From the NCBI RefSeq assembly GCF_900128905.1, contig NZ_FQTV01000003.1, positions 62,001 to 126,000 on the forward strand: a DNA stretch of 64,000 nucleotides, written 5' to 3'. A model generated the notes under the pieces. The model ran no database searches and was not told the origin of the DNA. It was given only the letters and a program-made list of their open reading frames with translations. This document shows, piece by piece, positions 1 to 64,000 of the stretch. The stretch's first letter is position 1; every line of letters begins with the position of its first letter. The position numbers and the translations under genes are program-made. This stretch comes from Bacteroides luti. Its GTDB lineage: Bacteria; Bacteroidota; Bacteroidia; Bacteroidales; Bacteroidaceae.

Positions 1-1179
1 TGCTTCAAAATCATTATCTGCTGTATTGAGCAGCCACCCACCAATTCGAGTGCCATTAGGCAACATTGTAATTGCATTGAAAGTACCACCCGATTGTTTT
101 AGAATACCAATACCCCAAGGAGAAGTAATTTGAATTTCGGGAATTCCATCACCGTCAAAATCCGCAACATAATTTATACGATTGTCTCTTGTATTCAATA
201 GCCAGCCACCAAATCGAGTACCATTGGCCGCCATTACTGTAGATTGCAATGTATTTCCTTTTAATTTTAAAACACCCAAACCCCAATTGCTGGTAATTAA
301 AATATCTAATTTACCATCCTTATCAAAATCACCTGTAATGTTCATTTTATCCTTTTTGCTATCCAGTACCCAATTTCCCAATTTAGTTCCTGTTTTATGC
401 ATACAAAGGGTAGAAAGTGTATTTCCTTGTAGCTTTAAAATTCCTATGCCATTGCTATTACTTACTAGTATTTCGGCTTTACCATCTCCATCAAAATCAC
501 CTGCAACCTCAAATCTATCTATGGCAGTATTTAATACCCATCCGCCAATGTTTGTATTGTTTGCAACCATAGCAATTGAGTTAAGTGTTGAACCATTGAA
601 TTTAAGTACCCCTAATCCCCAAGGCGATGTTACAATAATTTCCGTCTGTTTATCACCGTCAAAATCACCCACTAAGGTAAAATAATTATCTGCAGTATTG
701 AGCAGCCAATCACCAAAACGCGAACCATTAGGTGATAGCATTAATGATGAAAAATCATTATTAGCATATTTTAACAAACCAATACCCCATGGACTTGTTA
801 CCAATATCTCTTTTTTCCCATCCTTATCAAAATCGGCCGCATACAAAAACTGGTTATCGGCAGTATTAATTAACCAACCTCCATGTCTTGAACCATTTTG
901 CCCCATTGCTATAGATGTAAGATTTCCGTTTAGGAGTTTCAATATCCCTATTCCCCATGGACTCGACATTAATACTTCTGTCCTTCCATCACCATCAAAA
1001 TCTGCTTTAATCTCGACATAGTTGTCTTTGGTGTTTAATAACCAACCACCAAACCTGCTTCCATTAGGATACATTCTATGCAATGTAAGTTTACTGTTTG
1101 TAAGACTTAGAATACCCAGCCCCCAAGGGCTAGTCACTAAAATATCAGCTTTGCTGTCTCCGTTAAAATCATTGTTCAT
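1..1179 (-). CDS. FG-GAP/VCBS-like repeat protein, partial (3' end outside window)
   Basis: Read on the minus strand, this frame is open for 393 codons and runs off the left edge. It consists of about seven tandem repeats of roughly 54-56 residues. Each has a calcium-loop-like DFDGDG (also DFDKDG, DFNGD) followed by a strand motif such as SPWGIGILK and then GGWLLNTADN. The DxDxDG loops resemble those of FG-GAP/VCBS beta-propeller repeats, usually found in exported adhesins or carbohydrate-binding proteins. The first ATG is at 1179, with an in-frame stop 21 bases upstream, and no signal peptide is seen. The 5' end may therefore have been lost, or a short frameshift may separate it from the promoter at 1276-1306. 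The + strand open frames here are shadows. Confidence 0.75.
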   Translation of the reverse strand, partial: MNNDFNGDSKADILVTSPWGLGILSLTNSKLTLHRMYPNGSRFGGWLLNTKDNYVEIKADFDGDGRTEVLMSSPWGIGILKLLNGNLTSIAMGQNGSRHGGWLINTADNQFLYAADFDKDGKKEILVTSPWGIGLLKYANNDFSSLMLSPNGSRFGDWLLNTADNYFTLVGDFDGDKQTEIIVTSPWGLGVLKFNGSTLNSIAMVANNTNIGGWVLNTAIDRFEVAGDFDGDGKAEILVSNSNGIGILKLQGNTLSTLCMHKTGTKLGNWVLDSKKDKMNITGDFDKDGKLDILITSNWGLGVLKLKGNTLQSTVMAANGTRFGGWLLNTRDNRINYVADFDGDGIPEIQITSPWGIGILKQSGGTFNAITMLPNGTRIGGWLLNTADNDFEA

Positions 1180-1275
1180 AATACTCAGGTATTTTCCCTA
1201 CTTTGTAAAGCGGTTTTCGGGAATTCCGCATATTTGCAATCAATAAAATATACCGCATGCCATGCCCGATGAACC

Positions 1276-1306
1276 CAAAGTTACATCAGCAACAAATACT
1301 TAACAA
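1276..1306 (-). promoter_or_regulatory. Bacteroidetes-type promoter for the FG-GAP-like gene
   Basis: On the minus strand a -33 TTG (1304-1306) is followed after 20 bases by the -7 box TAACTTTG (1276-1283), matching the Bacteroidota consensus TTG-N19-23-TAnnTTTG. About 95 nt separate it from the ATG at 1179. That leader contains two short out-of-frame ATG reading frames. Confidence 0.55.
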
Positions 1307-1450
1307 CTCTATAAGAACAAAACTCAATTAAAAAAAGCAGAAAAACACTGTTAAAAATGTAACGAAAATCTGTTAAAGAAACAACAATACACTATTAAAT
1401 TTATTAAACCAGCAAAGCAAAGGCTGCGCTGTTGCATTTAAATAAAAAAA

Positions 1451-1487
1451 GCTGCGGGAAGTATTCTCACGAACTCTATCCCGCAGC
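1451..1487 (-). terminator. Intrinsic terminator of the first SusC/SusD operon
   Basis: Inverted arms GCTGCGGGA (1451-1459) and TCCCGCAGC (1479-1487) form a 9-bp GC-rich stem. On the minus strand it is followed directly by a run of seven T. It lies 44 bases past the SusD stop codon. Confidence 0.8.
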
Positions 1488-1530
1488 TGCTTCTAAGTGA
1501 AACCTAATCTATATTTTTTTTCAATTCAAT

Positions 1531-3573
1531 TTATTTATCGGCATGTCCACCTCCGGTTGTTGGCCAATATAAGTTTTGATACAGGTATGTATTTTCTTTT
1601 GTATTGTCGGGTGATGCATATTGCATATCCGATATGGAGATCGGATTCAGATAGTATGCTTCGTGCCAGTTGTAACCGTTCTTCAGGTCATTGGTTGATG
1701 ACATGCTTCGGCTGTACGGACGCAGGTACTTACTTAAGTCCTTACTGCTTACTATTGAATTGTTTGATCCGTCGGAGATAATAGTCACTGGTTTGCCACT
1801 TGCGTCTACCAGATAATTCTGATACATGCTGTCCCAGAAATTCACTCCTTCCGGAACCCACTTCGTGGTTAGCATTCTGTCAAATGATCTCCAGCGAATC
1901 AGGTCGGTGTAACGCTGACCTTCACTGAACATCTCGTTCATTCTTTCACGACGGATGTTATATAATGTCTTGCTCACCATGGCTGTACCCGAGTATACAC
2001 CAAAATCGCTCTCCTTGCTTAAATCGGTAGCTGTAATTGTTGCATCAATATCGGTACTTACACCCGCACGTGCACGCAATGACTGCCAATAGCTTCTCGC
2101 TGTTGCATCTATTGTTCCGTTTAGTTCGTATGATGCTTCAATGTAGTTCAACATCGCTTCTGCTGTACGGAAAATCGGACAAGCATTGGTTCCTCTCACC
2201 TCGTCGTTGGTAGTCTGGTTATAATCGTAAGTATAGTACTTACGTGGCTGATAACCGGTAATACAACGTCTTTCGTCGGTAGCTTCGGTAATAGCAGGAG
2301 ATTTGAAAAGTTTACCTACACCAGGTGCAGCCGGATCTGAATCCATTAAATCGCTTTCACCCCACACAAACAACTGCAAACGTTCGTCACGTCCCGATTT
2401 TACATTGTCTATCGTAACATCTCCCTTGTAATCACCGCTTGCGTAAATTGGCAAACCATTCTTCATCAGGAACGATTCGGCAAACGTACGGGTATATCCG
2501 TCGGCACAACCCACTTTACATCTGTAAGGAGTATCATGCTTTATGTTCTGTGCGCTGCTGTACTCTTTCCAAAGCAAAACTTCAGGAACACTAGACAACG
2601 ACGGACGGCTATACATTTCAAAGTAAGAGTTCCATCCTGTAGTTACTCCCACAGCTGGATTCATCACGTGGTTGTTGGCAGTAAGCTGTGCATTGTCGCC
2701 CACCTGTTTGGCAGCGTTCATCGCTTCTTGCAGGAAGAATCTGATTTCTGTATTTATATCAAATGTCTTTCCACTGTTGTAAGAAGCTGTTGCTCCCGGC
2801 CAGTTGCTGTCACCCGGCACACGTCCACTGCCTTTGTGGTATTTCTCGAACGTACCTTCAAAAAGGGCAACTCTCGATTTAAACAGCAAGGCAGCCTCTT
2901 TATTCAGGCGCTGACCGTTAAACTGAGTACGTGGAGCAAGTAATGCAATCGCCTTGTCCATATCTTCCAGGATAAAACGAGCCACTTCGTTGCGTGGAGC
3001 ACGTTTGCTGGCATCCACAATTACAGTGCTTTGGTCGGGCAGCACGGTAGTGATAATCGGGAAATCGCCAAATACGGCCAATGCTCTGAAATAAGTGATG
3101 GCACGCATAAAATACATCTCACCAATATAGTTCTTTGTCAGCGTTGCATTTCCCGAAATCTGTCCCGCTTCGTATTTAGGAAGCACCGTTTCCAGGAAAT
3201 AGTTACATATACGTATGTACGCAAAATAGTTGCTCTGAAGATTTTTATCGGAAGGAACTTCCCAATAGTTATCGGCAAAAAGTTGTGTGTTACCGCCTAT
3301 GCTCTGAACAAAGATATCCGTATTTCGGTCAGAACGTGCCATACCATCGTTGTACGCCTGTTCGTGGTACATATATCCGTTGTATGGCAATTGCAAAAAC
3401 GAATTATAATAATTGTTCAGATACGTAGCCAGCTGATCGGCTGTTGAATAAAAATCGACCGGAGTAATCTGGCTCACCGGCTCCATATCGAGCAGATCGT
3501 TACAGGAAGTGGTAGCCAAAGAAGCCACTCCCAGCATTGCGCAAAGCCCTAATTGTTTTATATTTAGTTTCAT
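1531..3573 (-). CDS. SusD/RagB-family nutrient-binding outer-membrane lipoprotein
   Basis: 680 residues, at the long end for the family. The N-terminus is a lipoprotein signal with the lipid-acceptor Cys at about residue 24 (TTSC), followed by the SusD-typical MEPVSQITPVDFY segment and a C-terminal RagB/SusD region (NIRRERMNEMFSEGQRYTDLIRWR). SusD proteins cap the SusC barrel at the cell surface and bind the glycan ligand. The gene starts 21 bases after the SusC stop at 3595 on the same strand, so the two are certainly co-transcribed. No glycosidase follows. The substrate cannot be read from the sequence. Confidence 0.93.
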   Translation of the reverse strand: MKLNIKQLGLCAMLGVASLATTSCNDLLDMEPVSQITPVDFYSTADQLATYLNNYYNSFLQLPYNGYMYHEQAYNDGMARSDRNTDIFVQSIGGNTQLFADNYWEVPSDKNLQSNYFAYIRICNYFLETVLPKYEAGQISGNATLTKNYIGEMYFMRAITYFRALAVFGDFPIITTVLPDQSTVIVDASKRAPRNEVARFILEDMDKAIALLAPRTQFNGQRLNKEAALLFKSRVALFEGTFEKYHKGSGRVPGDSNWPGATASYNSGKTFDINTEIRFFLQEAMNAAKQVGDNAQLTANNHVMNPAVGVTTGWNSYFEMYSRPSLSSVPEVLLWKEYSSAQNIKHDTPYRCKVGCADGYTRTFAESFLMKNGLPIYASGDYKGDVTIDNVKSGRDERLQLFVWGESDLMDSDPAAPGVGKLFKSPAITEATDERRCITGYQPRKYYTYDYNQTTNDEVRGTNACPIFRTAEAMLNYIEASYELNGTIDATARSYWQSLRARAGVSTDIDATITATDLSKESDFGVYSGTAMVSKTLYNIRRERMNEMFSEGQRYTDLIRWRSFDRMLTTKWVPEGVNFWDSMYQNYLVDASGKPVTIISDGSNNSIVSSKDLSKYLRPYSRSMSSTNDLKNGYNWHEAYYLNPISISDMQYASPDNTKENTYLYQNLYWPTTGGGHADK

Positions 3574-3594
3574 AGTTATATTGCTTTAATAAAG

Positions 3595-6500
3595 TTAGAA
3601 ATTAACAGAAACGCCAAACGCTACTGTACGTTGCATAGGGTATGTTTTACCCGATCCCCAGCCTTCGTCACCATAACCTCCAAATGCTTCAGGATCGTAA
3701 ATACTTGATAAGCTGGTCAAAGTAAACAGGTTATCGCATGATACGTATAGACGGCAGTTTTCAATTCCTGCACCTTTCACCCATGCCTGAGGCAAAGTGT
3801 AACCCAATTGAATGTTCTTGCAACGAATGTAAGATGCATCCTGCAAATAGCGTGTCTGTGTCACCTGGTTCTTGTTAATGCCACCAAAGTAAGGTTTTGG
3901 ATAGTAAGCCTTTTGGTTATCCTCTCTCCAGTAGTCTAAGTGTTCCTTGAAACAAGCCGATTGCCAAACATTTCCGGTAGCTCCCCAGAAGTAAGCATCT
4001 CCTTGTCCAAATGCCCAGTCGCGTTTCAACACTCCCTGGAAGAACACAGAGAAGTCAAATCCTTTCCATTCAGCATCCAGGTTCAAACCTACACGGTAGC
4101 GAGGAGTACTGTTACCAATAATCTTCAGGTCACCATGGTTAGCCAGTGTATTGTCACCGCTTGATATCACTCCATCATTGTTCAAATCCTTAAACATCAC
4201 GTCTCCTGCGCCCCAGTTCGATCCCCAGTTTGGCTTATTTTTAGCAATCCAGTTATCCATTTCTTGTTTACTGCTTGCAAGACCTGTTGATGTGTATCCC
4301 CAAATTTCATTCAGCATTCTTCCGTTGTAATAACTGCTCAATGAACCTGTCTGGTTAGGATAGTTCAGAATTTTTTGCTGAGAATCAGACAAGTTAAAGC
4401 GAGCACCATATTTTACATCACCAATCTGGTCGCGCCATGCTATTTCCAGTTCCCAACCTGTAGAGCGCATATCACAGTTGTTAATTTGTGGAGCACTTGT
4501 TCCCAAAGCAGAACCCAATATAGGAGCCGGACCAATCATATTTTTAGTGCTACGGCTAAACCAGTCGAATGTACCTGTCAACCGGTTGTTCAATGCAGCC
4601 CAGTCCAGACCGATATCCCATGTTTCAACAGTTTCCCAGGTAAGTTGTGAGCTCACAATACTTGGTAAAGACGCTGTATTAGGTTTTGCTCCACCAATCA
4701 GCCATCCACCCGTTGCCGAACTGATAGCCTGTTGCTGGTAGAACGGATACCAATCGCTGAACGATCCGTAGTTGGAACTGGTGTTACCTAACTGTCCCCA
4801 CGATCCACGTACTTTCAGTAAGTTCACCTTATCAGATAATTTTTCAAAGAACTGCTCACGTGCAATGTTCCATCCCACAGATACAGAAGGGAACCATGCC
4901 CAACGTTTGTCACCAACAAAACGTGAAGATCCATCGTAACGCATGTTGTACTCAAGCAGGTAACGTCCGTCATAGTCATAGTTCAAACGTCCGAAATAAC
5001 CTGCTGTAGCTCTGTTCCAGTAGTTATCACTGTTTTTCTTGTTAGCCTGTGTCTGGCTCAGGTAAGGTTTTTCTGCTGTAGTCAGTGTAGTACCGCTTCC
5101 CCACAAGTCGTCCTGGTCGTAACGTTCATAGTTCACACCCGCCATCACCTTTGTATTATGCTTACCGAAGCTTTTTACATAATCCGAGTAAACATTCACG
5201 GTATAGTAATTCTGTTTGTAACGGTCGTCGTACACATACGTATCTGTACCATACCCACTATCGCGAATAAACGGAGTATTGTTCACTGTGTAGTGATATA
5301 CCGGAATCTTGTTCTGAGTTGTCTTATTGTAAGTGTTCCTCATAGATCCTTCAGCGTAGATGTGCCAGTTTTTCACCGGTTCAAAAATAAACTTCAGCTG
5401 TTGTGTAAACAGGTCGTTGTTTTCTTTATAGATACCACCATCTTCCAGTTCAGCAATTTCCATACCTTCACCCCAGTGTCCGTTAGGATCTTTCGCGAAA
5501 CAGGTCGGCCATCTGCGTGCTATGTTGTGGAAGAACAAACCAGTAAGATATTGTGGTTTGGTATAATCCTTACGAGTCCACTTGGTAGAATATTCCATCT
5601 TAATCCAGTCAGCAAGCATCGCTCCAATTTTTGCATTCATGGTGTAACGGCTCATCTCATCGTGACCATGTTTTATCAATCCGTTCTGATTGAAGAAACT
5701 TCCACTAAGGCTCCAGTTCAGTTTCTCTGTACCACCGCTTAAGCTCAGGTTGTGCTGAGTAGAAGGCACATTCTTTTTATAGAACTCATTAAACCAGTTG
5801 GTATTGGCAAACGATCCGCTATATAGCGACCATTTTCCATCGGTACCTGCTGTTGTACCGTAATATTCTGGTTGTGTGGGGTCTGTATATTTACCACCTA
5901 TAAAATTCTGGATCTTCTCCATAATCTCATTGGTGAAAAAGTTACCCGATCCCGCGTTTGTATTGGCAGCATTAAAATAAGAGGCAAAATTGTAAGAGTC
6001 TACCATTTCAGGAACCTGTGTAGCTGTACTGAAACGTACATCGCCTGAGTAAGCAACTTTCACTTTGCCCGATTTGCCACTCTTTGTAGTTACCAGAATC
6101 ACACCGAAAGCAGCTCTTGTACCGTAAATAGAAGCCGATGCAGCATCTTTCAGTACCGATACGCTCTCAATATCATTCGGGTTCACCAGGTTCAGGTCGC
6201 CTTCAATTCCATCAACCAGAATCAGCGGTTTGTCGCTCGAGCTGATAGATCCTGTACCACGTATATTAATACTCATGCTCGAGTTCAGGTCACCACCACT
6301 GCTACTGGCGTTGAGGTTAAGTCCTGGGATTGTTCCCTGCAATGCCTGAGTCACATTTGCTACCGGTCTGGATTCCAACACTTCAGAACCTACCATACTT
6401 ACGGCACCGGTCACATTTACCTTTTTCTGTGTGCCATAACCTACTACAACTACTTCATCCAGTACTTTCTCGTCGTCTTTCAACGTAACGTTCAGTGAAC

Positions 6501-6807
6501 CGCCTGTCCACTTCACTTCCTGAGCCTGAAAACCAACAAAAGATACTACGATTACACTCCCGCGGGGAACATTATTCAGCGAAAATTCACCATTCATTCC
6601 GGTAACACTACCATTGGTGGTTCCTTTAACTACAACAGATGCACCAATAATGGTCTCTCCTGTTTTGTCTTTTACTACTCCCGTGCACTTCCCGCTTTGC
6701 TGCACGATTTCCATGTCGGATTCTTTTGCTAATGCTGCGTAAACCGTTTCCCCACATATTGATGAGAGAAAAAGCAGCGTACCGACTAACTTTAGATGTT
6801 TTAACAT
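3595..6807 (-). CDS. SusC/RagA-family TonB-dependent outer-membrane transporter
   Basis: 1070 residues. In order: signal peptide (1-24), carboxypeptidase-regulatory-like domain (about 40-110, GVVKDKTGETIIGASVVVKG), TonB box region (LDEVVVVGYGTQKK), Plug domain (about 130-240, including LVDGIEGDLNLVNPNDIESVSVLKDA), and a 22-strand barrel ending in aromatic-rich VAFGVSVNF. The N-terminal STN signalling domain is absent, so this transporter is not expected to talk to a FecR anti-sigma factor. It pairs with the SusD downstream and lies divergent to the ECF sigma gene at 7198. Uptake of an oligosaccharide is inferred from family membership. Confidence 0.95.
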   Translation of the reverse strand: MLKHLKLVGTLLFLSSICGETVYAALAKESDMEIVQQSGKCTGVVKDKTGETIIGASVVVKGTTNGSVTGMNGEFSLNNVPRGSVIVVSFVGFQAQEVKWTGGSLNVTLKDDEKVLDEVVVVGYGTQKKVNVTGAVSMVGSEVLESRPVANVTQALQGTIPGLNLNASSSGGDLNSSMSINIRGTGSISSSDKPLILVDGIEGDLNLVNPNDIESVSVLKDAASASIYGTRAAFGVILVTTKSGKSGKVKVAYSGDVRFSTATQVPEMVDSYNFASYFNAANTNAGSGNFFTNEIMEKIQNFIGGKYTDPTQPEYYGTTAGTDGKWSLYSGSFANTNWFNEFYKKNVPSTQHNLSLSGGTEKLNWSLSGSFFNQNGLIKHGHDEMSRYTMNAKIGAMLADWIKMEYSTKWTRKDYTKPQYLTGLFFHNIARRWPTCFAKDPNGHWGEGMEIAELEDGGIYKENNDLFTQQLKFIFEPVKNWHIYAEGSMRNTYNKTTQNKIPVYHYTVNNTPFIRDSGYGTDTYVYDDRYKQNYYTVNVYSDYVKSFGKHNTKVMAGVNYERYDQDDLWGSGTTLTTAEKPYLSQTQANKKNSDNYWNRATAGYFGRLNYDYDGRYLLEYNMRYDGSSRFVGDKRWAWFPSVSVGWNIAREQFFEKLSDKVNLLKVRGSWGQLGNTSSNYGSFSDWYPFYQQQAISSATGGWLIGGAKPNTASLPSIVSSQLTWETVETWDIGLDWAALNNRLTGTFDWFSRSTKNMIGPAPILGSALGTSAPQINNCDMRSTGWELEIAWRDQIGDVKYGARFNLSDSQQKILNYPNQTGSLSSYYNGRMLNEIWGYTSTGLASSKQEMDNWIAKNKPNWGSNWGAGDVMFKDLNNDGVISSGDNTLANHGDLKIIGNSTPRYRVGLNLDAEWKGFDFSVFFQGVLKRDWAFGQGDAYFWGATGNVWQSACFKEHLDYWREDNQKAYYPKPYFGGINKNQVTQTRYLQDASYIRCKNIQLGYTLPQAWVKGAGIENCRLYVSCDNLFTLTSLSSIYDPEAFGGYGDEGWGSGKTYPMQRTVAFGVSVNF

Positions 6808-7197
6808 ATTAGATTATTTATAGTTATTATAAAAACACAAAAAGAACAAGGTTTCAGTTGCTTTTAGTTGTGTTCTGTTTCATAGTTTCAATAGTGAATA
6901 GACTTTAATTAATATATAAATTAGATTTAAAATGGATATATTATTAAATTAATTATTTAATATTGCATTTACTAAGACGCAAATAATTAAAATACCCCTT
7001 AGTTGATAATGTATTTTTTTAATGGAGTATTCCCGTTTTTAACTTTTAAGCGGTTATACATCTTTATCAAAAGTCGTTATAGCAGCAAGAAGAGCTCTTT
7101 TTTTAAAAGAGAAAAAAGAAAAAAATAGTTGCCGGCTAAGGGATAATATTTAATTCTGCGACCTTTATTAAAGAAGCCTAAATAAAACAGTTCATTA
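6808..7197. other. AT-rich divergent intergenic region between SusC and the ECF sigma gene
   Basis: 390 bases carrying the promoters of two divergent transcription units. I found no exact TAnnTTTG -7 box on either strand. The stretch is strongly AT-rich, with the best partial matches between 6900 and 7070. No gene is visible. Confidence 0.5.
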
Positions 7198-7764
7198 TTG
7201 AGTAATAACGCCTCCGGGAATATCAGATCAATTATTTGCGAGCTCGCCACAAACGACTCACAAACGGCATTCAGGTCATTATACATGATCTATTATGGGA
7301 GACTTATGCGCTTTGCTATCCTTCAAACGGGACTGACTACCGTGGCCGAAGAGATTGTATCAGACACATTTATGGTAGTTTGGGAAAGTCGGAAGAGTTT
7401 ACCGGATATCGCCAATTTCGACTCTTACCTCTATACAATCGTCCGTAATAAATGTATCTCATATTTCAGGAGTCAGCATGTAACCAACGTAGACATTGAT
7501 GAAACACTGGTCGATTTCTTTGTACAGTCGGAGACCACTCCCGAAATGGATCTTATTTCCAAAGAGAATGTTGCCCGACTCAATAACGCTATTAATTCAT
7601 TGCCATATAAATGCAAGCTTTCCTTTAAGCTTGTACGGGAAGACAAGATGAAATACAAAGATGCTGCCGAGCTATTGGGAATCTCCGTAAAAACACTGGA
7701 GGCTCACATAACCACGGCAGTAAAAAAGCTGAGAGAAACTCTTTCGGGAGATATTTCTGTTTAA
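7198..7764 (+). CDS. RNA polymerase ECF-type sigma factor (FecI/RpoE-like)
   Basis: 188 residues with sigma-70 region 2 (about 26-95: FRSLYMIYYGRLMRFAI, VAEEIVSDTFMVVWESR, SYLYTIVRNKCISYFR) and region 4 (about 130-180: INSLPYKCKLSFKLVREDKMKYKDAAELLGISVKTLEAHI). The only start that keeps the front of region 2 is TTG at 7198. An in-frame TAA lies 15 bases upstream and the first ATG (7284) would cut into the domain. It directs transcription of the downstream SusC/SusD/sulfatase operon in the classic trans-envelope system and is held by the FecR protein encoded next. Translation from TTG may keep it at a low level. Confidence 0.9.
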   Translation: MSNNASGNIRSIICELATNDSQTAFRSLYMIYYGRLMRFAILQTGLTTVAEEIVSDTFMVVWESRKSLPDIANFDSYLYTIVRNKCISYFRSQHVTNVDIDETLVDFFVQSETTPEMDLISKENVARLNNAINSLPYKCKLSFKLVREDKMKYKDAAELLGISVKTLEAHITTAVKKLRETLSGDISV

Positions 7765-7859
7765 AAAAATTTAAAATAAGTTTCTATTTTTAAAATAACA
7801 ATCAGTAACTAAGGGAGTTCTGACTTTCATGCGACTGAGTAAATATAAACTACAACTTC

Positions 7860-8828
7860 ATGATTCATAATATTGACAACATAATTGCACGCATCCTCTC
7901 GGGAGAGTCTTCAAGTGACGACTTTCTAAAATTCAGCGAATGGCTGCAGATGGATGAGAAAAACAGAACAGAGTTCTGTCAGTTGAAAGATTACTGGGAT
8001 GCGGAAGTCTCCTACTCCAATCACATTGGCCAGGCGCTGGAACTGAAACGGATTGAGGAGAAGATCGGCAAAAACGATCAGCGCAAAAAGAACAGGCAGT
8101 TATGGATCAGAGTTGCTCCCATAGCCGCGGTAATAACCCTGTTTTTATTAATCAGTTCTGTTTTTTATCTGCAACATGAAAAAGAATCCAAACCTATTGA
8201 ATATTTTACCTATATAAGCGGTAACCATATATCCACCTTTACCTTGCCCGACCACACCAAAGTAACGCTAAATAAAAACAGCAAGCTTACTTACACCAAT
8301 CTATTTGGGGAAAAGCTTCGTGGGGTAACGTTAACTGGTGAGGCCTATTTTGAAGTAACTAAAGATCCGTCACGTGTGTTCGAAGTACAAATGGACGATG
8401 CGGCAATCAGGGTACTGGGTACTAAGTTCAACGTAAACACCAATTTGCAGAACGATATTGTTGCAACCTTGGTAGAGGGATGTATCCGTTTCGAAAGCGG
8501 CGAGCAGAAAGTTCAGCTCTCTCCTTCCCAGCAACTCAAATTCAACCGTAAAAGCCGCAAAGTTGGAGTAGAGAATGTGGAAACCAGCTGTTTCACTGCA
8601 TGGAAAGATGGACTGATAAAATACCAGTCGCTTCCATTGGGCGATGTCGTAAAATCTTTAGAGCAACTCTATAACGTTAAAATTGCTATTCTCAATCCAA
8701 AGATTAAGGAAATAATTGTCTCCGGATCATTCAGCAGCGAAGAAAGCATTGAAGAAACATTAGATGTTATCTCCGGAAGTCTGCCTGTTAAATGGGAGAA
8801 AAAAGAGGATGTTTTTTATATCCGATAA
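7860..8828 (+). CDS. FecR-family anti-sigma factor
   Basis: 322 residues: a cytoplasmic N-terminal segment (1-80) that binds the sigma factor, one membrane helix at about 86-104 (APIAAVITLFLLISSVFYL), the periplasmic FecR domain (about 115-220, GNHISTFTLPDHTKVTLNKNSKLTY and GEAYFEVTKD), and a C-terminal DUF4974 domain (about 250-320) with the usual LEQLYNVKI and SGSFSSEES motifs. The periplasmic part receives the signal from the STN domain of the cognate SusC. It sits between the sigma gene and that SusC. Because the SusC is split by a stop codon, the signalling chain may be broken or constitutive. Confidence 0.93.
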   Translation: MIHNIDNIIARILSGESSSDDFLKFSEWLQMDEKNRTEFCQLKDYWDAEVSYSNHIGQALELKRIEEKIGKNDQRKKNRQLWIRVAPIAAVITLFLLISSVFYLQHEKESKPIEYFTYISGNHISTFTLPDHTKVTLNKNSKLTYTNLFGEKLRGVTLTGEAYFEVTKDPSRVFEVQMDDAAIRVLGTKFNVNTNLQNDIVATLVEGCIRFESGEQKVQLSPSQQLKFNRKSRKVGVENVETSCFTAWKDGLIKYQSLPLGDVVKSLEQLYNVKIAILNPKIKEIIVSGSFSSEESIEETLDVISGSLPVKWEKKEDVFYIR

Positions 8829-8881
8829 ATGAATGCCATTTGTGTATAACAACACCTTTGTTCCTTTTTTAAAAATAAACT

Positions 8882-9475
8882 ATGAATAAACACACTAAAC
8901 GAAACCTGTTGATAAAATTAGCTTTTATTATTGCATCGATTATGCAACCGATGCAAATAAAGGCTGCAGATATTGATGCAAGTTCCAGGAAAATAACGGT
9001 TGTAGCCGATAAAATATCTCTCACTCAGCTTTTCTCGCAAATTGAAAAACAGACCGATTTTCTATTCTTCTACGTAAATGCCGATGTGCAGAATATCTAT
9101 GTCAGGGTACAGGCACGGAATAAATCTATAAACGATGTATTGAACGAAGCCTTAAAGGGAACGGGACTTATCTACAAAATAAAGAACCGGTACATCAATA
9201 TTTACAGGAATAAGAACAATGAGCCTGAAAGGTCGCAGCAAACAAGAAGAATCACCGGTAGAATCACTGACGAAAACGGAGAAACAATCGTCGGAGCCAA
9301 CATCATTGAAGAGGGAACCAACAAAGGAACTATTTCCGACATTAATGGCCGGTTCTCCATGAATCTGGAAGATAACCCGGTAATTCAGGTCTCCTTCACC
9401 GGATTCGCTCCGCTAAGTATCAACACCAAAGGTAAAAGTGAACTTCTTATTGTTTTAAAAGAGAACTCCAAATGA
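8882..9475 (+). pseudogene. SusC N-terminal part (signal peptide, STN, CarboxypepD_reg-like), ends at in-frame TGA
   Basis: 197 residues: signal peptide (about 1-28), STN secretin/TonB short N-terminal domain (about 35-105, ITVVADKISLTQLFSQIEKQ and GTGLIYKIKNRYINIY), then the carboxypeptidase-regulatory-like domain (about 120-195, ITGRITDENGETIVGANII). The frame stops at TGA 9473-9475 and continues in the same frame with LDEVVVVGYG. The family usually reads KLLDEVVVVGYG or similar, so one TTA-to-TGA change would explain the break. If translated alone, this would be a free periplasmic signalling domain. It is the front half of the gene continued at 9476-12355. Confidence 0.85.
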
Positions 9476-12355
9476 CTCGATGAGGTGGTTGTAGTAGGCT
9501 ATGGCACACAGAAAAAAGTAAACCTTTCCGGTTCTGTGGCTGTTGTCGATGGTAAGGAGCTGGCAAACAGGCCCGTTGCGAATATCACCCAGAGTCTGCA
9601 GGGAGTAGTGCCGGGCTTAACCACCAATGTAACCAATAAAGGAGGTACGCCGGGCGCAAGTTATAACATTCAGTTGCGCGGGCAGGGCAACTTAAGCAAC
9701 TCGGATGTACCTTATGTGTTAATAGACGGACTGGAGGGCACTCTCTCAATGGTCAATCCCAATGACATTGAAAACATATCTATTCTAAAAGATGCGGCAG
9801 CAGCTTCCATTTATGGAGCGCGTGCCGCTTATGGCGTTATACTGATTACAACCAAAAAGGGTCAGGAAGGAAAAACATCCATCAGCTATAACGGCAACAT
9901 CGGAGCTACCTCTGCTGTTAGTTTGCCGGATATGGTCAACAGCTACGAATTTGCCCGATATTTCAATGTGGGCTGGGTTAATGCAGATCACACACCGGAG
10001 TATTCTGATGCAAAGATCGAACAGCTTCGCCGGTTCTGCGAAAATCCCAAAGGCATAAACCAATGGCCGGAACAGTCAACCAACCAGTTTTTAGCCGATA
10101 ATTCCACAACAGGCATTGGTAATACCAATAACTTTAAACTCTTCTATAAAAATGCGGCCATCAGGCAAAATCACAATGTTTCGGTAACCGGTGGTACAGA
10201 CAAAATTAAATATTATGCCTCCGGAGGATTGTATCAGGAACAGGGGCTTATCAGATATGCAGATATCAATTTTAAACGCTTTAATTTTACTGCAAACATA
10301 AATTCCACTATCACAGACTGGCTCAGGTTTAATATAAAAACCAAATATAACAAACAGATATCCACCTCTCCGTTTGGCGATCATGCTATTTATGAAATCG
10401 GGTTCTTCCATAACCTGGCTCGTACCCGGCCAACCAATTCCATGTACGATCTGAATGGAAATTTTACGGAATTGTCTCAGGTTCCATACCTGCAATCCGG
10501 CTCCCGGAATGACAATAACTCAGGCAATTACAGCCTCACCGTCGGTTTAGTGGCCGAGCCTGTAAAAAACTGGAAAATAAACTTCGACTACAGCTACCGC
10601 ACTAACCCGGCTAAAAACGAGCAAGCCGCTATACCGGCTGCCATTACCATGCTCGATGGTTCGGTAACCTATATGACCCGCACGGAATTAGGAATTCCAA
10701 TCACCGGTAGTTATTACCGTTCCATGTCACAGTCAGACTATAATTCGTTCAATCTATATTCCAATTACTCTCTGAAACTGGCGGAGTCACACAATTTCAA
10801 TATCATGGCCGGCTATCAGGAAGAGAACAATAAATACTCCTTTTTATGGAGCAACGTAACAGATCTGCTCAACTTCAACAATCCGGGAATCAACACCGCC
10901 ACCGGCGATAAGACTACCGGCGAAACCCGCAACGGATGGGCAACCAGAGGCTTCTTCGGCAGAATTAATTACGACTATCAGGGCCGGTATCTGCTGGAGC
11001 TGAACGGGCGTTATGATGGTTCTTCCCGATTTACACACAACAACCGCTGGGGCTTTTTCCCTTCGGCCTCCCTGGGATGGAACATTGCCCAGGAGAATTT
11101 TATGGAACCACTCAGTGCAACAGTGAGCAATTTTAAACTCCGTGCTTCTTATGGCTTGCTGGGCAACCAGAGTGGTGCTGCTCTTTACACATTTGCTCAA
11201 ACCATGAATACCCAGACTCAAGGCTCCTGGTATTTTGATGGTACCAACCGCCAGATGATTATTTTTGCACCGGGGTCCTATAACTCCAATGTTACCTGGG
11301 AAAAAATAGAAAGCATAAACTTTGGTTTGGATTATGGATTCTTCAATAATAACTTAACAGGCAGTCTGGATATTTTCCAGCGCACCACGCGTGACATGCT
11401 TGGCCCTACCGAAAGTCTGGCAAGCATGTACGGAACCACAGCTCCCGAGGCAAACAATGCCGATATGCGCAACAGGGGCTGGGAATTCTCCATCAACTAT
11501 AAAGGACGCATCAACAGTGATATAACCTACTCCATTGGTGGCATGATTTACGATTATACAGCCGAAGTGCTGCACTACGTCAATCCTTCAAAATTCAACC
11601 CTTCAAATCTGTGGTACCCGGGACGTAAGGTTGGCGAAATATGGGGATACCGTGCTTCCGGCTTAATTCAGAATCAGCAAGAAGCCGATGAGTTTAATCA
11701 GTTAGACCACAGTTACCTCACCAACAGAGCGTGGGTTCCCGGAGATGTAAAATACCTCGATCTGAATAAAGACAATGCCATCAATACAGGCAGTAATAAA
11801 GTGGGCGATATGGGCGATAGAGAGATTATCGGCAACTCGGCACCGCGCTACCAGTACTCTTTCAACGGCAGCATCAGTTACAAAGGGCTCACATTAAGTA
11901 CGTTGTGGCAAGGTGTTTTAAAACGCGACTACGATCCTTCGGCTTCAGTTTACTTCTGGGGGTGCCATTCAAAAGCACAGGTTACGGTTTTCTCTCAGCA
12001 CCTGGATTACTGGACAGAAAATAATCGGGATGCCTATTACCCCAGACCATACATTTCAACAGCCGGTAACATTAGCTCTTATACAGGCAAAACTCATCAG
12101 GCGTGTGACAGATATTTGCAGAATGCAGCTTATCTCCGTTTAAAGAACCTCACTTTAAGCTACGAACTGCCCTCGTCCATTACCAGGAATATTGGTCTGC
12201 AACGGGTAAATGTATATGTTACCGGTGAAAACCTGCTCACATTCACCCAACTGGCAAAAATGTTCGATCCCGAAACTGTATTTACATTCAATGAAGGAGG
12301 AAAGAATTATGCTTTAACAAAAGTTTTCTCCTTTGGACTGAGTATTAACCTGTAA
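9476..12355 (+). pseudogene. SusC remainder (TonB box, Plug, barrel), separated by one stop codon
   Basis: The same frame as 8882-9475 reopens right after the TGA with the TonB-box region (LDEVVVVGYGTQKK) and runs 959 codons. It covers the Plug domain (about 20-130, LIDGLEGTLSMVNPNDIENISILKDA) and the barrel, to the C-terminal KVFSFGLSINL. Nothing else in the frame is damaged, so the mutation is recent or tolerated, or is a sequencing error. An internal GTG at 9485 could restart translation but would give a product with no signal peptide. The SusD, BACON and sulfatase genes follow in the same operon. Confidence 0.85.
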
Positions 12356-12363
12356 ATAAAGCG

Positions 12364-14217
12364 ATGATGATGAAAACAAACATAATGAAACACCTGATAC
12401 TGTTTGCGGTAATAGCCTTATCGTTCGGTTGTGCCGACCTCAATCAGGAACCGGAAGGTGCACTCACATCTTCAAACCCCATCAGTTCCGTTTCCGAACT
12501 TCAGAAGTATGTAAATCAGTTCTACGAGGAAACGTTCAGAATACAGCCAGCCAATCTGCAGACTATCGGTATAGCATTCGACGATCAGTATAGTGATAAT
12601 ATGGCCTGTTCGTCGGTTCCGTCATTACTCGATGGCACCCGTTCGGTCAGTTCTGCCGCAAGCCCTGCCGAATATACAAAGATTCGCAGCCTGAACTTCC
12701 TGTTTGCAAACATCAACAACTGCAAAGGCAATCAGGCAGATATCGACCAGTATACCGGCGAAGCCTATTTCTTCCGCGCATATTACTATTTCAACATGGT
12801 ATGCAAATATGGCGATATCACCTGGATAGACAGAGTGCTGGATGCAAGCAGTGAACAAATGAAACTGAAACGCGATTCACGTGCCGATGTTATCGATCAT
12901 ATTTTAAGTGATCTGGATAATGCCATCAATCTTTTAAGCACAAAAAGCAACAGCTCCACCATGAGGCTTCACAAGGATGTAGCACTTGCATTTAAGTCGC
13001 GCGTGGCTTTGTTCGAAGGTACCTGGCAAAAATATCACAAAGCAAAAAACGATCCGTTCTTTACCGCCGGAATCACCGATGCCCGGATTAACAATTACCT
13101 GGAGCAGGCACGAGATGCCGCCCTGGCGGTTATTCAGAGTGGCAGATGGAAAATATACAGCACATCAAATCCGCTTACTGACTACAAGAATCTGTTTATC
13201 ACCAAAGATCTCTCCACTAATTCCGAGGTATTGTTCTGGAAAAAATACGATGCTAAAGTGGTCGGGAACAACGTTACCCGTTATTGCAACAAGGGTGGAG
13301 GCAACATCGGACTCACGCTTTCTCTGGTAAATGATTACCTAACCCGAGACGGCCGCATCTTTACCGGAGCTGAGCGTGATGAAGCTCAGAAAACTTACGG
13401 AAAGGAATTAGATCCGACACTTCGTGATCCACGTCTGTGTCAGACTGTAGCTCGTCCGGGCGAACGTTTGCGTCCGCTCACATCCAATGCTGCTTATATT
13501 TATATGCCGGAGTTCAGCCCCATCATTACCGAGATAGCCCTTCCGGTTATGTGGGCCAACCCTACAGGCTATTCCTTGCTGAAATTTATCGAAGTAGACT
13601 GCACGGATGCAGCAGCCGATGATGAACTTAAAGGCGAATGCCCGGCTATTCAGTTCCGCTATGCAGAAGTATTGCTCAATTATGCCGAAGCGCTTGCCGA
13701 GCTCGAAGGTGCATCTGCTCAGGAGAAAATAGCTAAGGCGCTGCAGCCTTTGCGAGATCGTGTGGGCATGCCGGGCATCGATTTCCAACGCGAATATAAT
13801 ACCGATCCCGACTATCCTTTCCATCATTTAGAGGCAACGCTTCAGGTGGTTCGCCGTGAACGCCGCATCGAACTTGCCTGCGAAGGTATACGCATGTTCG
13901 ATATCTTCCGTTGGGCAGCTGCCGATATTTTAATTGCCAATAAAGAGATGCTTGGGGCTCTCTTCACAGGCAGTAACATGGAAGCTGCCAATACAGCCGG
14001 CGGATACTTCAAAGGCAACCTTATCTATGACAAGCCAACAGGCAACAACCTTTATTTATCGGGTAAACCCGGCGATGCCAAACGCTACATCAGTCCTTAC
14101 AAGGGAGTATGCCCCAATGGGCTGACATTTAATGTTAACCGAGACTACCTCTACCCCATCAGTCTGGACGAAATAGCATTAACCGGAAATATGTGGAAAC
14201 AAAACCCGGGCTGGTAA
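12364..14217 (+). CDS. SusD/RagB-family nutrient-binding lipoprotein
   Basis: 617 residues. It has a lipoprotein signal with acceptor Cys at about residue 23 (SFGC), the SusD TPR-like N-terminal half (GEAYFFRAYYYFNMVCKYGD), and the C-terminal RagB/SusD domain (VVRRERRIELACEGIRMFDIFRWAA). It begins 8 bases after the SusC stop, with a run of ATG codons. The ATG at 12364, or the one encoding MKHLILF a few codons on, could be the start. It partners the interrupted SusC upstream. Confidence 0.93.
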   Translation: MMMKTNIMKHLILFAVIALSFGCADLNQEPEGALTSSNPISSVSELQKYVNQFYEETFRIQPANLQTIGIAFDDQYSDNMACSSVPSLLDGTRSVSSAASPAEYTKIRSLNFLFANINNCKGNQADIDQYTGEAYFFRAYYYFNMVCKYGDITWIDRVLDASSEQMKLKRDSRADVIDHILSDLDNAINLLSTKSNSSTMRLHKDVALAFKSRVALFEGTWQKYHKAKNDPFFTAGITDARINNYLEQARDAALAVIQSGRWKIYSTSNPLTDYKNLFITKDLSTNSEVLFWKKYDAKVVGNNVTRYCNKGGGNIGLTLSLVNDYLTRDGRIFTGAERDEAQKTYGKELDPTLRDPRLCQTVARPGERLRPLTSNAAYIYMPEFSPIITEIALPVMWANPTGYSLLKFIEVDCTDAAADDELKGECPAIQFRYAEVLLNYAEALAELEGASAQEKIAKALQPLRDRVGMPGIDFQREYNTDPDYPFHHLEATLQVVRRERRIELACEGIRMFDIFRWAAADILIANKEMLGALFTGSNMEAANTAGGYFKGNLIYDKPTGNNLYLSGKPGDAKRYISPYKGVCPNGLTFNVNRDYLYPISLDEIALTGNMWKQNPGW

Positions 14218-14245
14218 TTGTTTAATAACTAAAAGAAGAGTAAAA

Positions 14246-14635
14246 ATGACATATCTTAAATACATCCTGCTAACGCTTATCACCTGCCTGGCATTGAGCA
14301 GTTGCAGCAACGAAGACGAATCAGTTAATTACAAACCAGAACCTTCACCGTTCAGCGTGAAGGTCAATGAAAACACAACCGTTGGTGCGGCAGCCACCCA
14401 AATAACAGCCACCATTACAGCCGGAACAGATGGCTGGTGGATTGATGTGCCTACCGGTAGTTGGTGCGGTTTTAACGCTGCCGTAACCTCCTACACTATT
14501 TATGGCTCGGGCAATAAAACCATTACCATTTACATTGCGGCAAATAAAACCGGTGAGTCGCGCACCCAGACTGTAACATTTCACCCAACTTTCGGACTTG
14601 CACCCGTTACGGTTACCATCATACAAGGAGCATAA
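14246..14635 (+). CDS. Small surface lipoprotein with a BACON-like domain
   Basis: 129 residues. The signal sequence ends in LSSC with the acceptor Cys at about 20. The rest is one immunoglobulin-like beta domain (about 35-129) with the BACON pattern: a WWIDVPTGSWC-type strand, GNKTITIYIAANKTGESRTQTVTF and a final VTVTIIQGA. BACON domains are linked to carbohydrate or mucin binding in gut Bacteroidota. Here the protein would be the surface glycan-binding (SusE/F-position) member of the locus. It lies 28 bases after SusD and 30 before the sulfatase. Confidence 0.75.
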   Translation: MTYLKYILLTLITCLALSSCSNEDESVNYKPEPSPFSVKVNENTTVGAAATQITATITAGTDGWWIDVPTGSWCGFNAAVTSYTIYGSGNKTITIYIAANKTGESRTQTVTFHPTFGLAPVTVTIIQGA

Positions 14636-14665
14636 CACTAACTTAATTTAGTTACTAATATCATA

Positions 14666-16234
14666 ATGAACAGAAAACAGATTTTATTGATGGGTATCAC
14701 AGCAGTAGCTGCTACCTCTCATGCTTCAACCAACAAAGAAGCCACCAAAAAACCCATGAACATCCTCTTTATCATGAGCGATGACCACTCTTTTCAAACC
14801 ATCAGTGCATACGATCACAGGTTTATTGAAACACCCAACATCGACCGTATTGGCAACGATGGAGCCGTTTTTACCAACAGCTTTGTGGCCAATTCCATCA
14901 GTGGTCCCAGTCGCGCTTGCATGCTCACCGGCAAACACAGTCACAAAAACGGATTTATAGACAATGCACATAAGTTCGATGGCAGTCAGCAAACATTCCC
15001 CAAGCTGTTACAGAAAGCGGGATACCAGACTGCCGTGGTAGGAAAATGGCATCTCACCTCCAATCCTACCGGGTTCGATTACTGGAACATCCTTATCGGA
15101 CAGGGAGATTACTACAACCCACACTTTATAGACAACGGGGTAAAAAAACAGATTCACGGCTATGCCACCAATATTGTCACCGATCTGGCTATCGACTGGC
15201 TTGGCGAAAAACGAGACAAGAGCAAACCGTTCTGTCTGCTGCTGCACCACAAAGCACCTCACCGCACCTGGATGCCCGATACCTGCGACCTGGGTGCATT
15301 CGATGATGTAAAATTCCCCCTACCCGAAAACTTCTACGACAAATACCTGGGAAGGGTGGCTGCCTCGGAACAGGAAATGAGCATATTCAAAGACATGGAT
15401 ATTGTTTACGACCTTAAAATGGCGGATAAGGAAAATGAGATTCATTCAAACACCTCACTGGAAGGCTGGGGACGTGCACTCTACAGTAACCTGGATTCTG
15501 CTCAAAAGGCAAAGTGGGATGCTTACTATGAACCCATCATCAAGGATTTTAAAGCCAGAAAACTCTCCGGAAAGGAACTGGCAGAATGGAAATATCAGCG
15601 CTACATGCACGATTACCTGAGCGTAATCCGTTCGGTGGATCGCAACATTGGTCGCATGCTCGATTACCTCAAGAAAGAAGGCTTGCTGGATAACACGCTT
15701 ATCGTCTACACTTCCGACCAGGGATTCTATATGGGCGAACACGGATGGTTCGACAAACGTTTCATGTACGAGGAGTCTTTCCGCACCCCGCTACTTATGC
15801 GCTATCCTTCTGCTGCACGCAAAGGAGCAAAAATTCCTCAACTGGTGCAGAACATCGACTATGCTCCTACGTTCCTCGAGTTGGCCGGCGTTAAGATTCC
15901 GCAAGACATACAGGGCGTTTCTCTGTTACCACTGCTCAAAGGTGAAAAGCCTAAAAACTGGCGCAAGTCGCTCTATTATCACTTCTACGAATATCCGGGA
16001 GAGCATGCTGTGAAGCGTCATTATGGTGTTCGCACGGAACGTTATAAGCTTATTCATTTTTATAATGATATTGATAAATGGGAGCTTTATGATCTCAAGA
16101 ATGATCCTCACGAAATGGTTAATCTTTATGGTACTAAGGGGGTTGAGAAGATTACCGCTCTTTTGAAAAAGGAGCTTGTAAAACTTCAGATTCAGTATGA
16201 TGATCCTATTGAGTCTTTACTTATAAAGAAATAA
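14666..16234 (+). CDS. Secreted S1-family sulfatase (Ser-type)
   Basis: 522 residues. A signal peptide (about 1-20) is followed by the alkaline-phosphatase-like sulfatase fold. Metal ligands are seen at DDH (39-41). The formylglycine motif is S79-G-P-S-R83 followed by ACMLTGK, so the catalytic residue would be a serine matured by an anaerobic sulfatase-maturating enzyme, not encoded in this window. GKWH and the late SDQGFYMGEHGWFDK metal/substrate segment are present. It hydrolyses sulfate esters of glycans. Related PUL enzymes act on amino-sugar or uronic-acid sulfates, but the exact specificity cannot be assigned. It is the last gene of the sigma/FecR-controlled operon and the only catabolic enzyme in it. 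Confidence 0.92.
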   Translation: MNRKQILLMGITAVAATSHASTNKEATKKPMNILFIMSDDHSFQTISAYDHRFIETPNIDRIGNDGAVFTNSFVANSISGPSRACMLTGKHSHKNGFIDNAHKFDGSQQTFPKLLQKAGYQTAVVGKWHLTSNPTGFDYWNILIGQGDYYNPHFIDNGVKKQIHGYATNIVTDLAIDWLGEKRDKSKPFCLLLHHKAPHRTWMPDTCDLGAFDDVKFPLPENFYDKYLGRVAASEQEMSIFKDMDIVYDLKMADKENEIHSNTSLEGWGRALYSNLDSAQKAKWDAYYEPIIKDFKARKLSGKELAEWKYQRYMHDYLSVIRSVDRNIGRMLDYLKKEGLLDNTLIVYTSDQGFYMGEHGWFDKRFMYEESFRTPLLMRYPSAARKGAKIPQLVQNIDYAPTFLELAGVKIPQDIQGVSLLPLLKGEKPKNWRKSLYYHFYEYPGEHAVKRHYGVRTERYKLIHFYNDIDKWELYDLKNDPHEMVNLYGTKGVEKITALLKKELVKLQIQYDDPIESLLIKK

Positions 16235-16252
16235 TCTTATTTTTTTGAGTTG

Positions 16253-16307
16253 GCAGTTTGATTTTTTAGGCTTTTTTTGGTCTTGGGGTCAAACTGCTTT
16301 TTTTTTG
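16253..16307 (+). terminator. Probable terminator of the SusC/SusD/sulfatase operon
   Basis: Arms GCAGTTTGA (16253-16261) and TCAAACTGC (16289-16297) form a perfect 9-bp stem with a 27-nt loop, followed by nine T. It lies between the sulfatase stop and repeat A1. Confidence 0.55.
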
Positions 16308-16340
16308 ATTTCAACTGCTTTTTGCCTTGATTGCAAATGC

Positions 16341-16633
16341 CTTTTCTTTTGCCTTGATGCAAAAGAAACAAAAAATCAAGGCTGCACGAATTTTACTAAA
16401 ATCTGTGAGCGTGGAGCTAAAGGGGGTGAAACTCGCTGCGCTCAAACAGCACCCCCTTCTTAACGCTCCCCACACCCAGATTTCTTAACGCAAAATTCAT
16501 GAGGCCGGTCTTTCTGGGCACTCGGCTGCGCCATCGCTGATGGGGGTTGGAGCGTGTAGCCTTTGCTTCGCTGGGCTTTTGGGTTGGGCCCGGCTGTGCC
16601 ATCGTTGTTTTTTCTTTGTTTTGCTCGGCTTAG
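16341..16633 (+). repeat. Structured island repeat, copy A1
   Basis: Head hairpin with arms TTTCTTTTGC (16343-16352) and GCAAAAGAAA (16359-16368). Its loop CTTGAT (16353-16358) is complementary to ATCAAG at 16375-16380. The core helix uses AAGGGGGTG/CACCCCCTT at its tip and AAATCTG/CAGATTT at its base. The tail from about 16500 holds GGCTGCGCC-type mini-hairpins. A partial duplicate head lies just to the left (16318-16341). It bounds cassette 1 on the left. Confidence 0.9.
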
Positions 16634-16637
16634 TATT

Positions 16638-18002
16638 CTATTGTCTCATCAAGCGTATTACATCTGCCGGCGATAGTACATCTTTACTTTCGCCGGAAGG
16701 GTGATTTTTTAGAAATAGTTTTGCCACTATTATATGGTTTTTGGCAAATGGCAATTTTTCAGCTTTCTTTTTCAACTCAGACATTAATCTGTCAGTATTT
16801 TCTCCTGCTGTCCATTTACACTCACCAACGAACAAATATTTCTTATCTAACGATTCTGCAACAACATCTATCTCAATTTTTTCAGTACGGGAAACATTCC
16901 CCCACCACCTGCGAGCTATACCATAAGTAACACCGTCTATATCATTGCCGGAAACAGATTCACGACATAACTTTTCCCAATACTGAGCCACAAAGGCTGA
17001 AAATTGATTCTCATAAGCTGATAAGATAGGGGTTATTCTTCCTAACTCTATGAAAGAGCGATAGGGTACGATAAATCGAAAATAAAAATTCATGAAAGGG
17101 TCACTTATTTTATAGAGACTTTTTTTGGAGTTCTTTTCATCTTCCCCATATGGCAACTCTTTTTCGAGATAACCTAAAGACATCAATTTAGATAACGGAC
17201 GAGAAAGATTTGTAGAAACTTCCCCACACCGACCCGCAATTTCAGAGAGCTTATTAGCTCCTAATCCTACGTAAGACATGATGGTAGCGGTTTTTACAAT
17301 ATCATTCATATCATCTTTAAACAACTTCATAGGTTCCTCATATAAAGTGCCGTTTACCGATAACATATTATGCTTTATCGAATCAAGGAGATTTTTATCA
17401 CCCTCTCTCAACTCCCAGTAACGGGGAACACCACCCCATACAGCATACTCTTCTACTGCCTCTACGTCTGACAGTTTCAGTGCTTGCTGAATATATGGCA
17501 ATTTAATTGGCGCAATTTTAAGTATTACATCTGCACGCCCATATAAAGGAGATGTGCTATCCAATACCAATCCATACATTAACTGTTGAGATGATCCACA
17601 CACGATTAAATTATACTTTAACGCCTTTGAATCCAACTTCTTTTGCAGGATAGACGGAAACTCCGGACAAGCCGAAACAAGGTATGGAAACTCGTCAATA
17701 CATAATGTAAACCGTTTGTCCAGTCTGTCATTCAATGTATCTAACAAGGAGTCCCAATCCGGATAAATAACTTTATCGAACCCCGGAATAACACTAGCAA
17801 TCATCTTAGCCAACACTTCTCTTTGGTGTATTGCCTCAGTTTGGTCTGCAAGATAATAGACATCTTTTGAGGTCAGAACACGTTTTATCAGCGTTGATTT
17901 ACCCAAACGTCTACGACCATAAACAACAACAAACGATGTGTTGTCTGCTGCAAGTGCTTTAGTCAGTCGCCCACTCTCTTCTATTCTATCGACAAATTTC
18001 AT
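16638..18002 (-). CDS. P-loop ATPase with C-terminal DUF234 (archaeal-ATPase-like)
   Basis: 454 residues from the ATG at 18002. A longer frame would start at a TTG inside the -7 box, so the shorter start is preferred. Walker A GRRRLGKST lies at about 29-37 and Walker B LCIDEF at about 100-105. An ATPase_2 core is followed by a winged-helix segment (about 240-300) and a C-terminal DUF234 domain (about 320-440) with nuclease-like IEIDVVAES and VGECKW. The acidic-E-x-K pattern is that of PD-(D/E)XK folds. The family is common in mobile and defence-like neighbourhoods, but its biochemical role is not established. It is the sole cargo of cassette 1, with its stop 5 bases from the A1 tail. Confidence 0.85.
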   Translation of the reverse strand: MKFVDRIEESGRLTKALAADNTSFVVVYGRRRLGKSTLIKRVLTSKDVYYLADQTEAIHQREVLAKMIASVIPGFDKVIYPDWDSLLDTLNDRLDKRFTLCIDEFPYLVSACPEFPSILQKKLDSKALKYNLIVCGSSQQLMYGLVLDSTSPLYGRADVILKIAPIKLPYIQQALKLSDVEAVEEYAVWGGVPRYWELREGDKNLLDSIKHNMLSVNGTLYEEPMKLFKDDMNDIVKTATIMSYVGLGANKLSEIAGRCGEVSTNLSRPLSKLMSLGYLEKELPYGEDEKNSKKSLYKISDPFMNFYFRFIVPYRSFIELGRITPILSAYENQFSAFVAQYWEKLCRESVSGNDIDGVTYGIARRWWGNVSRTEKIEIDVVAESLDKKYLFVGECKWTAGENTDRLMSELKKKAEKLPFAKNHIIVAKLFLKNHPSGESKDVLSPADVIRLMRQ

Positions 18003-18023
18003 ATCTGCAATAATTATGTTTCG

Positions 18024-18054
18024 CAAAGATAATGTTTACTTAGCATAATAACAA
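18024..18054 (-). promoter_or_regulatory. Promoter of the DUF234 ATPase
   Basis: On the minus strand TTG (18052-18054), a 20-base spacer and TATCTTTG (18024-18031) match the Bacteroidota promoter exactly. The -7 box ends 21 bases before the chosen ATG at 18002. Confidence 0.8.
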
Positions 18055-18126
18055 GCATCATATCATCTTTTTCTGTCTGGAGTAAACAAGCAAAAATTGT
18101 CCTAACGATGGTAAATCCGAGAAATA

Positions 18127-18513
18127 AGGAAGCCAGTCGAGCAAAGCAATCCCCACCAGCAAAGGCTCAGCCAAACCAAGAAGAACCGTCACAAAGTGAC
18201 AGCAAGCGAAGCAAAGCTCATTGATCCACAACCCACTAGCAAAGGCTCAGCCAAGCAAAAAACCGTCACGAAGTGACAAGCGAGCGAAGCAAAGCTCATT
18301 AGTCCACAACCTACCCGAGCGATGGCGAAGCCGAGCGACCAGAAGGACTGGCCTCTTTTTTTTTGCGTGAAGAAATTGGGAGGATTGTAGCGAAAAGAAG
18401 GGGCTGCTGTTTGAGCGAAGCGAGTTTCAGCACCTTCCGCTACAAGCCTCACAATTTTAGCAAAAAAAATGCAGCCTTGATTTTTTGTTTCTTTTTGATC
18501 AAGCAAAAAGAAA
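18127..18513 (-). repeat. Structured island repeat, copy B1
   Basis: Read on the minus strand: head arms TTTCTTTTTG/CAAAAAGAAA (18488-18513), with the loop complementary to 18476-18481. The core base helix is AAATTG/CAATTT plus TTGTAGCG/CGCTACAA. The tail at 18127-18340 has GTCACGAAGTGAC and GGCGAAGCC mini-hairpins. A second head-like fragment follows at about 18521-18545. It bounds cassette 1 on the right, 44 bases from the stop of the next gene. Confidence 0.9.
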
Positions 18514-18557
18514 AGGTATTTGGAGTCAAACCAAAAGAAAAAGCCAGTTGCAAAAAT

Positions 18558-19082
18558 TTATAATGGCAACAATTGAAAGAGAGTTCTTAACGTATTTCGA
18601 ATATAATTTCCTTTATTTACAGGTAATTGAGGTAATGCGAGAGGAATTTGAAGATTATCCTCTTCATCCGGATTAATCTCTACAATTAGTCCATTCTTAA
18701 TGCGGTAAACAAAATATTGAGATTTGAAGCTTGAATTTAATTGGTTTGTAAACCAGATATATTCTTTTTCATCCTGTTCTTTCAGGCAGGCAATAAATCT
18801 TTCGAGATAATTAAACTTTTCATACCACAAACAAGCCGGATTTTCTATATATTCAATGGTAACGGTTTTAAAGCCCTTTGTAATATTTCCAAAGTCTTTT
18901 AAACGCTTGTTCAGTACCTTATACCACATATATCTTTCCAGACTATAGAATAATGCATAGTTTCTATCCCGTAACAGTTCAATATTATTACATATTGCAT
19001 TTGTTAATTCAGGTGTTAATTTTTCCCTGAGGTAGATTTTAGTTGGTGTTATATAACCATATCTTTCCGCAAAACTATTCAT
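18558..19082 (-). CDS. AbiJ-NTD4-like protein, possibly truncated
   Basis: 174 residues. The start SFAERYGYITPTKIYLREKLTPELTNAICNNI resembles the N-terminal domain (AbiJ_NTD4) of AbiJ-type abortive-infection proteins, which often begins FSERYGY. In such proteins a HEPN-type C-terminal half usually follows. Here the frame ends 45 bases from the head of repeat B1 with an unrelated tail (LPLPQLPVNKGNY region). Loss of the C-terminal domain when the cassette arrived is therefore plausible, but not shown. A TATATTTG -7 box lies 44 bases upstream at 19126-19133. The role as a phage-defence protein is an inference from weak similarity. Confidence 0.6.
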   Translation of the reverse strand: MNSFAERYGYITPTKIYLREKLTPELTNAICNNIELLRDRNYALFYSLERYMWYKVLNKRLKDFGNITKGFKTVTIEYIENPACLWYEKFNYLERFIACLKEQDEKEYIWFTNQLNSSFKSQYFVYRIKNGLIVEINPDEEDNLQIPLALPQLPVNKGNYIRNTLRTLFQLLPL

Positions 19083-19125
19083 TCTATAATTATGTTTTAG
19101 TATCTTTTTAAGATTATTTTCTTGA

Positions 19126-19133
19126 CAAATATA
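19126..19133 (-). promoter_or_regulatory. -7 box upstream of the AbiJ-like gene
   Basis: TATATTTG on the minus strand fits the TAnnTTTG consensus. No clear TTG was found at the proper -33 spacing. Confidence 0.45.
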
Positions 19134-19760
19134 GCACTTTTGAATTACCCGTTAACCATATTAACAGTTTTTAAGTGAAAAAAATATTTTAAATGTAAAT
19201 CAAATTGATAATATCAATAATAATGTATAGCATATATTTTACCCTTAAATACTAGGAATTTAGTCATAACATTATCATTTATTTTATGTTATGTTATTTA
19301 AACTGGCAATAACATCTTTACATAATATATAATAGTCATTTCATACTCCACAACTAGCCAGCAATGGCTAAGCCGAGCGAAGAGAAAAGAACAACTCTAA
19401 AACAATAATGCAAATGAAAATCTCTTTAAACAATTTTATGGCTGGTAACCTGTGCCGAGATATTTGTTATTTTAAATATCAGCTTGACTAAAATCTTAAA
19501 TGTCAATATCGTATTTGCCATTGATATGATTATTTGGTTTGCATTCATACAATTGCTCATTTTTTTGAAAAGAAAGAAAGAGACAAAGCTCAATAAGGCA
19601 AAAATACCGCAATAATAAAGAAAAAGCCGAATAATGGCTTAACTAAATCAAAAACCACTACTAAAACTTAAAAATTAGTTAAATAACCATTCAATATTTG
19701 GAAGGAACAACTCCCTCTGATATTTTAGTCTAAAAATTAACTAAATTATTCGAGGTAGAG
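19134..19760. other. AT-rich stretch without a convincing gene
   Basis: About 630 bases, very AT-rich. A short fragment at about 19350-19385 resembles the B-type tail (CCGAGCGAAG words), so a decayed repeat copy may have been here. A 27-codon frame at about 19409 has no support. Confidence 0.4.
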
Positions 19761-19916
19761 ATGAGTAAATTAAACAAGTGGCTCTATAAACGTAATGAAG
19801 CTGGCTTCATTAATAAAGAGCACGAAAAACTAGAAAAGTATCTCATGATTGGAGCAGGCTTTCTTATAGCTGTAACCTTTTTTTCATTAGTAGCATGGGT
19901 ACTTATCGAAACTTAA
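19761..19916 (+). CDS. Small single-pass membrane protein (51 aa)
   Basis: ATG at 19761 to TAA at 19914-19916. The first 27 residues are charged (MSKLNKWLYKRNEAGF, then K/E-rich). One hydrophobic helix follows at about 29-48 (MIGAGFLIAVTFFSLVAWVLI), ending IET. An excellent terminator starts 9 bases after the stop, which supports expression of the frame. The family is not recognised. The charged N-terminus and membrane anchor recall small stress or toxin-like peptides, but no function is assigned. Confidence 0.55.
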   Translation: MSKLNKWLYKRNEAGFINKEHEKLEKYLMIGAGFLIAVTFFSLVAWVLIET

Positions 19917-19924
19917 AACAAAAA

Positions 19925-19957
19925 AATAGCATCAGAGCAATCTGGTGCTATTTTTTT
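19925..19957 (+). terminator. Intrinsic terminator after the 51-aa gene
   Basis: An 11-bp stem (19925-19935 with 19940-19950, one G-T pair) with a GCAA loop is followed by seven T. Confidence 0.85.
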
Positions 19958-20100
19958 GCTCCATAATCACCACCAATTAACATCAACCTTTTATCTATTT
20001 CGAGAGAATTTTCATCTACAAGAAATATTCAGTATATCACCAATAGACTATACAGAGGTTTTAAGATTAATAATTTGCTTTTAATGTAAATGTGCAACTG

Positions 20101-20441
20101 CTTTTTCTTTTGCCTTGATGCAAAAGAAACAAAAAATCAAGGCTGCACGAATTTTACTAAAATCAGGGAGCGTGGAGCTAAAGGGTCTGAAACTCGCTGC
20201 GCTCAAACAGCAGCCCCTTCTTAACGCTCCCCACACCCTGATTTCTTAACGTAAAATTCATGAGGCCGGTCTTTCTGGGCACTCGGCTGCGACATCGTTC
20301 GGTGGGATTGGGGAACGAAGTAGCCGTTGCTTCGCTTGGCTGGCTGCGCCATCGTTCATTAGCCGTTGCTTCGCTCGGCTGGCTGCGCCATTGTTCTCCA
20401 ATTAGCTTTACTTCGCTGGCTTGTCACTTCGTGATGGTTCT
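20101..20441 (+). repeat. Structured island repeat, copy A2
   Basis: Head arms 20104-20113 and 20120-20129, loop CTTGAT, partner ATCAAG at 20136-20141. The base helix is AAATCAGGG/CCCTGATTT (9 bp). The apical helix has one mismatch (GGGTCTG against CAGCCCC). The tail has GGCTGCGCC and GTCACTTCGTGAT hairpin words. It is the left boundary of cassette 2. Confidence 0.9.
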
Positions 20442-20483
20442 CAAACTATCCTTAATTTCTTGGTATAACAACAGTAATTGTAT

Positions 20484-21137
20484 TTAAAGAAGACTGACTT
20501 CCTCCTCAATATCTTGTTTTATTAACTCCCAATATTTCCCTTTCAAACAGATAGGGTCGAAATCAGCATCAGCATATTGAAAATCAATTAATTTATTTTT
20601 TAAATATTCTGGAGTAAAAGTATACGGATAACGTTCTGAATGGAGTTCAATCATTTGTTTAATTGACATAACATCCATAAGTTCATGGATATCCCAAAAA
20701 TCCTTTTTTCTACCATTTTGTCCAATAACCTCCATTTTCATTGCAGTAATTTCTTCAATAGAAGCCATACGTATAGAATCATAGACAAGTACTGGACGAA
20801 TGAATTTATCAGTATAGAATAAATCAACCTTTACAATATCATCTTCATTTTGGCCTATAAAATAACTTTTACCAAAACTATTATTTCCTTCATACTGCAT
20901 TTCTACAAAAGAAAATTTGTCCTGCAATTTTCTGTCTATCTGATCGAAATCAATGCTTCCATATTCTACATCAGTAAATAAATCTATATCTACAGATATT
21001 CTATGACCTAACTGAAGACTTAAAGAAGTTCCTCCAACCAGCCTGAAAGGTAAAAGTACTTCAATCTCCATTAATTGCTTTAATGTCCACCAAAGTGCAT
21101 CGGATACTGTTTCTTTATGTAGTTTTGTTTGCATCAT
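20484..21137 (-). CDS. AbiEii/AbiGii-type nucleotidyltransferase toxin
   Basis: 217 residues of the nucleotidyltransferase fold. G35-G-T-S38 is the nucleotide-binding motif and D50-I-D52 (HRISVDIDLF) the metal-binding aspartates. A later KVDLF supplies a third acidic position, and KDFWDIHEL is typical of this family. AbiEii proteins are toxins of type IV-like toxin-antitoxin systems linked to abortive infection. The reading frame overlaps the upstream HTH gene by 23 bases, which implies translational coupling with the antitoxin first. It is the second gene of cassette 2. Confidence 0.88.
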   Translation of the reverse strand: MMQTKLHKETVSDALWWTLKQLMEIEVLLPFRLVGGTSLSLQLGHRISVDIDLFTDVEYGSIDFDQIDRKLQDKFSFVEMQYEGNNSFGKSYFIGQNEDDIVKVDLFYTDKFIRPVLVYDSIRMASIEEITAMKMEVIGQNGRKKDFWDIHELMDVMSIKQMIELHSERYPYTFTPEYLKNKLIDFQYADADFDPICLKGKYWELIKQDIEEEVSLL

Positions 21138-21663
21138 TAGTGGAGATTAGGTTTATGCCAAAATATTTATCTGCATTCATTGAAAGTGTTGGTAAGAATT
21201 GAGGTAGTTCTTTTAATTCTCCAATTACTACCTCTTCTCCATAAAATGAAATAATTTCTTTTATTTCAGAATCACTACCACGTTCAAAAATTCGTCTGAT
21301 TATAGCTCGTTTATTTTTTTGCCAGTCAATTTTGTTTATATCAGTGTCCCAAAATAAGATTTTGCGAATTTTTGCCAGGTCAGGTTTTGTTTGGTTTTCA
21401 AGTAACATTTTACGCTCTTTCTCTATATCATAATAAGCTTGTAAAAGTGCAAAATATTCATCATCAACACCCAGCGCATGACCTAATTTTATAGACAACG
21501 CCGGATTAATACCTCTTCTACCTTTACTGATAGCATTAATTGTTTGAGGATATTCACCTAAAGATAAAGCAAACAATTTACTTTCTATCCCTCTTCGTTT
21601 CAATTCCCTTCTAAGAACAGCACCAGGATGGACCCCTTTTATTTTTTCTATTTTAGGTAACAT
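21115..21663 (-). CDS. HTH antitoxin (HigA-like HTH plus DUF6922-like C-terminus)
   Basis: 182 residues from the ATG at 21663. A longer frame to 21726 would overlap the promoter and adds residues unlike the family. Residues about 5-75 form a HigA/XRE-like helix-turn-helix (HPGAVLRRELKRRGIE, YPQTINAISKGRRGINPALSIKLGHALG). The C-terminal half (about 100-182, KILFWDTDINKIDWQKNKRAIIRRIFERG) resembles the DUF6922 segment found in partners of nucleotidyltransferase toxins. It probably represses its own promoter and neutralises the toxin encoded by the overlapping downstream gene. Confidence 0.8.
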   Translation of the reverse strand: MLPKIEKIKGVHPGAVLRRELKRRGIESKLFALSLGEYPQTINAISKGRRGINPALSIKLGHALGVDDEYFALLQAYYDIEKERKMLLENQTKPDLAKIRKILFWDTDINKIDWQKNKRAIIRRIFERGSDSEIKEIISFYGEEVVIGELKELPQFLPTLSMNADKYFGINLISTNDANKTT

Positions 21664-21683
21664 ATTATTTCTATTAGTAGACA

Positions 21684-21713
21684 CAAATCTAATAATAAAA
21701 TCCTGATAAACAA
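21684..21713 (-). promoter_or_regulatory. Promoter of the toxin-antitoxin pair
   Basis: On the minus strand TTG (21711-21713), 19 bases and TAGATTTG (21684-21691). The -7 box ends 20 bases before the ATG at 21663 and supports that start. Confidence 0.75.
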
Positions 21714-21751
21714 ATCTGTTTATCAATTAATTCACTTAATTATTTTCAGCC

Positions 21752-22058
21752 TTCGCAAATGGCAAAGGCGAAGCCGAGCCCAACAGCCGAGCGAAGCAAA
21801 GGCAGCGATGGCGAAGCCGAGTCTAACCTAAGAGCCAAGCGAAGCAACGGCTACACGCTCCACAACCGTAGCCCGCTCAGAAACCAGCAGGACCGGCCTC
21901 TTTTTTTTTGCGTGAAGAAATTGGGAGGTTTGTAGCGAAAAGAAGGGGCTGCTGTTTGAGCGAAGCGAGTTTCAGCACCTTCCGCTACAATCCTCACGAT
22001 TTTAGAAAAAAAAATGCAGCCTTGATTTTTTGTTTCTTTTTGATCAAGCAAAAAGAAA
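21752..22058 (-). repeat. Structured island repeat, copy B2
   Basis: Head hairpin 22033-22058 (arms TTTCTTTTTG/CAAAAAGAAA), loop partner at 22021-22026. The core helix contains AGGATTGTAGCG paired with CGCTACAAACCT. The head ends 7 bases from the stop codon of the GH5 gene. It is the right boundary of cassette 2. Confidence 0.9.
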
Positions 22059-22065
22059 AGGCCAG

Positions 22066-24039
22066 TTACAAAAGAATAACCTTAACTACAGTAATTTGCC
22101 CGGAAATTATAACCCGGCAAAAATAAATTCCTTTAGAGAGCCTGCTTCCGCCATCCGAATCTGCATTCCAGGCTAACAGATGATTGCCCGATGACTGCCG
22201 GGCACTTAAAAGCGATCTTACTTTTTGTCCGTTCAGGTTGTAAATACCAACATCCACCTTTTCATCACCAGTAAGAGTGTAGCTTATCTCAGTTGAGTTT
22301 TGCACAGGGTTAGGAAACACTCTCAAAAGTAAATCATCCGACTGCATTCTCCTGATATCCGTAAAAACAGACGATTCATAAACCTGCGCACTATCTATAT
22401 TGCTAATCTGAATATTATCAAACCACAACGTTTTTCCCGTCATATTCATTTGTTCGGCCACAATTTCAAACCTATCCGTTGCGCTCCAGTCAAATGCCCC
22501 TGTTGGATTAAACCAACCATTATCCCACGAGCCACCATCCACAAAACGGGTTAGCGGAATAAATACCTTATGCCATTTACCATCCCATTTCACGGTATTT
22601 TCGTCTATAGTAAAATTCATACGCCACGGATGGTCGGAAGCATCCTTCTTAGTATCCATAAACCGAAGATCAAATTTAGTACCCGGAGTATTTCCTCTCA
22701 CAAGCATACTCAACGCATAATTTTGTGCTCTGAGCTTCGACAAATCCTTGTCGGGCACAAAATCCACCCCCACAGATCCATATTGACTGCTACCACGCCA
22801 GCTCAGGCAGTACTTCCCATTGTTAGGTTTGCTATCGGAATAGAAATCAGTTGCAGCCCCACCATTAGCGCCCGACTCCAGCATATTCTCACCCGTATAA
22901 TCAGTATAGATATCAAATCCCACCGAGTCGGGTTTCAGCGTATAAACCTGCTGCGGGGGAACTGTCAGACCAAGAGCATTAAGCAACGGCACATTCAAAT
23001 CATAATCGAATTGCTGATTGGAACCCTTGTTAAACAGTCCAAACCCTCCCTGATAATCCCAGGTAGTCCAGGCAATACCTTTAGACTGTAGATAACTGCT
23101 AACCTGTCCATACCAATACGCCCTGTCAGTATTATTGCTGTTTGGAATATACACACCAAACTCACCACAATACAAATTTACATTACGTGCCGTTTTAAAA
23201 GCCACAGCAATATCAATCAGAGATTTAACTTTAGCAACCGTACCTTCATTCTTATAATTATTCAGCGAACCGGCCACCCACGTACCGGCAAGATCGGCGG
23301 GAACAGTTGGCATAGCCGACGCATTATATGGAAAAGGCACATTGGCAAGGGAAGTCATCGACGGAGATGGCCAGCTGGCACCCTGGTGCGTAAAGACAAA
23401 CGGATCGTAAAAATGGAAAGTATACAATAAGTTCGTATCAGTATAGTATGGCAATTGATTCAACTCACTATAGGTATTCCAGCCGGAGGGTCCCACCACA
23501 ACAGTATGCTTAGTATCAACATCCCTGATAGCAGTAATTGCTTTTTGCTGAATAGCTCCCCAGGCAGATGTTGTCAATCCGTTGGGCTCATTCAAAACCT
23601 CGTATAGAATATAAGAAGAGCGATCCTTGTAATGCATAGCCACCTGAGACCACACCTTTGTAAGAGCCGTCTCCAGATTAGGGTTTTTGCTGGCAATATC
23701 ATCGGTGGAGTGATTATCCAGAATCAGATAGATTTGTAACTCCTCAGCCCAACTTACCGCCTGGTCCATAAAATCATAAAACAGCGGATCCACTGTATAA
23801 TCAGGATTTCCGTTGGTCATGTAAAACAGATTAACGGGAAGGCGGATAACGTCACATCCAAGACTTTTGATATTAACAAAATCTTTCTTTGTGTATTTTG
23901 AGAACTGAATATCGTGAGCTGAAGCCGTCTGAAACCATCCGGTAAGGTTCACTCCTCTTGAAAACGGTGTTTGAGCTTTTACAACCGAGATTAATGCAGT
24001 TAGCACTATACAGGTAAATAACAATGCAATTTTTTTCAT
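22066..24039 (-). CDS. Secreted GH5 glycoside hydrolase with carbohydrate-binding-like domain and type IX secretion tail
   Basis: 657 residues. Signal peptide (1-22); GH5 catalytic barrel (about 25-365) with the acid/base Glu in LNEP (E151) and the nucleophile Glu in CGEFGVY (E293), plus the family RLPVN and HFYDP segments. A jelly-roll, CBM11-like domain follows at about 375-560 (WHKVFIPLTRF, KTLWFDNIQIS). A C-terminal sorting domain covers about 575-657 (VFPNPVQNSTEISYTL, GIYNLNGQKV, SKGIYFCRVI), which targets the protein to the type IX secretion system. An endo-beta-glucanase or mannanase-like activity is likely. The gene stands alone between cassettes, with the head of B2 directly after its stop. 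Confidence 0.9.
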   Translation of the reverse strand: MKKIALLFTCIVLTALISVVKAQTPFSRGVNLTGWFQTASAHDIQFSKYTKKDFVNIKSLGCDVIRLPVNLFYMTNGNPDYTVDPLFYDFMDQAVSWAEELQIYLILDNHSTDDIASKNPNLETALTKVWSQVAMHYKDRSSYILYEVLNEPNGLTTSAWGAIQQKAITAIRDVDTKHTVVVGPSGWNTYSELNQLPYYTDTNLLYTFHFYDPFVFTHQGASWPSPSMTSLANVPFPYNASAMPTVPADLAGTWVAGSLNNYKNEGTVAKVKSLIDIAVAFKTARNVNLYCGEFGVYIPNSNNTDRAYWYGQVSSYLQSKGIAWTTWDYQGGFGLFNKGSNQQFDYDLNVPLLNALGLTVPPQQVYTLKPDSVGFDIYTDYTGENMLESGANGGAATDFYSDSKPNNGKYCLSWRGSSQYGSVGVDFVPDKDLSKLRAQNYALSMLVRGNTPGTKFDLRFMDTKKDASDHPWRMNFTIDENTVKWDGKWHKVFIPLTRFVDGGSWDNGWFNPTGAFDWSATDRFEIVAEQMNMTGKTLWFDNIQISNIDSAQVYESSVFTDIRRMQSDDLLLRVFPNPVQNSTEISYTLTGDEKVDVGIYNLNGQKVRSLLSARQSSGNHLLAWNADSDGGSRLSKGIYFCRVIISGQITVVKVILL

Positions 24040-24077
24040 ATAGATTTGGGATTAACATTTCATTGGAAAAGCAATGA

Positions 24078-24085
24078 CAAATATA
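24078..24085 (-). promoter_or_regulatory. -7 box of the GH5 gene, next to repeat A3
   Basis: TATATTTG on the minus strand, 38 bases before the ATG. The head of repeat A3 starts 8 bases upstream of it, so the natural -33 region lies inside, or was displaced by, the repeat. Confidence 0.55.
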
Positions 24086-24091
24086 AATATT

Positions 24092-24640
24092 CTTTTCTTT
24101 TCCCTTGACGGAAAAGAAACAAAAGGTCAAGGCTGCACGAATTTTACTAAAATCAGTGAGCGTGGAGCTAAAGGGGCTGAAACTCGCTGCGCTCAAACAG
24201 CAGCCCCTTCTTAACGCTCCCCACACCCTGATTTCTTAACGTAAAATTCATGAGGCCGGTCTTTCCGGTTTCTGAACGAGCTACAGCTTTGGAGCGTGTA
24301 GCCTTTGCTTCGCTCGGCTGGCTGCGCCATTGTTCTCCAATTAGCTTTGCTTCGCTTGCTTGTCACTTCGTGACGGTTCTTCTGGTCACTTGGCTGCGCC
24401 ATCGCTGCCTTTGTTTCGCTCGGCTGGCTGCGCCATTGTTCTCCAATTAGCTTTGCTTCGCTTGCTTGTCACTTCGTGACGGTTCTTCTGGTCACTTGGC
24501 TGCGCCATCGCTGCCTTTGTTTCGCTCGGCTGGCTGCGCCATTGTTCTCCAATTAGCTTTGCTTCGCTCGCTCGTCACTTCGTGACGATTCTTCTGGTCA
24601 CTTGGCTGCGCCATCGCTGCCTTTGCTTCGCTCGGCTGGC
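24092..24640 (+). repeat. Structured island repeat, copy A3 with 106-bp tandem tail
   Basis: Head arms TTTCTTTTCC (24094-24103) and GGAAAAGAAA (24110-24119); loop CTTGAC pairs with GTCAAG (24126-24131). Both differ from A1 in a compensated way. The tail holds three full copies of a 106-bp unit (24315-24420, 24421-24526, 24527-24632), each with GTCACTTCGTGAC-type and GGCTGCGCC-type hairpins. Confidence 0.92.
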
Positions 24641-24717
24641 AATTTATACGAAGTTCTGGCATCTTTGTAATATCAATATTACTTATCTATTTTTATAGCT
24701 TAATTTAAAAATAATTA

Positions 24718-24725
24718 TATCTTTG
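24718..24725 (+). promoter_or_regulatory. -7 box of the 76-aa gene
   Basis: TATCTTTG, 30 bases before the ATG at 24756. No clear TTG at -33. Confidence 0.5.
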
Positions 24726-24755
24726 CCGAAAATTAAATAAACAAAAACAAAAAAA

Positions 24756-24986
24756 ATGGATTACACAAAGTCAGTGAAAAAAGAAATAATATTAAGTTCG
24801 TTAAGTCATTTTGAACCGGAAATACAGCAATACCTCTCTCTCTCAGATGAAATTCAACATTTGATGAGTAATGCCGTTGACGAGAATGACCCATGTATAC
24901 CAATTGAACTTATAGCAGAGTTTATGATGCTACAAGAAGAACTTTATCAAAAGGCTGCAAAAAAGAACAAAGAAGAAGCAAACTAA
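24756..24986 (+). CDS. Small acidic protein of unknown function (76 aa)
   Basis: 76 residues, predicted all-helical with no signal or membrane segment: MDYTKSVKKEIILSSLSHF at the start, an acidic middle (NAVDENDPCIP), and a helix IELIAEFMMLQEELYQKAAKK ending in a lysine-rich tail. A -7 box upstream and a terminator downstream make it a self-contained transcription unit. It is the only gene in cassette 3. I do not recognise the family. Its placement beside other TA/Abi-type cassettes makes a small antitoxin or regulator possible, but nothing in the sequence shows it. Confidence 0.65.
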   Translation: MDYTKSVKKEIILSSLSHFEPEIQQYLSLSDEIQHLMSNAVDENDPCIPIELIAEFMMLQEELYQKAAKKNKEEAN

Positions 24987-25013
24987 TCAGCAAAATATCT
25001 TTCATTTATTTAA

Positions 25014-25046
25014 AAATCCTTTGATTTATTCAGAGGATTTTTTTTT
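25014..25046 (+). terminator. Intrinsic terminator after the 76-aa gene
   Basis: AAATCCT (25014-25020) pairs with AGGATTT (25034-25040), with an inner TGA/TCA. The stem runs into nine T. Confidence 0.75.
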
Positions 25047-25131
25047 AAACTTACCATTTAACCATCCTAGCATTTTCCGTACATTTAATAAGTTCATCTT
25101 CAGTCGATAACAATACAAACTCACCAAAAAA

Positions 25132-25551
25132 AAGTCACGAAGTAACAGCCGAGCGAAGCAACGCTAATTGGTCCACAACCCCACCCAAGCAAAGGCGAAG
25201 CCGAGTCTAACCTAAAAGCCGAGCGAAGCAAAGGCAGCGATGGCGAAGCCGAGTCTAACCTAAAAGCCAAGCGAAGCAAAGGCAGCGATGGCGAAGCCGA
25301 GTCTAACCTAAAAGCCAAGCGAAGCAAAGGCTACATGGTCCACACCCCCCACCCGAGCGATGGCGAAGCCGAGCAACCAGCAGGACCGGCCTCATTTTTT
25401 TTGCGTGAAAAAATTGGGAGGATTGTAGCGAAAAGAAGGGGCTGCTGTTTGAGCGAAGCGAGTTTCAGCACCTTCCGATACAAGCCTCACGATTTTAGCA
25501 AAAAAAATGCAGCCTTGATTTTTTGTTTCTTTTTGATCAAGCAAAAAGAAA
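25132..25551 (-). repeat. Structured island repeat, copy B3 with 48-bp tandem tail
   Basis: Head hairpin 25526-25551, partner 25514-25519, core to about 25395. The tail carries a 48-bp unit starting at 25201, 25249 and 25297, each with a GGCGAAGCC hairpin word. It is the right boundary of cassette 3. Confidence 0.9.
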
Positions 25552-25647
25552 AGGACAGTTGCAATATTCAAAAAACCACAAATAAAAAACCATCTAAAAT
25601 ATTCAAGTGTATTTGAAAATTCCTATATTTACAAAAAATATTCGGCT

Positions 25648-26922
25648 ATGATTGAATTAATAAACTCCATCAGAAAGTATAATTTCTGGGATGCTAACCC
25701 TGTTGATACAGGTTACAGACGTACAGCCTATACCGACAAAATCGGGCAATGCATTGGCAATAAATTAATCAAAGTATTGGTTGGACAACGCCGTGCAGGC
25801 AAAAGCTATATTTTGCGTCAAATAGCATCTAAACTAATCTCACAAGGGGTTAAAAGCGAAAATATACTCTACATAAACAAAGAGTATATGGAGCTTATAA
25901 CACTACGGAGTGTTATTGAATTAGAGGAATTATACAAAGCATACCTTCAGGAGTTAAAGCCAGAGGGTAAAGTCTATCTTTTTATTGATGAAATACAGTA
26001 TATTGAAGGGTGGGAACGATTTGTAAACTCCCATTCACAAGATTTTGCCGAACCTTGTGAACTATTCATTAGCGGCTCAAATTCCAATCTGCTGTCGGGT
26101 GAGTTGGCAACTCTTTTGTCTGGTCGTTATGTAAAGTTTGAGGTATTTCCATTTAGCTATACAGAGTATTGCGGAATAACGGAGCAGGAAGTAGGTATTA
26201 ACAGTTATAAAAAATATCTTCAAAGCGGAGCCTTGCCCGAGCTCTTTAACTTATCCGGCGATGAGATGAAACAGAACTATATATCTTCAATTAAAGATAC
26301 TGTTATGTTGCGAGACATTGTGAGTAGATATAAAGTTAAAGATATCAAACTATTGGATAACCTGTTTGTCTATTTGGTAAATAGTGCTGCAAACATCGTG
26401 TCGGTTACAAACATCATAAATTTCTTTGCATCAAAAAAAAGAAAGACCAATTACGAAACATTATCAACATATATAACCTATCTTGAAAACTCTTTCTTAG
26501 TGCATCGTGCAGAGAGATATAATATCAAGGGAAAGGATACCATTTCAGGCAACTGTAAATTCTACCTCAATGATTTAAGTTATCGCAACTATCTTTATTC
26601 GGGGTATGGCTATGGTCTTGGTTATCTCCTGGAAAACGCTGTCTATCTAAGTTTAAGACGTGCAGGATATCAGGTTTACGTAGGAACAATTAAAGATGCA
26701 GAGGTTGATTTCGTAGCTATTAAGGGGGATAGAAAACTTTACTTACAAGTTACACTTCAATTGACAGAAGAACAGACCGTCGAAAGAGAATATCGTTCGT
26801 TGAAGCTCATAGATGATAATTTTGATAAATATGTGGTGAGTATGGACGACTATAAAATTCCCACAAACGAGGGTATCGAACATCTATCAGCATGGAATTT
26901 AGACAAAGTTCTGGGCTCTTGA
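25648..26922 (+). CDS. AAA_14/DUF4143 P-loop ATPase (first of two)
   Basis: 424 residues. Walker A GQRRAGKS at 46-53, Walker B LFIDEIQ with D114-E115, sensor-like ISGSNSNLLSGEL at about 142-154, and LSGRYVKFEVFPFSYTEY typical of the family. The C-terminal half is DUF4143, with a nuclease-like segment (DAEVDFVAIKGDRKLYLQV at about 350-368) of the PD-(D/E)XK kind. These ATPases are widespread and often multi-copy in Bacteroidota, and their role is not settled. The gene lies between B3 and A4, ending 12 bases before the A4 head. It shares domain order with 36910-38175 but is a distant paralogue. Confidence 0.88.
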   Translation: MIELINSIRKYNFWDANPVDTGYRRTAYTDKIGQCIGNKLIKVLVGQRRAGKSYILRQIASKLISQGVKSENILYINKEYMELITLRSVIELEELYKAYLQELKPEGKVYLFIDEIQYIEGWERFVNSHSQDFAEPCELFISGSNSNLLSGELATLLSGRYVKFEVFPFSYTEYCGITEQEVGINSYKKYLQSGALPELFNLSGDEMKQNYISSIKDTVMLRDIVSRYKVKDIKLLDNLFVYLVNSAANIVSVTNIINFFASKKRKTNYETLSTYITYLENSFLVHRAERYNIKGKDTISGNCKFYLNDLSYRNYLYSGYGYGLGYLLENAVYLSLRRAGYQVYVGTIKDAEVDFVAIKGDRKLYLQVTLQLTEEQTVEREYRSLKLIDDNFDKYVVSMDDYKIPTNEGIEHLSAWNLDKVLGS

Positions 26923-26932
26923 TACAATTGTC

Positions 26933-27376
26933 CTTTTCTTTTGCCTTGATGCAAAAGAAACAAAAAATCAAGGCTGCACGAATTTTACTAAAATCAGTGA
27001 ACGTGGAGCTAAAGGGGCTGAAACTCGCTGCGCTCAAACAGCAGCCCCTTCTTAACGCTCCCCACACCCTGATTTCTTAACGTAAAATTCATGAGGCCGG
27101 TCTTGCTGGTTTCTGAGCGAGCTGCTGTTTTGGACCAATTAGCTTCGCTTCGCTCGCTTGTCACTTCGTGACGGTTCTTCTGGTCACTTGGCTGCGTCAT
27201 CGCTGCCTTTGCTTCGCTCGGCTGGCTACGCCATTGTTCTCCAATTAGCTTTGCTTCGCTTGCTTGTCACTTCGTGACGATTCTTCTGGTCACTTGACTA
27301 CGCCATCGCTGCCTTTGCTTCGCTCGGCTGGCTGCGCCATTGTTCTCCAATTAGCTTTACTTCGCTCGGCTTTTAT
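26933..27376 (+). repeat. Structured island repeat, copy A4
   Basis: Head arms 26935-26944/26951-26960, loop CTTGAT, partner 26967-26972; apical helix AAGGGGCTG/CAGCCCCTT perfect. The tail contains the same 106-bp unit as A3 (marker words at 27219 and 27325, exactly 106 apart). It is the left boundary of cassette 4 and begins 12 bases after the ATPase stop. Confidence 0.9.
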
Positions 27377-27386
27377 GTGGTGTTCT

Positions 27387-28334
27387 TTATTCTACTGAAT
27401 ATACAATACTTTCAGCAAGTTCTTTATTTTCATGATAAAAGGAAATGTTGTCTGTTTTTTCATTTGCCTCTTTAAACCATTTATACTTATCACTGTACAC
27501 AAATGAAGTCTGATATTTGGCAATGTTTAGCTCTCTGATTTTTTTCGACTTAACAATTTCAGTTTTCGCTTCGTCGTACTTTTTTAAACGATAAAGTAGT
27601 TGTCCGAAGTTATTCTTTGTTTTCGACAGATATTTTTCATCTACTTGAAAAGAAAGTGCTTTACAGTAGCAAGACATCTCTTTTTCTTCTTCCCTTTTTG
27701 CTGCGTAGATTTCAGCAAGAGTAAGCCAATCTTTGTAGTTTTCAATTTTGTTTTTATTTTTTATATAAGAAATCCAAAATTCCTCTGCTTCGTCAAAGCA
27801 TCTTGCCAATAATAGCAAATTTACATAGAGATGATTCAATTCATCTTTATACTCACCCTTTTCAAAAGCCGTTTCAACCTCAGCCAATACATCAAGCAAA
27901 TTATCATTTCTTCCTCTGGCTGAAAAAGTTTTAGCCCAAAGAACAGTTATCCGGTATGCTATTCCATAAACCTTTTTTCCTTGCCACATAGACGAGTTCC
28001 AATCATTATCATCAAAATTCTCATATCCGCCTAAAATCTTACTTAATGGAAAGCGAAAATCTGAATGCAATTTTTCAAAAAGATACAAAAACTGAGAATG
28101 CACCATAGATGGGCGTTCTAAATCAAGCTCCAGATAAGCATCAATATACATTGAAACATCCTTATACACTGCTTTTTCCGCTATTCTTTTCTTCACCTGA
28201 TCATATAAAGTCCATGCATAAGCAACACTTATATATTTATCCCCGGGATTCTTTTTATGATAACCAACTGCCACCTCATAAGCCTTATCCTTATCTGTCT
28301 TCCTAAGCATATAAATTTCCTGATATTTATCCAT
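27387..28334 (-). CDS. TPR-like helical repeat protein (DUF7017/TOTE-like, tentative)
   Basis: 315 residues from the ATG at 28334, all-helical with TPR-like repeats (DKAYEVAVGYHKKNPGDKYISVAYAWTLYDQ; NHLYVNLLLLARCFDEAEEFW; DWLTLAEIYAAKREEEKEMSCYCKAL; NFGQLLYRLKKYDEAKTEI). The opening MDKYQEIYMLRKTDKDKAYEVA resembles TPR proteins of TOTE-type conflict systems, but this is weak. A 44-codon upstream extension would be read out of the B4 tail and through a perfect promoter, so it is not included. It is the cargo of cassette 4 and lacks an obvious partner gene. Confidence 0.7.
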   Translation of the reverse strand: MDKYQEIYMLRKTDKDKAYEVAVGYHKKNPGDKYISVAYAWTLYDQVKKRIAEKAVYKDVSMYIDAYLELDLERPSMVHSQFLYLFEKLHSDFRFPLSKILGGYENFDDNDWNSSMWQGKKVYGIAYRITVLWAKTFSARGRNDNLLDVLAEVETAFEKGEYKDELNHLYVNLLLLARCFDEAEEFWISYIKNKNKIENYKDWLTLAEIYAAKREEEKEMSCYCKALSFQVDEKYLSKTKNNFGQLLYRLKKYDEAKTEIVKSKKIRELNIAKYQTSFVYSDKYKWFKEANEKTDNISFYHENKELAESIVYSVE

Positions 28335-28358
28335 AGTATTGATTAAAATTTTAGCCCA

Positions 28359-28388
28359 CAAAGGTAACATAATTAAACTAAAAAACAA
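28359..28388 (-). promoter_or_regulatory. Promoter of the TPR-like gene
   Basis: On the minus strand TTG (28386-28388, at the edge of the B4 tail), 19 bases, then TACCTTTG (28359-28366), ending 24 bases before the ATG. It fixes the start at 28334. Confidence 0.8.
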
Positions 28389-28689
28389 GCCGAGCAAAGC
28401 AACGGCAGCGATGGCGAAGCCGAGCGAAAAAAGAACCGTCACGAAGTGACAAGCCGAGCGAAGCAAAGGCTACATATCCCACAACCCCACCCGAGCGATG
28501 GCGAAGCCGAGCGACCAGCAGGACCGGCCTCTTTTTTTTTGCGTGAAGAAATTGGGAGGATTGTAGCGTAAAGAAGGGGCTGCTGTTTGAGCGAAGCGAG
28601 TTTCAGCACCTTCCGATACAAGCCTCACAATTTTAGCAAAAAAAATGCAGCCTTGATTTTTTGTTTCTTTTTGATCAAGCAAAAAGAAA
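28384..28689 (-). repeat. Structured island repeat, copy B4
   Basis: Head hairpin 28664-28689, partner 28652-28657. Two additional head-like fragments (each with TCAAGCCAAAAGAA words) follow at about 28702-28750, so heads can be duplicated in tandem. It is the right boundary of cassette 4. Confidence 0.88.
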
Positions 28690-28788
28690 AGGACAGTTGG
28701 AGTCAAGCCAAAAGAAAAAGCATTTTGGAGTCAAGCCAAAAGAACAAAAAAACCAAGACATTTGCCTTTTTAATTCAATCAACAAACT

Positions 28789-29127
28789 ATGAACAAAAGA
28801 AGTAAAAAGAAAAAAAGGCTCAATGCAAAACAATTTCACGAGAAAATAACAAAAGCAAGAAAATACCTTGAAAAAGAGTTTGGATGTATTACCTGGCATG
28901 GCACAAACGACAGGTTCGGAGAAATCATTGCCGAACTGATTCACAGTGGGTTAATAACTCATGACAAAGGAACAGACTCCTATCACTTCGGACTTATTAT
29001 AGCATGCATTTTAAACGTAAAAAGAGCAAATGGAAAGAAAGAAAACCTTAAACACACAGCCATTCACGAGGGAATTAAAAAAGGAAAAGCCAATTTAAAC
29101 TATGAAAATAAGCGTGTTAGAAAATAA
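28789..29127 (+). CDS. Hypothetical basic protein (112 aa)
   Basis: 112 residues, very basic at both ends (NKRSKKKKRLNAKQF; KGKANLNYENKRVRK). A middle segment ITWHGTNDRFGEIIAELIHSGLI faintly recalls the W-x-GT...L/F..LI motif near the end of RteC-type regulators of Bacteroides conjugative transposons. That likeness is too short to name the protein. No signal peptide or membrane helix. It sits between B4 and the VirE-like gene on the same strand, 115 bases apart. Probably nucleic-acid binding by charge only. Confidence 0.55.
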   Translation: MNKRSKKKKRLNAKQFHEKITKARKYLEKEFGCITWHGTNDRFGEIIAELIHSGLITHDKGTDSYHFGLIIACILNVKRANGKKENLKHTAIHEGIKKGKANLNYENKRVRK

Positions 29128-29242
29128 TTAAAAATGCCGTTTTTTATCAAAAACAAAGAATGTTACTTTGCAAACGTTGACCGGCAACACACAATTAAAC
29201 AAAATAGCTTTTAAAAAAGCTTAAAATAACAACACATTTAAC

Positions 29243-31447
29243 ATGGAAAATTCGAGCAAGATGAGTTACATCATCAACCACTCAAAAATTGTATCCCAGA
29301 TCACCATGGAAGAGGCCGTGGCAGAGATCAGAAGTGACAAACACAAAGAAAAAACAGCGCAGATAAGGCAGCTGAGCAGTGCCGGCGAGACCGAGGGGGC
29401 CAACCGCCTGAAAGGTACGCTGCCGGGCTGCACTCCCGCCGGCACATTCCTGGGAAGGAGAAAGGCGGAGTGTATCAGTGAGTATGCATCACGTATCGTG
29501 CTGGATGTTGACGGCGTGAAGCCGGAACAGTTCGATGAAATTTGCCGTAAAATTGAAGCGGACAAGCATACCCATGTGCGCTATGCCAGTCCCAAACGGG
29601 GAGTAAAGATTATTGTGTGCGGCGAACCGCTGGTACTGGACGATTCCGCAGCACTCACGCAGCAAGAGAAGACAGCAGTGATAAACGAGTATCACTTGCG
29701 GCTGTTCCGCTCACTGGTGCCCTATTACGAAGCACTGATAGGCGTAAAGATAGATACCTCGGGCAGTGACCTGCCCCGCATCACCTACCTGTGTCACGAT
29801 CCGGAAGCTTATTACAACCCGGACTCCGTGTTCTTCCCCCTCTCTGCCTCTGCACCGGAGGCGGGGGCACACAGCGGGAAAAGAGGTAAAGGAGCCCGCG
29901 GAACAGGAAAGACCCATACAGGAGATTTTCCCGTTGAGAGAAACAAGGGAAAAAGTGAGCTGACAAAGAAGTCGTGCAGCATGCTGTTTCGTGTGCTCGA
30001 GATGCAGCTGCAACGCAGCAAGAGCTATGAGCCCGGCAACCGTAATAACTTCCTGTTCACCCTGGCATGCAAGTGCAACGAGGCAGGAATACCCGAGGAT
30101 GCTCTCTTCAACCTCATGGCAAACAGTTACGATGACATTGCTACACAGGAATTGGAGAGCATTATAGGCAGTGCATACGGCAATACGGAGAATCACGGCA
30201 TTCATCCGCTCACCCGTCAGGCAATCCGGGTACTCTTTGCACAGTGCTACCTCAAGGAGAAGTACGAATTCCGGTTCAACGAAATCAAGGGAATACTGGA
30301 GTATTGCCCCAACAAGCCCGATGCCGTATTTGAGGCGGTGGACGACCGCATCCGGAACTCACTCTGGGTAGAGCTCGCCGAGCATGGATCGGAATGTTCG
30401 GCAGAGCAGCTCTACTCCATCCTCAACTCCGACTTCAGTCCGTCGTACAACCCACTGAAGGAATATTTCCTCAACCTGCCCGCGTGGAACGGCAAGGACA
30501 ACATCCGGGCGTTTGCCTCGCAGGTAAGAACCACCCGGCAGGATCACTGGTTTTATTGCTTCGAGAAATGGATTTGTGCCATGGTGGCAGCAGTGGTGAA
30601 GCCCAATGTGCAGAATCACACCGTGGTTATCCTCGAAGGTCCGCAGAGCCAGGGTAAAACCACCTTCGTGCGCAGCATACTTCCACCCGCTCTCCGTGAT
30701 TACTATTGCGAGGACAGAATCAACACAGAAAGTAAGGACGACATGATAAAGGTGTTTCAAAGCCTGCTTATCAACACGGAGGAGATTGAGGCAATGAACG
30801 GGCGCGAGCTGAACCAGTACAAGGCCCTCATCACCCGTGCCACGATGAACATCCGCCTGCCGTATGATCGTATCATGCAGGTGCGTAAACGCATGGCTTC
30901 GTTTATTGCCACCACAAATAACCATGATATACTGACGGACAGAACCGGGAACCGCCGTTACCTCTGCTTCGAGGCACTGAGTTTCGACAATAACAGCGCC
31001 GTGGATTACGAACAGCTCTATGCCCACGTAATGCACAAGCTCATGGTAGAGGAATTCCGCTACTGGTTTACCAGGGAAGAGTCGGTGAAGGTGAACAAGC
31101 ACAATCAGAGTTTCATGCAGCAAACTTTAGAGGAGGAGTTCATCGCCACCAACATTCGTAAACCACTTACGGGAGACAAGATTTCCTATATCACCGCGAG
31201 CCAAATTGCCATACTGATTAAAACCCGGACTGGTCTGGTCCTCAATCATGGGGGAAAGGTAAACATCGGCCGGATATTGAACGACCAGGACTACGAGCGC
31301 ATACCGGCAAAGGGAGGTGTTTATAAATACGTGGTGCATGTTATTAGTTATGAAGAGGTTATGCTAAACCTGCACATCAAGGATGAGGTAGAGAAAGAGC
31401 CCGATGCCACACAGCAGGAGTTAAATTACAACACCCCTGAGAATTAA
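29243..31447 (+). CDS. VirE-like primase/helicase-type protein (BT4734-like N-terminus plus VirE ATPase)
   Basis: 734 residues. The N-terminal half (about 10-190: SRIVLDVDGVKPEQFDEI, THVRYASPKRGVKIIV, GSDLPRITYLCHDPEAYYNP) is the VirE_N/BT4734-type primase-like domain. A linker follows, then the VirE (PF05272-like) SF3-type ATPase from about 400, with Walker A EGPQSQGKTTF at about 464-474 and later NTEEIEAMNGRELNQYKALITR and FIATTNNHDILTDRTGNRRYL. Such genes typically accompany the DUF4248/HU/amidase set beside Bacteroidales capsule loci. A leader block at 29130-29180 is shared with the VirE-like gene at 38570. Confidence 0.85.
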   Translation: MENSSKMSYIINHSKIVSQITMEEAVAEIRSDKHKEKTAQIRQLSSAGETEGANRLKGTLPGCTPAGTFLGRRKAECISEYASRIVLDVDGVKPEQFDEICRKIEADKHTHVRYASPKRGVKIIVCGEPLVLDDSAALTQQEKTAVINEYHLRLFRSLVPYYEALIGVKIDTSGSDLPRITYLCHDPEAYYNPDSVFFPLSASAPEAGAHSGKRGKGARGTGKTHTGDFPVERNKGKSELTKKSCSMLFRVLEMQLQRSKSYEPGNRNNFLFTLACKCNEAGIPEDALFNLMANSYDDIATQELESIIGSAYGNTENHGIHPLTRQAIRVLFAQCYLKEKYEFRFNEIKGILEYCPNKPDAVFEAVDDRIRNSLWVELAEHGSECSAEQLYSILNSDFSPSYNPLKEYFLNLPAWNGKDNIRAFASQVRTTRQDHWFYCFEKWICAMVAAVVKPNVQNHTVVILEGPQSQGKTTFVRSILPPALRDYYCEDRINTESKDDMIKVFQSLLINTEEIEAMNGRELNQYKALITRATMNIRLPYDRIMQVRKRMASFIATTNNHDILTDRTGNRRYLCFEALSFDNNSAVDYEQLYAHVMHKLMVEEFRYWFTREESVKVNKHNQSFMQQTLEEEFIATNIRKPLTGDKISYITASQIAILIKTRTGLVLNHGGKVNIGRILNDQDYERIPAKGGVYKYVVHVISYEEVMLNLHIKDEVEKEPDATQQELNYNTPEN

Positions 31448-31452
31448 ACTAC

Positions 31453-31597
31453 AGGGTGGGTTGGGTGGGTTGGTTAGATATAATTCTATAACTTTCCTGA
31501 AAAAAAATAGAATAAGTGTTCTTATTATAGGAATGATATAATAGAAAAAAATAGGAAGTTATAAGAAACAACCAACCTAACCCAACCAACCCACCCT
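31453..31597. other. Long hairpin with a G-quadruplex-forming arm downstream of the VirE-like gene
   Basis: AGGGTGGGTTGG (31453-31464) is perfectly complementary to CCAACCCACCCT (31586-31597). A second block near 31480-31492 pairs with AGGAAGTTATA at about 31554-31564, giving a stem more than 140 nt across. The G-arm reads GGGTGGGTTGGGTGGG (31454-31469), four G-triplets with loops of 1-2 nt, an ideal quadruplex. It starts 5 bases after the stop codon. Confidence 0.75.
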
Positions 31598-31724
31598 AAC
31601 CGGTTGCATTATTAAGAAAAACAGCGACATTCATTTCTTGCCGCAAGTCCCGGAATGCAGCTTCATGAAGCTATAAAACAGCTTCTAACAGCATTGATAA
31701 TCAACCGATTAGAAACACAAAAAA

Positions 31725-31757
31725 GTCCCGCCTGCTTTTCAAAAACACAGGCGGGAC
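31725..31757 (-). terminator. Terminator of the DUF4248 gene
   Basis: Arms GTCCCGCCTG (31725-31734) and CAGGCGGGAC (31748-31757), 10 bp. On the minus strand it is followed by six T. Two copies of a 12-14-bp palindrome (TCCGGTCGGA core) at about 31767-31781 and 31789-31803 lie between it and the gene. Confidence 0.8.
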
Positions 31758-31803
31758 TTCATTCCAACTCCGGTCGGAGTTCGTTCAACATCCGGTCGGA
31801 GTT

Positions 31804-32034
31804 TTACGGCTCTCCCAGGTAGTGTGTGATGATGCCGACTTCTTTTGGTGTAAAAATCTTACAGGTCTTCTTATAGCCTATAACAAGAAGCTCTCTATAC
31901 AGCTCTTCGTTCCTTACCATCCATCTGGTTAGTGTCCGCAGTGCTTCCCGCGTACACATTTGCGGATTATACAACATTGCCAGTTCGGCTTTTCCATAGG
32001 CTTTTACTCTAAATTCGGTTTTATTTTCCTCCAT
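31804..32034 (-). CDS. DUF4248-family protein
   Basis: 76 residues: EFRVKAYGKAELAMLYNPQMCTREALRTLTRWMVRN and then FTPKEVGIITHYLGEP, matching the DUF4248 pattern (AYGKSELA..Y.P......A.R.L..WI, F.P..V..I...LG.P). The family is helical, of unknown function, and is regularly found between a VirE-like gene and an HU-HIG gene near capsule loci of Bacteroides and relatives. It is transcribed away from the HU gene. In this window cassette 5 (32121-34036) lies between it and the HU gene, where other genomes have only a short spacer. Confidence 0.8.
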   Translation of the reverse strand: MEENKTEFRVKAYGKAELAMLYNPQMCTREALRTLTRWMVRNEELYRELLVIGYKKTCKIFTPKEVGIITHYLGEP

Positions 32035-32120
32035 AAAGGTTGTTTTTATTTTGAAGTAAATTTACAAAATAAAAGGTTGATTTCCTAGTATTTTTGCTAC
32101 TATTTTGCACTTTTTGAAAT

Positions 32121-32590
32121 GCTTTTTTGCTTGATTGCAACTGCTTTTTCTTTTGCCTTCATGCAAATACTTTTTCTTTTGCCTTGATGCAAAAGAAACA
32201 AAAAATCAAGGCTGCATATTCTCCGCTACTCCATAAAAGGTCTCCGCTAAAGAAAAAGAACTCGCTTCGCTCAAACAGCTTTTTCTTTTTAACGCTCCAC
32301 CCTTTCATTCCGTTTAACGCTGCGAATATGAGGCCAATCCTGCTGGTTCCTGAGCGAGCTGCTGTTTTGGGCCAACTCGCTGCGCTCAAACAGCACCCCC
32401 TTCTTAACGTCCACACTCCCAGATTTCTTAACGTAAAATTCATGAGGCCGGTCCTGCTGGTCACTCGGCTGCGCCATCGTTCGGTTGGGTTATGTACTAA
32501 TTAGTCATTGCTTCGCTCGGCTGGCTGTGCCATCGTTGCCTTTGCTTTGCTTGGCTTTTATGTTAGGTTCGGCTTTGCCTTCGTTTGATA
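32121..32590 (+). repeat. Structured island repeat, copy A5 (composite)
   Basis: The main head has arms 32173-32182/32189-32198, loop CTTGAT, partner 32205-32210, preceded by two head-like fragments from 32121. The first core is highly diverged but still folds: AAAGAAAAAG (32249-32258) with CTTTTTCTTT (32279-32288), and ATATTC (32216-32221) with GAATAT (32324-32329). A second, normal A-type core half follows at about 32355-32450, then the tail. It is the left boundary of cassette 5. Confidence 0.88.
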
Positions 32591-32640
32591 ACGATATAAA
32601 TGATAAAAAATAAATTTAGAAAATAAAAGCACTAGTTTCC

Positions 32641-32671
32641 TTGTATGATAAAAGTTTTAATGCTATCTTTG
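32641..32671 (+). promoter_or_regulatory. Promoter of the Abi_2 leader RNA and gene
   Basis: TTG (32641-32643), 20-base spacer, TATCTTTG (32664-32671). Transcription would begin at about 32676, about 84 nt before the ATG. Confidence 0.85.
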
Positions 32672-32675
32672 CATA

Positions 32676-32758
32676 AAGAGAAATCGGGCTTTGCCCATTT
32701 AAAGATAACAGTACCCGTTCTGCATACCGTAAGATCTGCGATCGGGTCATTTTTTTAT
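32676..32758 (+). ncRNA. Leader RNA upstream of the Abi_2 gene (abiF-RNA-like)
   Basis: Between the promoter and the ATG lies a compact structured segment. Hairpin 1 has AAAT and GGGC (32681-32689) pairing with GCCC and ATTT (32693-32700) around a TTT loop. Hairpin 2 has ACCCG (32713-32717) with CGGGT (32743-32747) and an inner GCA/TGC, followed by seven T (32750-32756) directly before the start codon. A terminator-like end placed at an ORF start suggests a separate small RNA with read-through into the gene. A conserved RNA upstream of AbiF/Abi_2 genes (abiF motif) is known from comparative genomics. Position and layout agree, but I could not align it. Confidence 0.65.
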
Positions 32759-32759
32759 T

Positions 32760-33656
32760 ATGCCCAATAAAGAATCAAGAAGCATCGATGAGCAAATTGC
32801 TCTACTAAAAAGCCGGGGAATGATTATCCGAGATGAAGCTGCAGCATTTAAGCAACTACAACACATCAGCTATTATCGTCTTAAAGGTTATTGGTGGGAT
32901 ATGCAATTTGACCGCGTAAATCATACATTTGCTCCCGGATCCTATTTTGAAGACACTATTGATCGTTATAATTTTGATCGTCAATTGCGATTAATATTAT
33001 TTGATGCTATTGAAATTATAGAAATAGCCTTACGCACAAAAATGATTTATCACCTTTCGCAAACCTATGGTGGATTATGGTACAAAAATGACAATCTAGT
33101 AGAAAAAAAAGAAACTTTCACCAAGCAGCTAGATGAGTTACAGAACGAATTTAATCGCAGTGGCGAAATTTTCGCTAAAGATTTTCGGAATCGTCATCCA
33201 AAAGCTAATCCCGATGCATGGATTATTTTTGAAGTTGCTACTATGGGAACCCTCTCAAAAATATATAAAAACCTAAAACATCAACTTCCACAAAAATCTA
33301 TAATAGCAAATGAAATGGGGCTAAACTTTCATAGCGAGCTTTCCAGTTGGTTAGAATCAATCAGCTATATGCGTAATATTATAGCCCACCATTCTCGCAT
33401 CTGGAGTCGCAACATGGTAAAGCGTCCTACTTCGCCTTTAAATCCACCACATCAATGGCTGCAATACAGCATTACTGAGGTACAAGCAAAAAAACCATTC
33501 TACGTTATTACTACCATGTTATATCTTTGCAATGCTATTGACCCGAATAATCACATAAAGTCAAAACTACTGCAATTATTTAATGACAATCCAACCATTC
33601 CTATTTATAAGATAGGCTTTTTCAATAATTGGCAACACGAACCAATCTGGAAATAA
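32760..33656 (+). CDS. Abi_2 (AbiD/AbiF) family HEPN abortive-infection protein
   Basis: 298 residues with the Abi_2 hallmarks: N-terminal SIDEQIALLKSRGMIIRDEAAAFKQLQHISYYRLKGYWW, then YNFDRQLRLILFDAIEIIEIALRTKMIYHLS, and the HEPN RNase motif YMRNIIAHHSRIW, with R205-x4-H210. Abi_2 proteins are predicted ribonucleases that trigger abortive infection. It is the sole protein gene of cassette 5 and sits one base after the T-run of a structured leader RNA, which probably controls it or acts with it. No antitoxin gene is present, so the RNA is the natural candidate for that role. Confidence 0.9.
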   Translation: MPNKESRSIDEQIALLKSRGMIIRDEAAAFKQLQHISYYRLKGYWWDMQFDRVNHTFAPGSYFEDTIDRYNFDRQLRLILFDAIEIIEIALRTKMIYHLSQTYGGLWYKNDNLVEKKETFTKQLDELQNEFNRSGEIFAKDFRNRHPKANPDAWIIFEVATMGTLSKIYKNLKHQLPQKSIIANEMGLNFHSELSSWLESISYMRNIIAHHSRIWSRNMVKRPTSPLNPPHQWLQYSITEVQAKKPFYVITTMLYLCNAIDPNNHIKSKLLQLFNDNPTIPIYKIGFFNNWQHEPIWK

Positions 33657-33704
33657 TTTTCTTTTCTTCCAAGCACCCGATTCCACCTTTTTTATTGTAC
33701 AGAA

Positions 33705-34036
33705 CAGTCAAGCAATGGCGAAGCCAGCCAAGCGAAGCAACGACTACACGATCCACAACCCCACCCAAGCGATGGTGAAACCGAGCCAAAAAAGAACCGT
33801 CACGAAGTGACAAGCGAGCGAAGCAACGCTAATTGGTCCACAACTGCAGCACACTCAGGAACCAGAAAGACCGGCCTCTTTTTTTTTGCGTGAAGAAATT
33901 GGGAGGATTGTAGCGTAAAGAAGGGGCTGTTGTTTGAGCGAAGCGAGTTTCAGCACCTTCCGATACAAGCCTCACAATTTTAGCAAAAAAAATGCAGCCT
34001 TGACCTTTTGGTTCTTTTGTGTCAAGACAAAAGAAC
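33705..34036 (-). repeat. Structured island repeat, copy B5
   Basis: Head arms GTTCTTTTGT (34011-34020) and ACAAAAGAAC (34027-34036). Loop GTCAAG on + (34021-34026) pairs with CTTGAC (33999-34004). Three positions differ from B1-B4 and each is compensated. It is the right boundary of cassette 5, followed by the HU promoter. Confidence 0.92.
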
Positions 34037-34080
34037 AAAGAAAAGCTCAAAAAATACCTCTAAAAACCCATTACTGCCCA

Positions 34081-34117
34081 ATGCGTGTGCCCCCCGCATA
34101 CGCATGCCCTATCTTTG
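34081..34117 (+). promoter_or_regulatory. HU gene promoter with palindromic operator-like site
   Basis: The -7 box is TATCTTTG (34110-34117). ATGCGT (34081-34086) and ACGCAT (34100-34105) form an inverted repeat with a 13-base spacer, where the -33 element should lie. No TTG is found there, so an activator or the HU protein itself may act at this site. Confidence 0.5.
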
Positions 34118-34165
34118 TACAGAAATCAAAAAACAAAGTATTAATCATTTAAAAAACAAACAATT

Positions 34166-34591
34166 ATGGCAGTAAGATTTTCTGTAGTTCCAAAAAAGAA
34201 TCCCTCTAAAAGTTCAGAACCCGCAAAATTCTATGCACAGGCGCAAGGTCACGGCGATATGGACTTCGACGCTATCTGTAAAGATGTAGACAGTCGATGT
34301 ACCGCTACACCGGCCGACGTGGCAGCCGTGCTTAAAGCTTTGCTCACCACTATGGAGACATCACTTGGTAAAAGTGAGATCATTCGTCTGGGCGACTTCG
34401 GTAGCTTCCAGATCGCGGTTAGCAGCACCGGTACGGTGACCAAGGAAGAGTTCAACAGCTCCCTGATCAAAAAGGCGCGCATCAGCTTCCGCCCGGGCAA
34501 GTCACTCAGCAAAATGCTGAAAACACTGGATTACACCCAGGTACCTAAGTTGCCGGTGAAGGTAACCAATGGCGGTAACGAAGTAGGTTAA
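34166..34591 (+). CDS. HU-family DNA-binding protein (HU-HIG type)
   Basis: 141 residues. After an N-terminal extension typical of the Bacteroidales HU-HIG group (MAVRFSVVPKKNPSKSSEPAKFYAQAQ), the HU fold covers about 30-125 (AICKDVDSRCTATPADVAAVLKALLTTMETSLGKSEIIRLGDFGSFQIAVSS, with ARISFRPGKSLSKML near the end). It binds DNA non-specifically or with structural preference. It belongs with DUF4248, a small protein and an amidase in the capsule-adjacent block. The next gene starts 37 bases after its stop. Confidence 0.9.
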   Translation: MAVRFSVVPKKNPSKSSEPAKFYAQAQGHGDMDFDAICKDVDSRCTATPADVAAVLKALLTTMETSLGKSEIIRLGDFGSFQIAVSSTGTVTKEEFNSSLIKKARISFRPGKSLSKMLKTLDYTQVPKLPVKVTNGGNEVG

Positions 34592-34628
34592 TCGCGGCAC
34601 AGTTATTAATTAGTTAAGCACAACAGCA

Positions 34629-34910
34629 ATGAAAGTAATCGACCAATTACTGAATGTAATCACCCTGGTGCTCCCCATCTTCAAGAAGAAGGGCGCCAGG
34701 GAGGTGCAAGAGTTCACCGATCTGGTAAAGAGCCAGTTCGACTACCTGATGGAGCAGGTAACCCGTTTTGAGACCGACTACTTCGAGCTATCGGAGAAAG
34801 TACGGCAGATGTACCAGGAAATCATCACCCTCAACGCCCGCCTTAGCGAAGCGCTGAAGCAGCAATGCCTGGTGCCCGCCTGCAAGGAGCGTGCTCTAAA
34901 CCCTGTGTAG
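34629..34910 (+). CDS. Small helical protein of the HU/amidase block (93 aa)
   Basis: 93 residues: an amphipathic or membrane-active start (MKVIDQLLNVITLVLPIFKKK) followed by a long helix with heptad-like spacing (VQEFTDLVKSQFDYLMEQVTRFETDYFELSEKVRQMYQEIITLNARLSEAL), probably coiled coil. It occupies the place where related loci have a very small peptide gene between HU and the amidase. It is four bases from the amidase start and so translationally linked. Function unknown. A holin-like or amidase-partner role is conceivable but not shown. Confidence 0.65.
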   Translation: MKVIDQLLNVITLVLPIFKKKGAREVQEFTDLVKSQFDYLMEQVTRFETDYFELSEKVRQMYQEIITLNARLSEALKQQCLVPACKERALNPV

Positions 34911-34913
34911 CGT

Positions 34914-35366
34914 ATGAGAGAGATAAACCTGATAGTGATACACTGCACCGCCACCCGCTCCGACCAACCCTTTACCCAGGCCAATCTTGAGCGAAGCCAC
35001 AGGGAAAGAGGCTTCAACGGCATCGGTTACCATTACTACATCCGCCGGGATGGCAGTATAAAAAGTACCCGCCCGTTGGACAAAGTCGGAGCACATGCCA
35101 GGGGATATAATGCCCACAGCATAGGCATCTGTTACGAGGGAGGCTTAAATGCACTGGGAAAACCGGCAGACACCCGCACCGAATGGCAACGCCACTCACT
35201 CCGTGTACTGCTCCTCACCCTTCTAAGGGATTACCCCGGTTGCAAAATAGTGGGTCATCGCGACCTCAGTCCCGACCTCGATGGCGATGGTGTTATTGAG
35301 AGTCATGAGTGGCTGAAATCCTGTCCTTCATTTGATGCTGGCAAGGAGTACAGCTCTCTTAAATAG
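34914..35366 (+). CDS. N-acetylmuramoyl-L-alanine amidase (Amidase_2, T7-lysozyme-like)
   Basis: 150 residues, a single Amidase_2/PGRP domain without a signal peptide. Zinc ligands expected at H10 (VIHCTAT), H115 (GHRDLSPD) and C137 (SCPSFD). The YHYYIRRDGSI and GICYEGG strands are also present. It cleaves the amide bond between MurNAc and the stem peptide. The absence of a secretion signal is normal for this capsule-adjacent family. It forms a unit with HU and the 93-aa protein and is closed by the terminator at 35371. Confidence 0.93.
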   Translation: MREINLIVIHCTATRSDQPFTQANLERSHRERGFNGIGYHYYIRRDGSIKSTRPLDKVGAHARGYNAHSIGICYEGGLNALGKPADTRTEWQRHSLRVLLLTLLRDYPGCKIVGHRDLSPDLDGDGVIESHEWLKSCPSFDAGKEYSSLK

Positions 35367-35370
35367 TTTA

Positions 35371-35409
35371 ATCCCCGTTACCATTGATTTGTTGGTAATG
35401 GGGATTTTT
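35371..35409 (+). terminator. Terminator of the HU/amidase unit, overlapping the edge of repeat A6
   Basis: ATCCCC and TTACCA (35371-35383) pair with TGGTAA and GGGGAT (35393-35405), then five T. The first base of the A6 head (35407) lies inside this T tract. Confidence 0.85.
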
Positions 35410-35660
35410 CTTTTCCCTTGACGGAAAAGAAACAAAAGGTCAAGGCTGCACGAATTTTACTAAAATCAGTGAGCGTGGAGCTAAAGGGGGTGAAACTCGC
35501 TACGCTCAAACAGCACCCCCTTCTTAACGTCCACACTCCCAGATTTCTTAACGTAAAATTCATGAGGCCGGTCTTTCTTGGTTCCTGAGCGAGCTGCGGT
35601 GGTGGAGCATGTAGCCGTTGCTTCGCTCGGCTTTTGGGTTGGGCTCGGCTGCGCCATTGT
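35407..35660 (+). repeat. Structured island repeat, copy A6
   Basis: Head arms TTTCTTTTCC (35407-35416)/GGAAAAGAAA (35423-35432), loop CTTGAC with GTCAAG (35439-35444), the same variant as A3. Apical helix AAGGGGGTG/CACCCCCTT. It starts in the terminator T tract of the amidase gene and is the left boundary of cassette 6. Confidence 0.9.
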
Positions 35661-35690
35661 TTACTTTATTTCATCCATATTCGTAATCCT

Positions 35691-35741
35691 TTTACACCAC
35701 CAGCATTCGCCAAGAGGAATGTTGCGAACCTTTCGTTTATT
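35691..35741 (+). pseudogene. Fragment of a VirE-like gene
   Basis: About 50 bases that match 39000-39042 inside the VirE-like gene, including a 30-base identical run starting at AAGAGGAATGTTGCGAACC. It lies just inside the A6 tail and has no open frame of its own. It marks an older VirE-like cargo at this spot. Confidence 0.75.
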
Positions 35742-35791
35742 CATAAAGGGTATTTTTAACTTTTTATGTTGCTGTAAAGTGATTTAGCAGG

Positions 35792-35822
35792 TTGTTATAC
35801 TGGTAATTTCATAGTATATTTG
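35792..35822 (+). promoter_or_regulatory. Promoter upstream of the fic remnant
   Basis: TTG (35792-35794), 20 bases, TATATTTG (35815-35822): a full consensus match. It is followed at once by two direct copies (35825-35859 and 35873-35907) of a 35-base sequence, 48 bases apart. A 32-codon frame beginning at 35859 reads through the second copy. Confidence 0.75.
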
Positions 35823-35972
35823 CAGAATAAACTAATAGTTGAACAACAAGATAAACTAATGATTAAACAGCGGAATAAACTAATAGTTGAACAACAAGAT
35901 AAACTAAAGGGTGTACATCATGTTCTTAATGACCTTAAAAGCAATGGTGGGCTTTAAAAATATAACAAAAAT

Positions 35973-36583
35973 ATGGCAGCAATTCAGGAAAAACTAGCGA
36001 AATCGTTGAAGGTATTACAAAATTTGCAGAACGAGAGTGGTTTTGCAATCATAAAGTCTTCAGAATGGCCGCCCGTAGTTACTATCAGGCTTTTGAATCG
36101 GTAAAAGGTAGTATAAAACGCATATTGGAAGGTGAAAATCCAGGAGAGGTCATAGATAACGATCATAGGACATGGTATCGAGAACTTTTTGCTCCAAGTG
36201 TTACTGCCGGAATCTTAAAGCCGACCGATTTAGCTGGATATCGTACTGGGCAAGTTTATATTCGTGGTTCACTGCATACACCTCTAAACCCTGAAGCAGT
36301 ACGAGATGCAATGCCTGTCCTTTTCGAATTGCTTAAAAAGGAACAGGATGCACGTGTCCGTGCAGTATTAGGTCATTTTATATTTGTATATATTCACCCT
36401 TACATGGATGGCAATGGCAGGATGGGACGTTTTTTGATGAATGCCATGTTAATATCCGGCGGATACAATTGGACTATAGTCCCTGTTGAAAGACGCCAAG
36501 AATACATGAAAGCCATAGAAAAAGGAAGTGTTGATGGGGATATTACTGACTTCACATTATTTATTGCCTCATTATTAAAGTGA
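35973..36583 (+). pseudogene. Fic-domain protein gene with internal deletion and frameshift
   Basis: The first 32 codons from ATG 35973 (MAAIQEKLAKSLKVLQNLQN and FAIIKSSEW) are the usual start of a large class of Fic proteins. The frame then shifts and continues at about 36065 with AARSYYQAFESVKGSIKRIL, which in full-length relatives lies several hundred residues later. The C-terminal part (172 codons from the ATG at 36065) is intact and keeps the Fic core HPYMDGNGRMGR and the NDHRTWYRELF segment. The inhibitory-helix region usual for the class is missing. Either this is a relic, or the short form makes an unrestrained AMP-transferase fragment. It is the cargo of cassette 6. Confidence 0.75.
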
Positions 36584-36587
36584 TATG

Positions 36588-36843
36588 ATAAGCCGAGCCT
36601 CCTACAGCCAAGCGAAGCAACAGCTACCCATTCCACAACCCCACCCGAGCGATGGCGCAGCCGAGCGACCAGAAGGACCGGCCTCATTTTTTTTGCGTGA
36701 AGAAATTGGGAGGATTGTAGCGAAAAGAAGGGGCTGCTGTTTGAGCGAAGCGAGTTTCAGCACCTTCCGATACAAGCCTCACGATTTTAGCAAAAAAAAT
36801 GCAGCCTTGAACTTTTGTTTCTTTTGGTTCAAGCCAAAAGAAA
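36588..36843 (-). repeat. Structured island repeat, copy B6
   Basis: Head arms TTTCTTTTGG (36818-36827)/CCAAAAGAAA (36834-36843). Loop TTCAAG on + pairs with CTTGAA at 36806-36811. This is the only copy with the A/T version of the loop pair and is fully compensated. It is the right boundary of cassette 6. Confidence 0.92.
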
Positions 36844-36880
36844 AAGCATATTATTGATCAATATATTGAAAGATAATTCT

Positions 36881-36888
36881 TATATTTG
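36881..36888 (+). promoter_or_regulatory. -7 box of the second AAA_14/DUF4143 gene
   Basis: TATATTTG, 21 bases before the ATG at 36910. A TTG 24 bases upstream is slightly too far for the consensus. Confidence 0.55.
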
Positions 36889-36909
36889 TATCAATAAGAT
36901 GCATAAATT

Positions 36910-38175
36910 ATGGAAAAGCGGGTAATAAAAAGTCTGATTCTTGAGAAACAGAATGAAATTCTGAATATCGAGCTGGTAGAAAGACCACTTGAGTTGGAGG
37001 AAACAGCCAACTATGTGTTTGTGGGGCTTCGTCGCGCAGGTAAATCCTATTTGTTATATCAGCATATACAAACGCTGATTAAAACAAAACAAGCATCCAT
37101 TGAAGACATCCTGTATATCAATTTTGAGGACGAGCGAATTTCGTCGGTCAAAGTGGAAGAACTCAACCTGTTTATTGAGAGTTATAATGAAATGTTCGAT
37201 GGTAAACCCATTATCTATCTGGATGAGATTCAGAATGTAGATGGCTGGGAAAAGTTCGCCCGCCGTCTGGCCGATTCAAAATACAGAGTATTCATTACCG
37301 GCAGTAATGCAAAGATGCTCAGCAAAGAGATGCATACCACCCTTGGCGGCCGATTCATAGCAAAAGAAGTGTTCCCCTTTTCATTCAGTGAATACCTCAC
37401 CTTTCATCAAATCACCTTAGATCGTAACTGGGAATATGGCAACATTCGTCTGCAAGTAGTAAAATCCTTTCATGATTATTTCTATTTTGGCGGTTTTGCA
37501 GAATCATTCCCTTTGAAAGATAAACGAAGCTGGCTGAACTCACTTTATCAGAAGATTCTTCTTGGCGACGTTATTTCACGAAATGATATCAGAAACGAGA
37601 ATGCCATCAAAGTTCTTGTAAAGAAGCTGGCAGAAAGCGTTATGCAACCCTCATCACTAGCCCGGATAAAAAATATCATTGACTCAACCGGAACAACCAT
37701 TTCCCGCAATACCTTGGTAGATTATCTTCAGCTTCTGGAAGATGCCTACTTAGTGTTTGGCATATCCAATTACTCTGATAAACTGAGTGACAAGGAAACA
37801 TTTAAAAAGAGATATTTCTTTGATAACGGATTGCTAAACAACTTTCTGTTTGATCCCGAGACCAAATTGCTTGAAAACATAGTAGCCATCACACTGAAAA
37901 AGCACTATGGTGATGAACTGTTTTTCTACAACAAAAACATAGAAGTAGACTTCTTCATGCCTGGCGAAAAGAGAGCCATCCAGGTATCTTACAGTATTGC
38001 AGACGATGCCACAAGACAAAGAGAGATAAAAGCCCTGATTAAACTTTCTGAAGTATACGCTACAAAAAAAATGGAGATCATAACCTGGGATGAAGAATCA
38101 ACCATTCAGGAAAATGATAAAACAATAGAAATTATCCCTGTCTGGAAATGGCTTGCTTCTTTTCTTTTGCCTTGA
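36910..38175 (+). CDS. AAA_14/DUF4143 P-loop ATPase (second)
   Basis: 421 residues. Walker A GLRRAGKS at 39-46, Walker B IIYLDEIQ with D105-E106, ITGSNAKMLS and LGGRFIAKEVFPFSFSEYLTF. C-terminal DUF4143 with a DVISRNDIRNENAIKVL helix and a nuclease-like VDFFMPGEKRAIQV segment. The same domain order is seen in 25648-26922, but sequence identity is limited. Its last codons (SFLLP and the TGA at 38173-38175) are encoded by the first arm and loop of repeat A7. The repeat has therefore supplied or replaced the C-terminus. Role unknown beyond ATPase/nuclease-like folds. Confidence 0.88.
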   Translation: MEKRVIKSLILEKQNEILNIELVERPLELEETANYVFVGLRRAGKSYLLYQHIQTLIKTKQASIEDILYINFEDERISSVKVEELNLFIESYNEMFDGKPIIYLDEIQNVDGWEKFARRLADSKYRVFITGSNAKMLSKEMHTTLGGRFIAKEVFPFSFSEYLTFHQITLDRNWEYGNIRLQVVKSFHDYFYFGGFAESFPLKDKRSWLNSLYQKILLGDVISRNDIRNENAIKVLVKKLAESVMQPSSLARIKNIIDSTGTTISRNTLVDYLQLLEDAYLVFGISNYSDKLSDKETFKKRYFFDNGLLNNFLFDPETKLLENIVAITLKKHYGDELFFYNKNIEVDFFMPGEKRAIQVSYSIADDATRQREIKALIKLSEVYATKKMEIITWDEESTIQENDKTIEIIPVWKWLASFLLP

Positions 38176-38452
38176 TGCAAAAGAAACAAAAAATCAAGGC
38201 TGCACGAATTTTACTAAAATCAGGGAGCGTGGAGCTAAAGGGGCTGAAACTCGCTGCGCTCAAACAGCACCCCCTTCTTAACGTCCACACTCCCTGATTT
38301 CTTAACGCTAAATTCATGAGGCCGGTCTTGCTGGTCACTCGGCTTCGCCATCGTTTGGTGGGGTTGTGGAGCGTGTAGCCGTTGCTCGCTCGGCTTTTGG
38401 GTTGGACTTGGCTGCGCCATCGTTCATTAGCTTTGCTTCGCTCGCTTGTCAT
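38161..38452 (+). repeat. Structured island repeat, copy A7
   Basis: Head arms 38161-38170/38177-38186, loop CTTGAT (contains the ATPase stop TGA), partner 38193-38198. The base helix is the best in the set, AAATCAGGGAG/CTCCCTGATTT (11 bp). It is the left boundary of cassette 7. Confidence 0.9.
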
Positions 38453-38569
38453 TAAGTTTTTTGGTTGTAATATACACAATTATAAGGCTTTAGAAGAAAA
38501 CCAAAAATGCCGTTTTTTATCAGGAACAATTCCTGTTTCTTTGCAAGCGTATTAAAAAACATATAAAAA

Positions 38570-39139
38570 ATGAACAAAATTATTTCACCAAAAGTTTATT
38601 TCAAGAACCTTCCTGAATGGGACGGTACAGATCACCTTACAGCCTTTATTAACCGCGTGCAAACCACTAATCAGGCGTTGTGGATAGAAACCCTTACCAA
38701 ATGGCTGTGTGGTATGGTAAAATCTGAACTTTCCGGCAAACAGTGCAATACCCTCGTACCACTTATTTATGGCGAGCAATTCATAGGAAAGACAACTTTT
38801 ATCCGTAGCATCCTCCCACGCGAGCTTAGAGAATTCTACTCGGAGAAACCGATCGGCACGTACGGCGAAGAAATTAAACCGCCATTCGGGTATGTAATGT
38901 TTCACAGCTCCAACATGGAATACCCAATTCTTCATGAGGCGTGGTGTTACAAAGAGATGTATGGAAACACCCAAAAAGGCACCCGTGTGCCCTCTGTAAT
39001 TTACACCACCAGTTGTGAACAAGAGGAATGTTGCGAACCTTTCGTTTATTTCGAAGTAACAAAACAGATCGATAACGAAAGCCCGGTAAACTATGAACAG
39101 CTCTACGCACAGATTATGCAGAAGCTGAAAGATGAATAA
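38570..39139 (+). CDS. Solitary short VirE-like P-loop protein
   Basis: 189 residues corresponding to the VirE ATPase part of 29243-31447 (start KVYFKNLPEWDGTDHLTAFINRVQTT; Walker A YGEQFIGKTTFIRSILP at about 65-80; end PVNYEQLYAQIMQKL). About 60 residues of the middle, including the segment equivalent to NTEEIEAMNGRELNQYKA, are replaced or lost, and no primase domain is present. The 60 bases upstream match the leader of the full VirE-like gene (AATGCCGTTTTTTATCA, then CTTTGCAA). The gene therefore came with its own control region. It is the cargo of cassette 7; activity is doubtful. Confidence 0.7.
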   Translation: MNKIISPKVYFKNLPEWDGTDHLTAFINRVQTTNQALWIETLTKWLCGMVKSELSGKQCNTLVPLIYGEQFIGKTTFIRSILPRELREFYSEKPIGTYGEEIKPPFGYVMFHSSNMEYPILHEAWCYKEMYGNTQKGTRVPSVIYTTSCEQEECCEPFVYFEVTKQIDNESPVNYEQLYAQIMQKLKDE

Positions 39140-39147
39140 ACAAAAAA

Positions 39148-39169
39148 AGCCTCTCAGTGATGAGAGGCT
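39148..39169. terminator. Terminator-like hairpin after the short VirE-like gene
   Basis: AGCCTCTCA (39148-39156) and TGAGAGGCT (39161-39169), a 9-bp stem. On + there is no T run, while on - seven T follow. It may stop transcripts entering from the right. Confidence 0.55.
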
Positions 39170-39209
39170 ACTTACTAATATTAAAAATATATCATATACT
39201 ACTGTACAA

Positions 39210-39474
39210 AACAATGGCAAAGCCGAGCAAAAAACCGTCACGAAGTGACAAGCGAGCGAAGCAAAGCTAATTGGTCCACAACCGTAGCACGCTCAGGAAC
39301 CAGAAAGACCGGCCTCTTTTTTTTTGCGTGAAGAAATCGTGAGGATTGTAGCGAAAAGAAGGGGCTGCTGTTTGAGCGAAGCGAGTTTCAGCACCTTCCG
39401 ATACAAGCATCACTATTTTAGCAAAAAAAATGCAGCCTTGACTTTTTGTTTCTTTTGTGTCAAGACAAAAGAAA
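39210..39474 (-). repeat. Structured island repeat, copy B7
   Basis: Head arms TTTCTTTTGT (39449-39458)/ACAAAAGAAA (39465-39474). Loop GTCAAG on + pairs with CTTGAC at 39437-39442. The tail has a perfect GTCACGAAGTGAC (39237-39249). It is the last copy of the array, ending 8 bases before the -7 box of the wzi gene. Confidence 0.92.
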
Positions 39475-39482
39475 ATTGTTGT

Positions 39483-39490
39483 TATCTTTG
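39483..39490 (+). promoter_or_regulatory. -7 box immediately upstream of wzi
   Basis: TATCTTTG ends 4 bases before the ATG at 39495, implying an almost leaderless transcript. The candidate -33 TTG (39455-39457) would lie inside the B7 hairpin at a 25-base spacing. Confidence 0.5.
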
Positions 39491-39494
39491 CTAA

Positions 39495-40955
39495 ATGATC
39501 AAAAAAATTACAACTATACTTATTACTGCTTCATTGCTCTCAACAGTAGCACAGGCTCAAAGCAGTGATAAAGTTACATACAGCATTGAGAGTGGAATAA
39601 CCACTGCAAGCGGAAGCCACTCCCCTTTATGGCTGAATGCCAACAAACAAGGCCTATCCTCACTGAATAAGAACAACGGATACATGGAAGCCGGCATATT
39701 CCAACCAATGGATACAAGCAAAATAATTTCTTACGGTTACGGTCTTGAACTTGCAGGCGCCTATAACTTCACATCAAGTTTTATTATCCAGCAAGCCTAT
39801 GTAGATGTAAAATATCACAAATTAGAGCTAAGTATAGGAAGCAAAGAGCGCACTGGCGAGTTTGTTAACCCACAACTATCTAGTGGCGGACTCACCATTT
39901 CGGGCAATGCACGCCCCATTCCACAAGTCTGGGCCGGATTGCCCAATTATATCCCCGTGCCGGGCACCAACCACTGGCTCTCTTTCCGCGGACATATAGC
40001 TTACGGTCGCTTTACGGATGATAACTGGCAAAAAGAGTTTACCACACCGCTTGGAAAACGCACCACCGATGTGCTTTATCATTCCAAAGCAATGTATGTA
40101 AAGATTGGGAAAGAAGAAATATGCCCGCTGAAATTTGAATTCGGGTTGCAGATGGAATCTGAATTTGGAGGAACACAATACAGTAACGGAAATATGTTTA
40201 AGATGCCTTCCGGGATAGAAGATTACTTTAAAGCATTTGTACCCATGGCCGGAGGAGAAAAGACACAGGTTTCAGATCAGGAAAACATTGAAGGTAATCA
40301 ACTGGGAAGCTGGCATTTTTCACTAAACTATAAAGTAAAAGGATGGAATTTGCATGCCTATTATGAGCATTACTTTGAAGACCATTCTATGCTCTTCATG
40401 CAGTATCCCTGGAAAGATGGCATGGCTGGGATAGAGATAACCCCTCCCGCCAATCCGTTTGTGAGTGGTGTGGTTTATGAATATATTGGTAGTAAAGACC
40501 AAAGCGGACCTGTATACTGGGATCACAACAATGTGATCAATGAACAGATCAGCGCCCGTGACGGTTATTACGATCATGGCTTTTACACCGGATGGCAACA
40601 CTGGGGAATGGCAATAGGAAATCCACTGTTTACTTCGCCTATTTATAACAATAACGGACAGATTACATTTACTAATAACCGCATTATAGCACATCATCTG
40701 GGTATCTCCGGCAAACCAATCCCTGAATTGCAGTACAGAGTACTTCTTTCACACAGCGACAACTGGGGAACTTATGACAGACCGTTTAAAGATATTAAGA
40801 AAAATACTTCAGCGCTAGTGGAACTAACCTATTCACCATGCAAACTAACCGGATGGAGCTTTACCGCTTCAGGTGCCACAGATCGTGGTAGTCTGCTGGG
40901 TAATAACACCGGTACAATGCTTACAATCCGCAAAACAGGACTACTGACAAAATAA
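39495..40955 (+). CDS. wzi: Capsule assembly Wzi-family outer-membrane protein
   Basis: 486 residues with a clear signal peptide (MIKKITTILITASLLSTVAQAQ). The rest is a beta-rich barrel of the Wzi/capsule-assembly family as found in Bacteroidota, with repeated amphipathic strands (YGYGLELAGAYNF, YKVKGWNLHAYYEHYFEDHS, LSHSDNWGTYDRPF) and a final positively charged strand. Wzi proteins help attach or organise surface polysaccharide at the outer membrane. It lies at the left border of the polysaccharide locus but on the opposite strand, and is followed 7 bases later by a lipoprotein gene in the same operon. Confidence 0.85.
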   Translation: MIKKITTILITASLLSTVAQAQSSDKVTYSIESGITTASGSHSPLWLNANKQGLSSLNKNNGYMEAGIFQPMDTSKIISYGYGLELAGAYNFTSSFIIQQAYVDVKYHKLELSIGSKERTGEFVNPQLSSGGLTISGNARPIPQVWAGLPNYIPVPGTNHWLSFRGHIAYGRFTDDNWQKEFTTPLGKRTTDVLYHSKAMYVKIGKEEICPLKFEFGLQMESEFGGTQYSNGNMFKMPSGIEDYFKAFVPMAGGEKTQVSDQENIEGNQLGSWHFSLNYKVKGWNLHAYYEHYFEDHSMLFMQYPWKDGMAGIEITPPANPFVSGVVYEYIGSKDQSGPVYWDHNNVINEQISARDGYYDHGFYTGWQHWGMAIGNPLFTSPIYNNNGQITFTNNRIIAHHLGISGKPIPELQYRVLLSHSDNWGTYDRPFKDIKKNTSALVELTYSPCKLTGWSFTASGATDRGSLLGNNTGTMLTIRKTGLLTK

Positions 40956-40962
40956 GAACAAG

Positions 40963-41343
40963 ATGAAAAAGAAATATATTCTACTGACTTTTATTGTTTT
41001 GATAAGTATAACCTCGTGCCAGAAGGCTTCCATTAACGGAGATTTGGATGGCATGTGGCAATTAATGAAGATTGAGAAGAAAGATAAACCGGCTGAAGTG
41101 CCCGTTCAGCTTTATTATTGCATCCAGCTACACATGGTTCAGTTGCAAGGTGCAGCTACATGTCATGGCACCTTTAGCCATAAAGGAGATTCAATTTATC
41201 TTGTGATACGTAGTAGTAACAAAAAAGCTGTAGCAGCTTATGGTATGAATGATACCATTCAATCTTTTGGCATTGAAAATATTAGTTCAGAGAAAATGAC
41301 ACTGAATTCGTCTTCTGCACGATTGCAATTCCGAAAATTCTAG
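40963..41343 (+). CDS. Small lipocalin-like lipoprotein
   Basis: 126 residues. Lipoprotein signal with Cys at about 19 (ITSC), then a single beta-domain beginning with the lipocalin-like NGDLDGMWQLMKIEKKD motif and ending MTLNSSSARLQFRKF. The GxW start and short length match the small lipocalin-like lipoproteins that accompany Wzi in Bacteroidales. It overlaps nothing and starts 7 bases after wzi, so they share a transcript. The ligand is unknown. Confidence 0.75.
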   Translation: MKKKYILLTFIVLISITSCQKASINGDLDGMWQLMKIEKKDKPAEVPVQLYYCIQLHMVQLQGAATCHGTFSHKGDSIYLVIRSSNKKAVAAYGMNDTIQSFGIENISSEKMTLNSSSARLQFRKF

Positions 41344-41414
41344 AAAAAAAGACATAAAATATGCAACTTTGTTTTTTTCATAAATTGCAGCACTGTCTTT
41401 TTTATCTATTTCCT

Positions 41415-41460
41415 TGAACAGCTCTACGCACAGATTATACAGAAGCTGAAAACTGATTAA
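41415..41460 (+). pseudogene. 3' end relic of a VirE-like gene
   Basis: Fifteen codons (EQLYAQI, then QKLK and a stop at 41458-41460) nearly identical to the end of the gene at 38570-39139. Only this tail is left, 70 bases after the lipoprotein gene. Confidence 0.8.
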
Positions 41461-41481
41461 TTTAGTGGTATATCTATTAAA

Positions 41482-41514
41482 AATAAGAGCATTTAGTTAC
41501 TAAACACTCTTATT
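41482..41514. terminator. Bidirectional terminator between the wzi operon and the polysaccharide locus
   Basis: AATAAGAG (41482-41489) pairs with CTCTTATT (41507-41514), with an inner TTTAG/CTAAA. T-rich sequence lies on both sides. It serves the converging transcripts ending at 41460 (+) and 41554 (-). Confidence 0.8.
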
Positions 41515-41553
41515 TTTTATTCTTGATTATATTCCTTTATTTGCTGTTCCTTA

Positions 41554-43509
41554 TCAATGGGTCGAGTTTATTTTTAATAAGATATCAGTCATAAGTTGCG
41601 CATTCAAGGTTTTATCCAAAACCTCATACTTAGAGCATTTACTCTTGTACTCCGGCACAATTTCTTTCATTATCTTCACAATGGCCATATCATCGAACGA
41701 GCGGGATGCTTCCAGCAAACGAGTTTCGTTTTGGCATGCAGTCTCGTAATCGTATTCACGAACGTTGGCAATCATAATCTTAGGATGGTGTGTAGGCTTT
41801 GTCTGCTCTTCATCATTCAGCACCTCCTCGTAAAGCTTCTCGCCTTCACGAAGTCCGGTGAACTTTATTTCAATATCCTTGGCTCCGCAAAGGTTGATCA
41901 TGCGTGTAGCAAGTTGAGTAATTTTTACCGGTTCACCCATATCGAAAACAAAGATTTCGCCACCTTTACCCATGGTACCGGCCTCAAGCACGAGCTTACA
42001 AGCCTCAGGAATCAGCATAAAGAAGCGAGTAATATCCGGATGAGTAACGGTAAGCGGCCCCCCCCTCTTAATCTGCTCACGGAACAGAGGAATTACTGAG
42101 CCATTGCTTCCCAACACGTTACCGAAACGAGTGGTTACAAACTGAGTAACCCCCTTCATCTTACCCTCAACAATAGCCTTATTGAGTGACTGACAGTAAA
42201 TCTCACAGATTCGCTTTGAGCAACCCATTACATTGGTTGGGTTAACCGCCTTATCGGTGGAGATCATCACGAACTTCCTGGTGCCGTACTTCACAGCAAG
42301 ATCTGCAATTAAACGTGTACCATATATGTTATTCTGAATAGCAATAGCAGGGTTGTTCTCCATCATTGGCACATGCTTGTAGGCAGCTGCATGAAACACG
42401 TAATCCGGCTGATACTCAGCAAAGATCTTCTCCATGTGTTTTTTATTAGTAATGCTGGAAACAATTGTTTTACTCTCAATGTCACCGAACTCACGAGCCA
42501 TCATCAGACGTACAGTGTGCATAGGAGTCTCTGCCTGATCAATAAGAATCATCTTCGCAGGCTTGTACACCGCCACTTGGCGAACCATCTCACTGCCAAT
42601 GGAACCAGCAGCACCCGTAATAAGAATCTTCTTACCGGTGAGCAATGCACCAATGGCATCCATATTCACCTCAATCTTATCACGAGGTAGAAGGTCTTCA
42701 ATATCCACTTCCTTGAGGTTCTGGGTAGTCAGAGGAGTCTTACCATCCCATTCCTCCGCTGCAGACGGCATCATGATTTTGATACCAGCAGCAAGGAATT
42801 CATCGATCATGTCTGCATTCTTGCGGAATAACTCACTTTTTAGCGGAGAAACGAGGAGCACTTTTACGCCCATCTGCTTCAAATCTTCAGCAATACCATT
42901 ACCATTTAAGAGAACCTTCTTACCCAGCAAATAAGTATTCTTCATTTCCACACCATCTGTGATGAAAGCCACAAGACGGTATTTCTTTACCTTTACGTTT
43001 ATGATGCTGAAAGCAATGCTAATACCACCAGCCTTGGTTCCATAGATGGCAACAGGCGTTGCATCCTCTGCACGAAACCCATCGAACATACGCTTCACGG
43101 CCACACGTTCCAACCACATCAGGAATGTTGAGACGAAGAACATGGCACAAACGCCCAAAAGATCGGGCATATTGACACCCCTGACAGATTCCAGTGCAAA
43201 AGAGGCTATGTAGGTAAGCACTGATCCTGTAAATGCGGCGAACGCTACATGCTGAAGGTCTATAAACGATGAATAACGGATAATACCGGCGTATGTACGA
43301 AATAGGCGAAATGACACAGCATAAAACACTAGGCTGATTATTATGCCATTTGTCATTGGCCAGAATAACTGAGCAAATTCTAAACCTCCAACTTCAAGAT
43401 ACTTTGCAACGTATCCTGAGAACATTACAATAAGACAATCCAAAGCAAGTACCCCCCAATAAGGAAGTGCTTTCTTAGAGAAATACCAATTGGTGATTTT
43501 TGGAATCAT
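41554..43509 (-). CDS. PglF/CapD-like membrane NDP-sugar 4,6-dehydratase
   Basis: 651 residues. Four membrane helices at about 15-135, a first nucleotide-binding segment (about 150-250), then the catalytic extended-SDR domain with NAD motif GAAGSIG (299-305), STDK (417-420) and, in place of the usual Tyr, Met428 with Lys432 (NVMGCSK). This is the signature of UDP-GlcNAc 4,6-dehydratases of the PglF/CapD/FlaA1 group. It forms the 4-keto-6-deoxy sugar used by the aminotransferase encoded next upstream. Last gene of the minus-strand locus; with PglE-, PglD- and PglC-like genes it implies a bacillosamine-type sugar. Confidence 0.93.
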   Translation of the reverse strand: MIPKITNWYFSKKALPYWGVLALDCLIVMFSGYVAKYLEVGGLEFAQLFWPMTNGIIISLVFYAVSFRLFRTYAGIIRYSSFIDLQHVAFAAFTGSVLTYIASFALESVRGVNMPDLLGVCAMFFVSTFLMWLERVAVKRMFDGFRAEDATPVAIYGTKAGGISIAFSIINVKVKKYRLVAFITDGVEMKNTYLLGKKVLLNGNGIAEDLKQMGVKVLLVSPLKSELFRKNADMIDEFLAAGIKIMMPSAAEEWDGKTPLTTQNLKEVDIEDLLPRDKIEVNMDAIGALLTGKKILITGAAGSIGSEMVRQVAVYKPAKMILIDQAETPMHTVRLMMAREFGDIESKTIVSSITNKKHMEKIFAEYQPDYVFHAAAYKHVPMMENNPAIAIQNNIYGTRLIADLAVKYGTRKFVMISTDKAVNPTNVMGCSKRICEIYCQSLNKAIVEGKMKGVTQFVTTRFGNVLGSNGSVIPLFREQIKRGGPLTVTHPDITRFFMLIPEACKLVLEAGTMGKGGEIFVFDMGEPVKITQLATRMINLCGAKDIEIKFTGLREGEKLYEEVLNDEEQTKPTHHPKIMIANVREYDYETACQNETRLLEASRSFDDMAIVKIMKEIVPEYKSKCSKYEVLDKTLNAQLMTDILLKINSTH

Positions 43510-43732
43510 TTTTATAGATTTAAATAGTTAATTTCAATATTCATTATAATGCGACCTATTTCTTGACCGCAAATATAAAAACTTACTTAACGTGTGAAAG
43601 CTTTTTTGCATATCCGTCGGCTCACTGCACAGCAGGTAGCGTTTACTGTCGTCAAGACTAAACATGACCAACTGAGGATAATATTATACTGGGAAATTTG
43701 TCAAAATTGACAGAATTTATAATTTATGAGAC

Positions 43733-45031
43733 TTACCTTACCAGAGTCTTACTTAAAATTGATGCCACTAAAGTACCATATTGCTCTATTTTAATACATT
43801 CCTTTATTTTGCCAACAATATATTTTACATCTTCGTCTGTTACCATTGGTCCTGAAGGAAGGCACATACCTTTCTTGAATAGACTTTCAGACACACCATT
43901 CACATAGGCTGGAGATTTAGCATAAACAGGTTGCTTGTGCATTGGCTTCCAAAGTGGTCTTGACTCAATGCCTGCTGCATCTAAGTAAATTCTCATGGCT
44001 TCAACGTTTGTGTTTGGTTCACAATCAGTATGGATAGACCCAGATTTGTGAGTAACACCTGCTGCACCACCAACAGCACCTTGCACGGCTACGGCATAAG
44101 CGTTTTCTTCACCCTGCACGCGAATAGATGGGTCAATTGTGATCGTATTCAACCAGAAATTACTATCACATCCTTCAAAAGCATTCTTATGAATGCTAAT
44201 GCCTTCAACATCCTTCAATAGTTCGCAATAAAGCTCATAGACGTGTTTGTGATGCGCAATATGCTCTGCAGCAACGGTCATTTGGCCACGACCTATGCCA
44301 GCACAGATATTTGACAATCTGTAATTGTAACCGATTTTCTCGTGTTGATAATAAGGGAATGCTTCACGAGCTTGTGTAGCATAGAACATAATTTCATCTT
44401 TAGCTGCTTTGTTTTCACAAATCATTGCACCACCACCAGATGTAGTAATCATCTTGTTGCCGTTGAAAGAAAGGACACCAAATTTACCAAATGTGCCACA
44501 GACCTTACCTTTATACTTAGAGCCAAACCCTTCGGCTGCATCTTCGATAACAGGAATATCAAATTCATTGGCAACCGCCATAATTTCGTCTATCTTTGCT
44601 GGCATACCATAAAGGTAAACTGGAACAATAGCCTTAGGCTTCTTACCAGTCTTGGCAATTCTATCCACAATAGCCTCTTTCAAAAGTATAGGATCCATAT
44701 TCCAAGTATCTTCCTCACTGTCCACAAAAACAGGAGTAGCACCAAGATAAGTAATGGGGTGAGATGATGCACAGAAAGTAAAACTCTGCACAATAACTTC
44801 ATCACCTTGACCAACACCGCAAGCCAAAAGAGCCAAATGTACAGCTGCTGTTCCCGAACTAAGCGCAACAATATCTTTCTCTCCGCCCACAAATTCGGCA
44901 AGGTCGTTTTCAAATCCGTTTACGTTTGGTCCGAGAGGCACCACCCAGTTAGTGTCGAACGCCTCTTGAATATACTTCTGTTCATTGCCGCTCATGTGAG
45001 CAAGGCACAAATAAATTCTTTTATGTTCCAT
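43733..45031 (-). CDS. PglE-like DegT/DnrJ/EryC1 sugar aminotransferase
   Basis: 432 residues of the DegT fold. The PLP-binding lysine is K193 in SFNGNKMITTSGGG. ALSSGTAAVHLAL (57-69) and PVIEDAAEGFGSKYKG (160-175) are the other cofactor motifs. It would transfer an amino group to the 4-keto sugar made by the PglF-like enzyme, giving UDP-4-amino-4,6-dideoxy-GlcNAc. The 223-base gap to the dehydratase and 269-base AT-rich gap upstream suggest separate or internal promoters, none matching consensus. Confidence 0.92.
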   Translation of the reverse strand: MEHKRIYLCLAHMSGNEQKYIQEAFDTNWVVPLGPNVNGFENDLAEFVGGEKDIVALSSGTAAVHLALLACGVGQGDEVIVQSFTFCASSHPITYLGATPVFVDSEEDTWNMDPILLKEAIVDRIAKTGKKPKAIVPVYLYGMPAKIDEIMAVANEFDIPVIEDAAEGFGSKYKGKVCGTFGKFGVLSFNGNKMITTSGGGAMICENKAAKDEIMFYATQAREAFPYYQHEKIGYNYRLSNICAGIGRGQMTVAAEHIAHHKHVYELYCELLKDVEGISIHKNAFEGCDSNFWLNTITIDPSIRVQGEENAYAVAVQGAVGGAAGVTHKSGSIHTDCEPNTNVEAMRIYLDAAGIESRPLWKPMHKQPVYAKSPAYVNGVSESLFKKGMCLPSGPMVTDEDVKYIVGKIKECIKIEQYGTLVASILSKTLVR

Positions 45032-45300
45032 TTATATTGAAATTTAATCGTTTAAATATTTACTAAGAACTAAATAGATAACAATCTTTACATTTTTCAT
45101 AAAGCCCTAATTATCAATATATTCGATATTAATTCTTACATTATTAGAAAAGTTCTCATAGAGAACTGAACCTTAGTTTTTAGTACTCTATATTTTTGTT
45201 ATTTGAAATTATACATTCTATTATTTTAGTATATAGAATTATTAAATATAAAAAAGTTTTTTAATATTAAAACATGTTGTTGTTGCTAATTTTAGTATGA

Positions 45301-45936
45301 TTATCCTTTTAAATACTTCAGAAGAATAGATTCATTATGTCCAGGATGTACAATCGTAAATTGATTACATAAATGCATAATTTTCACTTCAGATTCTTTG
45401 GCTAGAGTTTTATTACTTTTAGGGAAATATGTCACTGTCTTTATCCCTGGTATTAATGAATCTCCAGTAAATATCACATTCTGTATGGGGATGTAAAAAG
45501 ATAAACAACTCGGATTGTGACCTGGAGTTTCTATTACTTGCATATCAACTTCAGAAAATAATTTAATATTATCGCCTTCTTTGCAGACAACATCATTACA
45601 ACCTTCATAAACGAAAGGCATTTCATGATATTTCGACAAATTCAATTTACTATCTGACAATGCATCCACACCGACTTCTGACGTATATATAATAGTTTCG
45701 GGATATTCTTTAGTAATCTTGTTAAGTCCATAGATATGGTCGAAATGAGTATGAGTTATAAAAATACCCTTTAGTTCTAATTGTCTTTTCTCTAATCCAG
45801 TTAAGATAGGCTCAAGATCACCGCAATCTACCAGCCAAGCGTCCGAAGACTTTGTGTCACTTATGATATACGTATTTGAGTTGAAAATTGAATTAACTAT
45901 AGTGTCTATTTTCAGCATTTTATAATAAAGGTCCAA
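45301..45936 (-). CDS. Metallo-beta-lactamase-fold hydrolase (glyoxalase II-like)
   Basis: 211 residues with the metal motif THTHFDH (H62, H64, D66, H67), a second His in ETPGHNPSC and a final VHPGHNE. A start at M7 (45918) would remove most of the 17-base overlap with the preceding gene and is equally possible. Cytoplasmic thioesterase-like hydrolases of this kind can cleave acyl or hydroxyacyl thioesters. Its place at the end of the acyl-carrier/LuxC module suggests release or editing of a thioester intermediate. That is an inference from context. Confidence 0.8.
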   Translation of the reverse strand: MDLYYKMLKIDTIVNSIFNSNTYIISDTKSSDAWLVDCGDLEPILTGLEKRQLELKGIFITHTHFDHIYGLNKITKEYPETIIYTSEVGVDALSDSKLNLSKYHEMPFVYEGCNDVVCKEGDNIKLFSEVDMQVIETPGHNPSCLSFYIPIQNVIFTGDSLIPGIKTVTYFPKSNKTLAKESEVKIMHLCNQFTIVHPGHNESILLKYLKG

Positions 45937-48388
45937 ATAATGTATTCCACTTAACTAACCTATCAATAAGGAACATTCCATCCCAGGGCATTTCGAAATT
46001 CAACATTCTGCCAATTAATGGGCATCTTGCTACACCAGCCATAGTTGCCTTATTTGCGAAATCAATAGCTTTGTCTTCAGGAGCAGCTATGCCTATTGTT
46101 TGAATGTAGTCTCCAATATGTTGTAACGTATCATTAATATGGTCAACTGAATGAATTATTAAGACTCGTGAATATACTGGTTTATTGATAATATTCTCAT
46201 CATCGTAGAGAATAGACCAACTCATAGAATCACTGCCCCATACTTTACCTTTGAAATCGTATATTCCTCGAGCCGAATGTATTGCAGACACTTGCTCAGG
46301 TGAAATAGCTGGTTTGGGAATCTGCAATTCTGTTTTTGGAAATGATTCAGCAAGAATTTCACAGAATCTTTCAGGAGTAACGGTTCCGCTTTTCTCAATA
46401 TATAAATTATGAGGAGATGCACAGCCTGATTGATCAAACACAGAGACATCAACTGATACCCTTCTAGCTAATTTCTTTGCAGCCTGTTCTGATGACAGTT
46501 CTTCTGATGCAATAACTGCATAAGATAACTTAGGACCAAATATGATAGTCTCACTATCAATCATTGAAGGATAGTTTGCTACTGTTTCTACGGATTCTTT
46601 TCCCCCCCAAGCTATTCTAACATCTGATGCTTTTGACATCTTTTCACCTAACTTAACTGCGCTTCTTGAGAAATATACAACTGCTATAGTTTCTAACAAA
46701 TCATTACCCGATATTGTATAACCAGAAGTTGAAGTATATTCCAGTCCTTCAAAGACACTCAGTAATGTTGCAAAAACGCCATCATCTTTTCCTGACACTT
46801 TCAAAAGATTTACATTCTTAGTTATTATACATTGAACCAATGCAAAAACGCCAAGAATCTGAACATTTCCAGCCATCCAATGTCCACACAATCCTCTCGA
46901 ATTCGCTCTTAATAGATGCTTTGATGAACTTGCAAATGGTTGGAATGTATCACAATAAGCTATATTTCCACGAAGGCCCTCCTTTGCAATATCATTAAGG
47001 TGAGTAGCGCTACACCAATTACTTAAGAACAGAAGCCCTTTGTCTTTCAAGAACGAAAATTTAGGGTCGCTAATCCATCTCTTAGATGCTAAATCAATCA
47101 AACCTATCAACGATTCTATAGGTTGTTGTCTAATCCAATTCAGTTTGCTTTTTAATTGTTCTATTATTGAATCTAATTTTGCATATCCAAGCTCTCCAAT
47201 TACTTCATTCTTGAAATATTGAATATCTAGTTTTGAATCTTCATTATCAATAGAATTGTTTGACTTTTGGAATGTTAGTTTGTTTGAAAGTATATCACCG
47301 CATCCCCTAACTTCAGCTTTCTTAAGTCTTCCTTTGATTAGGAAACGTTGTCCAGATCTTCCGTAAGGACATTCTCCTTCTACTAATTCTCCTAGGTCAT
47401 CTGTCAATACAGCATTGCCAGGATAAGAGTGCGGTATCGGAGTAATAAACTCAAGCATACCTTCTTTTCCTACTGGTAAAATATCTCTAGTAACAACATC
47501 TCTAACTAAGACCTTAACATAAGAAGATGCATGCTTGCATCCACAAGGGCAATCAGGGTAATTCAATCCCATCTGTTCCGTAAAACCGTAAATATCAATT
47601 ATATCTATTGGATCAATGCTAAAACAATCAGATAGTTCCTTATTGAAGTCTTCTTTACTGATTTTCTCACTTTCCAATTTCTTCCAGCCCCCAATATGTA
47701 TCACCTTTGAACCTTTTGGCAACTGAAATTTTATATTTGAATTTTTAATTGATTTTAACACATTCTGATATAAAATATATGTAAAACCAAATACTATGAC
47801 TGGTTGGCCTGTTGCAATTTGCTCTAGATATTCAGAAATGCCATAAACATCAAAATATGAGATATTATTCTCATCAGTCTTTAAAAAATACCCAACTTTA
47901 CTAGCAAACTTAAGATACCCTGTTACTGCTGCAAATCTAGCTCCTAATACTTTTCTTGACGTAGACTTTGGATCAATATCCATTATTAGGAATGGTATTC
48001 TCTCGTTGCCAATGAACTCACTAACGACCTTTACCATTGCTTTAGCTTGTCTTTTTGATGTTATCTTATCCACAACAATAGTACTAGGAATACCTGAAGT
48101 AGCTGAAGATTGCAAAGCCATTGTTAGGTCTTCTTGCGGTACAGAGTTTAGTTTGAAGCCCAACTCCTTAAAAACACTAACAGCCACTGGTGGTATTGAC
48201 TCTAAAGAATTGATTCCATTCATTGGGTTAAAACCCTTTCTATCACAAAAATTGTGATACATCTCATTATTCTGATATTGAAATTGCAATTCTTCTGATA
48301 ACGCTTCCCAATATGCATTGTTGCTCTCTTCGCTATCATTGTATGGTGACATACTTAGTAAAGAATCAACTTTTGTTACATTATTCAT
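45920..48388 (-). CDS. LuxE-LuxC fusion: acyl-protein synthetase plus acyl reductase
   Basis: 822 residues. The N-terminal about 370 residues are LuxE/PaaK-like, ANL-type (LQSSATSGIPSTIVVDKIT, IDIYGFTEQMGLNYPDCPCGCKH, GQRFLIKGRLKKAEVRGCGD). The C-terminal part from about 430 is LuxC-like, with the nucleophile Cys656 in FDQSGCASPHNLYIE and an aldehyde-dehydrogenase-type nucleotide region. In luminous bacteria LuxE and LuxC are separate subunits that reduce fatty acids to aldehydes. Here they are one chain with no luciferase. In this locus it may reduce an ACP-bound acyl group to an aldehyde for attachment to a sugar or to an amine. The frame overlaps the MBL gene by 17 bases. Confidence 0.85.
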   Translation of the reverse strand: MNNVTKVDSLLSMSPYNDSEESNNAYWEALSEELQFQYQNNEMYHNFCDRKGFNPMNGINSLESIPPVAVSVFKELGFKLNSVPQEDLTMALQSSATSGIPSTIVVDKITSKRQAKAMVKVVSEFIGNERIPFLIMDIDPKSTSRKVLGARFAAVTGYLKFASKVGYFLKTDENNISYFDVYGISEYLEQIATGQPVIVFGFTYILYQNVLKSIKNSNIKFQLPKGSKVIHIGGWKKLESEKISKEDFNKELSDCFSIDPIDIIDIYGFTEQMGLNYPDCPCGCKHASSYVKVLVRDVVTRDILPVGKEGMLEFITPIPHSYPGNAVLTDDLGELVEGECPYGRSGQRFLIKGRLKKAEVRGCGDILSNKLTFQKSNNSIDNEDSKLDIQYFKNEVIGELGYAKLDSIIEQLKSKLNWIRQQPIESLIGLIDLASKRWISDPKFSFLKDKGLLFLSNWCSATHLNDIAKEGLRGNIAYCDTFQPFASSSKHLLRANSRGLCGHWMAGNVQILGVFALVQCIITKNVNLLKVSGKDDGVFATLLSVFEGLEYTSTSGYTISGNDLLETIAVVYFSRSAVKLGEKMSKASDVRIAWGGKESVETVANYPSMIDSETIIFGPKLSYAVIASEELSSEQAAKKLARRVSVDVSVFDQSGCASPHNLYIEKSGTVTPERFCEILAESFPKTELQIPKPAISPEQVSAIHSARGIYDFKGKVWGSDSMSWSILYDDENIINKPVYSRVLIIHSVDHINDTLQHIGDYIQTIGIAAPEDKAIDFANKATMAGVARCPLIGRMLNFEMPWDGMFLIDRLVKWNTLFGPLL

Positions 48389-48394
48389 ATTAAA

Positions 48395-49828
48395 TTATTT
48401 CAACATTAATCTTTGAATCTTTCCCGAATTCGTTTTGGGTATTTCATATATTTTTTCAATATAAACTGGTATCTTGTAGTTTTCGATTTGTGACTTTAAT
48501 ATCTCTTTGATTTCAGCATCTTTGATTTCATTATCACACACGATAAAAGCTTTTACTACTTCACCGAAAACATTGTCTTTTACTCCAATACAAGCAGACT
48601 CTAGAATGCCATCAATTTTATTGATAAATTCTTCAACTTCTATTGGACTTACTTTCTTTCCACCTACATTGATAATCTCCTTCTTCCTACTTTTTAAGTA
48701 TATGTATCCTTCAAAATTTTTGTATCCCCAATCGCCTGTTTTGAAGAATTCTCCATTGAAATCATTATCAAAATCTGATTTAGGCAAACCCCAATAGGCC
48801 GAACAAACATGATTTCCTTTTACACAAATTTCACCTTCTTTATTAGGTCCTAGTAATTCTCCTTTTTCACTATAAACTTCTATTTCTGTATTAGGTGAAC
48901 TTTTTCCAACAGTATTTAGATGTGCTATATCATCGTGAAAACTAATAAAGGCACTTCTTGACGCCTCAGTCAAACCATAGTGCATACATATCCTTGTTTT
49001 AGGAAGTAAGTTCATTAATAGTTTTTTATCTTCAACTGGCATAAACGCACTTCCTATCTCAATGTATTTCAGTTGATCTGCGTATTTTGCTATTCTTTCT
49101 GAGCTCATTTTCTTGATATAAGCCCAGCTAGCTGGAACCATTCCAAAACCAGTAACTCCACAACGTTCAATTTCGTTGTAAAATTTCTTCATACTTGCAA
49201 AGCTACCAAGCAAAACTAATGTTGCGCCTTGCACTAGTGTGCATCTCAATCTTCCTAGACCGAAAGAATGACTAATTGGTAATGCCAACAATTCAATATC
49301 ACTTGAGTTATTGCCAATGAAGGAATTTATATTTTTAGCTGCCGACAAAAGATTATTATATGACAAAGCTACTCCTTTTGGCAATCCTGTAGTTCCTGTA
49401 GTGAATAGTAAATCTGCAATAGACGTTTCATCTGGAAAAGAATATACTTGTTTAGTTTCTGATGATACTTCAGCAAATGGAATTACGTCAAAACCTTTTG
49501 AGTCCCTTAATTCTCCTATGATTAGTTTTGGCTGAGACTGGTTGTATATACGCTCTAACCTTACTTCGTTAGTTTCTGTATCTATCGGAACACATATCAG
49601 CTTAGCCAAATGAGCTCCTAGATAAGAATATATGAAGTTAACGTTTTTACTGGCAGATATAATAATTCTATCGCCAGCATTAATGTCTGTTCTTAATAGA
49701 AAATATGAAGCAGCTTCCTCTATTTTTAGCCATAAATCTGAATAAGACAATGATATTTCACCTGAAATGACAGCAATCTTATTAGGTTCATTAAGCGAGT
49801 TTTGATAAATGATTTCTTCAATAGTCAT
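48395..49828 (-). CDS. AMP-binding acyl-CoA/acyl-ACP ligase
   Basis: 477 residues of the ANL superfamily. The P-loop is LLFTTGTTGLPKGVALSY (about 140-157), with MHYGLTEASRS, FKTGDWGYKNFEGYIYLKSRKKEIINVGGKKVSPIEVE and the C-terminal catalytic Lys in PKTNSGKIQR. It activates a carboxylic acid as adenylate and loads it on CoA or an acyl carrier protein. The ACP gene ends 7 bases upstream, so loading of that ACP is the likeliest job. The acid is unknown. Confidence 0.88.
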   Translation of the reverse strand: MTIEEIIYQNSLNEPNKIAVISGEISLSYSDLWLKIEEAASYFLLRTDINAGDRIIISASKNVNFIYSYLGAHLAKLICVPIDTETNEVRLERIYNQSQPKLIIGELRDSKGFDVIPFAEVSSETKQVYSFPDETSIADLLFTTGTTGLPKGVALSYNNLLSAAKNINSFIGNNSSDIELLALPISHSFGLGRLRCTLVQGATLVLLGSFASMKKFYNEIERCGVTGFGMVPASWAYIKKMSSERIAKYADQLKYIEIGSAFMPVEDKKLLMNLLPKTRICMHYGLTEASRSAFISFHDDIAHLNTVGKSSPNTEIEVYSEKGELLGPNKEGEICVKGNHVCSAYWGLPKSDFDNDFNGEFFKTGDWGYKNFEGYIYLKSRKKEIINVGGKKVSPIEVEEFINKIDGILESACIGVKDNVFGEVVKAFIVCDNEIKDAEIKEILKSQIENYKIPVYIEKIYEIPKTNSGKIQRLMLK

Positions 49829-49834
49829 AATAGT

Positions 49835-50071
49835 TTACAACTTAGCCTTTACTGCTTTTTCTATATCATTCACATCTTCAAGATCCATCATTTCTTCAGG
49901 ATCAAAATTGATATCAAAAGCTTCTTCTACTTTTGATAATATAGCTAAATGTCCCATTGAATCCCATTGAGGAAAATCACCAATAGTACTTTCTCCCTTG
50001 ATGTTATTTACTTCTGTTTCACATACAGATGCCACAATCTCAAAAATTTTGTTTTCTACTTCCATAATCAC
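49835..50071 (-). CDS. Acyl carrier protein 1
   Basis: 78 residues. The phosphopantetheine site is Ser38 in WDSMGHL, with the acidic helix DINFDPEEMMDLEDVNDIEKAV of carrier proteins. It is located between the ligase and a ketoreductase-like SDR. It carries the acyl chain for the module by thioester. Confidence 0.92.
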   Translation of the reverse strand: MIMEVENKIFEIVASVCETEVNNIKGESTIGDFPQWDSMGHLAILSKVEEAFDINFDPEEMMDLEDVNDIEKAVKAKL

Positions 50072-50087
50072 TTAATATTTACGTTTT

Positions 50088-50834
50088 TTACTTAATATAT
50101 CCATCAACTCTTAACACTTGTCCATTTATAAAAGATGCTCTATCTGAAGCTAAGAAAAGAACTGCATTTGATATTTCGTGTGCAGTTCCTAATCTGTGCA
50201 TTGTAGATATTTCTTTCATTGATGTTATCGCTTTATCACCCATAGTAATCGCAAAATCGGTGTCGGTCAATCCTGGAGCTACAGCGTTCACTCTAATTTT
50301 ACTATTTGCTACCTCTTTTGCTAATACCTTAGTGAAAAGAATCATCGATGCTTTTGTTGCTCCATAAACACAATTTCCGATATCACCGTCAATCCCTGCT
50401 ATTGAAGCCATATTAATAATAGCGGCGCCTCCTGTTTTTGTCATAATAGACAAGAGAGATTGAGTTATCATTAATTGAGCAAAATAATTAACTTGAAATA
50501 CTCGTCTAGCATCACTAATTCTAGTAAAAGGGAGAATCGCCAAATGTGGGATACCAGCATTGTTCACTAAAATATCGATCTTAATTTTTAGTGATTTGAT
50601 AAAAGATAAGCCTTTTTTGATAGATTCATCACTTTCTAAATCAAAATAACATGGATAAACTGTTATTTTATATCTTGAAGCTAATTCTTTATAGAATTCT
50701 GTGCTTTCTGGATTTTCTTCTCTACTACATAAAATCAAATTAGCACCTTCATTAGCAAATGTTATTGCCAATTCTTTTCCTATACCTCTATTGCTTCCAG
50801 TAATGCAAACAACTTTATTTAAAAACTCTTTCAT
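50088..50834 (-). CDS. Short-chain dehydrogenase/reductase (FabG-like) 1
   Basis: 248 residues. Cofactor motif TGSNRGIG (12-19), NNAG (91-94), catalytic S144, Y157 and K161 (VYGATK), and a C-terminal FINGQVLRVDGYIK typical of 3-oxoacyl-ACP reductases. It would reduce the 3-keto product of the KAS III next to it to a 3-hydroxyacyl-ACP. Starts 2 bases after the KAS III stop. Confidence 0.9.
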   Translation of the reverse strand: MKEFLNKVVCITGSNRGIGKELAITFANEGANLILCSREENPESTEFYKELASRYKITVYPCYFDLESDESIKKGLSFIKSLKIKIDILVNNAGIPHLAILPFTRISDARRVFQVNYFAQLMITQSLLSIMTKTGGAAIINMASIAGIDGDIGNCVYGATKASMILFTKVLAKEVANSKIRVNAVAPGLTDTDFAITMGDKAITSMKEISTMHRLGTAHEISNAVLFLASDRASFINGQVLRVDGYIK

Positions 50835-50836
50835 TG

Positions 50837-51892
50837 TTAATATTCAATAAGTGGTAATACTTTTATATCTTTAGTCTCAATATATACTGAAGCCCAAGAC
50901 AAACCAGCTCCGAACCCGCAAAGCACCATTCTATTCTGACTATTTGATAACTTTTCTCTAATCTGTGTAACCATAGTCATAGGAATTGTTCCACTGCTTG
51001 TATTTCCAAAATATTCAAGGCAATAAGGAACTTTATCTTCTGAAACTTTTAGCTTCTTTCTAATTTTCTCATCGATATACTTATTTGCCTGATGTAATAG
51101 TAAGTAATCCAAATCTTGGATATCAAGATTGAAATGCTCACATAAAGATTTTATGCATTTAGGAACACTTGTTATTGTAAAAGAAAAGACAGCCATCCCG
51201 TCCATTGCTACATGAGTTTTATTCCTTGCAATTCCAGGTTCTAATTCTATAATCTTTAGAGAATCAATGGTTATAGGTTCTCTAACACCACTTGAAGGAG
51301 CTATAATTGCATTAAATTGCGTTCCATCACTCATTAAATTAAAATACATAGGCTTAGCTGAAATATTATATTCAAGAGCGGTTGCTGTTCCTGCATCGCC
51401 ATGTATTGGCCAAAGGGTTTTGTCCAAAGGTGATATTATCTTTGATGGAGTGTCTCCAACTAGCAATAAAGCACGCTTTATGCAACCTGACGATAGTAGA
51501 GATGCAACTATCGAAAGTCCATAACAATATCCAGAACAAGCCATGGGAATATCGAACGTGATACATTCAGATTTAAGTCCCAACTTTCCTTGGATAACTG
51601 TAGCAGTATTTGGCTCAATATAATCACGAGAAACTGATACATATACCAATGTATCAATACTTTCTTTGTCCCATTTTAATTCATCCATTAATTTTTCTGC
51701 TGCAATAGTACAATAGTCCGAGCAAACCATTTCCCTGGGAGCTATGCGTCTTTCTTTTATGCCCGTTAAAGCCATAACTTTCTCAGCTTCTCCTGGTGCA
51801 AAGAACTCGAGATTGTCTAGCGTCTCCACATTCTTGGGTACAGCGGCTGCAAGGCCTACTATTTCAACGTTATTTACCGATAAAAATGCCAT
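50837..51892 (-). CDS. 3-oxoacyl-ACP synthase III (KAS III/FabH-like)
   Basis: 351 residues of the thiolase fold with the Cys-His-Asn triad C119 (PMACSGYCYG), H267 (LLLHQAN) and N297 (FGNTSSG). KAS III enzymes prime chains from an acyl-CoA and an extender on ACP. In this setting one condensation followed by reduction would yield a short 3-hydroxyacyl group such as 3-hydroxybutyryl, a known N-acyl decoration of amino-sugars. That product is inferred, not shown. Confidence 0.92.
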   Translation of the reverse strand: MAFLSVNNVEIVGLAAAVPKNVETLDNLEFFAPGEAEKVMALTGIKERRIAPREMVCSDYCTIAAEKLMDELKWDKESIDTLVYVSVSRDYIEPNTATVIQGKLGLKSECITFDIPMACSGYCYGLSIVASLLSSGCIKRALLLVGDTPSKIISPLDKTLWPIHGDAGTATALEYNISAKPMYFNLMSDGTQFNAIIAPSSGVREPITIDSLKIIELEPGIARNKTHVAMDGMAVFSFTITSVPKCIKSLCEHFNLDIQDLDYLLLHQANKYIDEKIRKKLKVSEDKVPYCLEYFGNTSSGTIPMTMVTQIREKLSNSQNRMVLCGFGAGLSWASVYIETKDIKVLPLIEY

Positions 51893-51905
51893 AAATTAAA
51901 TTATT

Positions 51906-52655
51906 TTATAATGAAAATCCTCCATCAACTTTTAATGCTGTACCTGTTACCCACGAAGATGCATCTGATAGTAAATAAATAATCGCAAGTGCAATATCTT
52001 TTGGTTGACCATGTCTTTTTAAAGGATATTTTTTGATATCGTCATCTATTTGCTCTTGTGATAACTTGTCAGCCTTTGTCATAGGAGTCTCAACCATGCC
52101 AGGATGAACACTATTACAGCGTATCATTTTTGTGGATAATTCTAAAGCAGAAGTACGAACAAAAGACGCAATAGCAGCTTTTGTTGTATCATAAATACCA
52201 TTCCCGATACTAGAGACGTAAACACCTCCTATAGAAGAAGTGAACACTATAGATGAATGCTTATTCATTTTTCTTTTCTTGACTAAGAATTTTGTTAAAA
52301 GTATAGGAGCTACAACATTTATAGAATATTGCTTATTTATTTCTTCTTCTTTATAAAATTGAATAAGTGTAGTATTTGAAATTCCTGCATTATTAACACA
52401 TCCATCTAATACTGGTAATAGTGATACTAACCTCTCAATTTCTGCCGAAATAGATAAATCTGCCACAATCTGTTGGTGAGCTCTTTCTTTACCTTCTAAA
52501 TTTCCAAACGTTTCTTTTAGACGTTCTTCATTTCTTCCAGTAATAATTAGAGTGGCCCCTAATTTAGAACATTCTATTGCTGTTGTTTCTCCTATACCCG
52601 AAGAAGCTCCAGTAACAAGAATAGTCTTCCCTTCTAAAGAAAATGGATTATACAT
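51906..52655 (-). CDS. Short-chain dehydrogenase/reductase (FabG-like) 2
   Basis: 249 residues. Cofactor motif TGASSGIG (15-22), NNAG (88-91), S140, Y155 and K159 (IYDTTKAA), and VTGTALKVDGGFSL at the end. It is only distantly related to the SDR at 50088, so the module has two different reductases. One may act on the acyl chain and the other on a sugar or second keto group. Start is 3 bases after the second ACP gene. Confidence 0.9.
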   Translation of the reverse strand: MYNPFSLEGKTILVTGASSGIGETTAIECSKLGATLIITGRNEERLKETFGNLEGKERAHQQIVADLSISAEIERLVSLLPVLDGCVNNAGISNTTLIQFYKEEEINKQYSINVVAPILLTKFLVKKRKMNKHSSIVFTSSIGGVYVSSIGNGIYDTTKAAIASFVRTSALELSTKMIRCNSVHPGMVETPMTKADKLSQEQIDDDIKKYPLKRHGQPKDIALAIIYLLSDASSWVTGTALKVDGGFSL

Positions 52656-52658
52656 CTA

Positions 52659-52889
52659 TTATATTCTGCTTTGAACAAGTTTAAACAAATCTTCAATGGT
52701 ATTCGAATTACGAATGTCTTCACCCTTTAGAGCAACGCCATATTCCTCGTCAGCCATAGCGATAATGCTAAGTGCAATTAGGGATGACCACTCGTCAAGC
52801 CCCTTAAACACTGTTGTTGCTGCGATTTCAGCTGCATCAGTTTCATCAAATTGGACAGCAAAATTTTCAATAAATTCGTTTAATTCCAT
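52659..52889 (-). CDS. Acyl carrier protein 2 with altered DSL motif
   Basis: 76 residues. The helix-2 site reads DEWSSLIAL, so the usual Asp-Ser-Leu is Ser-Ser-Leu with the presumed phosphopantetheine Ser at 36. The rest is a normal carrier fold (EYGVALKGEDIRNSNTIEDLFKLVQ). Loss of the Asp may favour a dedicated partner over the fatty-acid synthase. It begins the acyl module, between a PglD-like enzyme and an SDR. Confidence 0.88.
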   Translation of the reverse strand: MELNEFIENFAVQFDETDAAEIAATTVFKGLDEWSSLIALSIIAMADEEYGVALKGEDIRNSNTIEDLFKLVQSRI

Positions 52890-52911
52890 AATGTTTCTAT
52901 TTTTTTAGTCA

Positions 52912-53553
52912 TTAATATTTTACTATAGTAGCAGGATTACCTACATAGGTATACCCATCTTTTGTCCTTCTAAGTATTGTACTGTTAGCTCCAATCACTG
53001 TGTCGTTACCTATTTTAATCTGCTGCAACACCACGGATGAAACCCCTAAGAAGTTCCTATTTCCAACGTTAACTTCTCCTGAAATTCGTACTGCAGGCAT
53101 CACAGAATTAAAATCGCCAAAAGAAGCATCATGCCCTACTGTCACAAAACCGTTGAATGTATTGAAGTTACCGATATTCACATTACAAGAAAAAAGACAA
53201 CCAGTGCATATAAGATTTCCTTTACCAAACGATATATTGTTCGGATCAATAATAATTGTGTCGGGAGCTATGATATTGGGAAAATCGATTATAGGATTTT
53301 CAATTTTACTCACAATTTTCTCCACCAATTTTGGTGAACCAATTGAAATTATTATTGCTAGTGTAGTAGGCCAAGCATTTAGTTCATCGATGCCACCAAG
53401 CACTTTACCATATTCGTTAGCCGAACCTATTTCCTTTCCGTCGTCAAAAAAACCGATCACATTCCAAGTTGGTGTTATTGCATTGATTCGCTGAATCAAG
53501 CAATAAACCTCACGGCCGAAGCCGCCAGCACCATAAATTGCTATATTTTTCAT
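52912..53553 (-). CDS. PglD/NeuD-like sugar O/N-acyltransferase
   Basis: 213 residues. A Rossmann-like N-terminal domain (GAGGFGREVYCL, 8-19) is followed by a left-handed beta-helix of hexapeptide repeats (about 100-205, including FNTFNGFVTVGHDASFGDF with the catalytic His). PglD enzymes acetylate the amine made by PglE, giving diacetylbacillosamine. The adjoining ACP, KAS III and SDR genes raise the possibility that the acyl donor here is a hydroxyacyl-ACP. Confidence 0.88.
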   Translation of the reverse strand: MKNIAIYGAGGFGREVYCLIQRINAITPTWNVIGFFDDGKEIGSANEYGKVLGGIDELNAWPTTLAIIISIGSPKLVEKIVSKIENPIIDFPNIIAPDTIIIDPNNISFGKGNLICTGCLFSCNVNIGNFNTFNGFVTVGHDASFGDFNSVMPAVRISGEVNVGNRNFLGVSSVVLQQIKIGNDTVIGANSTILRRTKDGYTYVGNPATIVKY

Positions 53554-53565
53554 ATTATTCTCTTT

Positions 53566-54174
53566 TTAGTTATTTCCATTAAAAGCCTCTACTGTTGCGC
53601 TTGTTTCAGAAGAAATTCCCTCACGAACAAATACCTTTTTGATGGTGGTAAATATTATTTTTATATCGAGTATGAATGAACAGTGATCAACATACCAAAC
53701 GTCTAATTCAAATTTCTTATGCCAACTGATAGCATTACGTCCATTACACTGTGCCCATCCAGTTATTCCTGGACGAACATCATGACGACGAGCCTGTTCT
53801 TTGCTGTATAATGGTAGATATTGTACCAAAAGCGGACGTGGACCAATCAGAGCCATATCACCTTTGAATACATTGAATAGTTGTGGAAGCTCATCAATAC
53901 TTGTTGAACGGACAAAACTACCAATTTTAGTCAATCTATCAGCGTCAGGCAGTAAATGACCATTCGCATCCCTCTCGTCATTCATCGTCTTATACTTGAT
54001 AACACGGAATATCTTGCCATCTTTACCTGGACGTTCTTGAAAAAAGAAAGTTCCAGCACCTTTGTTGGCTAAGTGAAGCCAAATAGTAACTACTATAAAT
54101 AAAGGACTAATGCATATTATTATCAATGACGATAAAAAGCAGTCAATAAGGCGTTTGAAAAAGTGTTTATACAT
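53566..54174 (-). CDS. PglC-like initiating phosphoglycosyl transferase
   Basis: 202 residues, a monotopic PGT of the bacterial sugar transferase family. It has an N-terminal re-entrant hydrophobic helix (about 8-35), KYKTMNDERD with the catalytic Asp-Glu pair (about 68-77), SIDELPQLFNVFKGDMALIGPRPLL and GITGWAQCNGRN. It transfers phospho-sugar (probably the bacillosamine-like sugar) to undecaprenyl phosphate and so starts the repeat unit. It overlaps the upstream glycosyltransferase by 8 bases. Confidence 0.93.
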   Translation of the reverse strand: MYKHFFKRLIDCFLSSLIIICISPLFIVVTIWLHLANKGAGTFFFQERPGKDGKIFRVIKYKTMNDERDANGHLLPDADRLTKIGSFVRSTSIDELPQLFNVFKGDMALIGPRPLLVQYLPLYSKEQARRHDVRPGITGWAQCNGRNAISWHKKFELDVWYVDHCSFILDIKIIFTTIKKVFVREGISSETSATVEAFNGNN

Positions 54175-55291
54175 TCTTCATCATTATAGAGTGATAAATA
54201 TCAAACATTGTCTTTGCTGTGTTTTTTACATCAAGCATCTCAGAAACAAGCTTCTTCCCATTTTCTGAGATTTTTTTCAAATTGTATTTACCCTCAATAA
54301 TAGCGTTTATAGCTTTTGCTAATTCTTTAGGTTGTTTTGGAGGAACGAGAAGTCCTGTCTTTTCATTAACTACTATATCTGGAAAGCCTCCAATATTTGT
54401 CGCAATAGTAGGTATTCCCAAAAGTAACGATTCTCCAGCTCCTCCTAAATTCTCGCTATGCGAAGGATGTACAACACAAAATAAATCTTGATACAACTCT
54501 GGGACATTAGTTCTCGTACCAAGAAAATGAATATTTTTAGTTCTTTTTTTTGCATAATTAATTACAATCTGTTCGTAATTAATTGCATTACCCCAAGCAC
54601 CACCAACACATACACCATGAACATTGGGATGTTTTTTTGACACCAAAGAAATTGCATCAATAAAATCTTCATGACCTTTCAATCCTCGCTTTTGACCCAA
54701 AAAATATTTTGGAGCATACATAAAAGCAATCATTCCAACTAAAATATCATCATTTTTTATTCCAAGTTCAGTTCTAATTAGTTTATTGTTTTCATATTTT
54801 TTATTGAGAATATCTGTTCCATAATACGATAAATACAACCTATTTTTTGAGATTCCAGCAGATTCATAAGTAGCGTTTGTCCAATTGCAACTACCAACCC
54901 AATAATCATACTTGTTAGCCGAATATATATCTATAAATTTGAAAAACTTATTTTCTAAATGCAAAGGACCAGGTATTTGAAAAATTCGAGGTATATTCAT
55001 ATTTCTTAAAGATATTCGCATAACTAACGTAGTCAAAACAAAATGACTATGAATAATGTCAGGTTTTACATCTTTCACTATTTTACGAAGATTTATAGCA
55101 GTTTGTACTAAGCCTCTAATACTATAGTTTAGACCATGAACATAAATACCATTTGCTTTGTACCGTGATATTAAATACCCATCTAAAGGCAAGGCAACAT
55201 GTACTTCTACACCCAACTTAACTAATTCAATCATTTGTCTGAGAGCCCATGTTGCTCCGACAGAAGTTTTTACTAAATGCAGTACAATCAT
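54167..55291 (-). CDS. GT4-family glycosyltransferase 1
   Basis: 374 residues, GT-B fold. DIIHSHFVLTTLVMR (about 78-92), KGHEDFIDAISLV, VHPSHSENLGGAGESLLLGIPTIATNIGGFPDIV (the E-x7-E donor-binding region, about 280-312). It adds one sugar of the repeat unit; donor and linkage cannot be predicted. It overlaps neighbours on both sides by a few bases, so translation is coupled. Confidence 0.9.
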   Translation of the reverse strand: MIVLHLVKTSVGATWALRQMIELVKLGVEVHVALPLDGYLISRYKANGIYVHGLNYSIRGLVQTAINLRKIVKDVKPDIIHSHFVLTTLVMRISLRNMNIPRIFQIPGPLHLENKFFKFIDIYSANKYDYWVGSCNWTNATYESAGISKNRLYLSYYGTDILNKKYENNKLIRTELGIKNDDILVGMIAFMYAPKYFLGQKRGLKGHEDFIDAISLVSKKHPNVHGVCVGGAWGNAINYEQIVINYAKKRTKNIHFLGTRTNVPELYQDLFCVVHPSHSENLGGAGESLLLGIPTIATNIGGFPDIVVNEKTGLLVPPKQPKELAKAINAIIEGKYNLKKISENGKKLVSEMLDVKNTAKTMFDIYHSIMMKNV

Positions 55292-56466
55292 TTTTTATTA
55301 ATTTCAATTAGTTTGTTGAAGAAAATATTTCTATGTTCTGTTAATATTGATTCTTTATATTTGCATGATTCCGAAATGTTTCTTATGACTTGTTTTTTTG
55401 AAAAATCAAGATCTCTAATCATTTTTTTTATAATAGCTACTAACTCATCTGAATTATTTGGTTCTATAAGAACATCATCTTCCAACAATTCAGGAATACC
55501 ACCGACCTTTGTTCCTATACAAGGTAATCCGGAAGCCATAGCTTCTATAACAGCCCGTGGAAGACCTTCTGTTCTTGAAACCAACAGAAATATATCAGAA
55601 TGTAACAAGCCTTCTCTAACTTTTTTTTGGGGAACATTGCCTTTAAATTCGACATTCTCTCTAATTCCAAGCTTTTCAGATAACTCAATCATCTTTAATC
55701 GATATATTCCATCACCTAACCATGTTAAATGACAATTAATACCCTCTTTCTTTAGTTTTGCAACAGCTTCTAAAGCTATATCAGGAGATTTATACATTTG
55801 TGATAAAGAACCAACAGATATTAGATTATAAACTTTCTTTGTATCTAAAAAAATAGGGTATTCTACAATATCAGAATCCTTAATGCAAACATCTGATGCT
55901 GAAATGCTGAATATATCATTTCTAGTTGGATATCGTTTTTGAAGTGCGTTCTTGGTAACATATAAAGCACAATCACTTTCAAATACTATTTTTTTTAGGC
56001 TGTAAGTTGCTAATAAACGTAAGAATGGTCTCAAAGGGTGATTAATTGAACCTGGTGCATAAACATCCCATGGGTCGCCGACGACTTCCACTGCATAAGG
56101 GATTCTTTTCTTTCTAAGTATTTTTATAGCTTCTCCTCCTATCACTCCAGGAACTCGACAGATATACGCAAATTCATTAGTAATATTTTTTTCCATAAAT
56201 CGCCGGATCTGTAATTTCTTTTTCATATACTGAAATGGACCAATAAAGTATGGCACATCAATAAAAGAAACTTTTTCATTAGATGCAATATAATTCTCAT
56301 TAATAGGGGTATTATCATTACTATCAACTCTAGCCAAAACATATAATCGGTCGAAAGTATTCAAATATCTATCCCAAAGAGCATTTGTAAATCCTCCATC
56401 AATACTATAAATAGCACCATTTTTTCGACGTACAAATCTACCTTCTGTTGCGAATATTAAGTCCAT
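55288..56466 (-). CDS. GT4-family glycosyltransferase 2
   Basis: 392 residues, GT-B fold with ICRVPGVIGGEAIKIL, VGSLSQMYKSPDIALEAVAKL (about 213-233), and the E-x7-E segment FLLVSRTEGLPRAVIEAMASGLPCIGTKVGGIPEL (about 295-329). It overlaps the Wzy gene by 29 bases. A cytosolic inner-leaflet enzyme, as there is no membrane helix. Confidence 0.9.
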   Translation of the reverse strand: MDLIFATEGRFVRRKNGAIYSIDGGFTNALWDRYLNTFDRLYVLARVDSNDNTPINENYIASNEKVSFIDVPYFIGPFQYMKKKLQIRRFMEKNITNEFAYICRVPGVIGGEAIKILRKKRIPYAVEVVGDPWDVYAPGSINHPLRPFLRLLATYSLKKIVFESDCALYVTKNALQKRYPTRNDIFSISASDVCIKDSDIVEYPIFLDTKKVYNLISVGSLSQMYKSPDIALEAVAKLKKEGINCHLTWLGDGIYRLKMIELSEKLGIRENVEFKGNVPQKKVREGLLHSDIFLLVSRTEGLPRAVIEAMASGLPCIGTKVGGIPELLEDDVLIEPNNSDELVAIIKKMIRDLDFSKKQVIRNISESCKYKESILTEHRNIFFNKLIEINKK

Positions 56467-57871
56467 AAGTTTTATGATGTTTAGTGTAATATATTATATA
56501 TGCGTATATAGGCCAAGCAAAAAAACACACCCCCCTTACAACGCTTATGAAAGAGTTTCTTACAGTAGATATTGTAAACCAAAATATTATCATACAAAAG
56601 ACAAACTTTGCATAATCATTATTTCTAATTTTAGAAACGTTCATAAATGAAGCAAATACGTATCCCATTAGTAACATCACTATCGATCCAAACCACCCAA
56701 AGTTTATGTATGATTCTGCTACCATAGAAAAGCCTGTTCCGTATCCCATATCGACTTTCTTTGTTAACCAGGCATTTAAGTCTGATTCCTTTACAGCGGG
56801 ATGAATCTTCCAAAAATTAATATTTGGAATTAACGTTGTAAAAGAAAATAAATACGATTTTCCATATCGATAATCTTCAGTATTAGGGACATAATCTTTT
56901 GTTTTTATCAAACAAAACATTGAACCTCCCATCTCACAAATTGTATTAAGTGCCGAATTTTGGCCTTTTTCAATATTATTAGTATAAGAATCTATACCTC
57001 TACCTGAATTACTCCGTGTATTAGAAATAACAGAGAGAATTGACAATAGAAATATTCCTAAAACCAATATAATAACATATTGTTTTTTTGTTAATGGCTT
57101 AATTATAAAATTATAGATTAGTATAGCTGTTGCTATAAGTATCACACCATTTGTTCGCCCACCTGTAATAAAAATTACTATAATTATCACAACAGCAAAA
57201 ATATTCAACATCCTTAAAACTTTTACATTTTTTCTAAAACCTACATAAAGGCAAATATAAGAAGGTATGAAATAATTAGCTACAATCAAAAAAATATTAT
57301 CTAGACCTACCCTTTCTTCGATTTCATACAATGCTCCATATCCTCTTGTTAAAGAAACAATCATATCATTGATAAGACTATATAAGAAAGGAATAATCGA
57401 AATGATGAACAAAATAATTCCAATTTTTTTTATTGCTAAGGAATAATCTACATTAAGACTCTTTTTAGTGTTATAATTTGATTTCTTAATTGACATTAAC
57501 GCTCCAATATGAAAACATGTAATCATTACTAATGTATAACTTTGAGCATAAAAGATATCATTAATTGTAATTCCTGCATACCCAATTAAGTCTCTTTCTT
57601 CTGAAATATAATTTATAGTATATAAAAAGGATTGTCCAAAAGAAAATATTGACAAGGTTACTAGAAATACAATGTAAGGGCTAAAGAGTTTCTGCTTTAA
57701 GTCATTCCAAGATTTGAAACAAAAACTTAAAATAAAAACACCTATACCACCCATTATTCTCAAGTCAACAAACGAAACGATATTTACACTATTACTATAC
57801 AACACCGGTAGTGCTATTATTAAAGTAAATATCATAATGTAATTGCGTTTCAAATTAATCACGCTGGCCAT
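56438..57871 (-). CDS. wzy: O-antigen/capsule polymerase (Wzy-like)
   Basis: 477 residues, strongly hydrophobic with about 11-12 membrane helices and one large loop (about 270-345, SNTRSNSGRGIDSYTNNIEKGQNS). This topology is typical of Wzy polymerases, which have little sequence conservation. It joins flipped repeat units at the outer face of the inner membrane. Overlaps of 29 and 17 bases with the flanking glycosyltransferases. Confidence 0.8.
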   Translation of the reverse strand: MASVINLKRNYIMIFTLIIALPVLYSNSVNIVSFVDLRIMGGIGVFILSFCFKSWNDLKQKLFSPYIVFLVTLSIFSFGQSFLYTINYISEERDLIGYAGITINDIFYAQSYTLVMITCFHIGALMSIKKSNYNTKKSLNVDYSLAIKKIGIILFIISIIPFLYSLINDMIVSLTRGYGALYEIEERVGLDNIFLIVANYFIPSYICLYVGFRKNVKVLRMLNIFAVVIIIVIFITGGRTNGVILIATAILIYNFIIKPLTKKQYVIILVLGIFLLSILSVISNTRSNSGRGIDSYTNNIEKGQNSALNTICEMGGSMFCLIKTKDYVPNTEDYRYGKSYLFSFTTLIPNINFWKIHPAVKESDLNAWLTKKVDMGYGTGFSMVAESYINFGWFGSIVMLLMGYVFASFMNVSKIRNNDYAKFVFCMIIFWFTISTVRNSFISVVRGVCFFAWPIYAYIIYYTKHHKTYGLNIRNRR

Positions 57872-58961
57872 ATATTGATAGAAGTTTTTCAGCTATGTTA
57901 GTCATATCAAATCCTTTTGACTGAATAATATTTCGTACATTTACCCTAATAAATGATCTAAGCTTTTCATTAATAATATTTGCCCAATAAAAATCACCCT
58001 TATCTAAAGGTAATAAAATAGTTGTTTCTAATAATTTACTCATAATTGAAATTGAATCGGATTCAACTACTAACAACCCAGCTGTTTGAGCTTCCACCAG
58101 AGCAACAGGAAGTCCTTCAAATAAAGATGGGAAAACAAAACAATCCATTGCTTGTAATAATTCGTTTGTATCATCACGTAAACCTAAGAACAACACATAT
58201 TGGTTAAGATTCAAATCGTTGATTTTATCTAGTAAGGCTTTTCTACCGACACCATCTCCAATAAGCATCAGACGATATCTATCAGATTTGTTCACTAAAG
58301 CCTTTAGTATATCAACAAGGAATATCTGATTTTTCACTTTTGATATATTTCCAATATGTCCAACAACAAGATTGTCTTTTTCAAGTCCTAATTCATTTCT
58401 TTTGGCATTCCTAACATTTTCATCAAATGCAAAATTTTCTAAAATTATTCCATTGTTAACTACAATTACTTTACCTTCAACACCAGTGTAATTAAACATC
58501 CATTCTTTTGCTAATTCCGAACAAGCAAAATAATGAGTAGCTAAGGGTTTTACTCTGAATTTGTTAAACCAATGAAGTAAATAATGCAATTTGCTTGCGC
58601 TAATGGAAGTGTTATGAGAATGAAGTATACGTATTTTTATACCATACTTTTTTGCATAGAATAGCGGATCTATACAAGACAATGAAGATGCATGCTGATG
58701 AACCACAGAAATATCTTTGGCATTTTTTTTGAAAAAATCATTTAAATTCCTATGATATTCAATTATTGAATTTCTCCTAGCAGGTATTGTATAAATCTGC
58801 CCTCCTAATTCCTCTATTTCTTGTCTATGGGAATTTGATTTATTTTGCAAAAGAAACACGAAACGAACTTTGGTTCGATCAATAGATCTATATAAATTCA
58901 TTATGAACGATTCTATGCCACCACGATTCATCGAATCTAAAATATGCAATACTGTTAACAT
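57855..58961 (-). CDS. GT4-family glycosyltransferase 3
   Basis: 368 residues, GT-B fold. HILDSMNRGGIESFIMNLYR (6-25), a classic acceptor-side start, then GHIGNISKVKNQIFLVDIL, VFPSLFEGLPVALVEAQTAGLLVVESDSI (about 276-304) with the E-x7-E motif. It overlaps Wzy and is preceded by about 300 bases of non-coding DNA and a flippase relic, so it may head its own transcript. Confidence 0.9.
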   Translation of the reverse strand: MLTVLHILDSMNRGGIESFIMNLYRSIDRTKVRFVFLLQNKSNSHRQEIEELGGQIYTIPARRNSIIEYHRNLNDFFKKNAKDISVVHQHASSLSCIDPLFYAKKYGIKIRILHSHNTSISASKLHYLLHWFNKFRVKPLATHYFACSELAKEWMFNYTGVEGKVIVVNNGIILENFAFDENVRNAKRNELGLEKDNLVVGHIGNISKVKNQIFLVDILKALVNKSDRYRLMLIGDGVGRKALLDKINDLNLNQYVLFLGLRDDTNELLQAMDCFVFPSLFEGLPVALVEAQTAGLLVVESDSISIMSKLLETTILLPLDKGDFYWANIINEKLRSFIRVNVRNIIQSKGFDMTNIAEKLLSIYGQRD

Positions 58962-59266
58962 TATAATAATTTGGATTTTAAAATTATAGATATAAATTCT
59001 TAGATCTTGATTTTTTGTATTAAGATAGGTAACAAGGGATATCCCTTTTCTGCATTATAACTGAATTCAAACTGTTTTCCAATTTCTCAAAACATCCTAT
59101 TATAATATCACTAATTCTTAGTACACGTAAAAATCAACAATTACAACAAGACACTCTACTTAATAAGCCTTTTAAATACAATCATATATAAAAGATTTCA
59201 GATTCAATTTGTATCCATAGACTACTGAAATATATCCCAATCATTTGAGATTACTAAATTGTTTTT
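58962..59266. other. AT-rich spacer, nothing recognised
   Basis: About 305 bases between the GT4 gene start and the Wzx relic, with no open frame or promoter match that I can support. Confidence 0.4.
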
Positions 59267-59471
59267 TTACATTATGATTATCTTTAATATTCTGAACTTT
59301 AAATTTGGAAAGACAATTATTAATACGACTATACCTCCAATTATATTATAGACAACGAAGTCTATCTCACCTAAAACTTCAAGAATAACAAGTAATATGA
59401 AAAATACAAGCATTAATAAAAATGTTTGCAAATACAATAGAAGTGCATTCTTCGCTATTCGCTTATTTTTT
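59267..59471 (-). pseudogene. Relic of a second Wzx flippase (N-terminal ~60 codons)
   Basis: The minus-strand frame reads NKRIAKNALLLYLQTFLLMLV, then VLEVLGEIDFVVYNIIGGIVV and a stop at 59267-59269. This matches the conserved start of Bacteroides-type Wzx proteins (NKRIAKNTLLLY, VLGVEDFGIYNVVGGVV pattern). The start codon is lost (TAA two codons before) and the rest of the gene is gone. Confidence 0.75.
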
Positions 59472-59494
59472 TATTGATAGATACTGTTGAATCA

Positions 59495-59644
59495 ATGAGC
59501 AAAATAATAAAAGATTTTCTTACTATCATAACCCTTCGTCAGTATAATGACCGTAGAAAGCTTACCATCAACTTATATAATCAGGTACGTGAAATAATTG
59601 TATCCCAAATTCTTAATAAATACATACAATCCTATAAAAACTGA
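59495..59644 (+). CDS. Doubtful 49-aa open frame
   Basis: ATG to TGA, 49 codons (starts MSKIIKDFLTIITLRQYNDRRK, a helical basic peptide), on the strand opposite to the locus. No recognised family, promoter or terminator. It may be a chance frame in the eroded segment left between the Wzx relic and the present Wzx. Confidence 0.2.
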   Translation: MSKIIKDFLTIITLRQYNDRRKLTINLYNQVREIIVSQILNKYIQSYKN

Positions 59645-59939
59645 TCAGAAAACAACATTTTCGGTAACAGAATCATCACCACTTAATTACCATATCCAAG
59701 GTGTGTACAATATTCAAAAAGATATACAATATTACCATTACCTCCTATATATACTAAATTACGTTCTATAATAAAACGCTCTAACGTTTCTTCTTTAAAA
59801 AAAGTTTCAAAGGTATATTACTACTATTATCTCTAACAACTAATTGAACATTATAACTAATTGAGGAAGCAGCAATCTAACTTATTTTTATATTTGCTTT
59901 GGTCAATTAATAAGTAGGTATGCTATTGCCTGTAATAGT
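59645..59939. other. AT-rich spacer downstream of Wzx
   Basis: About 295 bases with no gene or clear terminator, probably decayed sequence of the lost second Wzx region. Confidence 0.35.
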
Positions 59940-61364
59940 TCATTTTTCATTATGCCATTCATTTTTTTTAGTAATATATATGTTATAAGCCCACGGCAAA
60001 GAACAAGCTGATATTAAACAATATCCTCCTGTAATACCTATTACTCCTAAAAATTTCCCCATTAATACAGTAGAAAAGCAACATAATATTCCACTTACTA
60101 AAGAATTTACTAAAAAAGGCTCTTGCTTATGACATCTCAAATAAGTAGCCCATGAACCAACAAATTGGTTCAAAAACGATGGAATCACCATAAGAATCAT
60201 TGGAATATAATTCAAGAAACGATCTCCTAAATTCATTCCTCCTAATGTTATGTGAAACGTTTTAATTACAAAAAAAACAAACAACATAACAATTAGACCT
60301 AAAGCATTAATAAAAACTAATTGTTTTAATGTCTTATTAAAAATCATATCCAACTGATTATAATTTTTCAATTCTATCAAGCCTGAAAACATGGGTATTT
60401 TAGTTGATATCCAGCTCATTGACAAAGAACTAATCCCATTTAAAACAGCCAATGTCATTCCCATCTGCCCAGCAACGACTGCACCATCTGTTGCAAATAA
60501 AACAGGATTAAATAATTGGAAAATGAAATAACCACTAATCCAACTTAAGGCTATTTTCCATTGATATGGAAATATCTCATGCTTATATGAAACTTTTTGA
60601 ATAATTGAGATATGCCAAATATCAAAAAGAATTACTTTAAATGGAGTAGCAAAAATAAAAAAAGACGCCGATAAAATCCAAACAAGACTATTAATTCCAG
60701 ACACCATCAGTTTTGCACCTAAAAATAAGCTACTCCAAACGAAAAATAATCCAAAACAGTTTTGATACAATCTAATTTTGGCAACTTCTTTTACCTTGCC
60801 TAAACCTTCTAAATATGCAAAAACTGGAGCAATCAATAAATTTACAGCAGTACAAATACACAACAAAGTCCATGGAAACCTCCAACTAACAAGGCCACCA
60901 CTTTTGTCATACTTAGTAAAAAAAACAAATCCTACTACCATAAGCGCTACAAATAGGACAATGGCAAATACAGAGTACCACTTTACACTAAAGTGTAGTA
61001 AAGAAGACAATCTTGATTTATATTTTTCTTCACCCTCTAAATACATACCATCTCTCAAAGTAAGATGCGAAGCTTCATGTGCTACATATTGAGTAATAAT
61101 TCCATTTAGTCCTAATTCAAAAAAAACTTGTATTGCTAAAATACTACCAAAGGTATAATAAAATCCTTGTTCCACACCTGTTAAGTATCGTACAACAAAT
61201 AGGATAGAAATTATGCTACCTCCAGCCTGAATTATTCTAGCAATAGATGTGTATGCGACAGCTTTATCTACACCAATTTTATAAGCTAAGTTTTTTATTA
61301 AACTCAAAATTTTAATCTTTAGGATTATAAATACATTTTTTTGTAAATCATCTTGTATAAACAT
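59940..61364 (-). CDS. wzx: Wzx-like polysaccharide flippase
   Basis: 474 residues with 12 predicted membrane helices and the MOP-superfamily pattern (start KNLAYKIGVDKAVAYTSIARIIQAGGSIISILFVVRYLTGVEQGFYYTFGSI). A hydrophilic loop occurs at about 105-120. It would move the undecaprenyl-linked repeat unit across the inner membrane. It resembles the oligosaccharide flippase branch with few homologues rather than the Bacteroides-type Wzx left as a relic at 59267. The first residues (MFIQDDLQKNVFI) may not belong; a start further in is possible. Confidence 0.82.
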   Translation of the reverse strand: MFIQDDLQKNVFIILKIKILSLIKNLAYKIGVDKAVAYTSIARIIQAGGSIISILFVVRYLTGVEQGFYYTFGSILAIQVFFELGLNGIITQYVAHEASHLTLRDGMYLEGEEKYKSRLSSLLHFSVKWYSVFAIVLFVALMVVGFVFFTKYDKSGGLVSWRFPWTLLCICTAVNLLIAPVFAYLEGLGKVKEVAKIRLYQNCFGLFFVWSSLFLGAKLMVSGINSLVWILSASFFIFATPFKVILFDIWHISIIQKVSYKHEIFPYQWKIALSWISGYFIFQLFNPVLFATDGAVVAGQMGMTLAVLNGISSLSMSWISTKIPMFSGLIELKNYNQLDMIFNKTLKQLVFINALGLIVMLFVFFVIKTFHITLGGMNLGDRFLNYIPMILMVIPSFLNQFVGSWATYLRCHKQEPFLVNSLVSGILCCFSTVLMGKFLGVIGITGGYCLISACSLPWAYNIYITKKNEWHNEK

Positions 61365-61831
61365 AGCTATTCTCTTCTAAAGGTGCAGATGACATCTTTC
61401 CATTTCCCTCCTTAAAAAGAGTAGACATACAAAACAGGGGGTGATATAGATACATCTTTATTTCACATATCATATGACCATTTTCGTTTCTTTATTGAAT
61501 TAATTAAAGCGATTCCCTCTTTTTTAATCTAATACCATAAGGCTTCTGAAATGCGTTTTAGTCTGGACAAAAAAGTCTAGATTAGATCACGTAATAAGTT
61601 CTTAAAAAAAATAAGCTTCCAGCTATTTTTATTGCAAGATAGCCTTCATTTTCCAAAAAATAAAAATCATTAAAGTCAATCTATAAGTAATTAATCCATT
61701 ACTTGTAATAATGACTATCATATCACTGTTATACGAAAGTAATTGGCAATTTTCTCTTTAATAACATATTGCTTATCACATTACATAATAAATTCATTAA
61801 CACCGTAATGACTATATATTTTCAAGATGTA
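61365..61831. other. AT-rich region upstream of Wzx
   Basis: About 470 bases with no recognised gene. Probable promoter/leader space for the Wzx-Wzy part of the locus, without a consensus match. Confidence 0.35.
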
Positions 61832-61939
61832 CTAAAAATTCAACTTATCACCAATTTCTACTATTGATTTTGGAATTAAGTTAGTAACTTCAAATAGACG
61901 CGTTCCAAGACTACCAACTGCTTCATTTTTTATTTTCAT
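61832..61939 (-). CDS. Short open frame (35 aa), possible gene remnant
   Basis: ATG at 61939 to TAG at 61832-61834: MKIKNEAVGSLGTRLFEVT, then IPKSIVEIGDKLNF. It lies 14 bases after the Wza-like gene. The composition is protein-like, but the family is not recognised. Perhaps the start of a lost gene of the locus. Confidence 0.25.
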   Translation of the reverse strand: MKIKNEAVGSLGTRLFEVTNLIPKSIVEIGDKLNF

Positions 61940-61953
61940 ATTGTATAATCAGT

Positions 61954-62754
61954 CTATTTAAGCACTGTAACAATCAAAGATGCAACACCAATTACTATTG
62001 ATACAACAGAAAATACGACATTAGTAGCATTACCGATATCAGCGCCTTTTGCTTTTGCTTCATTAGGTTCTACATAAACCACATCGCCTTGTTGCAAATA
62101 AAAGTAAGGTGAGAATATCAGGTTTCTATCGTTCAAATTTAGTGTAACAATATTCTTTTGTCCATCGGGTAATTCACGAAGAATTTTAATCACATCTCGG
62201 CGGCCATAGATAGTTAAGTCTCCTGCCATGGAGAGTGCCTGCAGGATATTAATTTTTTCATCTTTTACGGTAAAAGATCCGGGAGTAGTAACTTCGCCCA
62301 ATACAGAGATTTTATAATCGGCAAAACGGACAGTAACAACGATATCTCCTTTTAAGTAAGATCTTAGCTTTTGGGTAATTGTTTTCGCAATAGCGTCGGT
62401 AGTTTGATTTACAACTGCTAATTTACCTAATACAGGGAAATCTATAGTACCTTTGCTATCAACTAAATAGTTTTGCAATGCTGCCGTTGAGTAAGTTTCA
62501 TTTGAATTTGCAGGAACCGCAGTAAGTATATTAAAGGGAAAATAGGTTTCCGCATCCTCAGAACCACTTACCACAATACGTAGTAAATCGTTCGGCTTGA
62601 TGGTAGCATTAAAGGGTTGTGAACTTTGAGCCAGTTGACTGGGCGTGAGTGATTCGGCTCCTTCCAGATAAGCGATGTTTTTTGCAGATTTACATGCAGA
62701 AAAAAGTAGTATTACTGTGAATAGCAGTAAATAGCGATAGTTTTGTCTGTTCAT
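61954..62754 (-). CDS. Wza-like polysaccharide export lipoprotein, AT-rich copy
   Basis: 266 residues. Lipoprotein signal with acceptor Cys at 21 (FSAC), Poly_export domain (about 45-140, NDLLRIVVSGSEDAETYFPFN, GTIDFPVLGKLAVVNQTTDAIAKTI), SLBB domain (about 148-220, ISVLGEVTTPGSFTVKDEKINILQALSMAGDLTIYGRRD) and a C-terminal hydrophobic helix (about 243-264) placed as in Bacteroidota Wza proteins. It forms the outer-membrane exit for the polymer. About 70 percent of residues look identical to the copy at 63060, but the codons are much more AT-rich. Confidence 0.92.
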   Translation of the reverse strand: MNRQNYRYLLLFTVILLFSACKSAKNIAYLEGAESLTPSQLAQSSQPFNATIKPNDLLRIVVSGSEDAETYFPFNILTAVPANSNETYSTAALQNYLVDSKGTIDFPVLGKLAVVNQTTDAIAKTITQKLRSYLKGDIVVTVRFADYKISVLGEVTTPGSFTVKDEKINILQALSMAGDLTIYGRRDVIKILRELPDGQKNIVTLNLNDRNLIFSPYFYLQQGDVVYVEPNEAKAKGADIGNATNVVFSVVSIVIGVASLIVTVLK

Positions 62755-63059
62755 TGGTTATTAGGAATCGGTTGTGTTACTATGCAACAAGGTTCGTCAC
62801 TAACATAACCGTAGCAACGAATTCCTGTTTTTTAAAATTCGCTGCAAAGGTAAACACATTTTTTCTTTAAAAGAAACTTTTTAACTACAAATGATATTTA
62901 ATTTCGATTACTTTTTTGCTTCAAAAATGATTTTAGCATTATTTTGTTAAACAAAACACTGAATGTTAATCAATTAGATTACTGATAAAAAAAAATAAAG
63001 AAAGTATTTTTTTTAGCTAAATATACACATACACAATAGAAAAAAGATAAAAAAAGCAA
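62755..63059. other. Intergenic region between the two Wza-like genes
   Basis: 305 AT-rich bases. A minus-strand -7 box TACCTTTG (62845-62852) lies 90 bases before the ATG of the AT-rich copy. A 7-1-7 palindrome of TTTTGTT/AACAAAA (62943-62957) lies further upstream and could be an operator. Confidence 0.5.
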
Positions 63060-63857
63060 TCATTTAGCAACGGTTACTATCAGGGAGGCTACACCGATGA
63101 CCACGGACACCACAGAGAATACGATATTGGTGGCGGCTCCTACCCCAGCACCCTTGGCTTTGGTTTTGTTGGGCTCTACATAGACCACATCGCCCTGACG
63201 GAGGTAATAGAAGGGAGAAAAGATGAGGTTGCGGTCGTTGAGGTTGAGGGTGGTGATGGTTTTGTGCCCATCGGACTCTTCGCGCAGAATCTTTACCACA
63301 TCTCTACGGCCATAAAGGGTGAGGTCTCCTGCCAGCGAAAGGGCTTGCAGGATGCTGATTTTTTCGTCGGGCACTGTATAAACACCGGGCTGGTTGACTT
63401 CGCCCAGCACGGAGATTTTATAGTTGACAAAGCGCACGGTGACTACGAGGTCGGCCTTGAGGTAATCTTTCAGCTTTTCGGTGATCATCTGTTTTACCTG
63501 ATCGGTAGTGGAATTAACCACATAGAGCTTTCCCATCACGGGGAAGTCGATGGTGCCACGGGTATCTACCAGGTAGCTTTGCAAGGAGACATTGGCCTGG
63601 GTGGCGTTTTCGTTATAGGGCACTGAAGTTAATAGATTGAAGGGCATATAGGTGTCGGGATCTTCGGCTCCGCTTACAATGATGCGCAGCATATCGTTGG
63701 GCTTTATCTTTGCACTATAGGGTTGTGCACTTCGTTGCAGTTGTGCATCGGTAAGGTTCTCTACACCTTGCAGGTAGGCTACGTTCTTTGTTGACCGGCA
63801 TCCACTTACTATGGCTGCCGTGAGCAGGAGGGCTACTATTTTAATAATGTTTTTCAT
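63060..63857 (-). CDS. Wza-like polysaccharide export lipoprotein, GC-richer copy
   Basis: 265 residues. Signal with Cys20 (VSGC), Poly_export (NDMLRIIVSGAEDPDTYMPFN, GTIDFPVMGKLYVVNSTTDQVKQMI), SLBB (ISVLGEVNQPGVYTVPDEKISILQALSLAGDLTLYGRRD) and C-terminal helix (ATNIVFSVVSVVIGVASLIVTVAK). It is the first gene of the minus-strand locus inside the window. The usual partner tyrosine autokinase (Wzc) is not in the window. The clear difference in base composition from its neighbour at 61954 suggests different origins of the two copies. Confidence 0.92.
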   Translation of the reverse strand: MKNIIKIVALLLTAAIVSGCRSTKNVAYLQGVENLTDAQLQRSAQPYSAKIKPNDMLRIIVSGAEDPDTYMPFNLLTSVPYNENATQANVSLQSYLVDTRGTIDFPVMGKLYVVNSTTDQVKQMITEKLKDYLKADLVVTVRFVNYKISVLGEVNQPGVYTVPDEKISILQALSLAGDLTLYGRRDVVKILREESDGHKTITTLNLNDRNLIFSPFYYLRQGDVVYVEPNKTKAKGAGVGAATNIVFSVVSVVIGVASLIVTVAK

Positions 63858-63959
63858 TTGACTGTGTGCTTTGTTAAATAAACATTCGAACTGTTATTTT
63901 AGTTCATTTTCCTTAAAATTTTATTCAAACAGGAGTAATTAATAAATTAATTTATTTTA

Positions 63960-63992
63960 TTTGGCGGTTATTAGATAAATTGTTTATCTTTG
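63960..63992 (+). promoter_or_regulatory. Outward promoter at the right edge
   Basis: TTTG (63960-63963), 21 bases, TATCTTTG (63985-63992), a full consensus match. It points right, away from the Wza-like gene, to a gene outside the window. Confidence 0.75.
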
Positions 63993-64000
63993 TGACCATT

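What the first reader, a model, noticed from the sequence alone, without database searches (positions are those of the whole stretch)
16341..39474. Seven gene cassettes bounded by 14 alternating inverted structured repeats
A-type copies (16341, 20101, 24092, 26933, 32121, 35407, 38161) are all on +, and B-type copies (18127, 21752, 25132, 28384, 33705, 36588, 39210) are all on -. They occur in strict A,B,A,B order. A and B are recognisable subtypes of one family, sharing the head, the ACTCGC(T/G)(T/G)CGCTCAAAC tip and GAGGCCGGTC, but with different core arms. Heads face outward in every A-gene-B unit of about 1.3-2.2 kb. Random orientation would alternate across 14 copies only about once in 8000. 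The cargo is mostly of toxin, Abi or ATPase type (DUF234 ATPase, AbiEii pair, Abi_2, Fic). No transposase, integrase or recombinase is visible, so if mobile they move by an enzyme encoded elsewhere. I know no described element with this design.
Basis: partly seen in the sequence, partly recalled or inferred. Interest (0 to 1): 0.93.

Follow-up and report, generated by a model that had tools for sequence, protein, structure and literature searches.

The report
Defence-gene cassettes between folding DNA repeats
A stretch of a Bacteroides chromosome is built from oppositely facing pairs of a DNA repeat whose one strand is predicted to fold up on itself; related species differ by whole defence-type genes with edges at these repeats, so the array likely serves as a gene-exchange platform, and the repeat's signature occurs in several bacterial phyla.

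Summary
In detail: fourteen ~173-nt repeats alternate A(+), B(-), and all 24 BLAST matches in the genome lie in one 77-kb stretch. The genus is Bacteroides. Covariation supports a head hairpin and a long bulged arm. The conserved tip, read on the other strand, is GC-GNA-GC, a known ultra-stable DNA mini-hairpin; the tails carry 48 more on that strand, 0 on the other. G-U pairs are rare, so the fold is probably single-stranded DNA. The tip occurs in several phyla; no Rfam family matched.
Facing pairs joined two subtypes (40 of 40 at the strictest of three cut-offs, 34 of 40 at the others), the rule published for E. coli BoxC.
Between species, one whole A-AbiEii-B unit is present/absent, but so are gene-only and B+gene blocks; one gene lies inside a pair in one species and outside in another; some losses look like slippage. 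A-gene-B is thus one of several modules. Y1 transposase is absent from this genome and from 13 of 14 other Bacteroides carriers tested; no integrase lies on the array contig. Best reading: a large, tip-capped, BoxC-like repeat around which host replication and recombination swap genes. How it disperses is unknown.

The parts
16341..16513 (+). A repeat 1 (core)
   Evidence: CM R1
16638..18026 (-). cargo of pair 1: DUF234/ATPase_2 protein, 462 aa (PADLOC candidate PDC-S27); outside a pair in G003
18343..18515 (-). B repeat 1 (core), tail to about 18120
18558..19082 (-). between pairs: AbiJ_NTD4 protein (PDC-S32)
20102..20274 (+). A repeat 2 (core)
20484..21726 (-). cargo of pair 2: AbiEii (20484-21137) and DUF6922/HTH partner (21115-21726); whole unit absent from G026
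21888..22060 (-). B repeat 2 (core)
24092..24264 (+). A repeat 3 (core); tail with 106-nt tandem units to about 24676; no ORF >=80 aa between the repeats of this pair except one overlapping B
25381..25553 (-). B repeat 3 (core), tail with 48-nt units
25648..26922 (+). between pairs: AAA_14/DUF4143 ATPase (PDC-S01)
26933..27105 (+). A repeat 4 (core); 106-nt tail units to about 27474
27387..28466 (-). cargo of pair 4: DUF7017 protein (PDC-M16B)
28519..28691 (-). B repeat 4 (core)
32171..32342 (+). A repeat 5 (core, divergent arms), preceded by a partial head and followed by a second A fragment from the tip onward (about 32361-32467)
32760..33656 (+). cargo of pair 5: Abi_2 (AbiD) protein; missing from the matching pair in G026
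33866..34038 (-). B repeat 5 (core)
35405..35576 (+). A repeat 6 (core)
36065..36583 (+). cargo of pair 6: Fic-domain protein
36673..36845 (-). B repeat 6 (core)
36910..38175 (+). between pairs: AAA_14/DUF4143 ATPase (PDC-S01)
38159..38330 (+). A repeat 7 (core); overlaps the end of the preceding ORF
38570..39139 (+). cargo of pair 7: fragment similar to the VapE-like domain
39304..39476 (-). B repeat 7 (core)

Best explanation
The window holds an array of facing A/B pairs of a repeat whose one strand is predicted to fold as single-stranded DNA, and the array likely works as a gene-exchange platform in which host replication and recombination, rather than a dedicated transposase, insert, delete and swap accessory genes at the repeats. 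Each repeat has a head hairpin at its outer end, a long bulged hairpin, and a tip that on the complementary (bottom) strand reads CTGTTTGAGC-GNA-GCGAGTTT, i.e. a GC-GNA-GC DNA mini-hairpin; the tail adds more such sites on the same strand. Shown: the repeats, the covariation, the strand bias, the subtype rule for facing pairs, the species-to-species block differences with edges at repeats, and remnants that keep only one head hairpin. Inferred: that the bottom strand folds in the cell when single-stranded (replication or DNA uptake), that folding stalls replication and invites slippage and strand switching, that repeat-to-repeat homology then lets cargo be exchanged, and that cargo persists because much of it is of defence or toxin-antitoxin type. 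In design it is a large relative of E. coli BoxC/PIT; descent from BoxC is not shown. How new copies spread to new loci is open.
For: Structure: 94.7% of 1350 cells paired, 24 of 33 pairs with two-sided changes, score 0.506 vs 0.129 shuffled and at most 0.127 when slid. Strand: bottom strand predicted more stable in 38 of 41 and 95 of 109; GC-GNA-GC in 200-nt tails of the 14 copies, 48 bottom vs 0 top; all four N occur in 125 tips (A50 T35 C33 G7). GNA mini-hairpins are exceptionally stable (passages of PMC4686876). Exchange: a whole A-AbiEii-B unit, an Abi_2 gene, a B+404-aa block and a B+AAA_14 block are present in G000 and not at the matching place in G026 (the 404-aa block is also in G003, and for AAA_14 G026 keeps a gene remnant); the DUF234 gene is on opposite sides of repeats in G000 and G003, and a Wzi block is inverted in G003 with an edge inside a repeat; Fic, AAA_14 and Fic-DUF4172 cassettes come in different order in G084 and G063. 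Slippage: at two intergenic sites, 30 best loci each, full pairs in 6 of 60, one repeat in 3, only a head-type hairpin in 9 (by eye). No linked enzyme found.
Against: Standard DNA energy parameters put the GC-GNA-GC pairs into the bottom-strand minimum-energy fold in only 3 of 109 cases and give the isolated hairpin no energy; the mini-hairpin claim rests on the sequence and on published oligonucleotide data. The same tip and two-subtype pairing in several phyla, with copies at unrelated loci, look like active dispersal, which slippage and homologous recombination do not explain. The mirror-repeat (triplex) signal is strong in 22 divergent heads but no better than swapped partners in 19 window-type heads. 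Published in vivo footprints did not show stable triplex for BoxC. The only clean empty site has about 110-130 nt of extra non-repeat DNA left of A, a left flank of only 70% identity, and no visible target duplication. In the covariation test one of five measures, further pair types, is not above shuffles (255 of 500 reach it). No strain-level data, only species.
Confidence: 0.5

Rival explanations
1. A and B are the left and right ends of a non-autonomous, single-strand transposable element (integron-like or HUH-like) moved in trans by an unidentified recombinase; cargo genes are passengers.
For: Distinct end types paired tail to tail (40 of 40 at cut-off 0.15; facing members 65-82% identical in 8 pairs from the tip scan); strand-specific fold; one whole unit present/absent; A-B-B-B cassette arrays in G063 and G084 with the B head 10-11 bp after a same-strand stop codon in 7 of 16 B copies; up to 45 tips per genome.
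Against: No gene family is shared by more than 11 of 119 loci, and the largest clusters were not identified; no PF01797 in G000 and in 13 of 14 Bacteroides carriers, absent from 11 of 36 other carriers; PF00589 has 4 matches in G000, none on C22; no target duplication at the one clean site; several losses look like slippage.
Confidence: 0.3
2. The repeat is an RNA element at gene 3' ends (terminator, stabiliser or small RNA) and the rearrangements are a side effect.
For: About half of the same-strand heads lie within 20 bp of a stop codon; structured and mostly intergenic.
Against: Head-side gene is on the same strand in 43 and on the opposite strand in 41 of 84 copies; G-U pairs are 6-9 times rarer than in the tRNAs examined; no Rfam match at curated thresholds in the window, none at the repeats of 16 loci; PIT elements showed no promoter or terminator activity, as reported in PMC4666352.
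Confidence: 0.1
3. Ordinary REP/BIME elements moved by a RAYT (Y1) transposase.
For: Inverted pairs of intergenic palindromes; RAYT subclass 2.6 genes of Bacteroidetes are flanked by atypical structures (passages of PMC6006769).
Against: Repeat is about 173 nt against 20-40; no RAYT in the own genome and in 13 of 14 Bacteroides carriers; in the 15 carrier genomes whose tips are fully listed, 1 of 35 Y1 matches lies within 5 kb of a tip (by eye).
Confidence: 0.05
4. Nothing but homologous recombination between old, passive repeats; the fold has no role.
For: Repeats are long and similar enough; block edges fall in or next to repeats.
Against: The fold and tip are conserved while arms change by paired substitutions, and the tip is shared across phyla, so something selects or copies the structure.
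Confidence: 0.05

Closest known systems
BoxC / PIT element / TM-ECO intrastrand triplex repeat of E. coli (Holder et al. 2015, PMC4666352)
   Same: Pyrimidine-purine-purine head (class II triplex type) in divergent copies; two subtypes A and B, inverted neighbours always one of each (5 of 5 in MG1655); intergenic; variable neighbourhoods; deletions of doublets that leave a hairpin ('palindrome effect'); no enzyme named.
   Different: BoxC is a 34-37 nt G/C-rich motif; the one doublet that I read (fepB-entC) has no long hairpin and no GNA tip. Here about 173 nt, A/T-rich head, bulged hairpin, GNA tip, mini-hairpin tails, and gene cargo between pair members.
REP / BIME / REPIN with RAYT transposase
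   Same: Interspersed palindromes often as inverted doublets.
   Different: Size; no RAYT in G000 and in 13 of 14 Bacteroides carriers. GTAG/CGTC tags were not tested.
Integron attC cassette arrays
   Same: Strand-asymmetric imperfect hairpins; gene + hairpin modules with TA-type cargo; tandem arrays in G063/G084 (attC features recalled).
   Different: No integrase on the contig; alternating orientation in the window; conserved tip rather than a variable terminal structure (recalled).
p-dif (XerC/D) modules of Acinetobacter plasmids (recalled, not looked up)
   Same: Modules bounded by inversely oriented sites, TA cargo.
   Different: Sites there are about 28 bp Xer sites; no such site was tested here.

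Membership tests
BoxC/PIT/TM-ECO | TM-ECO consensus CCCTCNCCC N3-6 GGGNGAGGG N3 GGGNGAGGG | tested here: not met
   Heads are A/T-rich TTCTTTTG..CAAAAGAA
BoxC/PIT/TM-ECO | class II Y-R-mirror third strand | tested here: inconclusive
   Mirror match 7.95 of 8 in 22 divergent heads vs 7.54 swapped and 6.30 shuffled; 5.53 vs 5.57 swapped and 5.12 shuffled in 19 window-type heads. In the tip-scan set 27 of 43 head-side hairpins have a purine-rich 3' arm, 15 mixed, 1 the reverse
BoxC/PIT/TM-ECO | inverted neighbours are one A plus one B | tested here: met
   40 of 40 facing pairs at cut-off 0.15; 34 of 40 at 0.2 and 0.25; the six exceptions are four in G084 and two in G063, where the subtypes merge at those cut-offs
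REP/BIME-RAYT | RAYT (Y1_Tnp) gene in the genome | tested here: not met
   0 in G000; 1 of 14 Bacteroides carriers; 25 of 36 other carriers
REP/BIME-RAYT | 20-40 nt palindrome | tested here: not met
   about 173 nt cores
Integron | integron integrase at the array | tested here: not met
   PF00589: 4 matches in G000, none on C22; the integron-specific model was not run
Integron | cassettes as gene plus one site in one orientation | tested here: inconclusive
   B copies of the G063 and G084 arrays fit, the window does not
Integron | attC R/L boxes and extrahelical bases | not tested
   no attC model was run
TIR transposon / MITE | target-site duplication | tested here: inconclusive
   none seen at the one clean empty site, whose left edge is fuzzy
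Known structured RNA (Rfam 15) | match above gathering score | tested here: not met
   0 in window; none at the repeats in 16 loci; Flavo-1 at 21 bits vs 42 needed

The most novel reading that the evidence does not exclude
A pan-bacterial class of cassette-forming repeats recognised as folded single-stranded DNA: one shared mini-hairpin signature, species-specific arms, and an obligatory left/right pair that carries defence genes without encoding its own integrase, moved by a host-wide or still unknown single-strand recombinase.
Probability: 0.3. Interest if true: 0.92.

Novelty: new variant of a known kind. Interest (0 to 1): 0.78.

Why it matters
If right, a DNA hairpin best known from oligonucleotide work is in wide natural use, and gives a handle on how bacteria shuffle defence and surface genes without a visible transposase. 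It would also tie E. coli BoxC, found in the 1990s and still without a mechanism, to a broader design with two end types, and make it testable: the subtype rule, the strand and the tip each predict what should change rearrangement rates.

Tried and rejected
Looked for a linked enzyme: clustering of 727 ORFs from the loci gave two larger clusters (11 and 9 loci, not identified) and four of 3-4 loci; Y1_Tnp; Phage_integrase. Considered a 3' UTR element because many heads abut stop codons; dropped after the 43/41 strand split. Considered Flavo-1 RNA (E 0.73): chance level. A k=2 clustering of subtypes gave 21 hetero and 14 homo facing pairs because in G000, G084 and G074 the two groups did not separate A from B; it was replaced by distance cut-offs on the arms only, of which 0.15 is the strictest of three tried. 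Plasmids hold 1 weak match each for two queries, viral contigs 2 tip matches. Printed forms of the tip were not found in the PMC library. Literature searches: among the titles listed (a small part of the hits for 98 and 99) only Holder 2015 describes something close; most subscription journals and preprints are not held. Structure prediction of proteins was not used. A first G-U control parsed no tRNA and was redone. E. coli stretches L250-L252 were fetched but not read.
Full report
What is there. The window is G000:C22:62001-126000. Fourteen repeats alternate as reported; cores are about 173 nt. All 24 BLAST matches of one A query lie within C22:60214-136839, 77 kb of a 4.12-Mb assembly (40 of 48 candidates scored); the covariance model finds 22 full copies there. 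The neighbourhood holds surface-polysaccharide genes (Wzi, Polysacc_synt_2) and a sulfatase. The genus is Bacteroides: a same-genus genome, G063, has a contig of 1,170,108 bp, the length of NZ_FNVX01000004.1, Bacteroides ihuae.

Structure. An alignment of 41 copies, chosen by me for diversity from 84 full copies, shows a head hairpin whose loop (CTTGAN) can pair with a downstream TCAAG, a long bulged arm, and an almost invariant tip, AAACTCGCTNCGCTCAAACAG. RNAalifold finds 30 pairs, 22 with two-sided changes. The structure that I named, with the pseudoknot, has 94.7% of 1350 cells paired and covariation 0.506, against 0.129 in shuffles (0 of 500 reach it) and at most 0.127 when slid; one of five measures, further pair types, does not exceed the shuffles (51 vs 50.7). 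The alignment mixes related copies, so the shuffles overstate significance; the slid control keeps relatedness.

Why DNA. The reverse complement of the tip is CTGTTTGAGC-GNA-GCGAGTTT. GNA loops closed by at least two G-C pairs are exceptionally stable in DNA; GCGAAGC melts at 78 C (passages of PMC4686876). The free base of the pattern is the N of GNA, and all four letters occur (A50, T35, C33, G7 of 125 tips). In the 200-nt tails of the 14 copies GC-GNA-GC occurs 48 times on this bottom strand and 0 times on the top; the whole 64-kb window has 38 on + and 44 on -. The bottom strand is predicted more stable in 38 of 41 and 95 of 109 sequences. G-T pairs make up 0.8% (top) or 1.3% (bottom) of paired cells, G-U pairs 7.3% in 15 tRNAs found in the DNA held. 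Against: with the energy set used the mini-hairpin enters the predicted fold in only 3 of 109 cases, and alone gets no energy.

Distribution. Thirty-six of these genomes, chosen because they carry it, hold 291 tips (my sum) against 1 of the reversed control. In 104 tips with enough flank, the head side has a hairpin of 8 or more pairs in 43 and the mirror window in 10; 27 of the 43 have a purine-rich 3' arm, 15 are mixed, 1 is the reverse. So head and tip go together outside Bacteroides in part of the set. No Rfam family matches at the repeats.

Pairing rule. Of 128 copies in 13 Bacteroides genomes that I laid out (some by one locus only), 80 have a facing partner within 2.5 kb. Facing pairs join two subtypes in 40 of 40 cases at cut-off 0.15 and 34 of 40 at 0.2 and 0.25, the six exceptions being in G084 and G063 where the subtypes are close; -- neighbours share the subtype in 16 of 20. 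An earlier two-group clustering gave 21 hetero and 14 homo because it did not separate A from B in G000, G084 and G074. In the tip-scan set, 16 of 121 loci show two or more tips; of ten close neighbours (under 800 bp) eight face each other, six of these with tips 211-261 bp apart; eight facing pairs have members 65-82% identical. Lone copies thus prevail in that set, though loci were at most 8 kb (11 kb for one viral contig) and partners may have diverged.

Exchange of cargo. Comparing G000 with two congeners: the whole A-AbiEii-B unit (window about 19991-22067) is absent from G026, whose flanks (left 70%, right 93% identical) are contiguous; the right edge is 7 nt beyond the B core, the left edge includes 110-130 nt of extra DNA before A, no duplication is visible. 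The Abi_2 gene is absent from the matching A..B of G026. A B+404-aa block is in G000 and G003 but not at that place in G026. A B+AAA_14 block is in G000; G026 has a remnant of the gene directly next to the A tail (by eye), so this one may be loss. The DUF234 gene (93% over 1420 bp) lies between tails in G000 and between heads in G003. A Wzi-lipocalin block (86%) is inverted in G003 with an edge inside a repeat head. In G084 and G063 one A is followed by eight B in one orientation; Fic (91%), AAA_14 (91%) and Fic-DUF4172 (87%) blocks recur in different order with edges at or near repeats. In these arrays 7 of 16 B heads lie 10-11 bp after a same-strand stop codon, two of them after ORFs of only 64 aa.

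Loss. At two intergenic sites that carry a pair in G012 or G021 I examined the 30 best of 113 and of 104 matching genomes. Site 1: pair in 3, one repeat in 1, head-type hairpin in 5, no tip in 21, three of which keep a core-like fragment. Site 2: pair in 3, one repeat in 2, one head hairpin only in 4, none in 21. The hairpin and fragment calls are by eye. At L287 the junction falls within short direct repeats of the type TCTTTCTTTTG, as slippage would leave it. Distant relatives may never have had the element, so the last class is not evidence of loss.

Cargo. In the window, 8 of 10 tested proteins (7 of the ten lie inside pairs, 3 between) match PADLOC models: PDC-S27, PDC-S32, PDC-S01 twice, PDC-M16B (candidate classes), AbiD, SoFic, and AbiEii weakly (best E 3.9e-5). 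But SusD and a hybrid sensor kinase (G063) and GDP-mannose dehydratase (G084) also sit in the arrays, and a GH5 cellulase lies between pairs in the window.

Enzyme. None found: Y1_Tnp absent from G000, present in 1 of 14 Bacteroides carriers and 25 of 36 other carriers; four PF00589 genes in G000, none on C22; no gene family in more than 11 of the 119 loci, those clusters not identified.

Relation to BoxC. I read parts 1-7 of 10 of PMC4666352. E. coli BoxC is a class II intrastrand triplex motif with subtypes A and B; in all five inverted doublets of MG1655 an A is combined with a B; loci are variable; doublets lose parts so that a hairpin remains; promoter and terminator activity and a link to mobile elements were not found. 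The present repeats share the plan. They fail the sequence consensus, and the one doublet that I read (fepB-entC) has no GNA tip or long hairpin. The third-strand mirror is clear in divergent copies but not in window-type heads. So: works like BoxC on a larger scale; membership is not claimed.

Verdict. Real, structured, not described in what the library searches listed, and a new variant of the interspersed paired-palindrome kind, with gene cargo as its special feature. The mechanism of exchange is inferred; the mechanism of dispersal is open.

Noticed in passing
window 29243-31447, 34166-35366; L038, L039, L045, L111: A primase-helicase (BT4734/VapE type) and a HU-like, 93-aa, amidase trio recur next to these repeats in G000, and by DNA similarity in G026 and G003, by ORF size only in G125; an HU-like gene also ends 11 bp before the single A of the G063 and G084 arrays.
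   Followed up: partly
window 24231-24676 and 27029-27474: Tails of A repeats 3 and 4 carry 106-nt tandem units; B repeat 3 has 48-nt units.
   Followed up: partly
L104: In G084 copies of the repeat sit beside a CoaBC-type flavoprotein gene and an exonuclease gene; L109 of G063 looks the same by ORF size. The element is not limited to accessory regions.
   Followed up: no
L011:12692-12736, L055:10530-10565, window 32121-32170: Tandem partial heads in front of full heads (first arm, loop and a few bases of the second arm), as if repeated events left head stubs.
   Followed up: no
L049:977-1043 and 2662-2728: Two equally scoring FopS sRNA matches about 1.7 kb apart.
   Followed up: no
window 7-1170: Diverged direct repeats at multiples of 168 nt, probably a repeat protein gene.
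   Followed up: no
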